IMG/VR virus record: IMGVR_UViG_3300025030_000258
Span: 1 to 38,674 of that record
Direction: 5' to 3' (one strand)
Source of the DNA: a virus
DNA length: 38,674 nt
The position numbers and the translations under genes are program-made. How positions within the stretch are numbered: the stretch's first letter is position 1; each line of letters starts with the position of its first letter. This document shows positions 1-38,674 of the stretch, piece by piece. The notes below the pieces were generated by a model. The model saw only the letters and a list, made by a program, of their open reading frames with translations. It had not been told where the DNA came from and made no database searches.

Positions 1-10
1 AAATATGATT

Positions 11-964
11 ATGGAAGTAAACTTCCTTACCACAACAAATAAATCAAATGGTTACGGAATGACTCGTAAATACTTTAAGAAATTTCTACCAAAATACGGA
101 ATAAAATTAAATTCAGAATACACAGGACAAGAAATTACATTTATTTTACATATTCCTCCTGCAATTCAACACGCAAAAGGCAAAATTAAGGTTTTATATA
201 CAATGATTGAGGGAGATACTGTACCAGATTCTTGGATTCCTTTTCTTAAAATGGCAGATTATATTATTGTCCCAACTACGTTTGTTCAACAAGCTTTTGA
301 TAGGGCAGGATTTAAAACGTCTGTAATCCCCCTAGGATACGATTCTAGCGTCTTTTCCTACATAGATAGGGAAGAACACCATCCATACACTTTCTTTCAT
401 TACGAGGCATTTCAGGACCGTAAAGGATGGCAGGATTTACTTGATGCGTGGTTTCTATCTTTACATGAGGAAGAATACGATGCCCGACTCATTTTAAAAA
501 CAATAAAGCCATATAACGAAATACCTAAGGAAGTTCAACAATTTACTAATGTAAAGGTAATTTCAGGGGAACTTCCTCACCATTCTATATTTGATATTCT
601 GTCCGAGGTAGATTGTTTCGTTTTTCCCTCTCGTGGTGAGGGTTTTTCCTTACCTCCACTCGAAGCTATGGCTGTGGGTTTACCCGTAATTTTAAGTAAA
701 GGTCATTCTCACATGGATTATTATGACGAAAGATTTATGTATGGGGTTGATTGTGATATTCAAATACCGGCAGTATATCAGAATTGGGAAAGTCAGGGCC
801 ACTTTGTGCGGTGTAACGTGGATGAACTTGCAAGTGTTTTAAAACGTGTATATATTAATAAAGAAGAAGCTAAGGTTAAAGGTAAACTTGCTGCTGAATA
901 TGTCAAGAAATACAATTATGACAATACAGCAGAAAAGATAGCAAAGTTTTTATGTCAATTATAA
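11..964 (+). CDS. GT-B glycosyltransferase (GT4-like), tail side
   Basis: Probably transfers a sugar from a nucleotide-sugar donor in the cytoplasm. The C-terminal half has the GT4 donor-site signature: a hydrophobic strand ending DCFVFPSR, then GEGFSLPPLEAMAVGLP with the EX7E spacing. At about 317 aa it is short for GT4, and the acceptor half is compact. I chose the second ATG (11) over the ATG at 5 because the copy at 38376 has a -10-like TAAAAT exactly six bases before that ATG; no Shine-Dalgarno site is visible. It precedes the tail genes and overlaps the next ORF by 13 nt. A diverged copy begins at 38376. The family call is firm; acceptor unknown. Decoration of virion protein is inferred from position. 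Confidence 0.85.
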   Translation: MEVNFLTTTNKSNGYGMTRKYFKKFLPKYGIKLNSEYTGQEITFILHIPPAIQHAKGKIKVLYTMIEGDTVPDSWIPFLKMADYIIVPTTFVQQAFDRAGFKTSVIPLGYDSSVFSYIDREEHHPYTFFHYEAFQDRKGWQDLLDAWFLSLHEEEYDARLILKTIKPYNEIPKEVQQFTNVKVISGELPHHSIFDILSEVDCFVFPSRGEGFSLPPLEAMAVGLPVILSKGHSHMDYYDERFMYGVDCDIQIPAVYQNWESQGHFVRCNVDELASVLKRVYINKEEAKVKGKLAAEYVKKYNYDNTAEKIAKFLCQL

Positions 965-1176
965 GAAATACAAGCACAGTTAATATTAAACCAATGAGTG
1001 TGAGTACTTTTAATATAGTTCCTAGAAACGTTAATACAATAGAGTATTCAAGTTATCATACTTTAACAGGAAGTAAAAAGTTTGGAGATTCTAAATTTGG
1101 TGCTATAAAGTTTGGTACAACTTCTGTCTCGTCTTTAGGACAGAAAATGCCAACGATTAGTACAAAGGAGATATAG
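952..1176 (+). CDS. Small hypothetical protein with KFG repeats
   Basis: 74 aa, family not recognised. It is rich in Ser/Thr/Asn and contains three spaced KFG units (KKFGDSKFGAIKFG). An EKFG unit also occurs near the N-terminus of the tail protein at 5469, which hints at a shared assembly motif. It overlaps the glycosyltransferase upstream by 13 nt, and its TAG stop shares a base with the GTG start of the next gene, so it is translationally coupled on both sides. Probably a virion accessory protein, by context only. Confidence 0.6.
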   Translation: MSIIRNTSTVNIKPMSVSTFNIVPRNVNTIEYSSYHTLTGSKKFGDSKFGAIKFGTTSVSSLGQKMPTISTKEI

Positions 1177-1793
1177 TGGCCTTTCCAACGGGATTAACAT
1201 CCGCAGTAGATTCAGTAACAGACATAACAGCAGCTCTTTTGAATAACGTGGAAGCTAAGATTGGAATAGATAGTTCCGCAGTTACTACGTCCCACGATTA
1301 CAAACTATCCGGAGTAACCGGTACTGATAAAGCAGTAAGTAAAGCTGGAACTGAAACTTTAACTAATAAAACACTAACAAGTCCTGTAATAAACACCCCT
1401 ACGGGAGATGTAGCAACTCTTACTGGTTCTGAAACATTAACAAACAAAACCTTAACCAAACCCACAGTTAACGGCTCTATATCTGCGTTTACCACGGATA
1501 CAGATGCGGCAACAGTTACTTTTGATTTAGCGGCCTCTAATGTTCATTCTGTAACTTTAGGTGGAAATAGAACTCTCGCTCTTTCCAATGCTTCTGTAGG
1601 TCAGATGTTTGCTATAAGACTTATTCAAGATGGAACGGGAAGTCGTACGGTCACATGGTTTACTACCTTGAAATGGGCTGATTCGGGAGCCCCAACACTT
1701 ACAACTGCTGCAAGTAAAATTGATACATTTGTGTTTATCTGTACAAGTTCTGGAAATTACGAGGGGTATATAGTTGGACAAAACGTAGGTTAA
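1176..1793 (+). CDS. Tail fibre/needle-like structural protein
   Basis: 205 aa, GTG start with an AAAGGAG ribosome site at 1164-1170. The middle has two ETLTNKTLT repeats typical of phage fibre shafts: KAGTETLTNKTLTSP and LTGSETLTNKTLTKP. The C-terminal half (VTFDLAASNVHSVTLGGNRT, then a Gly-rich beta stretch) resembles beta-sandwich tips of tail fibres. No enzymatic motif. It sits among tail genes and runs into the next gene with a 1-nt gap. Role inferred: distal fibre or adsorption appendage. The minus-strand frames underneath are shadows. Confidence 0.75.
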   Translation: MAFPTGLTSAVDSVTDITAALLNNVEAKIGIDSSAVTTSHDYKLSGVTGTDKAVSKAGTETLTNKTLTSPVINTPTGDVATLTGSETLTNKTLTKPTVNGSISAFTTDTDAATVTFDLAASNVHSVTLGGNRTLALSNASVGQMFAIRLIQDGTGSRTVTWFTTLKWADSGAPTLTTAASKIDTFVFICTSSGNYEGYIVGQNVG

Positions 1794-1794
1794 A

Positions 1795-2331
1795 ATGCCA
1801 GATGTAGTACGAGTTAGTCATACAGTTCAAAATGCAAATACTACAAATCTTTTAAGATATAATGCGGACTATGAGAGACTAGGTATGGGATTTCTAGCCC
1901 CAAGAGCCATAGGAACAGTTTCAAAGGTTACACTCTCGCTTAAAAAGACAGGTTCTCCGACAGGTAATATATTTGTTGAAATTCAAACTAATGCTTCTGG
2001 AGCTCCATCAAATACTATAGTAACTAACGGTACAAGTGCTAACGTGGATGTCTCAACACTTACAACTTCATTTTCTTTTACATACGATTTTACATTTGCA
2101 ACTCCTCCTACTTTAACTGCAGGAACAACTTATCACATTGTATTAAAAGGAGATTATCTTGTGAGTACAATAAATTATGCTTCGTGGGAAAACGACCAAA
2201 ATGGTACATATGCTGACGGTAATGGATATAGATTTAATGGTTCAACATGGTTTGGTCCTATAACTGACTTTGACTTTAAGGTATGGGGAGACCCCATAAA
2301 GGGCGGAGCGTTCTTAATGAATCTTATTTAA
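1795..2331 (+). CDS. Choice-of-anchor-R-like beta-sandwich structural protein
   Basis: 178 aa. The pattern KVTLSLKKTGSPTGNIFVEI, then FTFATPPTLTAGTTYHIVL, then a W/G-rich end (NGSTWFGPITDFDFKVWGD) is the signature of the choice-of-anchor R type beta-sandwich seen in secreted and phage structural proteins. The same domain recurs at the C-terminus of the 28497 gene (KVIVSLNKVGSPTGTMTMTI), so the two are paralogous modules. Ligand unknown; carbohydrate or surface binding is a guess. Start ATG overlaps nothing and has only a weak AGG upstream, so translation probably depends on coupling to the fibre gene. Confidence 0.7.
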   Translation: MPDVVRVSHTVQNANTTNLLRYNADYERLGMGFLAPRAIGTVSKVTLSLKKTGSPTGNIFVEIQTNASGAPSNTIVTNGTSANVDVSTLTTSFSFTYDFTFATPPTLTAGTTYHIVLKGDYLVSTINYASWENDQNGTYADGNGYRFNGSTWFGPITDFDFKVWGDPIKGGAFLMNLI

Positions 2332-2332
2332 C

Positions 2333-2360
2333 TTGTTTTTTGTTTGCTAAGTGATAGATT
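2333..2360 (+). promoter_or_regulatory. Promoter, leaderless type, before 2367 gene
   Basis: TTGTTT (2333-2338), 16-nt spacer, TAGATT (2355-2360), then six bases to the ATG at 2367. No Shine-Dalgarno site is present in the 35-nt gap. Spacing is identical to the promoters before 23776(-), 26778 and 29723. Confidence 0.5.
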
Positions 2361-2366
2361 TATTTT

Positions 2367-3236
2367 ATGGCTATTATAAAAAGTACAGTTCCCAATCCCA
2401 ACGACGGAACAACAAGTTTTGATAAAATTAGATTCTATGAAGCTACAGATTCTAGCGGTACCGGAGCAACATTACTTTCAACCGAAGCAATAGATACTTC
2501 AACGAGATACCAAATAGACCCCGGTACAACCTCATATACTTATACAAGTGGCTCTACGTCTAAGTATTATGCAGGAAAATATTACAATTCATCTACTGCA
2601 GATATCTCCGACTACACAACTTGGGTTTTGGGAGGCAAAGACAGATGGGATACAATGTTTGAAAACGAAATGAGTGATACCTCCAATGCTGTTTGGGCGG
2701 CGGCTACTGTAGCAAGATTTAAGGTGTGGGCTTTAGAAGCACTATTTCCCGACTTATACCGACAAGTTATTGATACTTCTCTAACTTTAGATAACGACGC
2801 TACTCCAACATACACATACAGTGTTCCTTTTGGGATTTTTAATATAGCCGAGGTTGGAGTTGGTGATGTTCAAAATTCTACAAGTACATTTCAAAAACTT
2901 CATCCTGATAACTGGGCTTTTGAGAACGGTCTTTTACACATCTTTGACTTAGGAAGTCTTACAGATACGGCAACAATCAGACTTATTGCTCATAAAAAAT
3001 ATCTTGAAGTAGGAGATGTTCCTGAACAACTGGATAGGGTTGTTATGAATCATCTTAAAATGAATGCTTATTTATTCCTAGCAGAGGATTTCCCAAGATT
3101 CAAAACGTGGTCGCAACTCCAAGAGGGAACTAAAGTATCTTTTGAAAACATGAGAGTTCATGCCAGAGAATTTGAACGCAAGTTTGTAGAGGGAAAGGCC
3201 GAGATTAGGAATACCTTATTCCCATCTCTGATTTAA
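2367..3236 (+). CDS. Head-tail connector/adaptor-like structural protein
   Basis: 289 aa. Residues about 1-75 form a Thr/Ser-rich beta domain (fibronectin-like look: KIRFYEATDSSG, then a TTSYTYTSG turn). Residues 100-289 are more globular and helical, ending in amphipathic helices, which resembles head-completion or connector proteins with an added decoration domain. No catalytic motif. It has its own candidate leaderless promoter and is followed after 1 nt by the Dit-like gene. Alternatives: tail terminator or baseplate component. Confidence 0.5.
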   Translation: MAIIKSTVPNPNDGTTSFDKIRFYEATDSSGTGATLLSTEAIDTSTRYQIDPGTTSYTYTSGSTSKYYAGKYYNSSTADISDYTTWVLGGKDRWDTMFENEMSDTSNAVWAAATVARFKVWALEALFPDLYRQVIDTSLTLDNDATPTYTYSVPFGIFNIAEVGVGDVQNSTSTFQKLHPDNWAFENGLLHIFDLGSLTDTATIRLIAHKKYLEVGDVPEQLDRVVMNHLKMNAYLFLAEDFPRFKTWSQLQEGTKVSFENMRVHAREFERKFVEGKAEIRNTLFPSLI

Positions 3237-3237
3237 T

Positions 3238-4074
3238 ATGGCTGAATTTGCCCGCATAACATACAATTTTAATAGTAGAATTATCTTAAACGATGTTTCA
3301 ACAGATACAACAAGGTATGTTTTATTAAATACTCCAAACATCACCGATACCCTAGTTATAAATACAGAAGATGAAAAACCAGAAGAAGCTGGGATTATAG
3401 ATTACGGCTCAAAGTTTGGTAAAGGTCAGTGGACAGTCCCAATTACTTTGTACGCTTCTTCAAATGAAAATATGGCGGCACTAATCCAGACTCTAAAACA
3501 AGCGTTTAATCCAGACTTACTTGAGGCGGACTCTACTTACGGGGAAACTACAAGCTATCTTGGATATCATCCACTAGATTGGACGGAAACAGTAGGTAGT
3601 ACCTCAAGAGCATTCAGAATTTATGCCAAGTCGCAGGAAACTCCAAAAGTGTCTATGGATAATATGTCGGGAAGTATTAGAAAATCTAATCTTCAATTAA
3701 AAGTTGCAGACCCTAGAAAATATCTTCAATCTGCAACAACCCTATCAGGTGCAGGAACTGCTACTAACGCAGGCACATATACAACTCCGATAGTTATAAC
3801 AATAACTGCCAGTGGAGCTACAAGTACAAGTTTGGCAATTACAAATAGTACGACAAGTAAATCAATATATGTTACTACAGCTCTTGCTAATAATGATAGT
3901 TTGGTAATAGACACTGGTTTGCATTCGTGTAAACTTAATGGAACAGAGAAAAGAAGTTTGTTAAGTGGTTCTACTGAATGGTGGCTTCTAAATTCGGGAA
4001 ATAATACATTAGCATTTACCAACGGAACTAATGCCACAGTATCTTTCTCGTGGAGAAGTGCGTGGCCTTTATAA
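3238..4074 (+). CDS. Distal tail (Dit)-like protein, Sipho_tail family
   Basis: 278 aa. The N-terminal half has the Dit-like beta domain (YGSKFGKGQWTVPITLYA, then the helix ENMAALIQTLKQAF and a LKVADPRKYL end). The C-terminal half has the galectin-like pattern of Sipho_tail proteins: SLVIDTG, then KLNGTEKRSLLSG, then EWWLLNSGNNTLAF, then VSFSWRSAWPL. Dit forms the hexameric hub joining tail tube and baseplate. It lies shortly upstream of the Tal-like gene, the canonical order. This is the strongest evidence for a siphophage-type tail tip. Confidence 0.8.
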   Translation: MAEFARITYNFNSRIILNDVSTDTTRYVLLNTPNITDTLVINTEDEKPEEAGIIDYGSKFGKGQWTVPITLYASSNENMAALIQTLKQAFNPDLLEADSTYGETTSYLGYHPLDWTETVGSTSRAFRIYAKSQETPKVSMDNMSGSIRKSNLQLKVADPRKYLQSATTLSGAGTATNAGTYTTPIVITITASGATSTSLAITNSTTSKSIYVTTALANNDSLVIDTGLHSCKLNGTEKRSLLSGSTEWWLLNSGNNTLAFTNGTNATVSFSWRSAWPL

Positions 4075-4088
4075 AGAGGGTGATTTGA

Positions 4089-4166
4089 ATGAAAGCAATG
4101 ATGAAAGCAAAAAGTATGCCTAGAGCAAAAGTTTCAAAGAGACCTCCTAGAAAAAGAGGTTATTGA
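4089..4166 (+). CDS. Very basic 25-aa microprotein
   Basis: 25 aa, MKAMMKAKSMPRAKVSKR then PPRKRGY: about 40% Lys/Arg. A ribosome site (GAGGGTGAT) lies 6-7 nt upstream, and a near-identical one (GAAGGTGAT) precedes the next gene, so both lie in matching translation cassettes between Dit and Tal. Likely binds nucleic acid or another virion protein. Function unknown. Confidence 0.55.
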   Translation: MKAMMKAKSMPRAKVSKRPPRKRGY

Positions 4167-4183
4167 AAGGAAGGTGATTTAAG

Positions 4184-4387
4184 ATGGAAGGAATGTTAAA
4201 TGATGGTGTAACAAGTCAAGGTGCAGTGTCCAGAACATATGATAAATATGGTAAAAGAATGCACACGTGTACGCCTACAAAAGATATGAGTACAAAACAT
4301 AAAGTAATGATGTCTGGTAAAAGCGAGATGGGCAACACAGTAGATAGTGATACAAGACAAACTACAACAGATAAAGGGGGTCTTTAA
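4184..4387 (+). CDS. Small hypothetical protein between Dit and Tal
   Basis: 67 aa, polar, with many Met, Thr and Lys. No recognised family and no membrane segment. Good ribosome site GGAAGGTGAT upstream of ATG 4184. Its TAA overlaps the ATG of the Tal-like gene (TAATG), which implies translational coupling. Probably an accessory tail-tip or assembly protein. Confidence 0.6.
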   Translation: MEGMLNDGVTSQGAVSRTYDKYGKRMHTCTPTKDMSTKHKVMMSGKSEMGNTVDSDTRQTTTDKGGL

Positions 4388-5469
4388 TGGCGGCGACACC
4401 AAAATATGTTTTTATAGTAAGAGATAGGTCAGGAAACCAATACGAATTTGAGAGATGTGTCAATCGTGCTTGGGAAAATTATGAAAATGACGTTGGAAGA
4501 TGTCAATTCTTTATTCCTCATAATGACTTAAAATTATCAACAACTTCTGTATCAGATAGTCAATATTCTGGAATATTAATTTATAGAAATGGAAGTTTGG
4601 TGTGGCACGGTATAGTACAGATTGTTCAGGATACCAGAGACGGTACTTGGGTATACGGAGAAACTTATATGGCGACTCTGGGCTGGTACGGAGTCAGATA
4701 TAATCAGGTTTATTCCGCTTCCGGTGTGGGAACAATCATTACATCCGAATATGACAATATAGAAACTCGTTCTAGTAATTTCTTTACAGATAAGATAACG
4801 CAGGGAACAATACAAGAACCATACATATCCGGAACAACTAATACTTTAACTATAACAAGAACCTTATTTCATGAAAACTTCTTGGATTTCCTTAAACAGA
4901 TGGTCTTAACAGCAAGAGCTGAAATGACTTCAACGTGGTCTCAAAATACAGTTTTTGACATAACATTCTCTGCAACAGCACCTACATTCTCTTTTCTTAG
5001 AGATGTGGGAACTAATAAATCAGATGTTATATTTGAAATGGATAGTGAAATTGTTGATTTTAATATCCCACGAGATTTCAGAGGTATAAATAACCAAGTT
5101 AAAGGATTGGCAATTGCTTCCGGTCCAGTTGTTCTTAATGCTTCACAGCTTGATTTAACCAGCCAATCAAACTGGTACAAAAGAGAATTTTATCCATTCT
5201 TTAACAATGTAACCGCACAGACAGATCTTAATCAAAGGACTAACAATTTTACATACGAAAGAAAAGACCCAAAGAGAGATATGAAAATTAAACTTGCCGC
5301 AGGATTAACTCCATTTGATGGATATGTTATGGGAGATAGTATTAAAGTTCGTATCAATAGAGGACGAGTTTCCATAGATGAATTTAGACGAGTTGTTGGA
5401 ATGGAAGTTTCTATCAGTGATACAGGGATAGAACAGACAGCCCCTATTCTACAGAAGGCGAGAGCTTAA
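4387..5469 (+). CDS. Tail hub / Tal-like baseplate protein
   Basis: 360 aa. The opening VFIVRDRSGNQYEFERCVNRAWENYEND, with SGILIYRNGSLVWHGIVQIVQDTRDG after it, matches siphophage tail-hub (gp27-like/Tal N-terminal) proteins, which begin by parsing a vector-like quantity and continue with paired beta barrels. It lacks the long C-terminal peptidase or fibre extension of many Tal proteins, so the fibre function is probably carried by the 5469 gene. It overlaps that gene by 1 nt (TAATG). Located at the tail tip; no catalytic residues seen. Confidence 0.7.
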   Translation: MAATPKYVFIVRDRSGNQYEFERCVNRAWENYENDVGRCQFFIPHNDLKLSTTSVSDSQYSGILIYRNGSLVWHGIVQIVQDTRDGTWVYGETYMATLGWYGVRYNQVYSASGVGTIITSEYDNIETRSSNFFTDKITQGTIQEPYISGTTNTLTITRTLFHENFLDFLKQMVLTARAEMTSTWSQNTVFDITFSATAPTFSFLRDVGTNKSDVIFEMDSEIVDFNIPRDFRGINNQVKGLAIASGPVVLNASQLDLTSQSNWYKREFYPFFNNVTAQTDLNQRTNNFTYERKDPKRDMKIKLAAGLTPFDGYVMGDSIKVRINRGRVSIDEFRRVVGMEVSISDTGIEQTAPILQKARA

Positions 5470-5894
5470 TGGCTATTATATTTCCGGGCGAGGCGGTAGC
5501 CCCGGCTAAACCAGATTTAGAAACATTAGAAAGTTTTGACAACTCCCAAGTAGGGGGAATTGAGAAGTTTGGTACAATAGGCGGAACTGATGCTATTTCC
5601 GGCGGATTTTCTTTTGGTCGTACAGTAACAGCAGGTTCAATCTCAACAACGGGTGAAGTTATTATCGGCGTTACTGATACCTCATCAGCTAGAACGATAG
5701 ATTTATCTACAGCCTCAACTGATAGTGGAAGAATATTTATAATTAAAGACGAATCAGGAGCAGCTAATGTAAACAATATAACTGTTACTACAGAGGGGGC
5801 GGAAACAATAGATGGTGCTGCTTCTAAAGTTATAAATACAGCTTATGGAGTATTGAGAGTATATTCAGACGGGACAAACTTTTTTACATGGTAA
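5469..5894 (+). CDS. Tail tip/fibre beta-domain protein
   Basis: 141 aa. The C-terminal 85 residues match a common phage fibre-head pattern: TIDLSTAS, then GRIFIIKDESGAANVNNIT, then TIDGA and YGVLRVYSDGTNFFTW. N-terminal residues include IEKFGTIGG, echoing the KFG units of the 952 gene. Probably the distal receptor-contacting or fibre-capping protein attached to the Tal-like hub. Start overlaps the Tal stop (TAATG). Confidence 0.7.
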   Translation: MAIIFPGEAVAPAKPDLETLESFDNSQVGGIEKFGTIGGTDAISGGFSFGRTVTAGSISTTGEVIIGVTDTSSARTIDLSTASTDSGRIFIIKDESGAANVNNITVTTEGAETIDGAASKVINTAYGVLRVYSDGTNFFTW

Positions 5895-6097
5895 AAAGGA
5901 TATTCGAAACTGGAGCTACTGAAAGCGTTTTTTATATGACTAGATTAAATAATGCAATTTATAAATACTATCTCACAACATTAATCTTTATATTGATTCT
6001 ATTCAAGAGACAAATACCAAAGTGGATGCGAGAGAACGCAAAAAGAATGATTGAGCCGGAATTAGTTATGGGTCAAGTTGAGAAATACGTAAAGTAA
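5888..6097 (+). CDS. Small membrane protein candidate, end of tail arm
   Basis: 69 aa, start overlapping the previous stop (ATGGTAA); a second possible start is at 5936. One strong membrane segment (YYLTTLIFILILF) is followed by a basic/acidic amphipathic tail (RQIPKWMRENAKRMIEP). No clear ribosome site, so coupling is needed. The last 32 nt overlap the convergent gene at 6066. Could be a late membrane protein; function unknown, and a spurious ORF is possible. Confidence 0.45.
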   Translation: MVKRIFETGATESVFYMTRLNNAIYKYYLTTLIFILILFKRQIPKWMRENAKRMIEPELVMGQVEKYVK

Positions 6098-6359
6098 CAA
6101 CACTTATAAGATTAGTTAATGCTTCAAATTCATATTCATACTTTGTTTTACTGCTTCCAACAAGAGTTTTGGCTTTTGCTCTAGCCATTGTATCAGTACC
6201 TTTGTACATATCCTCTCTTTCAGAAATGAATGTTGAGTTAAAAGAGGCTTCTTCAGAAGCTATCAACCCCGCTAACTCTAGCTGCCTTTCGATTATTAAA
6301 AGGATGAGTTCGGATAGCTTTTCTTTATTACTCCAATTTTCCCTAATAAGTTCTATCAT
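6066..6359 (-). CDS. Hypothetical helical protein, last gene of the minus operon
   Basis: 97 aa, almost entirely helical and highly charged (ENWSNKEKLSELILLIIERQLELAGL). No known motif. Its ATG overlaps the TGA of the zinc-ribbon gene upstream (ATGA), and its 3' end runs convergently into the plus-strand tail arm by 32 nt. I see no hairpin terminator at the convergence. Confidence 0.6.
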   Translation of the reverse strand: MIELIRENWSNKEKLSELILLIIERQLELAGLIASEEASFNSTFISEREDMYKGTDTMARAKAKTLVGSSKTKYEYEFEALTNLISVVTLRISQLDP

Positions 6360-6601
6360 TTTACCCTTTTCCCATTCTTAAACTTTGCCACAGAGCCATC
6401 AGGCATTAGTTTCCTTGATTTTATATCGTTTTCCCACTGTTTATCATTATACATAAATCTCTTCTCATTCATTGAATTAATCCTGGGATCTGGATCAACA
6501 CTCCTCGCCCTACAGTCGGGACAATAGTCTTTTAACACCCCGTTATCGTAACGAGTTGTATACTTATTAAATCCTTCCTTTTTACACGTGCTACAAATCA
6601 T
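6356..6601 (-). CDS. Small zinc-ribbon protein
   Basis: 81 aa. CSTCKKEGF at the N-terminus and CPDCRAR about 25 residues later form a four-cysteine zinc ribbon; the C-terminal half is basic (KFKNGKRVK). It is coupled to the glycosyltransferase upstream by an 11-nt overlap and to the next gene by ATGA. Nucleic-acid or protein binding is likely; the partner is unknown. Confidence 0.65.
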   Translation of the reverse strand: MICSTCKKEGFNKYTTRYDNGVLKDYCPDCRARSVDPDPRINSMNEKRFMYNDKQWENDIKSRKLMPDGSVAKFKNGKRVK

Positions 6602-7634
6602 TTAAAAATACCCTCACTTTAGCTGCATCTTGCTCAAAATTAACCTCCTTAAATGTCACAGTAACACTTTTACACATATCGGCGTACTGCAGGTCTGTAA
6701 TTTCTTTTATACAGTCGGCTACATACCTCACGCCTCTTGAGATATCAATACATGTATCCTCATTTAATAATTCTCCTACCAGCTTATCCCTATAGTCATC
6801 TAAATTAACTAACAAAGGCTTTCCTACTGCCAACCAATTATGAATAACATGCCCAAACCCATCCCCATGAGGTTTATTGTGATATCCGAACTTAGCCCTT
6901 TGCATTTCTTTCGCAATTAATTTTGTAGTTCCAAGTGTTCCATCGGGACAGGATGCCCCATAAGATTTGAATGAATACTCTGGCAGGAGTAACTTAAATT
7001 CTTCCCACTTTAATGGCTGGGGAAGGCAATTAACGAAACTAAATATGTTTTTTTCAAGCGTGTAAGCTGGTTTAAACACTCCCAAGTCAAACTCTTGCCT
7101 ATAAAATACTACGTTATTTGAATCAGGAACACTAAAAGGTTTAACCGAAGCCATTATATTTCTAACTTTATTAAAGGGTATTAAAGAATGCCATCCTATA
7201 TTTCCAATCTGATATACGAGTTTTGTCCTCAATCCGTAGTCTTTTATCAATTTGGTATAGGCGTCAATATGAGCTGGAATTGAGGCAATTATGATGTCAA
7301 AATCCATTGATAGAAACTTTTCTAACGTAACTGCTTTATGAGTTATATTATTGGAATAGTCCTTAATATAATAAACACCATTCTCAATGTCAGAAACGTC
7401 ATTTAATGGTTGCGTACCATCAGGAGGCAAATAACCCTCTCTGATTCCAAGATATTGCTCTATTGTTTCGTGGTTATTGTTGTATGGTTCGGCTATCTTC
7501 CAATATCCATTATCAAACCATTCCTTCCCAATAGGTCTATAAAGTTGATGCCCAAGCCTATTCTCTAACAGATAGTGTAACGAAGCGTAAAGACCTGAGT
7601 GATGAAAATCACAAAATATCTTCATTTTATTCAT
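6591..7634 (-). CDS. GT-B-like glycosyltransferase
   Basis: 347 aa. It starts MKIFCDFHHSGLYASLHYLL, a Rossmann-like opening, and carries a donor-half signature KPHGDGFGHVIHNWLAVGKP followed by LLVNLDDY. That matches the C-terminal sugar-nucleotide half of GT-B enzymes, with a GDGFGH loop in place of the usual EX7E. Last enzyme of the glycan cassette. Its ATG overlaps the phosphatase stop (ATGA). Sugar and acceptor cannot be read from sequence. Confidence 0.7.
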   Translation of the reverse strand: MNKMKIFCDFHHSGLYASLHYLLENRLGHQLYRPIGKEWFDNGYWKIAEPYNNNHETIEQYLGIREGYLPPDGTQPLNDVSDIENGVYYIKDYSNNITHKAVTLEKFLSMDFDIIIASIPAHIDAYTKLIKDYGLRTKLVYQIGNIGWHSLIPFNKVRNIMASVKPFSVPDSNNVVFYRQEFDLGVFKPAYTLEKNIFSFVNCLPQPLKWEEFKLLLPEYSFKSYGASCPDGTLGTTKLIAKEMQRAKFGYHNKPHGDGFGHVIHNWLAVGKPLLVNLDDYRDKLVGELLNEDTCIDISRGVRYVADCIKEITDLQYADMCKSVTVTFKEVNFEQDAAKVRVFLNDL

Positions 7635-7993
7635 ATAGAACTCCTATGTTCTTTGATATTTAATATTTCCTGATTACTCCTAACCCAATTCCACACCTTA
7701 GATATTAAAATAGGATTAGAGGGATTGCCATAAGTATCGGGCCCAACTTCGCATATTAAAACCTTGGTTATAAACTCTAAAGGAATTTCCTCTCTGTAAT
7801 GATTTTCCATAACAATAATATTATCAGCCCAAGTAAAAAGCATTTTTAATGTATTTTCATCATTCATTCTCCCAAATTCATGTTTCCCAATTCCACAAGT
7901 AAGGACATCCACTGGCCAGTAATGAAGTTTCAAGACATTTGCTAGTGAAACACTTCTAACTAATCCGGCTCTACAAACAGTTAATATCTTCAT
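7631..7993 (-). CDS. Low-molecular-weight protein tyrosine phosphatase-like
   Basis: 120 aa. The phosphate-binding loop is near the N-terminus: VCRAGLVRS, with C7-X5-R13-S14. ADNIIVME matches the family strand, and GPDTYGNPSNP supplies the general-acid loop with D86 in a DxYG setting. These enzymes hydrolyse phosphotyrosine through a cysteinyl-phosphate. In bacteria LMW-PTPs are linked to capsule and exopolysaccharide export by dephosphorylating BY-kinases. It lies inside a glycosyltransferase cassette with ATGA overlaps on both sides, so a role in surface glycan control is a reasonable inference. About 30 aa shorter than typical LMW-PTPs. Confidence 0.75.
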   Translation of the reverse strand: MKILTVCRAGLVRSVSLANVLKLHYWPVDVLTCGIGKHEFGRMNDENTLKMLFTWADNIIVMENHYREEIPLEFITKVLICEVGPDTYGNPSNPILISKVWNWVRSNQEILNIKEHRSSI

Positions 7994-8517
7994 ATAAATA
8001 TTACACCCGTCCCCGTTCCCTCATCAAAATGGAATTCCTCATAATTATACTTATGTTTAAGTTCTTTCCACACCTTATAAACTTCTACTGCGGGATTATC
8101 TTCTAACCACACGTCATGCAATGCAATTATTCCACCTTTTTTTACTAGACTACTGTAGTAATTAAAATCGTCCCACACTGACTTTTCCATATGATCTCCA
8201 TCTATAAATAAAAAATCTATATAATCAAACTTATGTTCTCTTAGAACATCTTGAGTAAGAGTTTGAACAATTTCAGATTGCGAGTAACCAATCGTTTTGC
8301 AACTACATCCAGTAAAATCTGCATATCCACTAATATCTATTCCTATTATGTAAGCTTCGGGAAATACTTTTCTCCATACGTTAATAGAACCTCCACGATC
8401 TACTCCTATCTCAAGTATTACTTTTGGCTTTATGGAAATCAATATTTCTAAAAGTCTTTTTAGTTCTCTTTTTCCTTGCGATGCGAATGACTTCTCTACT
8501 ATTTCGTCTACATTCAT
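7990..8517 (-). CDS. Class I SAM-dependent methyltransferase (Methyltransf_24-like)
   Basis: 175 aa from ATG 8517. SAM motif I is VILEIGVDRGGSINVW; the post-II strand is YIIGIDISG; DYIDFLFIDGDH is the motif seen in sugar and cephalosporin-hydroxylase-like methyltransferases, followed by KKGGIIALHDVW. I chose 8517 because it overlaps the upstream TGA as ATGA and has GGAGAG about 8 nt upstream; a GTG at 8547 would extend it by 10 residues without a ribosome site. Likely O-methylates a sugar made by the neighbouring transferases. Confidence 0.8.
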   Translation of the reverse strand: MNVDEIVEKSFASQGKRELKRLLEILISIKPKVILEIGVDRGGSINVWRKVFPEAYIIGIDISGYADFTGCSCKTIGYSQSEIVQTLTQDVLREHKFDYIDFLFIDGDHMEKSVWDDFNYYSSLVKKGGIIALHDVWLEDNPAVEVYKVWKELKHKYNYEEFHFDEGTGTGVIFI

Positions 8518-9230
8518 AAAAGTTGCTCTCCTAGATTTCTCAAACACATATTTACCATATTCTTATACTTAGCACTTACCTCTATGTTAATACTAGAACC
8601 TTTTAGATATTTGATAAATTCATCTCTTTTATAAATATTTTCTACTTGATTAATACTTGCTAAGTATATGTTATGAGTGAGACCATTCATATGATTATAG
8701 CCCTCATACTTTATGATATCCAAATCATCTAAAAATCTGGCTTCGCCAATTTCTTGTATAAATTTTCCAAAATGGTCATATTCAGGTGGTTTGGCCGAAA
8801 AATCTCTACTTGAACTATCTATAGCTTTTCTACTAACAAGAAGAAAAGCAGGGTGTAGTCTATCCCCTTCCTCAAATCCAATAACATTAGAAAATCTTCG
8901 TTCTTCCCATATATCTGTTAATTCCTGACTAGACTTTATAAAAAAGTCTTGCTCCATAAATAATACCCACGAAGAATCCGATCTATCTATACCACGATTA
9001 ACCGCTACACTACGCCAATCCTGTCCCATAATAAAATAAGAAAATTCAAATATTATTCCATCATAATTCATATGACTCATTATTTCTTGTGTAAAATCTA
9101 ACGCATTATTCATATCTGTAAAGACTATAATTACCTTACCAAAGAATCCCCTATACAGCCTTATAAAAAGTCTAAACGGCGGATAATCAATATGCTTTGG
9201 CCATACACACACTAGATCTGGATTTCTCAT
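8514..9230 (-). CDS. GT-A-like glycosyltransferase
   Basis: 238 aa. The segment SVAVNRGIDRSDSSWVLFMEQDFFI has the layout of GT-A enzymes: an R/NRG helix followed by a strand ending in an acidic pair (EQD) in the DxD position. Later, LHPAFLLVSRKAID fits a GT2-like acceptor strand. Similar in plan to the neighbour at 9227, so the two may act in sequence. ATGA overlaps on both sides. The exact family is uncertain. Confidence 0.6.
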   Translation of the reverse strand: MRNPDLVCVWPKHIDYPPFRLFIRLYRGFFGKVIIVFTDMNNALDFTQEIMSHMNYDGIIFEFSYFIMGQDWRSVAVNRGIDRSDSSWVLFMEQDFFIKSSQELTDIWEERRFSNVIGFEEGDRLHPAFLLVSRKAIDSSSRDFSAKPPEYDHFGKFIQEIGEARFLDDLDIIKYEGYNHMNGLTHNIYLASINQVENIYKRDEFIKYLKGSSINIEVSAKYKNMVNMCLRNLGEQLL

Positions 9231-10204
9231 ATAAGTCCCATATAACCATCAACCAAATAACTGATATTTCTTACAGACAAGCCATTAACTCTGATAATAC
9301 GATCCATTATGTGTGCTCGATTTTCCGAATATCCCCCTAAAAGATTGTTTTTAAACATATCATACGAAAGTTTCCACCAAGCCAATCTTCTTTCTAACTC
9401 TAGCTTTTCATCGGTTTCTACCACATTAATTTGTGAAGTCCCATCCAATAAATTCTGTAAAGAACTGGAAGAACCTGTGTGTGTCCAAGGAGCGTGGCCA
9501 TCCCAAAGACCATGCCCTCTCTCTCTATGAGATACATCGTACGTAGAACCGTGATACTGCGGAATCTCCTTTATTCTTAATCCTAAATCCCGTAACTGCA
9601 AAGATAACCAAACCATAGTATCTCCATATCCGGTCTCTTTCATCGTATAATTTAAAGGTTTAATATACTCTCCCGCCTTAAATTCTTTAGAATCGAAGTT
9701 TAAATCAGTTTTTAATAAGTCGGAACATTTAACAAATAAACAATTAGGCCAAAAATTTGGACCGACGTCTCTAGCTTCTCTATAATTTAATCCCCATCTA
9801 GTTAAAGCCATATCACAAATTTCCGTAGCACAAGACATTCTAGGACTTCCAGCAAGGTCATAATCGCCTCTTTCTATTCCTCTAAAGTATTTATCTACAA
9901 CATCACGATTAAAAACAAAACAATCATCCTCTATCAACATTATTAAATCCTCTGTAGAAGCCTCAAGAAGCTGTTTTAAAGCCTCTCCATGCGTAATCAT
10001 TCTGTCGTAGATAGCAACTTCAACAGCACCAACATTTCTAAACTGTTCTCGTACATCATTCATTACATCTGCTGGAAGATTGGAATTTATAATCACATAC
10101 AAATTATCAATAGAGTCTTTGAAACACTTCTCGTATTGCCTTATCCAAAGTCTCACAAGAACCGGGTCTCCTATAGTTGGTAATAAAACTGCTCTTGATC
10201 TCAT
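9227..10204 (-). CDS. GT-A (family 2-like) glycosyltransferase
   Basis: 325 aa. N-terminal AVLLPTIGDPVLVRLWI is a Rossmann-like opening; STEDLIMLIEDDCFVFNRD supplies the metal-binding acidic motif (EDD in the DxD position); GDYDLAGSPRMSC and ETGYGDTMVWLSLQL follow in the order expected for a GT2-like catalytic domain. Predicted to transfer a sugar from a nucleotide donor with a divalent metal. Member of the ATGA-coupled cassette. Confidence 0.7.
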   Translation of the reverse strand: MRSRAVLLPTIGDPVLVRLWIRQYEKCFKDSIDNLYVIINSNLPADVMNDVREQFRNVGAVEVAIYDRMITHGEALKQLLEASTEDLIMLIEDDCFVFNRDVVDKYFRGIERGDYDLAGSPRMSCATEICDMALTRWGLNYREARDVGPNFWPNCLFVKCSDLLKTDLNFDSKEFKAGEYIKPLNYTMKETGYGDTMVWLSLQLRDLGLRIKEIPQYHGSTYDVSHRERGHGLWDGHAPWTHTGSSSSLQNLLDGTSQINVVETDEKLELERRLAWWKLSYDMFKNNLLGGYSENRAHIMDRIIRVNGLSVRNISYLVDGYMGLI

Positions 10205-10875
10205 AATCTTCCAAACTTATAATCATTAGGATGTGTTTTATAAAACATAGTAAGTCCTCTTGGTGTGCCAAATTGTGCAACTTGTAAATCACAATCTTGT
10301 ACCAAGCTTTGAATTTCAGGAAGCATATCACCAAATGGCCAACTTTTAAGATGTGGGTGGTCTGGATTGAAATTCCCTTGACACAACGTTCTGGGAGTAT
10401 CGTGTATGAATGCAAACCCACCCTCTTTTAGGAATGGATAGAAACGTTTTAATTCCTTAAATCTAATATCTGGTTCGCTATCAAGAAATAAAATATCTAC
10501 CTCATAATTTAACTCATAAACTAAAGACCTCTCGTTGTCTGCTATAACATAATCGTGTATTCCAAGTCTATCCCACAACTTCTCTGCCCTAAGAATTTTC
10601 TCCTTAAAGATTTCTACAGTAGTCAGACTTCCATAGGCGTTGTCTTTTAACGCCATTCCCATATAAGACGAGGATATTCCAAGATGTGTTCCTGTTTCAA
10701 AGATATATTGCGGTCTTATCATTCTCACAAAGCCGTACAGAAAATCCCCAACCTGACACTCTACTCCGCCATCGTTAAAACACTGGTAATCAGAATTAGT
10801 CGGTTCTGCTATCGACTTCATGGCTGATAATTCTATAATACGTTCTGTTACTGGACTGGGTTTTGGACTATTCAT
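10201..10875 (-). CDS. SAM-dependent O-methyltransferase
   Basis: 224 aa. Motif I is IFETGTHLGISSSYMGMAL, post-motif SLTTVEIFKEK, then VDILFLDSEPDIRFKELKRF and KEGGFAFIHDTPRT: the Methyltransf_24 / O-methyltransferase layout. A second enzyme of this type in the cassette, different in sequence from 7990. The start overlaps the upstream glycosyltransferase by 8 nt. Likely methylates a sugar or a lipid-linked glycan. Confidence 0.75.
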   Translation of the reverse strand: MNSPKPSPVTERIIELSAMKSIAEPTNSDYQCFNDGGVECQVGDFLYGFVRMIRPQYIFETGTHLGISSSYMGMALKDNAYGSLTTVEIFKEKILRAEKLWDRLGIHDYVIADNERSLVYELNYEVDILFLDSEPDIRFKELKRFYPFLKEGGFAFIHDTPRTLCQGNFNPDHPHLKSWPFGDMLPEIQSLVQDCDLQVAQFGTPRGLTMFYKTHPNDYKFGRL

Positions 10876-11881
10876 AAGTCTTTAGATATGCGTCCCACTC
10901 AGACGCAATCCCTTCCTTACCAAATATATTTATAGCTTCCATACGACCTGCATCTCCGATCTTCTTTGCATATTCGTCATCTTCAAGTAATCTACTAATA
11001 CATTTTCTTAGTAATCCGATATCATCAGAAACAAATCCCGTGTCTCCATTATCAATCAGTTTTGGAACCTCATAAATCTTAACATCATTATTGTCTTTGT
11101 GTTTCCACAACTCCTCCCCTACAGCAACAACGGGAATCCCAGTCATCCACGACTCAACAAAAGATAATGTGTAAGAAGCGGGCCACGTTCCACCATAGAG
11201 AAACAATCTAGCATCTCTAAGCTGACCTCTCATAAGGTCAAACGTAAGCGAACCTCCGTTAAATTCTCCAAGATCCTCATTCCCCGAACCATAAACCTTA
11301 AACGGATATCCCGCACTCATCTTCATCAAATGGTCGTATCCGCAGAAATCTCTTCTACCTTTTAACGATTGTGAGAAATTAACAGCTTTATTATCTATTC
11401 CTGTCCAATCTTTATACTCATCAGGATCTTTATAAAACCTAATCATTACATCCTCTCCAATATAGTTTGGCATTTTAGCCTCAAGTGGAGAATATCTAAC
11501 AATCTTTAATCCCTCGTCTCTACATTTTCTAAGTTGCTTTTCTACCCAAGGAGTTGATTGACCTATTGTTCTCCATATTACATTTCTGCCTTTGAAATTC
11601 TTCCAGTTCTGCAAAATTATATCCGGAACGTGCATAACAATAATCACATCAAACAAATCTAAGAAATCTTTGGGAATCTCTGTACGAGGAAATGTATTAG
11701 CAAGTTCTACTAAATCCGGTCGGTAAATCATTCCCGGTATTCCGGGGCGTCTTAAAGAGGCATGTCCTTTAGGGTCGGCATACGCTCCCCCAAGTGAAAA
11801 GCATTCGTGCCCAAGTTCAGTAAGGAGTAATAATTCATCATACTCCAAAACCTCGTGGACAGAAATATACAAAACCCTCAC
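10868..11881 (-). CDS. GT-B glycosyltransferase (GT4-like)
   Basis: 337 aa. The start MRVLYISVHEVLEYDELLLL is a GT-B N-domain; the C-domain carries RDARLFLYGGTWPASYTLSF, then VESWMTGIPVVAVG, the GT4 acidic and proline-containing segment, and a regular helical tail with LLEDDEYAKKIGDAG, typical of this family. Length and layout are normal. Overlaps its neighbours by ATGA (upstream) and 8 nt (downstream). Confidence 0.8.
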   Translation of the reverse strand: MRVLYISVHEVLEYDELLLLTELGHECFSLGGAYADPKGHASLRRPGIPGMIYRPDLVELANTFPRTEIPKDFLDLFDVIIVMHVPDIILQNWKNFKGRNVIWRTIGQSTPWVEKQLRKCRDEGLKIVRYSPLEAKMPNYIGEDVMIRFYKDPDEYKDWTGIDNKAVNFSQSLKGRRDFCGYDHLMKMSAGYPFKVYGSGNEDLGEFNGGSLTFDLMRGQLRDARLFLYGGTWPASYTLSFVESWMTGIPVVAVGEELWKHKDNNDVKIYEVPKLIDNGDTGFVSDDIGLLRKCISRLLEDDEYAKKIGDAGRMEAINIFGKEGIASEWDAYLKTYE

Positions 11882-12996
11882 AAAGTAGCCTCTATTTCGG
11901 ACAGTCTATCAAGCATCATTCTGCCGATAATTTTATAATTAAACGAACTTACAGTCATGTTTCTTGATGGGGTTGCTCTTGCTTTTAATAACTTTCTTGT
12001 TTTAATCGGAAGCCACGACTCATATATTTTTCTCATCTTTTCCTGCAAATCAGATTCATCTACCTCTGCCCACTTCATTCCCGGTTCATAATATTTATTG
12101 TAAATCTGCTTAATAGGAACAAGACTAAAATTAACTGCTTTATAATTCCTTGCTCTCCAATACTCATGTACACCACCAAATCCTACAGATATTACTGGTT
12201 TGCTATGCAATGTCGCCTCTACTTGAGAAAGTCCCCAACCCTCTCCTCTGTGAGCAGATACAAAACAATCTCCTGTCTCATGTATTCTGTGTTTTTCTAT
12301 ATCCGTAAGAATATTAGTACAAAAGAATACTCTGGGAGTATCCTTAAATCCTAATTCATTTTTCCATAGCTTTGCTTCGTGAATAATTTGTTCCACTTCT
12401 TGTTGTGGATAATTTCCAGTCTTGATAAGAAGTGCAACATCCTTAGAACCTTTAAACTCCTTCCAGAACGCATTAAGCAATGCTTTAGGATTCTTTCTCT
12501 CTTTCCAATCAAATATTGAATAAAACAAAAATCCATCAAAATTAGATATCTTATATGGTTTGACACTGGGTATATCAATATTTATAGATTGGGGAAATAT
12601 TCTTACGGGAACAGTTACACCGGAATCCTGAATTGTTTTCTTATTCAACTCCGTTCCTGTCCATATCTCGTCCATTAAATTACAAGGAGCGACCCACGAC
12701 TTTGGAAGGGACGTAGTTTCCCAAAACAAATGTCCTATATTATATTTACCCCTTTCTATGTAATTTTTATAAATATCGGGTGTTGTGTGAATAATCTTTA
12801 TCTTATAATCTATCTTTCTCTCTGATAACTCCTCTGCAGATTTTGCCAATAAGTTATTAGGAGAAGAAACATTTGTAAATACAACCTTTTGAGTACATAT
12901 ATCGGCTCCCGCTACAACTAACGCCTGTATAGCATTTCGTGAAGCTTCTCCATAACCAGAAGCGTCTAAAAATGGGCCAGCATAACAAACAGACAT
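11878..12996 (-). CDS. GT-B glycosyltransferase (GT4), first of the glycan cassette
   Basis: 372 aa. N-terminal YAGPFLDASGYGEASRNAI is the glycine-rich acceptor loop; FLFYSIFDWKERKNPKALL is the conserved donor-domain opening; GDCFVSAHRGEGWGLSQVEA holds the EX7E catalytic motif. ATG has GGAG 8 nt upstream and follows the 82-aa gene by 2 nt. First enzyme in the ATGA-coupled run down to 6591. The family call is secure; the sugar is unknown. Confidence 0.88.
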   Translation of the reverse strand: MSVCYAGPFLDASGYGEASRNAIQALVVAGADICTQKVVFTNVSSPNNLLAKSAEELSERKIDYKIKIIHTTPDIYKNYIERGKYNIGHLFWETTSLPKSWVAPCNLMDEIWTGTELNKKTIQDSGVTVPVRIFPQSINIDIPSVKPYKISNFDGFLFYSIFDWKERKNPKALLNAFWKEFKGSKDVALLIKTGNYPQQEVEQIIHEAKLWKNELGFKDTPRVFFCTNILTDIEKHRIHETGDCFVSAHRGEGWGLSQVEATLHSKPVISVGFGGVHEYWRARNYKAVNFSLVPIKQIYNKYYEPGMKWAEVDESDLQEKMRKIYESWLPIKTRKLLKARATPSRNMTVSSFNYKIIGRMMLDRLSEIEATL

Positions 12997-12998
12997 AG

Positions 12999-13247
12999 TT
13001 AAATCTCCGTAGTTTCTAAAATATCTAACTTATCTCTCATATCTTCTTGAAGTTTCTTTAAAGACAAAGGAAAATCTCTTTCTACGACTTCGGGATTTTC
13101 AGACGGTTTCCACCCCTCATCAACAATTACAAAGCCTTTAGATAATAATTCATACACCCTATCTTCGGGTACTCTAACTAAAACTCCTTTGGGATTTTTC
13201 ATAAACGGGTCGTTAGGATTTTCTTTTTTTATATATTCAAAAAGCAT
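12999..13247 (-). CDS. Hypothetical protein
   Basis: 82 aa, charged, no family recognised. Contains GVLVRVPEDRVYELLSKGFV, a short alpha/beta unit that could be a small binding domain, then a coiled-coil-like end (SLKKLQEDMRDKLDILE). It overlaps the upstream gene by 11 nt and is 2 nt from the glycosyltransferase downstream, so it is co-transcribed with the cassette. Confidence 0.6.
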   Translation of the reverse strand: MLFEYIKKENPNDPFMKNPKGVLVRVPEDRVYELLSKGFVIVDEGWKPSENPEVVERDFPLSLKKLQEDMRDKLDILETTEI

Positions 13248-13518
13248 TACATTTCCTTAATTCTGTACTAGGTATCACATACAAATTCGTGTTATGTTTC
13301 GCCAAATACATTGTTTTGTTTTTCTCTGCGTAATTCTTTATAGTTACAGGACTTATTTTAAACATTTCTTTTGACTTGTAAATAGATACTTCTATCTGTT
13401 CCCTATTTATTATAGCTTTATCTATTTCTTTTGAATTGAATCCAATACCCCAAATACTCTTAGCCCAACCAAAAGTTTTCCAAGCTGACCACCAAGGTTC
13501 TTGAATAACTATCTTCAT
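13237..13518 (-). CDS. Hypothetical protein
   Basis: 93 aa. Starts MKIVIQEPWWSAWKTFGWAK and is Trp-rich, then a basic alpha/beta stretch. No known motif. ATG is preceded by GAGAGG and overlaps the stop of the 30-aa ORF upstream (ATGA). Might participate in the glycan pathway by position; no direct evidence. Confidence 0.6.
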   Translation of the reverse strand: MKIVIQEPWWSAWKTFGWAKSIWGIGFNSKEIDKAIINREQIEVSIYKSKEMFKISPVTIKNYAEKNKTMYLAKHNTNLYVIPSTELRKCNAF

Positions 13519-13607
13519 ATATCAAACCTCTCAAGTTCTTTAATATATTGTTTCTTATTAAATAAAAACTGTAAATATAATCTTATTGTATGTTTATCTA
13601 TTCTCAT
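13515..13607 (-). CDS. 30-aa microprotein candidate
   Basis: MRIDKHTIRLYLQFLFNKKQ then YIKELERFDI. Basic amphipathic helix. Its TGA overlaps the ATG of the next gene as ATGA, the coupling used throughout this operon. Upstream ribosome site is weak (AAGGTATG). Too short for a family call. Confidence 0.4.
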   Translation of the reverse strand: MRIDKHTIRLYLQFLFNKKQYIKELERFDI

Positions 13608-13653
13608 ATTATACATACCTTACTTTGAGCAAATATGTTTTCTAAATTGTTTT

Positions 13654-13755
13654 TTAAACTTCCGGCACATGCCCCTTTTTCCATATACGATACTTTAAAA
13701 GTATATTTAGTTGCTTAACATGCCAATGTACAAATTTTCTGAATAAGTAACTCAT
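13654..13755 (-). CDS. 33-aa microprotein
   Basis: Basic and aromatic: MSYLFRKFVHWHVKQLNILL then KYRIWKKGHVPEV. A very strong ribosome site (AAGGAGGGG, 6 nt before ATG) and an ATGA overlap with the stop of the 230-aa gene make translation likely. No family known; membrane-surface or nucleic-acid binding are both possible from composition. Confidence 0.6.
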   Translation of the reverse strand: MSYLFRKFVHWHVKQLNILLKYRIWKKGHVPEV

Positions 13756-14444
13756 GATTTCCCCTCCTTTTGTTTGGTTTTGAGAGCCTTAAACTGTTTT
13801 AGTTTTTTGTTTAATTTACTGTCTAACTCGCTACCGTCCCAACAAAACTCCACAAACTCATCTATCACACTATCCCTACTATCTTCTACACTGGCATTAA
13901 GGAATTGAAGAATCTTGTTGTATTTAATCCGTAAGTCCAAAACGTCCTGATAAGACGGACTCCAACCATAATCTCCTTGTTTAGCAGGTTCTTTGGTCCC
14001 ACCCAAAGCCGCCACACTGCAACCAGCAAGTTGAATTTGTAATTGGTCTTCCCTGCTATCTTTGGTGGGTTGATTGTATATAGATAAGATCATTTCAATA
14101 TTCCCCCTATCGTTTCTAAAATTTACTACACCGACTTGAAGACTGGGGTCATCTATCGTCATTTTCATCGGCTCCTCTGCCATACATAGTTTTGTCATTT
14201 CTAACTTGTTAATGCGGTATATTTCGTACTTGACTTCCCCACTAACGATTTGTGGTTGGAGATGCGGTAGAATTATCTCCTCATACAAATCAACTGCAAA
14301 CATAGCCGAACAACCCTCGTCCCCATTTAAGTTATTCTTCAACCATTTAAATAGCTTTTTTTCTATCTCTGAGAGTTCTTTCCACTCTTTCCTTTTGAGT
14401 TGAATGCTGTAATCTTTATTTATGTCTATATCAAATGTATTCAT
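13752..14444 (-). CDS. Hypothetical protein
   Basis: 230 aa, acidic, no recognised fold. Central RNDRGNIEMILSIYNQPT and GTKEPAKQGDYGWSPSYQDVLDLR segments look like an ordinary cytoplasmic globular protein; the C-terminus is a Lys-rich coil. Strong ribosome site GGGAGGT upstream. Coupled downstream to the 33-aa ORF (ATGA). Confidence 0.6.
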   Translation of the reverse strand: MNTFDIDINKDYSIQLKRKEWKELSEIEKKLFKWLKNNLNGDEGCSAMFAVDLYEEIILPHLQPQIVSGEVKYEIYRINKLEMTKLCMAEEPMKMTIDDPSLQVGVVNFRNDRGNIEMILSIYNQPTKDSREDQLQIQLAGCSVAALGGTKEPAKQGDYGWSPSYQDVLDLRIKYNKILQFLNASVEDSRDSVIDEFVEFCWDGSELDSKLNKKLKQFKALKTKQKEGKS

Positions 14445-14506
14445 TTTACCTCCCTAGTAGTTCTTTTTTATCTGTCATAAAATATCCTTTGTGCTTAGTT
14501 TGTTAG

Positions 14507-15211
14507 TCATTTTATTTCCTCTAAATTCTTTATATGATTAAGCATCCAAGTATCTAATTTCTTATAGATATTGGAACGAGCCACCGAATAAGCCAAATAA
14601 GCAGAATCAGCCGCCGAACGAGCCGCCGAATAAGCCAAATAAGCCGAACGAGCCGCCGAATCAGCCGAATAAGCCGACGAATAAGCCGACGAATAAGCCG
14701 AACGAGCCGCCGAATCAGCCGCCGAACGAGCCGCCGAATCAGCCGCCGAATCAGCCGCCGAACGAGCCGCCGAATCAGCCGCCAAATGAGCCGCCAATCT
14801 GTTCTTCTCTGTCGGTTTCTTTACATATCTTTCAGCAGCTTCTATAGCTTCTCTAGGTCTTTTATCATCCGGAAATACTTTCTCAAAATTATCCAAACAT
14901 AAACGTGCCGCATATATAGAAAGTAACACACTATCTTTCTTCTGCCATTTCCATGCTTTAACTACTTTCATTCCAGACCACACTTCTTTAGTTCTATCTT
15001 TATCTTTTACACAATCACCAAAGCACTCTACTTGAGCCAATATCTCTCCCTGTACATAAGAGAAAGCTTGATAAATACCTTTTGAGCAGTGAAATCCTGA
15101 ATTGCAAAGTTTTAGATTGCCGTCGTATTTATATCTCTTTCCAATTTCCCAAGTATGGTTTCCATTAGCGGATTTAAAACCTTCTTTTAAGAACTTATAT
15201 CTTTTAGTCAT
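14507..15211 (-). CDS. DUF7666-like protein with long Ala-rich A-A-[D/R]-S-A repeat
   Basis: 234 aa. Residues about 1-120 (LKEGFKSANGNHTWEIGKRY, then LKLCNSGFHCSKGIYQAFSY) match a domain common in phage and prophage proteins. Residues about 140-215 are a low-complexity repeat of units such as AADSA, AARSA, AYSSA and AYLAY, then a helical C-terminus. The repeat would form an extended Ala-rich helix. Function is not known. Its codons are visibly more GC-rich than the neighbours. ATG overlaps the stop upstream (ATGA). Confidence 0.65.
   Translation of the reverse strand: MTKRYKFLKEGFKSANGNHTWEIGKRYKYDGNLKLCNSGFHCSKGIYQAFSYVQGEILAQVECFGDCVKDKDRTKEVWSGMKVVKAWKWQKKDSVLLSIYAARLCLDNFEKVFPDDKRPREAIEAAERYVKKPTEKNRLAAHLAADSAARSAADSAADSAARSAADSAARSAYSSAYSSAYSADSAARSAYLAYSAARSAADSAYLAYSVARSNIYKKLDTWMLNHIKNLEEIK
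14577..14800. repeat. Coding tandem repeat, GCCGCCGAA-type units
   Basis: Degenerate tandem units of 9-18 nt built from gccgccgaa, tcagccgccgaa, taagccgaacga and taagccgacgaa on the plus strand. Encodes the Ala-rich section of the 14507 gene. GC content is well above the surrounding sequence. Unit number is prone to change by slippage. Confidence 0.8.
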
Positions 15212-15393
15212 ACTCCTTGTCCTACTCCTTTACAAATCCTAATTTTATAATCCGCCTCGTAATTCAAAGCCTCTATATAACCAATAAAATACTTAAACCT
15301 AGAGATAGTTTTTAAGTCTGTAAGATAAGGAGAAACCTCTTGGTCAATTTCCCTTGTTAATCTTATTAGTTTGTCTATGTACTCTTTAGTCAT
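15208..15393 (-). CDS. Small hypothetical protein
   Basis: 61 aa, two predicted helices (YIDKLIRLTREIDQEVSPYL; FKYFIGYIEALNYEAD). No known family. Good ribosome site AGAGGAGAT, and ATGA overlaps on both ends. Accessory phage gene, function unknown. Confidence 0.6.
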   Translation of the reverse strand: MTKEYIDKLIRLTREIDQEVSPYLTDLKTISRFKYFIGYIEALNYEADYKIRICKGVGQGV

Positions 15394-15617
15394 TTTATCT
15401 CCTCTTGAGTTAATTTATTTTCAGTTATCGGATTCTTACCGAGTACGGCTTGGTCGTCTCCTTGACTATCCCAGCCCTTAAAAACAGCCACCCATTCATA
15501 TTCCGTTATGGGAACTATATGAGATAAAGACCATATTGGATTCGCCCCAAGACTATTGATTACTTGGGTTATAGTTTCAAAATGTGGATTAAACGCTATA
15601 TGTTGATAGATATTCAT
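15390..15617 (-). CDS. Small hypothetical protein
   Basis: 75 aa, with a compact alpha/beta look (HFETITQVINSLGANPIWSL, then YEWVAVFKGWDSQG). Ends LTQEEIK, ATGA-coupled to the 61-aa gene. Its own ribosome site is weak, but the stop of the 24-codon ORF upstream overlaps its ATG. Confidence 0.55.
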   Translation of the reverse strand: MNIYQHIAFNPHFETITQVINSLGANPIWSLSHIVPITEYEWVAVFKGWDSQGDDQAVLGKNPITENKLTQEEIK

Positions 15618-15688
15618 TTCTTTTTCTTTCTTGTAAGATTAAACTCTAAACAGACCCGACAAGGCTTATCGTTCCTTGTAAGATTCAC
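15614..15688 (-). CDS. 24-aa basic microprotein with CxxC
   Basis: GTG start with a strong ribosome site (GAGGTGGAGG about 6 nt upstream). The peptide ends basic and has PCRVC (a CxxC pair) plus two near-identical NLTR segments. TGA overlaps the next ATG (ATGA). In the same frame, upstream of its start, lie the two stop-interrupted stretches at 15713-15856. May be the surviving end of a longer decayed zinc-binding gene. Confidence 0.4.
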   Translation of the reverse strand: MNLTRNDKPCRVCLEFNLTRKKKK

Positions 15689-15712
15689 CTCACACCTCCA
15701 CCTCTTTTTGGT

Positions 15713-15856
15713 TTACCATGGCAATAGGTCTTGCTTTATTAGATATAAGTACTCGGGAGGAATGTATACAATTCCCGCCCTTTCTTTACAAGTAACACTA
15801 CAAAAAGTAGTACAGAATATCTGTAACGGGTCTATTTAATTTTCAAACTTTCTCAT
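15713..15856 (-). pseudogene. Cys-rich frame interrupted by an in-frame TAA
   Basis: ATG at 15856 opens MRKFEN, then an in-frame TAA (15836-15838), then 40 open codons with three spaced cysteines (IFCTTFCSVTC) ending TAA at 15715-15713. The ATG overlaps the TGA of a 9-codon ORF (15853-15882), the coupling used by real genes here. No start codon exists after the first TAA. Either a nonsense-inactivated zinc-binding gene or chance. Confidence 0.35.
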
Positions 15857-15878
15857 ATCTCTATTTTTTCTTTACTGC

Positions 15879-15959
15879 TCATATTTCAGGTACCTCAACG
15901 TCAATTTCCTTTAGAAAGCCGTCAATCCAATCAATTATTCTCTTAATTAGTTTTCTCAT
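15879..15959 (-). CDS. 26-aa microprotein, first ORF after the 16.03-kb promoter
   Basis: MRKLIKRIIDWIDGFLKEID then VEVPEI: an amphipathic helix of the membrane-surface type. AGGAAAG lies 7 nt upstream of ATG. It is the first ORF downstream of the strong minus promoter at 16030-16058. Function unknown. Confidence 0.4.
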   Translation of the reverse strand: MRKLIKRIIDWIDGFLKEIDVEVPEI

Positions 15960-16029
15960 ATTATCTTTCCTAAGCCGGCGTGTAATCCAGACTACTCCAA
16001 ATTGTCGTTACGGCTCGCTCAACTCCAAT

Positions 16030-16058
16030 ATTCTATATCACATTTACCCATTTGTCAA
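16030..16058 (-). promoter_or_regulatory. Strong sigma-70-type promoter, minus strand
   Basis: TTGACA (16053-16058 on the complement), 17-nt spacer, TAGAAT (16030-16035). Near-consensus. It would drive the microprotein/accessory operon from 15959 downwards. Unlike the leaderless set, it leaves a leader of about 65 nt. Confidence 0.7.
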
Positions 16059-16062
16059 TATA

Positions 16063-16419
16063 CTAAATAGTGCGGTCATATAAGGTTTTTAGTTCCTTAT
16101 ACTTTAATTCGTAATCAATTTTTCCAATAACATTAGATTTCTTTTTGAGTCTGTCGTATAAATCACTTCCGAATTTACTATCAAACCACCTTACAAATTC
16201 ATGCGGCTCTTTATGAACCCAGTAAAAATGACATTTCAAACATAAACACAGCCCGTTCTCCGGTTCCCACCTTGTATGATAATGTCGCCTGCTTATTACA
16301 TGAGCACACTGTAAATTCTCCTTACTTCCGCACTTATCGCAACGTTCAACCAATCTTGTGTACTCGGAGAATAGTTTGTCTAACTTTTTTATCCAATTTT
16401 TCTTAGTTACTTTCCGCAT
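16063..16419 (-). CDS. NinG/Rap-like HNH nuclease
   Basis: 118 aa. CDKCGSKENLQCAHVISRRH gives the CxxC pair and the AH histidine; WEPENGLCLCLKCHFYWVH gives the N and second cysteine pair with the final H. This is the compact zinc-HNH fold of NinG-like phage recombination nucleases. Sits next to the Cas4/RecB-like nuclease and an OB-like protein, so it may belong to a recombination or end-processing set. A role as a free-standing homing enzyme is less likely because no split gene is adjacent. Confidence 0.7.
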   Translation of the reverse strand: MRKVTKKNWIKKLDKLFSEYTRLVERCDKCGSKENLQCAHVISRRHYHTRWEPENGLCLCLKCHFYWVHKEPHEFVRWFDSKFGSDLYDRLKKKSNVIGKIDYELKYKELKTLYDRTI

Positions 16420-16561
16420 CCATTCCTATATTTAACCTATCTACAATTATCCACCCGCAAACCAAACACCTTGTTACTTTTCTGACTTTGTTTATTTCCT
16501 CAAGTTCGGGACACCAACCTTTGAAGGACATAGGATGACGTAAGCAGGGCTTACTCCTCAT
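16403..16561 (-). CDS. Small zinc-binding protein
   Basis: 52 aa. KPCLRHPMSFKGWCPEL followed by VTRCLVCGWIIVD gives four cysteines plus a histidine, a small zinc knuckle. ATG 16561 overlaps the upstream stop by 11 nt and has GAGG 6 nt before it. An internal ATG at 16531 is possible but loses the first cysteine. Its 3' end overlaps the HNH gene by 17 nt. Confidence 0.6.
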   Translation of the reverse strand: MRSKPCLRHPMSFKGWCPELEEINKVRKVTRCLVCGWIIVDRLNIGMDAESN

Positions 16562-16913
16562 TAAGTTCCTCAGCTATCTTATCTAACTCACTATCGCTCA
16601 TCCTAATGTTAGATTCTCCATCCTCGTAACTCTCCACAAAATACTTTCCTTTTCCATCCTTTGTAGCTTCTTTGGTCACTCTGACTTTACTTCCAATTCC
16701 AATATTAGAAAACGTTTCAGCTATTACAGTAGATCCATTATTCCAATATTTAACAATTCCATCTATTAAGAGTGTGTATCTAATCTGCTCCTTATCGGGG
16801 TCAAAATTATTAGGTACAATTTTATAACCCTTATATTCTGCTATAACACTTTGACCAGCCTCTAGCTTAAAAAATTGGTTGTTATCTTTTGCCCATTTGT
16901 TTAATTCATTCAT
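16551..16913 (-). CDS. OB-fold-like protein, possible ssDNA-binding
   Basis: 120 aa. Beta-rich centre (QSVIAEYKGYKIVPNNFD, then YTLLIDGIVKYWNNG, then IGIGSKVRVTKEA) and an acidic tail (SDSELDKIAEELNEE), which is the general plan of phage single-stranded-DNA-binding proteins. Placed 2 nt after the Cas4/RecB-like nuclease gene. Family not certain; replication or recombination role is inferred. Confidence 0.5.
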   Translation of the reverse strand: MNELNKWAKDNNQFFKLEAGQSVIAEYKGYKIVPNNFDPDKEQIRYTLLIDGIVKYWNNGSTVIAETFSNIGIGSKVRVTKEATKDGKGKYFVESYEDGESNIRMSDSELDKIAEELNEE

Positions 16914-16915
16914 TA

Positions 16916-17983
16916 CTAATCACCCTCTTTCTCTGATTCAAACGCCTCATCTAATTTAAACGTCTCCACTATCTCATCGAAATTGGAAAATTCTACTTTA
17001 ATTTCATCTATATACTGTAAATTAGAAGCTGTCATTTTTTCTCCTCTTTTTATTCTCCCAACAACACGATTCCATGATCCAACCTTGCTTTTGAAAACAT
17101 CCTGATAGTCTCCCTCAACCTCAAAACCATATAAATAAGTTAAATAAGCTGAATATTTAATATTCCAATTATCAGTAAATTTTCCTTTATCACAATCAAA
17201 TATAATCATTGGTTCAAGAGGTGGTCGTTCCTTCTTGTCATAATACATTTTCGCCAAAGTTACAATTTCTTTATATTTCTCATTTAATAAATTATCATCC
17301 CTCCAGATAGGAATTTCACACATTCTAGCATCGTCTTTAGATATGTATAAAACCGCACCTTCTTCGAGTTTAGTGGCTAATAGATAATGTAAACACTGCA
17401 AAGCGTGATTTTCCGCCGGTATTCCATATTTATACTGAGCCTCATACATAAATGCCGAGGAAGATTTGACCTCAATAATTCTAGTAGGTAAAACGGTCTC
17501 AAAGTTCATACTACTCTCAACATTTTTCATAGCTTTAATAAAAACCTCCGGAAGACTTATAATTTCCAACGCTTTATCCATTTCCTGTATCATTTCCATG
17601 TTTCTTAAGCCGCCAACTTTCAAATCTAATTTCCCAGAAACTTCTAAACCTCCCTCAATTTGATATTTAACCTTATCCTGACTACTAAGATAAATTCCCG
17701 CTCTTTTAGCAACCATAGTAACAATCCATTCCCACATAACTCCTGCGTCAAATTTACGCTTAGCACGAACATCAAAACCATTGGATGTTTCTGTTCCCAT
17801 AAGATTCAGAAAAATATCAATTTGAGAATTTCCAAGTTGGGAAGCATATAAATAATTATGCTCCCACGGATTGTCCTTACGCATCTGGTCAAGGGATGCG
17901 TTCCAGCCCCCTGTAAACGTCCACGTAGATTTACGAGCAGTATCCCCAACTAAACTCATATTCAATCTCTTAATTTTATTCAT
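16916..17983 (-). CDS. PD-(D/E)XK nuclease, Cas4/RecB-like
   Basis: 355 aa. Catalytic residues are readable: D120 in VSGKLDLKV, E171-V-K173 in RIIEVKSSS, and the trailing Q196xxxY200 in ALQCLHYLL, the Cas4/RecB/AddB-type motif IV. GVMWEW (about residue 81-86) supplies the upstream acidic/helical element. Predicted to cut or resect DNA ends with Mg2+. No four-cysteine Fe-S cluster of classical Cas4 is evident. Adjacent to the OB-like and NinG-like genes. ATG overlaps the transglycosylase stop (ATGA). Confidence 0.8.
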   Translation of the reverse strand: MNKIKRLNMSLVGDTARKSTWTFTGGWNASLDQMRKDNPWEHNYLYASQLGNSQIDIFLNLMGTETSNGFDVRAKRKFDAGVMWEWIVTMVAKRAGIYLSSQDKVKYQIEGGLEVSGKLDLKVGGLRNMEMIQEMDKALEIISLPEVFIKAMKNVESSMNFETVLPTRIIEVKSSSAFMYEAQYKYGIPAENHALQCLHYLLATKLEEGAVLYISKDDARMCEIPIWRDDNLLNEKYKEIVTLAKMYYDKKERPPLEPMIIFDCDKGKFTDNWNIKYSAYLTYLYGFEVEGDYQDVFKSKVGSWNRVVGRIKRGEKMTASNLQYIDEIKVEFSNFDEIVETFKLDEAFESEKEGD

Positions 17984-18546
17984 AGACCCTCCCTAAATAC
18001 TCCTGTTTGGAACACAACCCATGTCTCCCAACCTTCCTTCTCGAAGATGCTGTATGCACATTTAATATTAGCTTCAGAATTTACAATTTCCTTTAATGAA
18101 CAACCCTCTTTATTAAAGTGAATAGAATTTATCTGAAATATGCCGACGTCAATTGTCCCATTAGTATTTGCGTGAAAAGCATCTTCTTTCAACCCACTTT
18201 CGGCTCTTGCAATGCTTCGTGCTACTTGAAAGTTACGTTCTCCAAACACATTAAGTATTTGTTTTTCTACCTCGGACAAGATCTCCGTTCTTGTATCTCC
18301 AATAATATCAGTTGCTATCGGACTAAGAATTGTTATTGGTTTTGCTTTCTCAATCCTATAAGGAAATGATAATTTCAACGTAACTATTCTTTGGCTTATA
18401 ATCACATTCTCCTGCGACCATTTGTTTATCTTCTCTAATGTGTAAAGAGCAATCGCAAAGATTCCCGCCAGTAACCAAACAACAGTCATTAGCTTTATTG
18501 CAATATTCTTTTTTGTAAATCTTCCTTCCTTATCTCGTAGAAACAT
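17980..18546 (-). CDS. Membrane-anchored lytic transglycosylase (SLT-like)
   Basis: 188 aa. One membrane anchor near the N-terminus (IAIKLMTVVWLLAGIFAIAL) after a basic start. The C-terminal 75 residues form the goose-lysozyme/SLT core: ARSIARAESGLKEDAF with the catalytic Glu, then TIDVGIFQINSIHF, then a Trp-containing end (KEGWETWVVFQTG). It would cleave peptidoglycan glycan strands from the outer face of the membrane. Separate from the lysis module, so a role in DNA entry or secretion is possible. Overlaps the zinc gene by 17 nt. Confidence 0.8.
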   Translation of the reverse strand: MFLRDKEGRFTKKNIAIKLMTVVWLLAGIFAIALYTLEKINKWSQENVIISQRIVTLKLSFPYRIEKAKPITILSPIATDIIGDTRTEILSEVEKQILNVFGERNFQVARSIARAESGLKEDAFHANTNGTIDVGIFQINSIHFNKEGCSLKEIVNSEANIKCAYSIFEKEGWETWVVFQTGVFREGL

Positions 18547-18745
18547 TTTTCTCCATTTCTATATCCTCACACTGAAGGCACTTAATGTTATGCTTTAGGT
18601 GATCTATCTCGATTGGGTTTATATACGTTCTTCCACAATAAATACATTGTGCTTTTGGTGTAACTATATCTAATGCGAAATCTAATAAAGGTTTGTTTTC
18701 CCTTGCTAAACTATTTACTGACTTTAAGGCTTCAAATGGCTTCAT
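18530..18745 (-). CDS. Small two-CxxC zinc protein
   Basis: 71 aa. QCIYCGRTY and IKCLQCEDI give two CxxC knuckles about 25 residues apart, with IEIDHLKHN between them. Helical N-terminus. Strong ribosome site GGAGG before ATG 18745. First gene after the promoter/operator at 18770-18803. Function unknown; DNA or protein binding is likely. Confidence 0.65.
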   Translation of the reverse strand: MKPFEALKSVNSLARENKPLLDFALDIVTPKAQCIYCGRTYINPIEIDHLKHNIKCLQCEDIEMEKNVSTR

Positions 18746-18769
18746 AAGACCTCCTGTAAATAAATACTA

Positions 18770-18803
18770 AGTACAATGTACTATATATTTACCCTCTTGT
18801 CAA
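18770..18803 (-). promoter_or_regulatory. Promoter with perfect palindromic operator
   Basis: Minus strand: TTGACA (18798-18803), 17-nt spacer, TACATT (18775-18780). A 13-bp perfect inverted repeat AGTACA-A-TGTACT (18770-18782) covers the -10. The -35 lies in the last codons of the small HTH gene at 18789. Looks like a repressible promoter for the zinc/transglycosylase/nuclease operon. Confidence 0.55.
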
Positions 18804-18971
18804 TACCCCTACTAATCGCTGGTAGAATTCATACGTTGCAACCCGCCTGCCGTTTTTAAGAAATGATATATAAGAAGGATCGCACCCCACCATTCGGGCT
18901 ACTTGGTTTACTCCCCAACCCTCAAGAATATCAGAATCATATATTTTTGTTTCTGTAGTTTTATATTTCAT
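18789..18971 (-). CDS. Small HTH (XRE-like) DNA-binding protein
   Basis: 60 aa. GVNQVARMVGCDPSYISFLK then NGRRVATYEFYQRLVGVL is a helix-turn-helix with the typical recognition-helix sequence (PSYISFLKNGRR). It lacks a C-terminal domain, so it may act as a small repressor. The palindrome at 18770 sits right after its stop, a natural target. ATG overlaps the 45-aa ORF (ATGA). Confidence 0.7.
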   Translation of the reverse strand: MKYKTTETKIYDSDILEGWGVNQVARMVGCDPSYISFLKNGRRVATYEFYQRLVGVLTRG

Positions 18972-19105
18972 TTTCTATTATATTTCCAAAACCATAAAAT
19001 AAAATTAGAAATGTGACTAACCTGAGCAGAATCAAATTTCTTCTCAATAGAGTATTCCATAAGTCCTTTAAACAACTTTATATAACTAATAGATCTACTT
19101 TTCAT
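18968..19105 (-). CDS. 45-aa hypothetical protein
   Basis: MKSRSISYIKLFKGLMEYSI then a helical, aromatic end (FILWFWKYNRK). GGAAGG about 10 nt upstream of the ATG. ATGA overlap with the HTH gene; its own ATG overlaps the end of the interrupted zinc-finger frame. Probably a real gene; no family known. Confidence 0.5.
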   Translation of the reverse strand: MKSRSISYIKLFKGLMEYSIEKKFDSAQVSHISNFILWFWKYNRK

Positions 19106-19203
19106 TTTCTAAATTCCTTCCTATAAGCTTTGCTGCAAAAGAATTGCACCGTCTTTGTGGGACGGATAAAAGACTTTCCACAGAACTCACAAGTGAGTTA
19201 CAT
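19102..19203 (-). pseudogene. Zinc-finger frame with nonsense second codon
   Basis: The ATG at 19203 overlaps the upstream gene's stop as TAATG, but the next codon is TAA (19198-19200). The frame then reads LTCEFCGKSFIRPTKTVQFF then CSKAYRKEFRK, a typical small zinc-finger layout, and its TGA overlaps the next ATG. The usual fourth ligand (a Cys where Tyr now stands in SKAYRK) is missing too. Probably inactivated. Confidence 0.45.
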
Positions 19204-19577
19204 TAATCATTCTTTATTTCTCCACACTTTTTGCATCTTATTATTGTTTCCCATTCGTGTTCGCAGGGTTCTTTTTCTTTGTGTGCAGGTAAAAGTTCAT
19301 TTACGATCTTGTGCCAAGACACGTTTTTACCAAAAGGAAGCTTACTCATATCAGGATACGTATTGTAAAATTGAACACACCTTTGAATTAATCTCTCCGG
19401 AATCTCTGCATCTCTTGATACTTGTTGAACCGTCACGTCGGGACGACCTGTTATCATCTCACCAACCCTATGATAAGTTTCAATTAATGACCAACGTGAA
19501 GTAAAAACCCCTTCGGTGATTGTCGCTTTCAGTTCATCAATGAAACTAAGATATTCAGATGCTACTAACTCATTCAT
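19203..19577 (-). CDS. Phage protein with zinc-ribbon tail
   Basis: 124 aa. N-terminal 95 residues (SLIETYHRVGEMITGRPDVT, then PERLIQRCVQFYNTYPDMSK, then VSWHKIVNELLP) recall a DUF1016-like N-terminal helical unit seen with DNA-processing proteins. C-terminal CEHEWETIIRCKKCGE is a short zinc ribbon (H/C). Function unknown; DNA binding is likely. Start overlaps the upstream ORF. Confidence 0.55.
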   Translation of the reverse strand: MNELVASEYLSFIDELKATITEGVFTSRWSLIETYHRVGEMITGRPDVTVQQVSRDAEIPERLIQRCVQFYNTYPDMSKLPFGKNVSWHKIVNELLPAHKEKEPCEHEWETIIRCKKCGEIKND

Positions 19578-19719
19578 TTAAAAGCTCCTTTTCTATCCAA
19601 TCCATTATTTCCATAGCCTCACTAACACTGCTACTATTTTTCAATCCAACCACCGCATTCATAATTGCAATATATTCTTGAAGGATCATATATAAATTCT
19701 TGAGTGTTTGTTCGTCCAT
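19570..19719 (-). CDS. 49-aa hypothetical protein
   Basis: Helical peptide (MDEQTLKNLYMILQEYIAIM; VSEAMEIMDWIEKELLNE). Acidic, amphipathic. Its stop overlaps the next gene by 8 nt. Weak ribosome site. Probably a small accessory protein. Confidence 0.5.
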   Translation of the reverse strand: MDEQTLKNLYMILQEYIAIMNAVVGLKNSSSVSEAMEIMDWIEKELLNE

Positions 19720-19728
19720 GACCGCATT

Positions 19729-19905
19729 CTACACCTTATTTACGTTGGAGTCAATACCGAGAGTTCCGTCAAAAGGATGCGGAGGTCTGATAAAGTTAGC
19801 TTGGCCGTAATTTTTAAAGTATTCACTCAATCGTTTTCCTAATTCACTTCCATTTAAAGACTTCCAATCTCTTTTAAGTTCAAGTCTTGCTATTTCCCTT
19901 GTCAT
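19729..19905 (-). CDS. 58-aa hypothetical protein
   Basis: Basic N-terminal helix (MTREIARLELKRDWKSLNGS) and a PHPFDG turn. Strong ribosome site (GGAGG, 6 nt). Overlaps the 44-aa ORF. No family seen. Confidence 0.55.
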   Translation of the reverse strand: MTREIARLELKRDWKSLNGSELGKRLSEYFKNYGQANFIRPPHPFDGTLGIDSNVNKV

Positions 19906-20014
19906 ATAAATCCTCCATTAACTTAACAATTAAATAATGTGCTTGGTCACGGTCACCTCTGAAAAGCCAAGCGTCTATAGCCACCAGCCGCTTTATTAAA
20001 TCTTCTTGTTTCAT
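19880..20014 (-). CDS. 44-aa hypothetical protein, first ORF after DnaA boxes
   Basis: MKQEDLIKRLVAIDAWLFRG then DRDQAHYLIVKLMEDLYDKG. Helical, mixed charge. No ribosome site. The ATG is 5 nt from the first DnaA box, so it may be expressed from a promoter inside the repeats. Function unknown. Confidence 0.45.
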   Translation of the reverse strand: MKQEDLIKRLVAIDAWLFRGDRDQAHYLIVKLMEDLYDKGNSKT

Positions 20015-20019
20015 ATAAG

Positions 20020-20068
20020 TTATCCACAATTCTGTGGAGTTATCCACAATTCCGGGGAGTTATCCACA
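20020..20068. promoter_or_regulatory. Three DnaA boxes in 20-bp tandem repeats (candidate origin)
   Basis: TTATCCACA occurs at 20020-20028, 20040-20048 and 20060-20068, each perfect and exactly 20 bp apart, within direct repeats of the form agttatccacaattcygkgg. Equal phase puts the boxes on nearly the same helix face. Typical of a DnaA-dependent replication origin; an alternative is an operator cluster for the minus operon starting at 20014. Confidence 0.65.
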
Positions 20069-20340
20069 ATGGGGATAGGTACACCCCTCTAAAACACGAC
20101 GGAATTTGTATCTAATTAAAATACACATTCAGCTTGTGTCTTTTAGAGAAACATTTATGAAAAACGGCGTTTTTTCTCGCCCTCATAAACTCGGAACAGG
20201 TAAGAACCTTACTGCTTGTAGCCAACTAGACCTTCGTCTGTCTAGAACTACGCCTCTAAGGTGTGCCTCCGATGTAGCTTGTTAGCTAGAATCTACGGTC
20301 GGAATGGATAAACCAACCGCAGGTTTCAGAAAACAAAAAT
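20069..20340. other. Structured non-coding stretch between DnaA boxes and terminator
   Basis: No convincing gene. Contains several inverted repeats on the plus strand: CTAGAC..GTCTAG near 20230, TAGCT..AGCTA near 20280 and AGGTAAG..CCTTACT near 20205. A plus-strand ORF of 42 codons starting at about 20157 (MKNGVFSRPHKLG...) lacks a ribosome site and a family. No tRNA or known riboswitch is readable. May be origin-associated. Confidence 0.4.
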
Positions 20341-20363
20341 AGCACTCATATAATTTGAGTGCT
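20341..20363 (-). terminator. Rho-independent terminator, minus strand
   Basis: Perfect 8-bp stem AGCACTCA / TGAGTGCT with a 7-nt loop, followed on the minus strand by ATTTTTGTTT. It ends the phosphoesterase transcript about 130 nt past its stop, and its arm overlaps the -35 of the divergent small-RNA promoter. Confidence 0.75.
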
Positions 20364-20390
20364 TGACAAGATTCCTATTTGTTGTATAAT
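20363..20390 (+). promoter_or_regulatory. Near-consensus promoter of small RNA
   Basis: TTGACA (20363-20368), 16-nt spacer, TATAAT (20385-20390): both boxes are perfect. Expected start about 20397. Nothing long is encoded before the terminator at 20461. Confidence 0.75.
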
Positions 20391-20396
20391 GTGTCC

Positions 20397-20494
20397 ATTG
20401 GTTTGCATCATGCAATTATGTCCTTTGATTTGAAAAAGTCAAGGACATTTTTGCAAGAATAGCCCCTAAATGTTTTTGCACCTAGGGGCTTTTT
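20397..20494 (+). ncRNA. Putative ~100-nt small RNA, antisense to the phosphoesterase 3' UTR
   Basis: Bounded by a consensus promoter and a strong terminator. Contains an internal stem of 10 bp (20418-20428 with 20439-20448, one bulge) and a TTGCAT-C-ATGCAA palindrome (20403-20415). The only ORF is a 14-codon MSFDLKKSRTFLQE without ribosome site. It is complementary over its full length to the 3' UTR of the convergent intron-bearing gene (20364-20494). An antisense regulator is the best guess; not tested. Confidence 0.6.
20461..20494 (+). terminator. Rho-independent terminator of the small RNA
   Basis: AGCCCCTA (20461-20468) pairs with TAGGGGCT (20483-20490); 14-nt loop; T run at 20491-20494. 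On the minus strand the matching tail is not T-rich, so it works in the plus direction. Confidence 0.8.
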
Positions 20495-20704
20495 CTAATA
20501 ATCGTTCGTAACAATTCGATAGAACGGAATCCACTCGTAATTCACACTGGAAAGTCCCAACCCGTCTATTTGAACCGTTACGATCAATCCGGCTACAAAC
20601 GGATACAAACCTTTCGCTGCGAGATAAGGTGTTTGGGCCTGAAAGCAGGACATTTGAACACCCTCTACATTACGATACCCGGGAACGTGTGCCGGTACAT
20701 GGTA
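20495..20704 (-). CDS. Metallophosphoesterase, exon 2 (C-terminal 69 aa)
   Basis: Open frame with no start codon of its own, beginning YHVPAHVPGYRNVEGVQMSC and ending YRIVTNDY-TAG. Joined after H212 of exon 1 it completes the metal-binding motif GH-YH. QMSCFQAQTPYLAAKG resembles the last strand/helix of calcineurin-like phosphoesterases. Splicing at the T/intron and G/exon boundaries keeps the frame exactly. Without removal of the intron, exon 1 would run into a stop after seven more codons. Confidence 0.85.
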   Translation of the reverse strand, partial: YHVPAHVPGYRNVEGVQMSCFQAQTPYLAAKGLYPFVAGLIVTVQIDGLGLSSVNYEWIPFYRIVTNDY

Positions 20705-21362
20705 CGCTCTGTTACTTTATAACCCAAATGGGCGGGTAGTCATTTCTGCTACCTCTGCATATTCCTATGCAGTCCAGACTATATCTTCATCTGCAAATTT
20801 TTATTGTGAAAATGAATAAGTGCGTGGCAACTGTGGCAACAGGTAACCAAATTTTCTGGAGAATTATTTGGCGTTTTTGTTCGTCTCCCATTGTTATCTA
20901 TGTGATGTATTAGTAATCTTTTATCTTCCCCAAGGCAGAAGACACACCTGTTGTTGTATTTGCTTATAATCACAGTTCTATCTTTTATCCCAAATCTTTC
21001 GTTGGATTTTGCACGAGAGTTGTTTTTAATTAGTCTCTCCTTGCCCTCTTTTGTAGCATAATTTTTATGCCATTTAGATAGATAGTCGGCTTTTAACCTC
21101 TCTCTGTTTCTGTAATAGTATTCTCGCCACCTAGCCCTGTGCTTTTCTCGTGATTCTTCAGACCAATTTTTGTAAGCGTCTTTGTACAGCATATACAATA
21201 CATTATCACACACCTATTCATTTGTCAAAGTGCAGAGTTTGGCGTGTAGTCGTTACGGGTTCTAGCATTGCTAGTCTTCCCTCGGGATTGTCCGTTCTGG
21301 AGTTTCCCCGATATAGCCAAATTACTAGTGCCGTATTGCTACGACACGGACACATACATTTT
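20705..21362 (-). mobile_element. Group I intron with HNH ORF in L8
   Basis: 658 nt on the minus strand. P1: exon GGACAU pairs with intron GUGUCC (21348-21353), giving the required U-G at the 5' site; P10: GUA with exon-2 UAC. P2 is an 8-bp hairpin with a GCAA loop (21328-21347). P3 is TTTGGC/GCCAAA; P4 CGGG/CCCG (in TATCGGGGAAACTCC and CAATCCCGAGGG); P6a CTAGC/GCTAG; P7 GACTA/TAGTC; P8 TCTGCA/TGCAGA, whose loop holds the HNH gene. The S element is GATATAGTC (20777-20785). P9 is CTGCATA-GGAA-TATGCAG. The intron ends in G. A complete, probably self-splicing group I intron. Confidence 0.92.
20779..21213 (-). CDS. HNH homing endonuclease inside the group I intron
   Basis: 144 aa, GTG start; an ATG is seven codons later. 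The N-terminus is a basic helical DNA-binding region (SREKHRARWREYYYRNRERL then KWHKNYATKEGKERL). The HNH core is RCVFCLGEDKRLLIHHIDNN, then NSPENLVTCCHSCHALIHFH, with CxxC pairs and the H/N/H residues. Its TAG stop lies within the intron S element. It would cut intron-less copies of the phosphoesterase gene near the insertion site and so spread the intron. Confidence 0.9.
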   Translation of the reverse strand: MCDNVLYMLYKDAYKNWSEESREKHRARWREYYYRNRERLKADYLSKWHKNYATKEGKERLIKNNSRAKSNERFGIKDRTVIISKYNNRCVFCLGEDKRLLIHHIDNNGRRTKTPNNSPENLVTCCHSCHALIHFHNKNLQMKI

Positions 21363-21998
21363 ATGTCCTAGAAAAAGCATGTTGGGTTTATTCTCGCTAG
21401 CTAATTGCTCCACAATCTTTTGAATGCGATAGCTTCTGGCATAAGGCACGCCGGAGGTTCCGTGCATTAGAGCAATTAACAAACGCTTAAATTTGAGCGT
21501 AGCGAAATCAGCACCAAGATAAATAAAATCCTCACGCCTTCTTGAAACATGCTTCACCGCATCAATTCCCGCCGACTTTAGGAAGGAATTGTCGTGATTG
21601 CCGGAGATGATCCAAGTTTTCATTCTTGGAAAGCGGGGATAATTCTCTACGGCATATTCTATCTGCCTATCCGCACCGTGAACAAAAATCTCGTATTCCT
21701 GACCACGATACATCTTCTCTCCATCGACCAAGTCCCCGCAATGGAGCATGACCCTAATTCCCCTTTCCATACAAAGTGCATAAAAAGACTTAAGGTGTGT
21801 AAGTTGTTGGTATCTTGATCCCAAATGGGTATCGCTCACTACACCAAAAGTATATTTTCCACCTTCCCAACGTTGCAAACTAACATTTCTGCTCCTTCCT
21901 GCACTTTTCAAGGCCCGCTTGACTGCAACATAACCACGATTCTGCAATTCCTTCAAAAGAACACTACTCTCTACCTTCCGGACAGAATTGTCCTTCAT
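21363..21998 (-). CDS. Metallophosphoesterase, exon 1 (N-terminal 212 aa)
   Basis: Calcineurin-like phosphoesterase. Metal-binding motifs in order: D56-T-H58 (VVSDTHLG), G88-D89 (LHCGDLVDG), G134-N-H-D137 (IISGNHDN), H179 (ALMHG), and G211-H212 at the exon end; Y213-H214 come from exon 2. Full product about 281 aa. Start 21998 is chosen over 22052 because AAGGAGG lies about 6 nt upstream. Uses two metal ions to cleave phosphoesters; the substrate (DNA, nucleotide or protein) is not readable. Fits between the lysis genes and the origin region. Confidence 0.88.
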
Positions 21999-22008
21999 CC
22001 CTTCCTCC

Positions 22009-22086
22009 TTATTTATAACCGTGCGGAAAGTTCTGCTTATAAACCACAACAAACACTATTATCCACAGTATAACCATTGTTTCCAT
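22009..22086 (-). CDS. 25-aa single-span membrane protein
   Basis: METMVILWIIVFVVVYKQNF then PHGYK: one transmembrane helix with a short polar tail. An AGGAGAG ribosome site lies 3-4 nt upstream, and its TAA abuts the ribosome site of the phosphoesterase. Between the holin and the phosphoesterase, so it may modulate lysis (antiholin or spanin-like). Inference only. It contains a lone TTATCCACA at 22059-22067. Confidence 0.55.
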   Translation of the reverse strand: METMVILWIIVFVVVYKQNFPHGYK

Positions 22087-22095
22087 TTACTCTCC

Positions 22096-22329
22096 TTATA
22101 GAGTGTACTTCTGTACGATAGGTTTGTCTGAGATAAGTCTTAATGATTTTCCCGTAGCTGCAATTCCTCCTGAAACCGCCCCGACTAGCATGGCTTTTAA
22201 GGCAACAAAGGTTAAATCTTCCCCCTGTCCGGTTAATAATTGCATTGCCAATGTACCTAAAAATCCGGCAATAAAAATTCTGCCATATCTGTATAATATT
22301 CTCTTCCATTTTGGATATGATTCTTCCAT
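22096..22329 (-). CDS. r1t-type holin-like protein
   Basis: 77 aa from ATG 22329. Two membrane segments: RIFIAGFLGTLAMQLLTG and FVALKAMLVGAVSGGIAATG, with a short charged linker and basic start, as in r1t-like phage holins. It would form membrane lesions that release or activate the endolysin. I chose 22329 (GAAGGTGAT upstream) over the GTG at 22338. Follows the M23 endolysin by 5 nt. Confidence 0.8.
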   Translation of the reverse strand: MEESYPKWKRILYRYGRIFIAGFLGTLAMQLLTGQGEDLTFVALKAMLVGAVSGGIAATGKSLRLISDKPIVQKYTL

Positions 22330-22334
22330 AAATA

Positions 22335-23252
22335 TCACCTTCCCATCATTTTTAAAAATAATTTAAAGAATAATTCTTTTTTTGAGTACCCTGAAATTTT
22401 CATGGAGAGTTTTTCTTTTAATGTTTCTACTTCTTTTTCGGCTTTTTCTGCTCTTAGGCGTTCTTTCTTAAAATCTTTGTTAATTTGCTCCATTGCGTCC
22501 TCATTTGAGGCTGTTATATCAAGGTATCTTAGCTCCGACGCTCTATTTGCCTCTAGGAGCGACGTTTTTTCTAAAGATGACTGTTTTATCGTCTCATTCA
22601 TGGTAACTATCTGATTGTTTTGTTCAGCTACCGTAGATTGAAGATTTTTAATGTGTTCTGTAGAAGATTGACCGTCTGAAACATACTTTTTTGAAAGTTC
22701 ATCATAAGATGTTTTCCACTTATCACGAGACTGTCTTACTCCAATAAGTTCTTCCAGTAATTTATCGTATTTTTCCTGAAGTTCATCTAAAGGGTCGGAA
22801 GTTGTAAAACTATCTACCCACTCTACTAAATTGTTATCTAGGGGATTGATATAACCTGCATATCCATTTCCCCTATCTCTTGGTTTTGGAAACACTCCGA
22901 AGTGAAGATGCGGACCTGTACTGTTTCCTGTATTACCCGATATTCCTAAAACATCCCCTGCGGTGATTTTGTCATTAACTTTAACAAGTTGTCCTTTCAT
23001 GTGTGCGTATAAAACACCGCACTCGTCGTTTTCTACTTTAACATACTTACCGTAACCTGTGGTGTCATCAAGCACTTCTGTAACTATACCGTTAATACAT
23101 GAAAATAACTTCGTGCCTGTAGGAATTGGTATATCTAAACCGTTGTGTCCGAGAAGTCCAAATTTCTTATATGATGCGGGGTTTTCTCCAAATAATTGAG
23201 AATATCCCTTGTCCGCCCCTTCGTAGAGATTGCGTTGAAGTCTAATCTTCAT
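22335..23252 (-). CDS. M23 (LytM) endopeptidase endolysin
   Basis: 305 aa. The M23 zinc site is complete: H36-N-G-L-D40 (GHNGLDIPIP), H84 (LYAHM) and H115-L-H117 (GPHLHFGV). Glycine-rich loops TGYGKYVK and GISGNTGNSTG match the family. It cleaves peptide cross-links of the cell wall. The C-terminal half (residues about 150-290) is a long coiled coil instead of a wall-binding repeat, which is unusual. No signal peptide, consistent with release through the holin. Followed by the holin gene. Confidence 0.88.
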   Translation of the reverse strand: MKIRLQRNLYEGADKGYSQLFGENPASYKKFGLLGHNGLDIPIPTGTKLFSCINGIVTEVLDDTTGYGKYVKVENDECGVLYAHMKGQLVKVNDKITAGDVLGISGNTGNSTGPHLHFGVFPKPRDRGNGYAGYINPLDNNLVEWVDSFTTSDPLDELQEKYDKLLEELIGVRQSRDKWKTSYDELSKKYVSDGQSSTEHIKNLQSTVAEQNNQIVTMNETIKQSSLEKTSLLEANRASELRYLDITASNEDAMEQINKDFKKERLRAEKAEKEVETLKEKLSMKISGYSKKELFFKLFLKMMGR

Positions 23253-23289
23253 GTCCTAATTATCCCCCAAAGCCTCTGTATTTGCAAAT

Positions 23290-23589
23290 TCATCTAAGAC
23301 CTATTAACATTAAAAGTGAGTTTGCAATTCCTAAAACAACCGCAGTGCCTATAATAATAAGAGTAGCTTTATATGGTTTAAATTCTATTTTTGTTAGAAA
23401 TGTTTGATAAATCTCATCTGCATTCGTTTTTGCTTCTATATATTCGGTTCTTGTAACAAAACCTGCTTTAAGTTCCTTGATCTCGGTTTTTATTTCGGTA
23501 ATATCGGATTTAATATATTCAATATCCGTCTGTATTTTACCTATATTAACTTCGTTTGATTGTTTCATTATTCTTTCTACTTTGTTCAT
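23290..23589 (-). CDS. XhlA-like lysis-associated membrane protein
   Basis: 99 aa. A coiled coil (IQTDIEYIKSDITEIKTEIK) is followed by a C-terminal membrane helix (ATLIIIGTAVVLGIANSLLM). This is the XhlA plan: N-terminal coil and C-terminal anchor, found beside holin and endolysin. Overlaps the gene upstream by 44 nt. An alternative start is ATG 23568. Confidence 0.65.
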   Translation of the reverse strand: MNKVERIMKQSNEVNIGKIQTDIEYIKSDITEIKTEIKELKAGFVTRTEYIEAKTNADEIYQTFLTKIEFKPYKATLIIIGTAVVLGIANSLLMLIGLR

Positions 23590-23776
23590 AAACTTGTTTC
23601 AATGCTTCCTTTAACTCCTGTTCGTTTTTTTCCATAATAGATAATGTTTTCTGTAATTCCTCTAGCTTTTCATAAATCCTATCCAGTAACCTAGTGATTT
23701 TTTGATCAAAGGTTGGTATGTAATTTCCCGATCCACGACCCCTCATTCCGACTGGGAGTTTTTCTTCGAGTTTCAT
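23546..23776 (-). CDS. Coiled-coil protein, first gene of the lysis operon
   Basis: 76 aa. A basic Gly-rich start (VGMRGRGSGNYIPTF) then a long coiled coil (ITRLLDRIYEKLEELQKTLS). Its ATG is six bases after the -10 box TAGAAT and has no ribosome site, which points to a leaderless mRNA. Likely a lysis accessory or structural partner of the XhlA-like protein. Confidence 0.6.
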   Translation of the reverse strand: MKLEEKLPVGMRGRGSGNYIPTFDQKITRLLDRIYEKLEELQKTLSIMEKNEQELKEALKQVYEQSRKNNETIKRS

Positions 23777-23782
23777 AAAATT

Positions 23783-23810
23783 ATTCTATACAAGATATCT
23801 ATTTTATCAA
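23783..23810 (-). promoter_or_regulatory. Promoter, leaderless type, lysis operon
   Basis: Minus strand: TTGATA (23805-23810), 16-nt spacer, TAGAAT (23783-23788), then six bases to the ATG at 23776. The -35 context AACTTGATA also occurs before 26778 and 36745. Confidence 0.65.
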
Positions 23811-23866
23811 GTTAAAATACTTTTATTTTTTACATGGGTATTTTGTATTGTAGGTAAGCCGTCCCG

Positions 23867-24070
23867 TCAAGACGTTTTTAACTTTATTGCAATCTCATAC
23901 TCACGCTCAACAAACTGTCTCATGGCTTCACGGATAAGAACAGAACGTCTCATGTGGTATAAGTGGGTAATCTCATCAAACAATCTTAAATCGTCCGGGT
24001 AAATATAGACGGCTATCTTCATTGAAACATTTTTCTTATACTTCTGTCGATAGAATGGAGTAAGTTCCAT
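23867..24070 (-). CDS. Ribbon-helix-helix DNA-binding regulator
   Basis: 67 aa from ATG 24070. KKNVSMKIAVYIYPDDLRLF is the ribbon strand, followed by two helices (DEITHLYHMRRSVLIREAMR, then QFVEREYEIAIKL), the Arc/MetJ/CopG plan. The dimer would bind inverted-repeat operators. I preferred 24070 because TATAAT lies exactly six bases upstream; a longer ORF from 24166 adds unsupported sequence. Divergent from the packaging genes, so it could control the late promoters. Confidence 0.75.
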   Translation of the reverse strand: MELTPFYRQKYKKNVSMKIAVYIYPDDLRLFDEITHLYHMRRSVLIREAMRQFVEREYEIAIKLKTS

Positions 24071-24076
24071 ATAGGG

Positions 24077-24082
24077 ATTATA
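24077..24082 (-). promoter_or_regulatory. -10 box of the RHH gene, leaderless spacing
   Basis: TATAAT on the minus strand, six bases before ATG 24070. The -35 is poor (TTTACT at 16-nt spacing). Same -10 to ATG distance as the other leaderless candidates. Confidence 0.45.
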
Positions 24083-24444
24083 ATAGGAGAGACGGAAAAG
24101 TAAAAGGCTATGAATAAGGAATGGTCTGGTGTGGTCGTGCGTAAGAGTTAAAATGGCATGCCTCATGAATTGATGAAACGTCGTATAATATGCAAATAAC
24201 GACGTGTATCCTATTTACATTGCAACCACGCTGTTATGACATAGTGTAAAATAGCACATTCGGAGTGATAAGACCCATAGGTAAAATACGATAAAGTATT
24301 AAATAGCACCACATCAACCTTTACCCGTGGGTATGCACATTGGGAAGAGGGTGGGGCATGCGGAGAAATTCGAAATCATCGCTGACGTATTACACCCCAA
24401 CACATTTCTAAATCTAATGTCGTGACAAATACGGTACTATGCTG
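24083..24444. promoter_or_regulatory. Divergent intergenic region with inverted repeats
   Basis: About 360 bp between RHH (-) and packaging (+) genes, without a convincing gene. ACGTCGT (24178-24184) and ACGACGT (24199-24205) form a 7-bp inverted repeat around a TATAAT-like centre; TACCC-GT-GGGTA lies near 24322. Next to the terminase genes, so it could hold the packaging (cos/pac) site as well as RHH operators. Confidence 0.4.
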
Positions 24445-24456
24445 TATCGTTCCTCT

Positions 24457-24819
24457 ATGAGAACTGTTTCTATACGGGATTTTCAACGCAATTTTTATAA
24501 AGAGATTCTGGATTTACCCTTAACTGTAACAAAAATAGGAAATCCTTTTATTGTCGTGACATCGTGTGTTGGAGAAGAGAAAGTGATATCTAAGATGGAA
24601 AAATTCCGAGAATTAAAGAACTTAATTGAAAATAAAAGTGAGATTATTGAAGATAAACCGGTGGAAACCCCTAAAAAGTATGGAAGATGTAAAGTTCCCG
24701 GATGTTTACTTGAAGCTTCAGGTCTTGGGAAACATTGGGAGGATGGGGGATTTTTCGATGTTCAGATGTGTGAGAAGCATGTTTTAAGGAGTTTTAAGGA
24801 ATATGAAACTATCAGGTAG
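24457..24819 (+). CDS. Phd/YefM-like N-terminus fused to a zinc-ribbon end
   Basis: 120 aa from ATG 24457 (the ORF could open at 24439). SIRDFQRNFYKEI then LPLTVTKIGNPFIVV resembles the antitoxin-like Phd/YefM N-terminal DNA-binding unit. The C-terminal part CKVPGCLLEASG then VQMCEKHV is a small zinc ribbon. TATCGT lies six bases before ATG 24457 and GTGACA 17 bases further up. First gene before the small terminase, so it may repress the packaging operon or bind its DNA site. Confidence 0.55.
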   Translation: MRTVSIRDFQRNFYKEILDLPLTVTKIGNPFIVVTSCVGEEKVISKMEKFRELKNLIENKSEIIEDKPVETPKKYGRCKVPGCLLEASGLGKHWEDGGFFDVQMCEKHVLRSFKEYETIR

Positions 24820-25324
24820 AATTAAGGCGGGAGGAGTTTTTCATCCATTTATTTCAAATCCTGAATGTCTGATATGTCAGGCATACGAGGATGGTAAAAA
24901 TATCCGAACTTTAATTGATAAATACATCGTAAGTAATTCTATTGCAAAAACAAGAGTCTTTTTATCCGAAAAAGGAATTTATGTGGGCGAGGTTGCAATC
25001 GAATCCCATATTAAAAGGCATTCTGCATTCATTAAAGAGATAAAGAAAGCAATTTTAGAATCTGCAAAAAAGGTTTCTCTTGCAAAGCTTGATTCTCTTG
25101 AAGATGAATTTATCGAGGCTGAGGATGTTTTAACTGATATTATTAATATCGGTGGAAATAAGATTCGTTCAGGAGAGATGGCGGTTGATAGAGTTCTCTT
25201 ACTTGGAGCGTTAAAGGAACAGGGAACTAGAAAACAACAAGGACGACTCAGGGATCTTCTTGATGAATTGGATTCTAAAAGATTTATCGAGGGAGAGGTT
25301 GTAGATGACGAAAACATTACCTGA
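24803..25324 (+). CDS. Small terminase subunit-like protein
   Basis: 173 aa. NPECLICQAYEDGKNIRTLI and a helical basic middle (SHIKRHSAFIKEIKKAILES) then an acidic C-terminus (KRFIEGEVVDDENIT). Directly upstream of TerL with a 20-nt overlap, the usual TerS position. The CLIC pair is unusual for TerS. Good ribosome site AAGGAG. Confidence 0.6.
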   Translation: MKLSGRIKAGGVFHPFISNPECLICQAYEDGKNIRTLIDKYIVSNSIAKTRVFLSEKGIYVGEVAIESHIKRHSAFIKEIKKAILESAKKVSLAKLDSLEDEFIEAEDVLTDIINIGGNKIRSGEMAVDRVLLLGALKEQGTRKQQGRLRDLLDELDSKRFIEGEVVDDENIT

Positions 25325-26729
25325 AGTATATACAAGGAATTGGAATCCATCTGAATTTGATTCTTCCCTATTTATTTCAACATATATTTCAACTTTAGAT
25401 AAACCATTAAAACCAACAGGAGAACAACTTCGTTTTATGAAAAATATGTTAAGTGGTGATTTTGATGAAGGTTGGTTTGCGGGAGGGAATTCCAGCGGTA
25501 AAACTTGGACGGCTAAATTTATGGCCATGCACTGGGGTTGTTTTAAGATTAAACCCGGAAAGAATAAATTTGTATCTATGGGCGAGTACAGGAATGCACC
25601 ATATAATATTTTATGTACGGGACCTGAGAACAAACAAGCTATGGAGTTATGGAGTTCAATCGAGGATTCTTTTAAGAAATCTCCAATTCTAAAATACAAA
25701 GTAGATTCGGTTACCACGGGAACAAAACGAAACATTCACCCATCTATGATTCTTGATAACGGAGTTATGATTGAGGCGGTGGGTTTGCATGATAAAGGAA
25801 AACACATCGAGGGTCAAGCTTACGATTTAATTCTTTTAAATGAACCTCCTGATGTCAGACATTTGGTACATTGTTATGAAAAGGTTTTAATTCCCAGAAC
25901 TTGGAGGCGTGGTGGGGTGATTGCAGGATTTGGAACTCCTAAAGGGAAAGGAGAATATTACGGATTGTGGAGACGTGGACAAAAAGAACTTGACGGAGCT
26001 CCGAATAAGTATTTTGAACCAAGAGTTTATTCTCAATATTCTGATTCACGAACCAATCCTTATGCAGATCAAAATAAAATTCTTATAGATATTAGAGGAA
26101 AACCTGAAGAATGGGTGCGGGAAAGAATTGAAGGCAGATTTATAGATTCAGTGTTTTCGGCTTTTAAGGATACTGATATTGATAATGTAACCTTTCCTGA
26201 CCTTAAAAAAAGTATTCCTCCATCTACAAATCATCAATATATTCACGGATTGGATTTTGGACGAAAGGGAGACTTTACGGCACGGATAACGTGGGACGTT
26301 TCTGTTAGACCACATGTTCAGGTGGATGTTTATCGTGCGGGAGGCGGAGCAGTAACTTGGGAAAACATCTTTGAAGATATCCTAAATGCAGCCAAGAAAT
26401 ATCCGGGAGAATTTATTTATGATGCAACAGGAATGGGGGGAGATATTCAAAAAGAATGGCTGGATGATATTGGAATTCAATCTGTTCCTTATCAGTTTGG
26501 CGGCTCTCCGGGTAAAAAAGTGGCTTTAATAAATAATTTACAGGATTATATTACAAAGGCAAAGTTTAAGATGGCATACGATGACCAACTTCAAAGCGAA
26601 CTCAGGGGCTATCCTGCGAACTTAGATGACAAGGGAATGGAAACTGATATGGTTATGGCTTTAGCGTTGTGTGCGTGGGGAGCAAGAAACTACGAACCAT
26701 TAGGTCAGGTTGAATACTATAATAGGTAA
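25305..26729 (+). CDS. Large terminase subunit (TerL)
   Basis: 474 aa. ATPase: Walker A GGNSSGKT (residues 60-67, K66), Walker B YDLILLNEPP (N179-E180), coupling motif GFGTPKG. RNase H-like nuclease: D317 in HGLDFGRKGDF, D373 in YDATGMGGD, then a late acidic site (DKGMETDMVMALAL). Packages DNA into the prohead and cuts it. Near-complete length for the family. Walker B has N before the catalytic Glu instead of D, a variant seen in some terminases. Confidence 0.92.
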   Translation: MTKTLPEVYTRNWNPSEFDSSLFISTYISTLDKPLKPTGEQLRFMKNMLSGDFDEGWFAGGNSSGKTWTAKFMAMHWGCFKIKPGKNKFVSMGEYRNAPYNILCTGPENKQAMELWSSIEDSFKKSPILKYKVDSVTTGTKRNIHPSMILDNGVMIEAVGLHDKGKHIEGQAYDLILLNEPPDVRHLVHCYEKVLIPRTWRRGGVIAGFGTPKGKGEYYGLWRRGQKELDGAPNKYFEPRVYSQYSDSRTNPYADQNKILIDIRGKPEEWVRERIEGRFIDSVFSAFKDTDIDNVTFPDLKKSIPPSTNHQYIHGLDFGRKGDFTARITWDVSVRPHVQVDVYRAGGGAVTWENIFEDILNAAKKYPGEFIYDATGMGGDIQKEWLDDIGIQSVPYQFGGSPGKKVALINNLQDYITKAKFKMAYDDQLQSELRGYPANLDDKGMETDMVMALALCAWGARNYEPLGQVEYYNR

Positions 26730-26743
26730 ACCTTTCAGATAAC

Positions 26744-26771
26744 TTGATATTTATTTATAATATTGTACTTT
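26744..26771 (+). promoter_or_regulatory. Promoter, leaderless type, before 26778 gene
   Basis: TTGATA (26744-26749), 16-nt spacer, TACTTT (26766-26771), six bases to ATG 26778. Shares the context AACTTGATATTT with the promoter at 36681. Confidence 0.6.
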
Positions 26772-26777
26772 ATAAGT

Positions 26778-28493
26778 ATGGACAAATTGAATATGGACAT
26801 GTTTTCCTTTCTGGCATTGTGGTTCAATAATCTTCGTAAGAATGTATTCAAAGTTGAGGTAATAAATAATTCAAAAGACGATACTAAAAATCTTGAGTCC
26901 AAACTTGACGAGGTCGTTCAAGCTCTAAAAGAACTTCCAGAGGAAAGATCGGATATTACTGAAAAGAGAATGAAGGAATATATCGTTCTCACTAAGGCTT
27001 TGGATGAAAGAAAAACTCAAAAGGTTGAGGTTACAAACTTAAAATATCCCGAATTAAAAATACCAAAAGATACTCAAGTACATGGGTCGGTTTCTGTTTC
27101 CAACCTTCCTAAAGTTCAAGAGGTATCAGGAGATATTAATGTAAGAGAATTTCCAAATCTATTAAAAGGTATTCAAGTTGTAGTGGATACAATTAACGAT
27201 TTGAAATTAGATTTCGCCCAATCTTTTAAAGGTTTTGGAAATTCGTTTGCAAGCACGGCAGGTTCTAGGGAAGCAATAAAGATTACTGACGGTAGCAAGA
27301 ATGCAACATTAACTACATCGGGCTCTAAGAATTTATTAGATGTAAACATAGCTTCAAGCTCTGCTGGTGGGGACGCTACAGCGGCTAATCAAGCTACTAT
27401 GATAACTTCACTTGCGAATATAGATTCCGATACTTCCGCCATTCAAACCGCAGTCGAAACTATTGATAACGCAGTTTCGGGAGCGGGATTTAATATTACG
27501 CAACAAGGTGGAGTAGCTATCTCATTAAATACAGGAGTAAGAGACAGCGGAACTCAAAGAGTAACTATTGCAACAAATGATGCAGTTCCGATTACAGATA
27601 ACTCTAGTTCATTAACTGTAGATGGAAACGTAGGGTCGTCTACAGCTACAGGAACAACAGTACCAGCAAATGCATTTTATATAGGCGGTAATAATTCTGC
27701 TGGTAATTTAGGTGGTGTTTCACTAAATATTAATGGTATGAATAGTTCCGGAAATACAGCATTACAGGCTATGCATATTGCACAATTTGATGATACTTCA
27801 CCTACTTCAATAACTGAAAACCAATTTGGAAATGTAAGAATGTCAGCTAATCGCAATCTTTATGGAACAATTCGTGATGCGGCCGGAAATGAAAGAGGTC
27901 TTAATGTGGATGCTTCTGGACAAATAGCAATAACAGTTGCATCAATTCCTTCACATGCAGTTACAAATGCAGGAACTTTTGTAACTCAAGCTACACTTCA
28001 AGCAGGAACAGCAGAGGTTGGAAAACTTGCTGCAGGAATTGCTGAAATTGGAAATGTAAAAAACAGTGGTACATTTGCAACCCAAGCTACTTTACAAGCA
28101 GGTTCGGCCGCTATCGGAAAGTTAGCAGCTAATTCGGGTGTAGATATCGGAGATGTTGATATAACTTCAATTGCTACGGGAACAAATGCAATCGGTCGGG
28201 TAGGACATGATATTACAGGAATTGGACATGGGGTTACTACTGTTACAACTGCGGGAACGGATGTGGTTTTAGCTGCTTCTACTGCATGTAAACGTGTAGT
28301 TATTCAATCTCAAACTGATAATACTAATTTAATTGCTGTTGGAGCTACTGGAGTTGATGCTACTATTGCCACAGGTAATGGAGTAGTTTTATATCCGGGA
28401 GATGCTTTTGAACTTGAGATTGATAACTTAAATGATGTTTACATAGATTCTTTAGTTAATGGGGAAGGTGTGAGATATACATATTTTACATAA
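26778..28493 (+). CDS. Tail/fibre-like repeat protein
   Basis: 571 aa. A coiled-coil N-terminus (LEDKL-type region, KLDEVVQALKELPEE) then long Ser/Thr/Ala-rich beta repeats: GTFVTQATLQAGTAEVGKLA and GTFATQATLQAGSAAIGKLA are close copies. SVSNLPKVQEV units and TAANQATMITSLAN are typical of phage head-decoration or fibre proteins. Starts at ATG 26778, not 26763, because of the promoter spacing. Exact role uncertain. Confidence 0.6.
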   Translation: MDKLNMDMFSFLALWFNNLRKNVFKVEVINNSKDDTKNLESKLDEVVQALKELPEERSDITEKRMKEYIVLTKALDERKTQKVEVTNLKYPELKIPKDTQVHGSVSVSNLPKVQEVSGDINVREFPNLLKGIQVVVDTINDLKLDFAQSFKGFGNSFASTAGSREAIKITDGSKNATLTTSGSKNLLDVNIASSSAGGDATAANQATMITSLANIDSDTSAIQTAVETIDNAVSGAGFNITQQGGVAISLNTGVRDSGTQRVTIATNDAVPITDNSSSLTVDGNVGSSTATGTTVPANAFYIGGNNSAGNLGGVSLNINGMNSSGNTALQAMHIAQFDDTSPTSITENQFGNVRMSANRNLYGTIRDAAGNERGLNVDASGQIAITVASIPSHAVTNAGTFVTQATLQAGTAEVGKLAAGIAEIGNVKNSGTFATQATLQAGSAAIGKLAANSGVDIGDVDITSIATGTNAIGRVGHDITGIGHGVTTVTTAGTDVVLAASTACKRVVIQSQTDNTNLIAVGATGVDATIATGNGVVLYPGDAFELEIDNLNDVYIDSLVNGEGVRYTYFT

Positions 28494-28496
28494 ACT

Positions 28497-29687
28497 ATGA
28501 GTGTAGTTAAAAGTATACAACATGTAATAAGAAAGAATTCTGCTGGTTCTGACTTTATAAGAAGAAGAATTAATTTAGTTGAAGGTACAAATGTAACTTT
28601 AACTGTTGCTGATGATTCAACAAATAATGAAACTGATGTAACTATAGCTGCCGCCAGTGGTACTCCCGCATTCACTGACACTATTATTAAGAAAATGTAC
28701 ACCTCTGTAATGCTAAACACTTACCGTACTTTAGACCACACAGCAGGTGGTTTTGCGTTAAATGAAGATGGGTTAGTTGATGCTTTTGAAAGTGAAGCCG
28801 GGGTTGATACAGGAACCTCAACGAATGAATCTTACGACTCGGCAAATGATTTGTATGCTCCCTCATTAGCTGATGGTACAGAGGAAAGTAACACAACAGA
28901 TATGGCGGAAGCAGGGCTAATGCTCCTAAATTACAACGCCGACTACCAGACTCTGGCTGGAGGGTTTAAAATCACTAACGCTAGGTCTGTTACAAAGGTA
29001 ATTGTAAGTCTTAACAAAGTAGGTTCTCCAACGGGAACAATGACAATGACAATTGAAACAGATTCAGCAGGTTCTCCGTCAGGTACGCCGGTAACTAATG
29101 GTACAGCAAATACGGTTGCTGAATCGGGACTTAGTACCTCCTTTGGAGAGATTACATTTACTTTTGCCACACCTCCTTCTTTATCTGCCGCTACGCAGTA
29201 TCATATAGTCATCACCTCAAATAGAGCAAATGATACAAGTAACCATGTAAAGTGGAATCATGGTTCTAATACTACAAACTACGCCAATGGCGACGGCAAG
29301 AGAAAAGACAGTGGTGGAACATGGACAACTCAAAGAGATGTATACTTTAAGATTATCTACAACCAAATTCAAAATATGACACTTCAATCAAATGCTTTTA
29401 CAGCACAAGCCGCCCCAACTAATGCCAGACTTATGGTCTTAGAGGTTAATGTCGATTCGGTTACGGTTAATACAGATATTAAAGGTTATGTTTCAAGAGA
29501 CGGAGGAACTACATTTACTCAAGTTACGCTCGTAGATGAGGGAGATACAGAAGCAACTGCAAAACAAATCCTTGTAGCTAATGTGGACATATCCGCACAA
29601 CCTTCTGGAACAAGCATGAAGTGGAAAGTAACAACATTAAATAACAAAGACATGGATATTCACGGGGTTGGGTTAATGTGGGATTAA
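28497..29687 (+). CDS. Fibre-like protein with choice-of-anchor-R domain
   Basis: 396 aa. N-terminus VEGTNVTLTVADDSTNNETD is the common fibre-tip start. Residues about 140-270 repeat the domain of the 1795 protein (KVIVSLNKVGSPTGTMTMTI, then FATPPSLSAATQYHIVITS). C-terminus is beta-rich (KGYVSRDGGTTFTQV, then KWKVTTLNNKDMDIHGV). Probably surface-exposed; could bind glycans. No ribosome site, so coupling from the gene upstream is likely. Confidence 0.65.
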   Translation: MSVVKSIQHVIRKNSAGSDFIRRRINLVEGTNVTLTVADDSTNNETDVTIAAASGTPAFTDTIIKKMYTSVMLNTYRTLDHTAGGFALNEDGLVDAFESEAGVDTGTSTNESYDSANDLYAPSLADGTEESNTTDMAEAGLMLLNYNADYQTLAGGFKITNARSVTKVIVSLNKVGSPTGTMTMTIETDSAGSPSGTPVTNGTANTVAESGLSTSFGEITFTFATPPSLSAATQYHIVITSNRANDTSNHVKWNHGSNTTNYANGDGKRKDSGGTWTTQRDVYFKIIYNQIQNMTLQSNAFTAQAAPTNARLMVLEVNVDSVTVNTDIKGYVSRDGGTTFTQVTLVDEGDTEATAKQILVANVDISAQPSGTSMKWKVTTLNNKDMDIHGVGLMWD

Positions 29688-29688
29688 T

Positions 29689-29716
29689 TTGAATTTATTT
29701 GTTTTTGTGAGAATAT
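29689..29716 (+). promoter_or_regulatory. Promoter candidate before portal gene
   Basis: TTGAAT (29689-29694), 16-nt spacer, GAATAT (29711-29716), six bases to ATG 29723. Spacing matches the leaderless set, but the -10 is poor. Confidence 0.35.
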
Positions 29717-29722
29717 GAAAAT

Positions 29723-31504
29723 ATGGCAGATTTTATACAACAACTAAAAGAAATGTTACCCGGTACAAAAGAACATACTGAATTAATTTCCAGTCAAAGG
29801 TCAGCAATTGAAGTTATGCAGTTGTGGGAATCAGGAGAAAGTGTTTATTCTCAATTAAAAACCAGACTTGAATTTAACAGAGATTATTATCTTGGAAAAG
29901 AAAGCAGACAATTTAATTCAAGAACTACAGAAGGTGAGCTTCGTATAATAACTAATGTTGGTGCTACCGTTCTTGATTTAATGGTATATTTGCTTTCAAA
30001 TAACGCCCCCTATATTCAAGCAACACCAAGAACTAATGACAAAACGTCTCAGATTGAAGCTAGTGTTGCAGAAGATTTGGGAAATTCAGCTCTTAGAATG
30101 GCAGGATTTCACAAAACATTTAGAAATACTTGCTGGCTTATGGTTCTTGGGGGTTTTGCGTGGTGGTATCCATTTTGGAATAACGAAAAAGAGTTTGGAA
30201 GAAAGAAGAATAAGTTTGATTTTTCTACACTAAATCCATTCACAACCAGAGTTTTTTATCAGGATACAGATTATGAGAAAATTCCTACTTTCATAACTAC
30301 TAAAAGAATGACTCCAGAATCTGTATTTGACTTATATGATGGTTTTGTCGCAGGACCTGATTCACAAAATCCCTTCATTCCTGAAACTATTAAAGGAGAG
30401 GGAATTAGTGATAATAAAGTTACGGTGTTTAGAAAATATGACTCAAAGAATACAATTACTGTTATTGATAGCAGAATAGCAAAAACAGAAGAACATGGCT
30501 TGGATTTCACGCCGCTTATTCAAATAAATAATAAATACGTGGTGAATGATCCCCACGGGCATGATGATATCTTTAGAATGCTTCCCGTAGCTCAAGAGTT
30601 AAACATGCTAATTTCAGCAGCTTCTGAAATTGCAAGAGATTTAGCATGGCCACCTTTATTAGAATATAACGGGGCTTTAGGAGGTAAGAAAGTTCCTAAA
30701 ATGCGTGGGGTTAAAATTCCTGTAAGACGAACAGATAAGGGAGAGTCTTTAGAATATATGGTGAACCCGGCTCAAATGGAGCCTCTTTTAAAACAAATTC
30801 AGTTATTATTAGACCTTTTCCATTTTGTTTCATTGATGCCAAAGGCTGCTGCTGGTGTGTTTGATTCTTCGGTCACATCAGGATTTCAAGCAAGAATTGC
30901 AATGCAACCAGCTACACTTTCAACCGAGAATAAGAGAATAGACCTAGATGCGGCAATAGAAAGACTTGTAAAGATTGCATTATATATGATTGAAAAAAAT
31001 GACCCTTCAGCTCTTGAGGTTGATGAAAACACAAAATTAACAGAACTTTATAATCTTGAATTTAAGGTAGTTTGGCCAGATAACTTACCAATTGATATAG
31101 CAAGAGAAATTCAGAATCTTATATTGGGCATTCAAAATTCATTAACTTCAGTTACTCAAGCTGTTGATAAATACAATGTAATGATGGGTATGGGTTCTAG
31201 TGAGGAAACTTTAAATTATCTAAAACAAGAATCCAAGGATTCAAGCGTAGCTCCAGATCGTGCTCTTAAAGTAGCTCAAGTTCAACAGGCATTATCACAA
31301 ATTGACCAGTCTATGAGTGAAATTAGAGATAAACTTGGGGTTAGTATGACTCCTGATAATATTTTACCCGGAGGAAATGAAACTAATGCAGAAAGAGCTA
31401 TGACCTCTCCCGACCAGCAAAACCAACCAGTAGATACTTCAAGAGAAGCAGTTCCGCCTGAAAGCATGGGCGGACAGATTCTTCCGCCTGGAGGTAATCA
31501 ATAA
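29723..31504 (+). CDS. Portal protein
   Basis: 593 aa. RLEFNRDYYLGKESRQFNSR, then RIITNVGATVLDLMVYLLSN, is the N-terminal clip/wing of phage portals; AQELNMLISAASEIARDLAW and SGFQARIAMQPATLSTENKR fit the stem and crown helices. C-terminal Gln/Pro/Gly-rich tail. Forms the dodecameric DNA channel at the vertex. Position between terminase and scaffold supports the call. The stop is shared with the next start (TAATG). Confidence 0.8.
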   Translation: MADFIQQLKEMLPGTKEHTELISSQRSAIEVMQLWESGESVYSQLKTRLEFNRDYYLGKESRQFNSRTTEGELRIITNVGATVLDLMVYLLSNNAPYIQATPRTNDKTSQIEASVAEDLGNSALRMAGFHKTFRNTCWLMVLGGFAWWYPFWNNEKEFGRKKNKFDFSTLNPFTTRVFYQDTDYEKIPTFITTKRMTPESVFDLYDGFVAGPDSQNPFIPETIKGEGISDNKVTVFRKYDSKNTITVIDSRIAKTEEHGLDFTPLIQINNKYVVNDPHGHDDIFRMLPVAQELNMLISAASEIARDLAWPPLLEYNGALGGKKVPKMRGVKIPVRRTDKGESLEYMVNPAQMEPLLKQIQLLLDLFHFVSLMPKAAAGVFDSSVTSGFQARIAMQPATLSTENKRIDLDAAIERLVKIALYMIEKNDPSALEVDENTKLTELYNLEFKVVWPDNLPIDIAREIQNLILGIQNSLTSVTQAVDKYNVMMGMGSSEETLNYLKQESKDSSVAPDRALKVAQVQQALSQIDQSMSEIRDKLGVSMTPDNILPGGNETNAERAMTSPDQQNQPVDTSREAVPPESMGGQILPPGGNQ

Positions 31505-33294
31505 TGGCATACGCAACAAGACGCAGCTCAGGAGGCTGGACAACAATAGCACCAAGAACTGACTATGCTAATGTAGTTGCAAATTATGCCGCTGTTATTA
31601 GACAAGCTCAGATAGAACAAAAGAATACCGAGATGGAGTCTAAAGTATTTGCATATAAGAACGGTCAATTAAGCTATGAGGATTTAAAAAAGTATCTAGC
31701 AGATTCTCTTATTCAAGAATTATCCGGCTCTCAAAAAGAACTTGGTATAAGACAGCTTCAAGTTGAGCTTGATAATTACGAGGACAATAAAAATAAAGAT
31801 ATTGAAAGAGCAAAAATGGAAGCACAGTTTGCTTCTAATGGGATTTCCGCATCCGAAAGAGTTCAAATTGAAGAATCTTTATTAAGATTTTACAAGGATG
31901 GAACTCCTGAATATACTAATCAACTTAGTACAATAGCTACAGCTAAAGAATTACAGAGAGTAGATCAAAAGAATGCAAAGATTGCTCAAATTGAATCCAG
32001 ACTTTCAGAGAGCGGATTAACCAATAGGGAAAAGATTTCTCTTTATGAACAAGCAAAAGGTATGACGGAAAAAGGAACTGCTGAATATTCTAATTTACAA
32101 ACAAAGATTAACGACATCAAAGTTTTACAAAAGGAAGAAGAAAATAAAAAGAAATTAAATCAAGTTCAAACAGCCCTAATTGATAAATATAGTTCGGGCG
32201 GACTAACTAATGATGAAAAACTTTTAATGAATAAAGAACTTCAAAAGTATGTCGAGAAAGATTCTCAAGATTTTGTTAATCTTAAAGAAAATGAAGCAGC
32301 TTTACTTGGTGCCATAGCAGATGAAAAGAAAGTTGCAGGAAACAAAGGTGTAGAAGATTCAAGAAGAACTGCGGCGATAGAATTTAATAAATCTAATGTA
32401 GAACTTGAAGCTATAGAGGGAAGATTTTCAATAGATGTGAATATGTCAGAAGAAGAATATATGGCGGCTAAGGAACAAATTCTAAATAATCAAAATAAAA
32501 TAATAACCAATCTCGGTAAAGCCGCATCAGAGGAAGAAACAGCTCAAATGCAATTTGAAATACAAAAATTTTTAGAATTAAAAAATGCAGTTCAAACCGG
32601 TCAAGCGGCGGTTGTAAAAGACAAAGAAGGTAAGAAAGCAATTAGATTACTAAAAGAATTGGGTGGCTATATTCAGACAGAAAAGGTAGCAAGTCTTGAC
32701 CAAATAGAAGGTAACATTGCAGCGAGCTACGAAGAAAAACCTGTTGTTACTATTGTGGAAAATGGTGTTGATAAGAAATATGTTGTAAATACAGATGGTA
32801 AATTTGAATTATTATCTGGTCAAGTTAAATCCAGAGATGTTACCGGAAAAGATGTAGCAGTGTATAAAGCCACGGGACAAATCTCTACTTCTGTGGGCAT
32901 TCAAAAGAAAGTAGAAGTGCCCGAATTTGGTTTTACTCCTGTTCCAACATCTAACTTTACCCCAGTGCCATCATCTACAACTGTAACCTCTGGTGGAAGT
33001 AAAGTTTCTACCCCAAAACCAACTACTTCTTCAAACAAAAAGAGTACCTCTAATATTACCAGCTCTACAAAACCAAACGCTGTAGCTTCCACAATATCTG
33101 CAATAACTAACATTACAAAAGCAATTAGAAGTAGCGGACCAGGAAATGCTTATGGGGCAACTACTAAAACGGGAACTATTAAACCAGGCAATATTCGGGG
33201 AACACTTGATTTTGGTATAACTGAAAGACTTGGAATAGGTAAGAAAGTAACCAGTGCTATAAACTGGGCTAGAAGTTTATTCAAGAGGAAATAA
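31504..33294 (+). CDS. Long coiled-coil virion protein
   Basis: 596 aa. Residues about 30-400 are near-continuous coiled coil (EQKNTEMESKVFAYKNGQLS, then EKKVAGNKGVEDSRRTAAIE) with repeat-like blocks; the C-terminal 150 residues are Ser/Thr/Pro-rich (SSTTVTSGGSKVSTPKPTTS). Could be an ejection, scaffold or tape-measure-like protein. No membrane segment or enzymatic motif. Its length would only suit a short tape measure. Confidence 0.55.
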   Translation: MAYATRRSSGGWTTIAPRTDYANVVANYAAVIRQAQIEQKNTEMESKVFAYKNGQLSYEDLKKYLADSLIQELSGSQKELGIRQLQVELDNYEDNKNKDIERAKMEAQFASNGISASERVQIEESLLRFYKDGTPEYTNQLSTIATAKELQRVDQKNAKIAQIESRLSESGLTNREKISLYEQAKGMTEKGTAEYSNLQTKINDIKVLQKEEENKKKLNQVQTALIDKYSSGGLTNDEKLLMNKELQKYVEKDSQDFVNLKENEAALLGAIADEKKVAGNKGVEDSRRTAAIEFNKSNVELEAIEGRFSIDVNMSEEEYMAAKEQILNNQNKIITNLGKAASEEETAQMQFEIQKFLELKNAVQTGQAAVVKDKEGKKAIRLLKELGGYIQTEKVASLDQIEGNIAASYEEKPVVTIVENGVDKKYVVNTDGKFELLSGQVKSRDVTGKDVAVYKATGQISTSVGIQKKVEVPEFGFTPVPTSNFTPVPSSTTVTSGGSKVSTPKPTTSSNKKSTSNITSSTKPNAVASTISAITNITKAIRSSGPGNAYGATTKTGTIKPGNIRGTLDFGITERLGIGKKVTSAINWARSLFKRK

Positions 33295-36200
33295 TGGGCA
33301 TACTGCAAGATCTTCAAAGTAAGATAACGCAAAGTAAACAAGCGTTTTCTAATATAGTTGGTAGTGCTATTAAAGCAGGTTCTTCTATCTATCAAGGATT
33401 GACGAACGCTCCTTTATCTCCAACCTCTTTAAACAAAAGATATGATGTAACAGGGAAAGTATCTAGTGATGTTAAAAGACAGGTTAGTGAAACTATTAAT
33501 ATAGGTAAGCCAGAAAATCGTAAATCTGCTGGAATATTACTCACCCCATTATTACAAACTACTGCCGCTATGAGAAAATTACCAAAACCAATTCAATCTT
33601 TTGTAGATAATCCAAAACTATTTGGCACGGCACCTCAGCTTCCTAAAAGATTTGAGCATCTTCAAGCACAAGACGCTCTAGTTAGAAGCGGTCTTAATTT
33701 TATATCTAATCTAGCAAAAGGAGCGGTTTTCGGTGACCCTAAAAGAACAAAGCAGGTATTAGATTCTTATTCAAAAGTTTTATCTGGTAAGCCAATTACA
33801 AGTTCAGAAAGAAAAGAGTTAGAGAAATTTGCTAATGAGCAACAAATTAATTTTATCTTACAAGCGTCTACAGGTGCGATTGCTGGAAAACTAAAAGTTC
33901 CTAAAGGAGTACCTTTAATACAAGAAGAAGTTACGCTATATCACGGCGGTACTACCGAGAGTTTTTCTAAAGCAGTACCGGGAGGCACAAGAACTAAATT
34001 GAAAAACGTATATGCTACTGAAAGTAAACAATTGGCAGAAATATATGCTGAAAACCGAGGAGGTAAAGTAATAAAAGAAGTTTTTAGTTCGGAAGATTTT
34101 TTTGACCCATCTTCTAAAGAGGCTGTCGGAGAATTGATTAGTTTATTTAACAGTAAAAAAGCAACACTTAGTTCAGAAACCATTATATTTATGAAAGCTG
34201 TGGAAAATGAATTTTCTAGTGGAACACCCACGAGATTATTAGATAGACGGCTCGCTTATTTTGAAAGTATACCAGAAATAAATAAACTATTAAAAGATGC
34301 GGGATATAAAGGTATAAAACTTCCCTATACGGCAGACGTATCGGACATAGCTGGTAACGTTCCAAGTGAATTTGTGTTGTTTTCAGACTCTATACAAAAA
34401 GGTGGAAGTAATATACCGACATTACCTACCACAGAAATATCAGATATCTTAACTCCCGAAGGTCAGGTTAAAATAAAACCTCAAGAGTTAAATGTAAATA
34501 AACTTGACCTTACTTTAGGAGAGAAATTAGATATTCAACAAATTGGAGCAAAAGAAGTTAGAGAAACTTTAAAAGATTCTGAGATTTTAAAAATAGCTAA
34601 AGGTGCTGGTTTAGATACAAAAACTTATTCTTTAGACCAAACTGCGGAAGTGATAGCAGAGCAACTAAACACTCGAAATAGGATAGTGGAATTAGAGAAG
34701 ATTAGAATAAACCTACAAGCTAGTGGTGGAAGTACAGAGGAATTAATAAAGGTAACAAAAGAGATGGTTAATCTCTTGGGTGCAACATCCTCTCAAGGAA
34801 CTGATGTAGCACGACAGCTTAGAGCAAGACAAATTGTAGCTAATGAACTGGATACTCCTATGCAAAGAGTATTTAAGCTTTTAAGAGAAGCTGGGGTTAA
34901 TCCTGATGAATATATTAAAAGGTCAACGAGTGTTGATTTCAACGATCCCAAACAAGTTCAGGATTTTTTTAGAGAGCTTGTACCATCAAAGTGGTGGGAT
35001 TGGACAGATAAATATAGATATGCAAATATGTTGAGTTCTCCAACTACACACACAACAAACATTGGATCAAATGTAACTGGAACAGCTTTAGTAACCCCTA
35101 TTGAAAAAACAATAACTGGGGGATTGGATTGGTTGGCTTCCACAAGTGCTTCTTTAATTGGTAAAAATAGACCAAGACAGACTTTTGCAGGTGAGGGATT
35201 AGAATATGCTAAAGGTTACTTTCCTGAGCTAAAAAATGCTGCTCATAAATTTGCTGATGTTATGTCAGGAACAGTTACATCAAATGCTCAAGGATTAGAT
35301 GCAATGCAACTAACAACATCCACAGAAAAACTAACGTTAGGAAAATTGGAACTTCCAATAAGAGCAAGGGCGTTAGAAAATGTTTGGGATTTTCCATTAA
35401 AAGCTTTAAAAGGTGTGGATGAGTTCTTTAGAGTTCTTAGTAAAGGCGGATTAAAAAAATCATATGAATATCGTATTAGTAAGGGAGTTCCTATTTCTAA
35501 TTTAGAAACTAAAATGGATGATGAGGCAATAAAGAGGTTGTTTAACGCTCCTCTTGGAAAGGCAGATGAGGGAAACATATTAAATGCAATGAGTGAGGTT
35601 GGAAGATTGGTAAATAATTTAAGAAACAACAAAAACCCAATTGTAAGTAGTTTGGCTAAAATATATGCCCCATTTGTAAAAGTAGCTACAAACCTGGCTA
35701 AACAAAGTATTGAGTATTCTCCTCTTGGTTTTACTACGATATGGAAAAATCCTAATAAGACAGAGCAAATTTCTAAAGCTATTATGGGTTCTAGTGTGAC
35801 TTTGGGAGCCTCAATACTTGCATCAAGTGGTAGATTAAGAGGAGCACCAAAATCTAACCAGAAAGAAGAACAAGCATATCTTAGTAAGGGCATTCCTCCT
35901 TACTCGGTAAAAATTGGAAATAAGTGGATTTCTTATCAAAAGATGCACCCTCTAATATCAGCTAATTTTGCTTTAGTTTCAGCCACACACGATGTGTTAA
36001 ACAAAAAGAGTACAGACGATGAAGCCCAGAGATTACTAGATTTAGCAAGTAAATACTTAATGTTCTTTGCCGACCAGTCTTTGAACAAATCAATTGGAGA
36101 ATTTGTTAAACTATCTTCTGGCGACCCTAATGCAATTGAAAGATTTACCGCAACCGGATTCAGACAATTTATACCTTTTAGTTCATTCTTTGCGTGGTTA

Positions 36201-36530
36201 GAAAGAGCTGTAGATCCTGTTCAAAGAAAGCCAAGTGCGGATGCTGGTCCAATTGAAAAGACATTACAAGAAATTATGAAAACACTTCCCGGTCTTGCAG
36301 AGAATGTTCCGGTAAGAGAAGATTTATCAGGAGAGCCGATTCAAAATACAGATAGAATATTAAATATGTTAAGTCCTTTTGGAAAGATAACTACAGAAAC
36401 CCAAAATCCCGAAGCAGATTACTATCTTGAGAGTTTGGATATTAAAAGAGAAAATCGTGTTCAGAATGAACTTGATGATAAAGCTATAACAAAGCTACAA
36501 GAAAAATTAAAGAAAAAGAAACCCCGCTAA
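33294..36530 (+). CDS. Large internal virion protein with ADP-ribosyltransferase-like domain
   Basis: 1078 aa. Residues about 213-370 have the polyvalent ART plan: TLYHGGTTESFSK (YHG at 216-218), then NVYATESKQLAEIYAENRGG, then KDAGYKGIKLPYT and PSEFVLFSDSIQ at the end. Residues about 390-700 contain the phage polyvalent-protein segment YRYANMLSSPTTHTTNIGSN. The C-terminus ends in PFGKITTETQNPEADYYLES. Probably ejected with DNA and able to modify a host protein. The ADP-ribosyl transfer is predicted, not shown. The glutamate of the ARTT loop is not obvious. Confidence 0.65.
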   Translation: MGILQDLQSKITQSKQAFSNIVGSAIKAGSSIYQGLTNAPLSPTSLNKRYDVTGKVSSDVKRQVSETINIGKPENRKSAGILLTPLLQTTAAMRKLPKPIQSFVDNPKLFGTAPQLPKRFEHLQAQDALVRSGLNFISNLAKGAVFGDPKRTKQVLDSYSKVLSGKPITSSERKELEKFANEQQINFILQASTGAIAGKLKVPKGVPLIQEEVTLYHGGTTESFSKAVPGGTRTKLKNVYATESKQLAEIYAENRGGKVIKEVFSSEDFFDPSSKEAVGELISLFNSKKATLSSETIIFMKAVENEFSSGTPTRLLDRRLAYFESIPEINKLLKDAGYKGIKLPYTADVSDIAGNVPSEFVLFSDSIQKGGSNIPTLPTTEISDILTPEGQVKIKPQELNVNKLDLTLGEKLDIQQIGAKEVRETLKDSEILKIAKGAGLDTKTYSLDQTAEVIAEQLNTRNRIVELEKIRINLQASGGSTEELIKVTKEMVNLLGATSSQGTDVARQLRARQIVANELDTPMQRVFKLLREAGVNPDEYIKRSTSVDFNDPKQVQDFFRELVPSKWWDWTDKYRYANMLSSPTTHTTNIGSNVTGTALVTPIEKTITGGLDWLASTSASLIGKNRPRQTFAGEGLEYAKGYFPELKNAAHKFADVMSGTVTSNAQGLDAMQLTTSTEKLTLGKLELPIRARALENVWDFPLKALKGVDEFFRVLSKGGLKKSYEYRISKGVPISNLETKMDDEAIKRLFNAPLGKADEGNILNAMSEVGRLVNNLRNNKNPIVSSLAKIYAPFVKVATNLAKQSIEYSPLGFTTIWKNPNKTEQISKAIMGSSVTLGASILASSGRLRGAPKSNQKEEQAYLSKGIPPYSVKIGNKWISYQKMHPLISANFALVSATHDVLNKKSTDDEAQRLLDLASKYLMFFADQSLNKSIGEFVKLSSGDPNAIERFTATGFRQFIPFSSFFAWLERAVDPVQRKPSADAGPIEKTLQEIMKTLPGLAENVPVREDLSGEPIQNTDRILNMLSPFGKITTETQNPEADYYLESLDIKRENRVQNELDDKAITKLQEKLKKKKPR

Positions 36531-36643
36531 AATTCTCTATATACACAACCTATGTTGGTTATTACCAATACAATTACACCAAATAAAAACACAAAAAAAA
36601 TTTGAACTATTATTGCCCAAACTCCTTCTAAAATTGTTTTCAT
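36527..36643 (-). CDS. 38-aa hydrophobic membrane protein, antisense inside the late arm
   Basis: MKTILEGVWAIIVQIFFVFL then FGVIVLVITNIGCVYREF: one long or two short membrane spans. TATAAT is exactly six bases upstream of the ATG, with no ribosome site, the leaderless pattern. It is the only minus-strand gene inside the 14-kb plus arm and overlaps the convergent stop of the 33294 gene. Could act in superinfection exclusion or lysis control; no homology claim. Confidence 0.5.
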   Translation of the reverse strand: MKTILEGVWAIIVQIFFVFLFGVIVLVITNIGCVYREF

Positions 36644-36649
36644 ACATAT

Positions 36650-36655
36650 ATTATA
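36650..36655 (-). promoter_or_regulatory. -10 box for the 36643 gene
   Basis: TATAAT on the minus strand six bases before ATG 36643. A TTGACA sits too near (about 8 nt) to be its -35, so the upstream half is uncertain. Confidence 0.4.
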
Positions 36656-36680
36656 TACCATACTGTCAATACCTCTAAAC

Positions 36681-36708
36681 TTGATATTTGTTTTTAGTGT
36701 GTTATTAA
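36681..36708 (+). promoter_or_regulatory. Scaffold/coat promoter
   Basis: TTGATA (36681-36686), 16-nt spacer, TATTAA (36703-36708). The context AACTTGATATTT equals that at 26744. Leaves a leader of about 30 nt with AAGGAGGTG before ATG 36745, so this one is leadered. Confidence 0.55.
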
Positions 36709-36744
36709 TGAATTAGAAAGTTCTTAAGGAGGTGTATTTATAAA

Positions 36745-37428
36745 ATGACGCAAGTCGAAACGTTAAAGTCTGATGAAAACTTAACCGCCGTCAAAGACGG
36801 GCAGGAAAGTGCAAAAGGATCAACCGAACCGACTGAGGATACACTATTAGATGGAGCCAAGAACTGGCAACATGCCTTGCAAATTAAGCAGGAGAGGTTA
36901 AAAGAAGAACGAGAAGCACGTGAATTAGCAGAAGCTCGATTGAAAGAAATTGAGGATGCTGAAAAACAAAGGACATTGGATAATTTATCCGAGTCTGATA
37001 AGTGGAAAGTAATTGCCAAAGAGGAAGAAAAGAAACGAGGAGCTTTAGAATTAAAGCAAGTTGTTAAAGATACTCTTTACGATAAAAAACTACCACAGCC
37101 AATCGTAGACCTTTTAACAGAAACTCCGTGGGCGATACCACAGGTAGCCAGAGAATTGGGTGATAATTTCACATGGGACGAAGCTATAGCTTCGGTCAAA
37201 CGCCATTTACCGTCTTATGTTGAATCTTTAGTCGTCGGAGAAATCCCTTCAGAAGAACCTCTAAAGAAGGTTGATTCTGAAAGGTCAGTTGATACCACTA
37301 TTATTAAAGATCATATCTACACTCGTGCAGAGGTGGAAGCTCTTGGTAAAGATCCTGTTGCTTACGAGAAGCACAGAGATGCAATACTAAGGCAAATGGC
37401 TAAATATGGTGGAAGATTGCCCGAATAG
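36745..37428 (+). CDS. Scaffolding protein
   Basis: 227 aa, acidic and highly helical. Residues about 45-115 are a coiled coil (ALQIKQERLKEEREARELAE). It lies directly before the coat protein with a strong ribosome site AAGGAGG, as in HK97/P22-like operons. Scaffold directs capsid shell assembly and is then lost. The C-terminal region YEKHRDAILRQMAKYGGRLPE could be the coat-binding tail. No protease is seen in the window. Confidence 0.7.
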   Translation: MTQVETLKSDENLTAVKDGQESAKGSTEPTEDTLLDGAKNWQHALQIKQERLKEEREARELAEARLKEIEDAEKQRTLDNLSESDKWKVIAKEEEKKRGALELKQVVKDTLYDKKLPQPIVDLLTETPWAIPQVARELGDNFTWDEAIASVKRHLPSYVESLVVGEIPSEEPLKKVDSERSVDTTIIKDHIYTRAEVEALGKDPVAYEKHRDAILRQMAKYGGRLPE

Positions 37429-37474
37429 AATTACCCTTCTCATTAATTATTTAATTAAGAGGGGGTGTATTTAA

Positions 37475-38317
37475 ATGGCTAATATAACAGTTACAACGGC
37501 TGATAACTTTAGACCTGAAATATGGTCGCCAGAAGTCAAAAGGGCTGTAGAGTCAAACTTGACTATGGCTAAGCTAGTTAATAGGAATTACGATGGCGAA
37601 ATCCAAAAGAAAGGTGATACTGTTCACATAGTTGATATCTCTAACCTATCAGTTGGTGATAAATCAGCTAGTACGGATGTTACCTACGAAGCAATTACAG
37701 AAGATAAAACTTCTTTAACGATTGACAAGCATAAATATGCGGCTTTCAAGCTTGAGGACATTGTGGCAGTTCAATCCAATACCAATCTTTTGACAGAGTA
37801 TTCTAACAAAGTTGGTTACGCTCTTGCAAAACAAATAGATACTGATTTACTGGCACTATACGTAGCGTTAGGACAGTCAGCAGGTGCAGATAATACAGAT
37901 ATTACTGCAGCGACTTTCTTGTCAGCAATACAATTCTTAGATTTAGCAGATGCTCCGGAAACAGACAGATCTGCGGTATTTACTGCTGGACAAAAGAAAG
38001 CTTTCTTGGGTGTTGATCAATTCGTAAGATATGATGCAACAGGTATCGGCGGACAGCAAAACCCGATAATTAGAGGACAATTTGGTGAACTTTATGGTGT
38101 GAGAGTATTCTTCACCACAAATGTAACCACAGCTGGTTCTCCTGCAGGCGATCATAACCTTATGTTCCACAAAGAAGCGTTCGCACTTGCAATGCAAAAG
38201 GACATAAGAATTCAAAGTCAGTACGATATTGATGCTTTGGCAGAGAAAGTTGTGGGCGACGTACTATACGGGATCAAGGAGTATCGTGATACTTTTGGCG
38301 TAGTAGTCAAAACTTAA
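37475..38317 (+). CDS. Major capsid (coat) protein
   Basis: 280 aa. N-terminus ITVTTADNFRPEIWSPEVKR, then MAKLVNRNYDGEIQKKGDTVH, is the usual start of P22/HK97-fold coat proteins; YAAFKLEDIVAVQSNTNLLT, then SAIQFLDLADAPETDRSAVF, then NPIIRGQFGELYGVRVFFTT follow the coat-family order. Strong ribosome site GAGGGGGTG. Forms the icosahedral shell. Followed by a strong terminator, as expected for the most abundant protein. Confidence 0.88.
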   Translation: MANITVTTADNFRPEIWSPEVKRAVESNLTMAKLVNRNYDGEIQKKGDTVHIVDISNLSVGDKSASTDVTYEAITEDKTSLTIDKHKYAAFKLEDIVAVQSNTNLLTEYSNKVGYALAKQIDTDLLALYVALGQSAGADNTDITAATFLSAIQFLDLADAPETDRSAVFTAGQKKAFLGVDQFVRYDATGIGGQQNPIIRGQFGELYGVRVFFTTNVTTAGSPAGDHNLMFHKEAFALAMQKDIRIQSQYDIDALAEKVVGDVLYGIKEYRDTFGVVVKT

Positions 38318-38336
38318 CATTGTTTTAATGTTCATT

Positions 38337-38359
38337 GAGCCAGGGACGCCTGGCTCTTT
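38337..38359 (+). terminator. Rho-independent terminator after the coat gene
   Basis: GAGCCAGG (38337-38344) and CCTGGCTC (38349-38356) pair perfectly over 8 bp around GACG; TTT follows. Ends the structural operon before the glycosyltransferase copy. Confidence 0.8.
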
Positions 38360-38360
38360 G

Positions 38361-38369
38361 TGTTAAAAT
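38361..38369 (+). promoter_or_regulatory. Extended -10 before the glycosyltransferase copy
   Basis: TGTTAAAAT (TG-n-TAAAAT) six bases before ATG 38376. No -35 match, as tolerated by extended -10 promoters. It lies just after the terminator, so the gene is restarted as a separate unit. Leaderless spacing. Confidence 0.45.
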
Positions 38370-38375
38370 ATGATT

Positions 38376-38674
38376 ATGGAAGTAAACTTCCTTACCACAA
38401 CAAATAAATCAAATGGTTACGGAATGACACGTGAATACTTTAAGAAGTTTCTACCCAAACACGGAATTGAATTAAACTCGGAATACACAGGGCAGGATAT
38501 TACATTCATTTTACACATTCCTCCCGCAATTCAACACGCAAAAGGTAAAATTAAGGTTTTATATACAATGATTGAGGGAGATACTGTGCCTGATTCTTGG
38601 CATCCGTTTCTTAAAATGGCAGATTATATTATCGTTCCTACTACGTTTGTTCAACAAGCTTTCGACAGGGCGGG
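38376..38674 (+). CDS. Glycosyltransferase copy 2, N-terminal part only
   Basis: About 99 codons, cut by the window end. Nearly identical to the 11-964 gene: about 27 base differences over about 306 nt, mostly third positions, with five amino-acid changes (K/E, Y/H, K/E, E/D, I/H). The pattern of differences shows both copies are under protein-level constraint. It follows the coat gene and its terminator. Confidence 0.8.
   Translation, partial: MEVNFLTTTNKSNGYGMTREYFKKFLPKHGIELNSEYTGQDITFILHIPPAIQHAKGKIKVLYTMIEGDTVPDSWHPFLKMADYIIVPTTFVQQAFDRA

Follow-up and report, generated by a model that had tools for sequence, protein, structure and literature searches.

The window (the whole stretch of DNA analysed here, 38,674 nt of a viral genome) carries a series of promoter-like sites lying immediately before start codons, most of them composed of a -35-like hexamer, a spacer of 16-18 nt and a -10-like hexamer followed by six nucleotides and an ATG. 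The sites and the genes that they head are:

2333-2369, plus strand: TTGTTT-N16-TAGATT-N6-ATG; gene 2367-3236, tail-region protein of 289 aa
19717-19754, minus strand: TTGACT-N17-TAGAAT-N6-ATG; 49-aa ORF 19719-19570(-)
21190-21228, minus strand: TTGACA-N17-TAATGT-N7-ATG; HNH endonuclease gene 21192-20779(-)
23250-23287, minus strand: TTGCAA-N17-GATAAT-N6-ATG; M23 peptidase gene 23252-22335(-)
23774-23810, minus strand: TTGATA-N16-TAGAAT-N6-ATG; gene 23776-23546(-), 76 aa, opening a cassette with the M23 peptidase gene
24068-24104, minus strand: TTTACT-N16-TATAAT-N6-ATG; 67-aa RHH-like ORF 24070-23867(-)
24422-24459, plus strand: GTGACA-N17-TATCGT-N6-ATG; gene 24457-24819, 120 aa
26744-26780, plus strand: TTGATA-N16-TACTTT-N6-ATG; gene 26778-28493, 571 aa
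29689-29725, plus strand: weak TTGAAT-N16-GAATAT-N6-ATG; portal gene 29723-31504
36641-36679, minus strand: TTTAGA-N18-TATAAT-N6-ATG; 38-aa ORF 36643-36527(-) with one hydrophobic segment
38364-38378, plus strand: TAAAAT-N6-ATG; glycosyltransferase gene, a doubtful site

A sequence-only reading had listed sites at 2333-2369(+), 26744-26780(+), 23810-23774(-), 24070(-), 24457(+), 36643(-), 38376(+) and 29689-29725, all of which are present, the last one with its spacing kept and a weak -10 as described. Those at 19719(-), 23252(-) and 21192(-) had been missed, whereas the -35-like hexamers found at 16-18 nt for 24070(-), 24457(+) and 36643(-) had gone unremarked. Hexamers are weak at several sites of the window (TTGTTT, TACTTT, GAATAT), and gene 26778 has in the TATAAT at 26756-26761 an alternative -10, which would leave a leader of ~10 nt.

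Regarding the genes, 29723-31504 is identified as the portal by Pfam PF05133 and phrog_64, and the RHH likeness of ORF 24070-23867(-) is weak (RHH_9, E 0.035, below cut-off). Gene 24457-24819, located upstream of TerS (24803) and TerL (25305), gave no match in Pfam and PHROG searches; its Phd-like N-terminus MRTVSIRDFQRN, recognized by eye, favours the start at 24457 over the one at 24439. The site at 38376 is doubtful because it has no -35 and a terminator-like hairpin (38337-38356) immediately precedes it. The L031 glycosyltransferase ortholog likewise has a hairpin immediately 5' of its ATG.

As the earlier reading had noted, no Shine-Dalgarno (SD) sequence occurs at the sites that it listed. 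None of 27 promoter-abutting starts has an SD, compared with 78 of 264 other starts, a contrast that is partly forced because the -10 takes up the room where an SD would sit. Within these units, the downstream genes frequently bear SD sites (AGGAGG, for example). Most sites stand at the head of a transcription unit, and the functions of these units are mixed, including the portal, a tail-region gene, a lysis cassette, small DNA-binding-like proteins and the HNH gene, which speaks against the earlier proposal that the phage marks particular gene groups in this way. Rather than labelling one group, the arrangement seems to be what first genes have by default in some of these phages.

Enrichment at a single distance from gene starts

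The window has 11 gene-start ATGs preceded by a sigma70-like site whose -10 stops exactly 6 nt short of them, where the frequency at non-gene ATGs predicts 0.77 (Fisher p 1.8e-8), and none of 500 sets of shuffled upstream regions equalled this count (mean 1.4, maximum 5). The 11 take in 19662(-) and the weak 5888, both absent from the list above; 19662(-) is a scoring site left out of the list for lying inside the 49-aa ORF. Among -10-to-ATG distances only 6 nt stands out, those of 0-5 and 7-20 nt being near expectation and those of 8-10 nt equal to or below it. The bare pattern TTG-N19-TANNNT-N6-ATG is more modestly enriched in the window, with four exact matches versus 0.8 expected, a number that one of 100 shuffles reaches; three of them are the start of a long ORF, and the fourth, at 14500(+), heads no gene.

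The outcome depends on what is counted. With a strict promoter threshold of 8.5 and large ORFs only, the window is not significant (1 versus 0.3 expected), and the signal emerges when short ORFs and second ATGs are taken in at moderate thresholds. The choice of ORF set and threshold is thus a possible forking path, a concern countered by the peak at one distance and by the relatives, among which G001, G009 and L007 reach significance with the strict threshold.

Phages lambda, phi11, HTVC010P, P23-45 and MMP17, taken as controls, have no excess of promoters next to gene ATGs and sum to one site at 5-10 nt versus ~1.6 expected. The Meiothermus and Thermus phages, which were expected positives, gave no signal with the score used, which requires a -35.

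The shared -35 context AACTTG(A/T)T pointed out earlier is indeed present at three sites, but the octamer is not distinctive: there are 11 copies of AACTTGWT in the window against 5.9 expected, and eight of them lie at other places. It was consequently rejected as a specific promoter element, being mostly located away from the sites.

Conservation among relatives

Relatives of the window phage were found in IMG/VR, with portal proteins 42-49% and TerL proteins 50-68% identical, and in several of them promoters are set against the ATG in the same way, frequently with a perfect TTGACA. A TTGAC placed 33-40 nt upstream of a gene ATG was counted nine times in G001 (0.87 expected, p 3e-7), seven times in G009 (0.87 expected, p 3e-5) and twice in L007 (0.07 expected). 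G005 has no significant excess of promoters at gene starts (2 versus 0.5 expected, p 0.12). Over the family of 10 phages, a -10 lies at 5-10 nt from 25 gene starts, where ~3.4 are expected (p 5e-13), with the peak again at 6 nt (11 versus 0.6 expected, p 3e-9). In about half of the relatives' sites the distance is 7-10 nt, mostly at the portal gene; the claim of a -10 exactly six bases before the ATG stands for the peak in the window and is too narrow for the relatives.

The promoter is kept at orthologous starts, namely those of the portal in five phages, gene 2367 in three and gene 26778 in two, among phages whose orthologs share ~27-52% protein identity. The orthologs of gene 2367 have TTGACT-18-AAGATT-N6-ATG in G001 (19758) and TTGACA-18-CAAGAT-N6-ATG in G009 (3194), with the same N6 in both. 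In the latter, the homologous region opens precisely at the leaderless ATG, with query residue 1 matching subject residue 13, and at both 3194 and 5948 of G009 it begins at leaderless ATGs although the ORFs continue upstream. Gene 4362 of L015, which occupies the same place as gene 26778 (26.5% identity, partial), is preceded by TTGAAA-16-TATTAT-N6-ATG. Portal starts of G001, G009, L007 and L008 show TTGACA-17/18-AATAAT or CAAAAT-N9/10-ATG, a spacing that suggests leaders of ~2-4 nt, and those of G005, G006, G007 and L006 lack the promoter.

The searches for a host gave the following. Searching the genome_contigs collection brought up no relative of the portal or of TerL, and the portal had no match in the phages collection. 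The best isolate matches reach 22-28% identity for TerL (Thermus, Meiothermus, Synechococcus and Tunturiibacter phages) and ~30% for the MCP (mycobacteriophages and others), and none of these matches assigns a host. Neither the window nor the scanned relatives contain a tRNA gene. An Rfam search returned nothing at gathering thresholds.

Origin of the arrangement

Hexamers of the sigma70/sigmaA type (TTGACA and TATAAT, 16-18 nt apart) are clear in G001, G009, L007 and L008 and weaker in the window, the best sites scoring at least 9. With such promoters, transcription would be expected to begin at the A of the start codon or 1-4 nt upstream of it, with leaders of ~1-4 nt where the -10 is 8-10 nt from the ATG. 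The host RNA polymerase would then make an mRNA that is leaderless, or whose leader is too short for an SD, and host ribosomes would initiate at the 5'-terminal AUG. Promoters located one -10-to-start distance ahead of the start codon are most naturally read as giving mRNAs with no leader or almost none, much as proposed earlier, with a spacing far above chance and conserved at orthologs; a host making such mRNAs would have to translate them. Altogether, it is highly probable that host-type sigma70 promoters head these transcription units and yield leaderless or near-leaderless mRNAs. From the spaced motif, its enrichment at one distance from gene starts, the lack of SDs and the conservation at orthologs, we infer transcription starting at the ATG, use of a host sigma factor and leaderless translation. 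The earlier observation is confirmed as real, with more support than that reading could bring, and its interpretation is partly supported.

A real but lesser likelihood is that these mRNAs, having leaders of ~2-10 nt or being partly leadered and partly leaderless, are near-leaderless and not strictly leaderless. The relatives' sites at 7-10 nt and the TATAAT found 10 nt farther upstream at 26778 agree with it, whereas the window peaks at exactly 6 nt and has no excess at 8-10 nt. We regard as improbable a promoter class peculiar to the phage, recognized through a phage factor and marking one temporal class of genes: TAACTTG at the -35 is common to three window sites and TTGACAAAAAA to several sites of G009 and L007, but the hexamers are those of the sigma70 consensus, eight further copies of AACTTGWT lie elsewhere in the window, the genes served have mixed functions, and no sigma factor or RNA polymerase was found among the proteins scanned, which were part of the total. 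The proposed phage promoter family did not hold up either, its hexamers being ordinary TTGACA/TATAAT, which the relatives have in better form than the window, and AACTTGWT being unenriched at the sites.

Many genes of Bacteroidetes and Archaea lack an SD, which counts in favour of another promoter type, either Bacteroidetes -33/-7 elements (TTTG, TANNTTTG) or an archaeal TATA box with leaderless mRNA. This reading is nonetheless very unlikely, given that the best sites fit bacterial TTGACA and TATAAT at 16-18 nt, that downstream genes bear SDs such as AGGAGG, and that no element resembling the archaeal TATA box is found at the ~25 nt upstream where it is expected. Hardly credible, too, is coincidence in an AT-rich genome, which yields many TANNNT-N6-ATG strings: the modest enrichment of the bare pattern and the sites at no gene start, 33549(-), 2209(-) (17- or 18-nt spacer) and 14534(+), would suit it, but an enrichment confined to gene starts and to one distance, surviving upstream shuffling, missing from the AT-rich controls phi11 and HTVC010P and conserved among relatives refutes it for the whole set, and single weak sites such as 38376 may be due to chance.

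Returning to the host-type sigma70 promoters, it is conceivable, though doubtful, that most units, structural operons such as that of the portal included, have a first gene translated by default from a leaderless mRNA, because the host favours such mRNAs; this host perhaps belongs to a phylum whose transcription has not been studied. If so, the way in which the host initiates translation could be read from the promoter-ATG spacing. One phage genome from a metagenome is enough to recognize leaderless promoters with statistical confidence. They correct gene starts (24457, 24070 and 26778, together with 3194 and 5948 of G009), bring to light short ORFs at risk of being overlooked by gene callers (19719 and 36643) and give a clue to host translation biology in phages without an assigned host.

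Comparison with known leaderless systems

In lambda, the promoter PRM adjoins the ATG of cI and gives a leaderless mRNA. This concerns one gene of an otherwise leadered phage, and lambda has no genome-wide excess here. Leaderless initiation in lambda has been described (PMC3160421). In the TA-led genes of bacteria, TANNNT begins (first T) ~12 bp before the start codon with no SD, and is interpreted as the -10 box of genes whose mRNAs lack a leader (Zheng et al. 2011, PMC3160421). The present sites are alike in TANNNT position and in SD absence, their -10-like 3' ends falling ~6-7 nt before the start codon above chance; they differ in belonging to a virus lineage instead of cellular genomes and in having a clear TTGACA-type -35 in many cases.

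In Deinococcus-Thermus, a -10 motif a few bp before ORF starts gives leaderless mRNA, requires a fixed motif-ORF spacing and is boosted in transcription by a -35 (Zhong et al. 2025, PMC12340547). The same adjacency of -10 and ORF was there demonstrated experimentally, with reporters and RNA-seq in Deinococcus, where about 30% of ORFs have the motif (PMC12340547), and is deduced here from sequence. Most middle and late mRNAs of the Thermus phage phiYS40 are leaderless, and its infection reportedly shifts host translation toward leaderless mRNAs, with IF2 up and IF3 down (reviewed in PMC3594737). Thermus phage P23-45 was dropped as a precedent, as that review names phiYS40. The likeness to phiYS40, whose host is a known thermophile, would lie in the leaderless phage mRNAs. 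The mechanism itself is already known, from phiYS40 and from the TANNNT genes without leaders of Deinococcus-Thermus and Actinobacteria; here it recurs, consistent and conserved, in a phage lineage that has no cultured member.

Spacing between promoter and start codon

The sequence-only reading had proposed leaderless promoters with the -10 hexamer exactly six bases before the ATG; its sites are all present in the window (an IMG/VR virus record of 38,674 bases, 36.5% G+C), where the bare pattern TTG-N19-TANNNT-N6-ATG has 4 matches against 0.8 expected, 3 of them coinciding with a long ORF's start. All ATGs were scored for a sigma70-like pair whose -10 ends d bases upstream (TTGACA and TATAAT 16-18 nt apart, A2 and T6 of the -10 being obligatory). 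Gene-start ATGs, from mechanical calls of the longest non-overlapping ORFs, were compared with all other ATGs. At d = 6 there were 11 gene-start matches against 0.77 expected (Fisher p 1.8e-8); two of these, 19662(-) and 5888, are unlikely to be true starts. Elsewhere in the 0-20 range the counts stayed near expectation, the highest being d = 4 (3 vs 0.7). In 500 shuffles of the upstreams of the same genes, the count averaged 1.4 and never exceeded 5, compared with the 11 observed. With a stricter score and large ORFs only, the window by itself is not significant, because short ORFs or second ATGs lie behind several of its best sites; the case is carried by the single-distance peak together with the relatives.

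The reported lack of Shine-Dalgarno sites was borne out (none of the 27 best sites vs 78 of 264 other starts), in a contrast where the -10 itself fills most of the space in which such a site would lie. Shine-Dalgarno-like sites are present at downstream genes of promoter-headed units, e.g. TerS, TerL and 31504. These units are of mixed function, so the idea that the promoters mark particular gene groups is not supported. As for the AACTTG(A/T)T context, it is indeed common to three sites, but is not distinctive.

Conservation in related phages

Relatives with 42-68% protein identity were gathered by searches with alignments of the portal and the terminase large subunit, and comprise the IMG/VR records G001 (41,971 b), G005 (42,274 b) and G009 (39,586 b) plus several fragments. 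Counts of TTGAC at 33-40 nt upstream of a gene ATG are nine in G001 (0.9 expected, p 3e-7) and seven in G009 (0.9 expected, p 3e-5), with no excess in lambda, P23-45 or MMP17. In ten pooled phages, a -10 ends 5-10 nt upstream of 25 gene starts vs ~3.4 expected (p 5e-13), peaking at 6 nt (11 vs 0.6 expected); the five control phages summed gave 1 such start, with ~1.6 expected. Under a score that demands a -35, phages of Thermus and Meiothermus showed no signal and so do not serve as true positive controls. Sites in the relatives (L007 being a further IMG/VR handle) include:

G001:1264, minus strand, TTGACA-17-TAATAT-N6-ATG
G009:29105, TTGACA-18-TATATT-N6-ATG
L007:11231, TTGACA-18-AATAAT-N6-ATG

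Genes carried by the window include:

25305-26729, terminase large subunit (TerL)
29723-31504, SPP1-type portal
33294-36530, internal-virion-like protein
37475-38317, capsid-like protein

The portal gene carries the promoter in five phages, at d = 6 in the window, 9 in G001, 10 in G009, 9 in L007 and 10 in L008. The tail-region gene 2367-3236 has an exact N6 spacing in three phages whose -10 hexamers differ (TAGATT in the window, AAGATT in G001, CAAGAT in G009), and gene 26778-28493, behind TerL, has N16 and N6 alike in the window and L015. Moreover, the orthologs in G009 of the window's genes 2367 and 3238 have ORFs reaching further upstream, but their homology to the window proteins sets in precisely at the leaderless ATG (3194, 5948); these boundaries lend the proposed start codons support that does not depend on the promoter scan. 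In G005, the excess of promoter-adjacent gene starts is not significant and the portal site is absent, so not every member of the clade has the habit.

Genome ends and neighbouring features

The window ends (5-305 and 38370-38672) overlap by ~300 nearly identical bases (protein 95% identical), and G002, a 21.7 kb record otherwise nearly identical over the common part, crosses their joint. This gives a genome of ~38.4 kb that is either circular or terminally redundant and shows micro-variation.

At 20363-20500 (+), the sole perfect sigma70 promoter (TTGACA-16-TATAAT, 12 of 12) in the scanned 19,000-38,674 part leads to a gene-free stretch of ~104 nt (fold -40.8 kcal/mol) ending in a terminator, GCCCCTA...TAGGGGC-TTTTT; this stretch is a small-RNA candidate that matched nothing in Rfam. 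About 300 bp away, 20018-20077 holds three copies of TTATCCACA, a perfect DnaA box, at intervals of exactly 20 bp; this is possibly a replication origin and was not found in the relatives. An HNH endonuclease gene (21192-20779, -) sits in a long ORF-poor stretch (20100-21340) adjoining a calcineurin-like phosphoesterase gene; the HNH stretch could be an intron or mobile insertion. A long cassette with glycosyltransferase-like genes (6066-13247, -) is in part common to G001 and L015.

A strong hairpin, GAGCCAGG-GACG-CCTGGCTC (38337-38356), directly precedes a glycosyltransferase gene start; the L031 ortholog has one of different sequence in the same place, upstream of 6560. Behind TATAAT-N6-ATG, an ORF of 38 aa with a single hydrophobic segment (36527-36643, -) runs counter to the genes around it; it may encode a small membrane protein that gene callers overlooked. 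Two leaderless promoters of G001, L009:1264-1299 (-) and L010:15917-15955 (-), have in common a palindrome, TGACACA-T-TGTGTCA, overlapping the -35 and degenerate at the second; one precedes a gene with weak HTH matches, and the palindrome is a possible autoregulated operator.

Proposed mechanism and known leaderless systems

Judged from sequence, the system most likely works by transcription starting at or just before the ATG: host RNA polymerase would start on the A of the start codon, or 1-4 nt before, and host ribosomes would accept the 5'-terminal AUG. In bacteria, leaderless genes have as their published signature a TANNNT ~12 bp ahead of the start codon (PMC3160421). In Deinococcus-Thermus, experiment showed that an adjacent -10 drives leaderless expression, that the spacing is required and that an added -35 raises expression (PMC12340547). 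Among phages, most middle and late mRNAs of Thermus phage phiYS40 have no leaders (PMC3594737), and the authors of the AR9 study remarked on how often transcripts of phages lack a leader (PMC5312081). The novelty in this case lies in an uncultivated phage lineage that makes conserved use of start-adjacent promoters at an exact position.

Follow-up and report, generated by a model that had tools for sequence, protein, structure and literature searches.

The minus strand of a 38,674-nt viral contig (IMG/VR record IMGVR_UViG_3300025030_000258, hereafter the window) harbors a metallophosphoesterase (MPE) gene that is divided into two exons by a group I intron, which in turn carries an ORF for an HNH homing-endonuclease-like protein (Table 1). 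Matches to terminase, portal, and internal virion proteins lie elsewhere in the window, at 25305-36530, as do two glycosyltransferase-like genes (phrog_2170) at 2-964 (+) and 11878-12996 (-).

Table 1. Positions in the window of the MPE exons, the intron, its helices, and its ORF.
Feature	Positions	Strand	Details
Exon 1, MPE gene	21363..21998	-	Codons 1-212, ending ...NMLFLGH; open frame, identity of the spliced product to L001, Pfam Metallophos/Metallophos_2 above cut-off
Exon 2, MPE gene	20495..20704	-	Codons 213-281 (69 codons + stop), beginning YHVP; gapless alignment to L001 residues C-terminal to GH
Group I intron, 658 nt	20705..21362	-	Two ordered RF00028 halves, complete helices, blastn core matches to phage introns, missing from 81 homologous genes
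P1	21348..21368	-	GGACAT of the exon (21368-21363) pairs with internal guide GTGTCC (21353-21348); recovered in the unconstrained minimum-energy fold too
P2	21328..21347	-	8 bp, GCAA loop
P3	21238..21321	-	TTTGGC 21321-21316 with GCCAAA 21243-21238
P4 + P5	21282..21311	-	P4 21311-21306 / 21287-21282; P5 21301-21299 / 21293-21291
P6 + P6a	21257..21281	-	P6 21281-21279 / 21259-21257; P6a 21274-21270 / 21266-21262
P7	20777..21251	-	GACTA 21251-21247 with TAGTC 20781-20777; S element GATATAGTC; no P7.1/P7.2 before P3′
P8	20790..21236	-	TCTGCA 21236-21231 with TGCAGA 20795-20790; HNH ORF in loop; placed alike in six relatives, with other paired sequences
P9	20755..20772	-	7 bp, GGAA loop
P9.1 + P9.2	20723..20753	-	P9.1 20753-20749 / 20739-20735; P9.2 20732-20729 / 20726-20723; pairing assessed in the window
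Intron ORF, HNH homing-endonuclease-like	20779..21213	-	144 codons from GTG; alternative starts ATG 21192, TTG 21198; in P8 loop

The spliced protein is a calcineurin-like phosphoesterase. It matches Pfam PF00149 and PF12850 above cut-off, with one MPE domain running through GHxH, and contains all of the MPE motifs (DxH, GDxxD, GNHD, H, and GHxH). Residues D56, H58, D89, H135, H179, H212, and H214 do not vary among five relatives, and both GHxH histidines are conserved without exception when 36 relatives are aligned. The motif split by the intron is an active-site motif of the MPEs, a superfamily in which such residues ligate metal. The L001 homologue, modelled with AlphaFold (pLDDT 91), best matches the archaeal PolD small subunit DP1, followed by Mre11/SbcD, and sequence profiles agree with the model in pointing to a PolD DP1-like family. 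Among annotated phages, relatives of the MPE were found in Halorubrum virus BLv36 only, and a search of plasmids returned none. A phage phosphoesterase related by structure match, BFVD A0A8S5P6X8 (Siphoviridae sp. ctsUY14), has an annotated Hint (intein) domain and aligns with a large insertion; the phosphoesterase family may be prone to both introns and inteins.

The exon and intron coordinates put forward in the initial annotation of this DNA are exact. The joined exons form an open frame of 281 aa, and the nearest viral homologue, L001 (IMGVR_UViG_3300033487_000008), an uninterrupted gene with 58% identity over 280 aa (residues 2-281), reads LFLGH-YHIPNITPGYRN through the predicted junction. 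Across the join, L001 has ENKPNMLFLGHYHIPNITPGYRN and the spliced product of the window has ENKPNMLFLGHYHVPAHVPGYRN. The intron parts the two histidine codons of GHxH, where homologues read straight across, such that joining the exons restores GH-YH as had been proposed. Further homologous loci were fetched with a profile built from five relatives. The comparison with intron-less homologues, which the annotation had named as a way to overturn the intron, instead bears the junction out: L001 and 80 other viral loci are uninterrupted and match it. All 81 span the junction in one alignment without a large insertion, and GHxH is gapless in 78. The six bases preceding the splice site are GG in 81 of 81 loci, any base, CA in at least 80 of the 81, and then C or T about equally; the P1 of the intron requires T at this last position, at which the loci carry either base. 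Only a single MPE gene with this intron was found, the 81 homologous loci lacking the insertion, and a search of viral contigs for the exact DNA pattern GGCTATATCGGGRAAANTCCAGA gave no match.

Reading through the intron leads to a stop inside P2 and an unspliced product of 219 residues (ending ...GHKMYVSVS), the truncated enzyme that, as anticipated in the annotation, a gene caller would report. Directly 3′ of the phosphoesterase stop codon, a terminator-like hairpin (AGCCCCTA...TAGGGGCT) occupies 20495-20431 (-), so exon 2 probably ends its transcript.

The RNA structure is that of a complete group I ribozyme core. In the helices previously assigned (P1, P2 with its GCAA loop, P3, P4, P6a, P7, P8, and P9) every pair is canonical or G-U; the same holds for P5 and P6, while P9.1 and P9.2 also pair fully. 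The P4-P6 and P3-P9 domains with the P3/P7 pseudoknot are complete, and no mismatch occurs in the R and S elements. P1 has the expected U-G pair at the 5′ splice site, and the last intron base is a G (G20705), as claimed. A P10 pairing is there as well, although it is weaker than had been stated, consisting by eye of a 3-bp UAC:GUA with a one-nt bulge. When the RNA is folded without constraints and with the ORF excised, P1-P6a, P9, and P9.2 are recovered; P7 is absent from this fold because it is pseudoknotted.

The helices stay paired in six related introns. Compared with the window, these introns carry two-sided changes in P3 (up to 4 pairs), P4, P5, P6, P6a (up to 4), P8 (up to 5; the L095 count, one base out of register, is to be disregarded), and P9. 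The counts lean towards structure because they were made on hand-delimited helices. These helices were used instead of a MAFFT core alignment, which put the variable helices in the wrong place. P7 is invariant among the seven introns compared and therefore affords no test by covariation.

In the window, the 3′ end of the intron (AAAGTaaCAGAG, 20718-20707, -) finds a complement in the sequence around the P8 5′ strand (CTCTGcACTTT, 21237-21227). Minimum-energy folding yields this 5+5 bp pairing, a competitor of P8, whether or not the ORF is excised from the intron. Such an alternative fold could slow splicing.

The initial annotation had also proposed an Infernal search, with a score below threshold counting as refutation. 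On this count the intron falls short: the two Intron_gpI (RF00028) halves reach 29.8 and 28.5 bits where the cut-off is 50, and a gathering-level Rfam search of the 38.7-kb window gives no match. A permissive search of the whole window (E up to 0.5) returns the two Intron_gpI halves only (E 7e-4 and 2e-3), on the correct strand, in order, and flanking the HNH ORF. Rfam misses the intron at the gathering score because the ORF splits the core. The ORF-bearing introns of phages Vi06, B2, and ZCPS13, used as controls, are likewise sub-threshold at 24-38 bits, and ORF-free introns reach 63-87 bits (RCIP0099 70.6, L092 63.5, and L095 87.1). Split matches around a nuclease loop are reported to be common, with a nuclease ORF interrupting 32 of 45 Bastillevirinae introns (PMC11878797). 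The RF00028 gathering score is a detection cut-off and not a biological definition. The locus illustrates how annotation can fail when a curated Rfam threshold is not reached and gene callers truncate the enzyme.

The HNH ORF makes up most of the intron but was absent from the initial account of it. Its translation shows two CxxC pairs and IHHID...N...H. PHROG HNH families match it with E values of 3e-7 to 3e-3. In NCBIfam it best matches IscB, in the HNH part (E 3e-9, below cut-off) and with RuvC missing, and Pfam HNH gives an E value of 0.26, below cut-off. By profile, the ORF is of the homing type, and its HNH domain is encoded in a dispensable intron loop. The stop codon TAG constitutes the first three nucleotides of the P7 3′ strand TAGTC, and the ORF also covers the P8 3′ strand. 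No relatives of the HNH protein were found in the phage collection, and viral contigs contain one weak relative (L008) with no intron detected nearby.

Core matches in blastn include the introns of phage DNA polymerase genes (Vi06, B2, and ZCPS13), of MaeS, of a Bacillus prophage tape-measure gene, and others. Subgroup IA2, which is defined by P7.1/P7.2 stems (PMC3428280), is rejected for the window intron, in which only CAC separates P7 from P3′; Vi06, RCIP0099, L014, and others carry extra stems at this place. By sequence, the intron groups with those of Microcystis phage MaeS, the Bacillus T33-2 prophage tape-measure gene, and contig L092. Its subgroup may be IB-like. Two further pattern matches, L093 and L094, are due to chance and lie in coding DNA that has neither an S nor a P4 element.

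Two of these relatives present features of their own. In L095, an ORF-less group I intron (87 bits) at 3504-3823 splits the phage tail tape-measure gene. L092 (IMGVR_UViG_3300049727_000048) has three group I matches within ~2 kb on its minus strand (3431-3269, 2060-1895, and 1579-1400) that score 63.5, 44.6, and 41.8 bits, one of them above the gathering score. Two of the matches flank a LAGLIDADG-like ORF (AYVAGLMDAEGCFSIY), and the arrangement looks like a multiply invaded gene.

The precise delimitation, the complete core, and the intron-less homologues that match the junction uphold the original identification of a group I intron. Very probably, this is a mobile self-splicing group I intron that reached the most conserved codons of the viral MPE gene by homing. 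On the basis of the chemistry of the family, the pre-mRNA would fold into P1-P9, and guanosine attack at U21363 followed by exon ligation would yield GH-YH and the full 281-aa enzyme. MPE activity is, by sound inference, predicted to require splicing. The HNH protein from the P8 loop would most likely cut or nick intron-less copies of the site, whereupon the intron would be copied in by recombination; HNH-bearing introns that splice and home are known (PMC3428280). The intact core, the exact junction, the intron-less relatives, and the homing-type ORF are all read from sequence, whereas splicing, cleavage, and mobility at this site are predicted. An active-site position would provide a target common to related viruses and would make imprecise loss costly. 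The literature agrees with the annotation that group I introns often occupy conserved catalytic codons (PMC3943268, PMC2988022); mobile introns and inteins alike favor the most conserved active-site codons (PMC3943268, PMC2988022, PMC5050341).

It is unlikely that the intron is degenerate or splices poorly, leaving the gene in effect broken with only the 219-residue protein made. The Rfam halves below the curated score, the P10 of only 3 bp, the alternative pairing of the 3′ end with the P8 5′ strand, and the stop inside P2 of the unspliced message would fit such a decayed element. However, pairing is perfect throughout the core helices and in the R and S elements, no stop interrupts the HNH ORF, the protein sequence of exon 2 is preserved, and known working-type introns with ORFs score equally low in Rfam.

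A regulatory role had been suggested in the annotation, in which splicing could act as a switch. The only features of the sequence that bear on it are the overlap of the ORF with P7 and P8 and the complementarity of the 3′ end to the P8 5′ strand. One can picture a coupled control in which HNH translation and the alternative 3′-end/P8 pairing together tie splicing to translation or to the stage of infection and so time the onset of phosphoesterase activity, although we rate this slightly below even the broken-gene reading. Splicing as a regulatory switch that times phosphoesterase activity is a yet more doubtful proposal. The insertion parts two invariant active-site histidines, so activity should depend on splicing, and translation of the HNH ORF crosses the 3′ strands of P8 and P7 and could slow splicing; in T4 td, the 3′ end of the I-TevI ORF enters structured intron sequence, and its translation lowers splicing (PMC2988022). 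In contrast, no ligand-binding element or Rfam riboswitch was found in the whole window, 81 relatives are without the intron, and homing alone explains insertion at the active site (PMC3943268, PMC2988022). Because such insertion is usual for mobile introns and inteins, no regulatory explanation is needed, and the suggested switch finds no backing in the sequence, homing into the most conserved codons being sufficient to explain the site (PMC3943268, PMC2988022, PMC5050341).

That the locus instead consists of two unrelated frames separated by an inserted HNH gene is scarcely credible: free-standing HNH genes do split phage genes (PMC2988022), but here joining the exons restores the frame at precisely the codon boundary of the homologues, and the ORF sits within a complete group I core.

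The position of the intron in the MPE gene lends support to a rule already established, whereby invariant active-site codons are the places in which mobile self-splicing elements settle. Inserts of this kind at such sites are already well known in phages, and no new mechanism is opened by the finding; the invaded gene and the location of the ORF in P8 are mildly new. An MPE gene of a PolD DP1-like family joins the genes invaded by phage group I introns, and a full-text literature search found no paper reporting a phage group I intron in such an MPE gene.

Among known systems, the archaeal PolD small subunit DP1 is the best sequence and fold match to the interrupted enzyme family, with GHxH aligned. 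However, DP1 has N-terminal domains that the viral MPE lacks, and any function in common is putative. Inteins adjoin a conserved motif of a phage MPE-like protein, the mycobacteriophage RDF (PMC5050341), but these are removed by protein splicing rather than RNA splicing and belong to a different MPE family.

The closest ribozymes are the MaeS intron (MT362618, L011) and that of L095, which share with the window intron P3 (TTGGC/GCCAA), the R element GTAACGACTACACGCC, the S element GATATAGTC, the P9 region, and the lack of P7.1/P7.2. Both occupy other host genes. The L095 intron, from the Bacillus sp. T33-2 prophage, has no ORF, whereas MaeS carries ORFs in P6a and has a short P8, in contrast to the window, where the HNH ORF fills P8. 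ORFs in P6a of MaeS, and in none of the other close relatives, suggest that ribozyme and endonuclease have been shuffled.

The T4 td/I-TevI intron (PMC2988022) resembles that of the window in having an endonuclease ORF in a loop, with a 3′ end overlapping core helices, and in residing in a functionally critical gene. The td intron carries a GIY-YIG enzyme, whereas that of the window carries an HNH enzyme whose ORF ends inside P7. The IA2 introns of T7-like phage DNA polymerase genes (Pf-WMP3 I-PfoP3I and Vi06; PMC3428280) are similar to the window intron in length (~650-670 nt), in the possession of a small HNH ORF, and in the invasion of a conserved-enzyme gene, and their P4-P5 and S-P9 sequences are 80-90% alike to those of the window. 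They differ in the presence of P7.1/P7.2, in the placement of the ORF in P6a, and in the identity of the interrupted gene, which is DNA polymerase.
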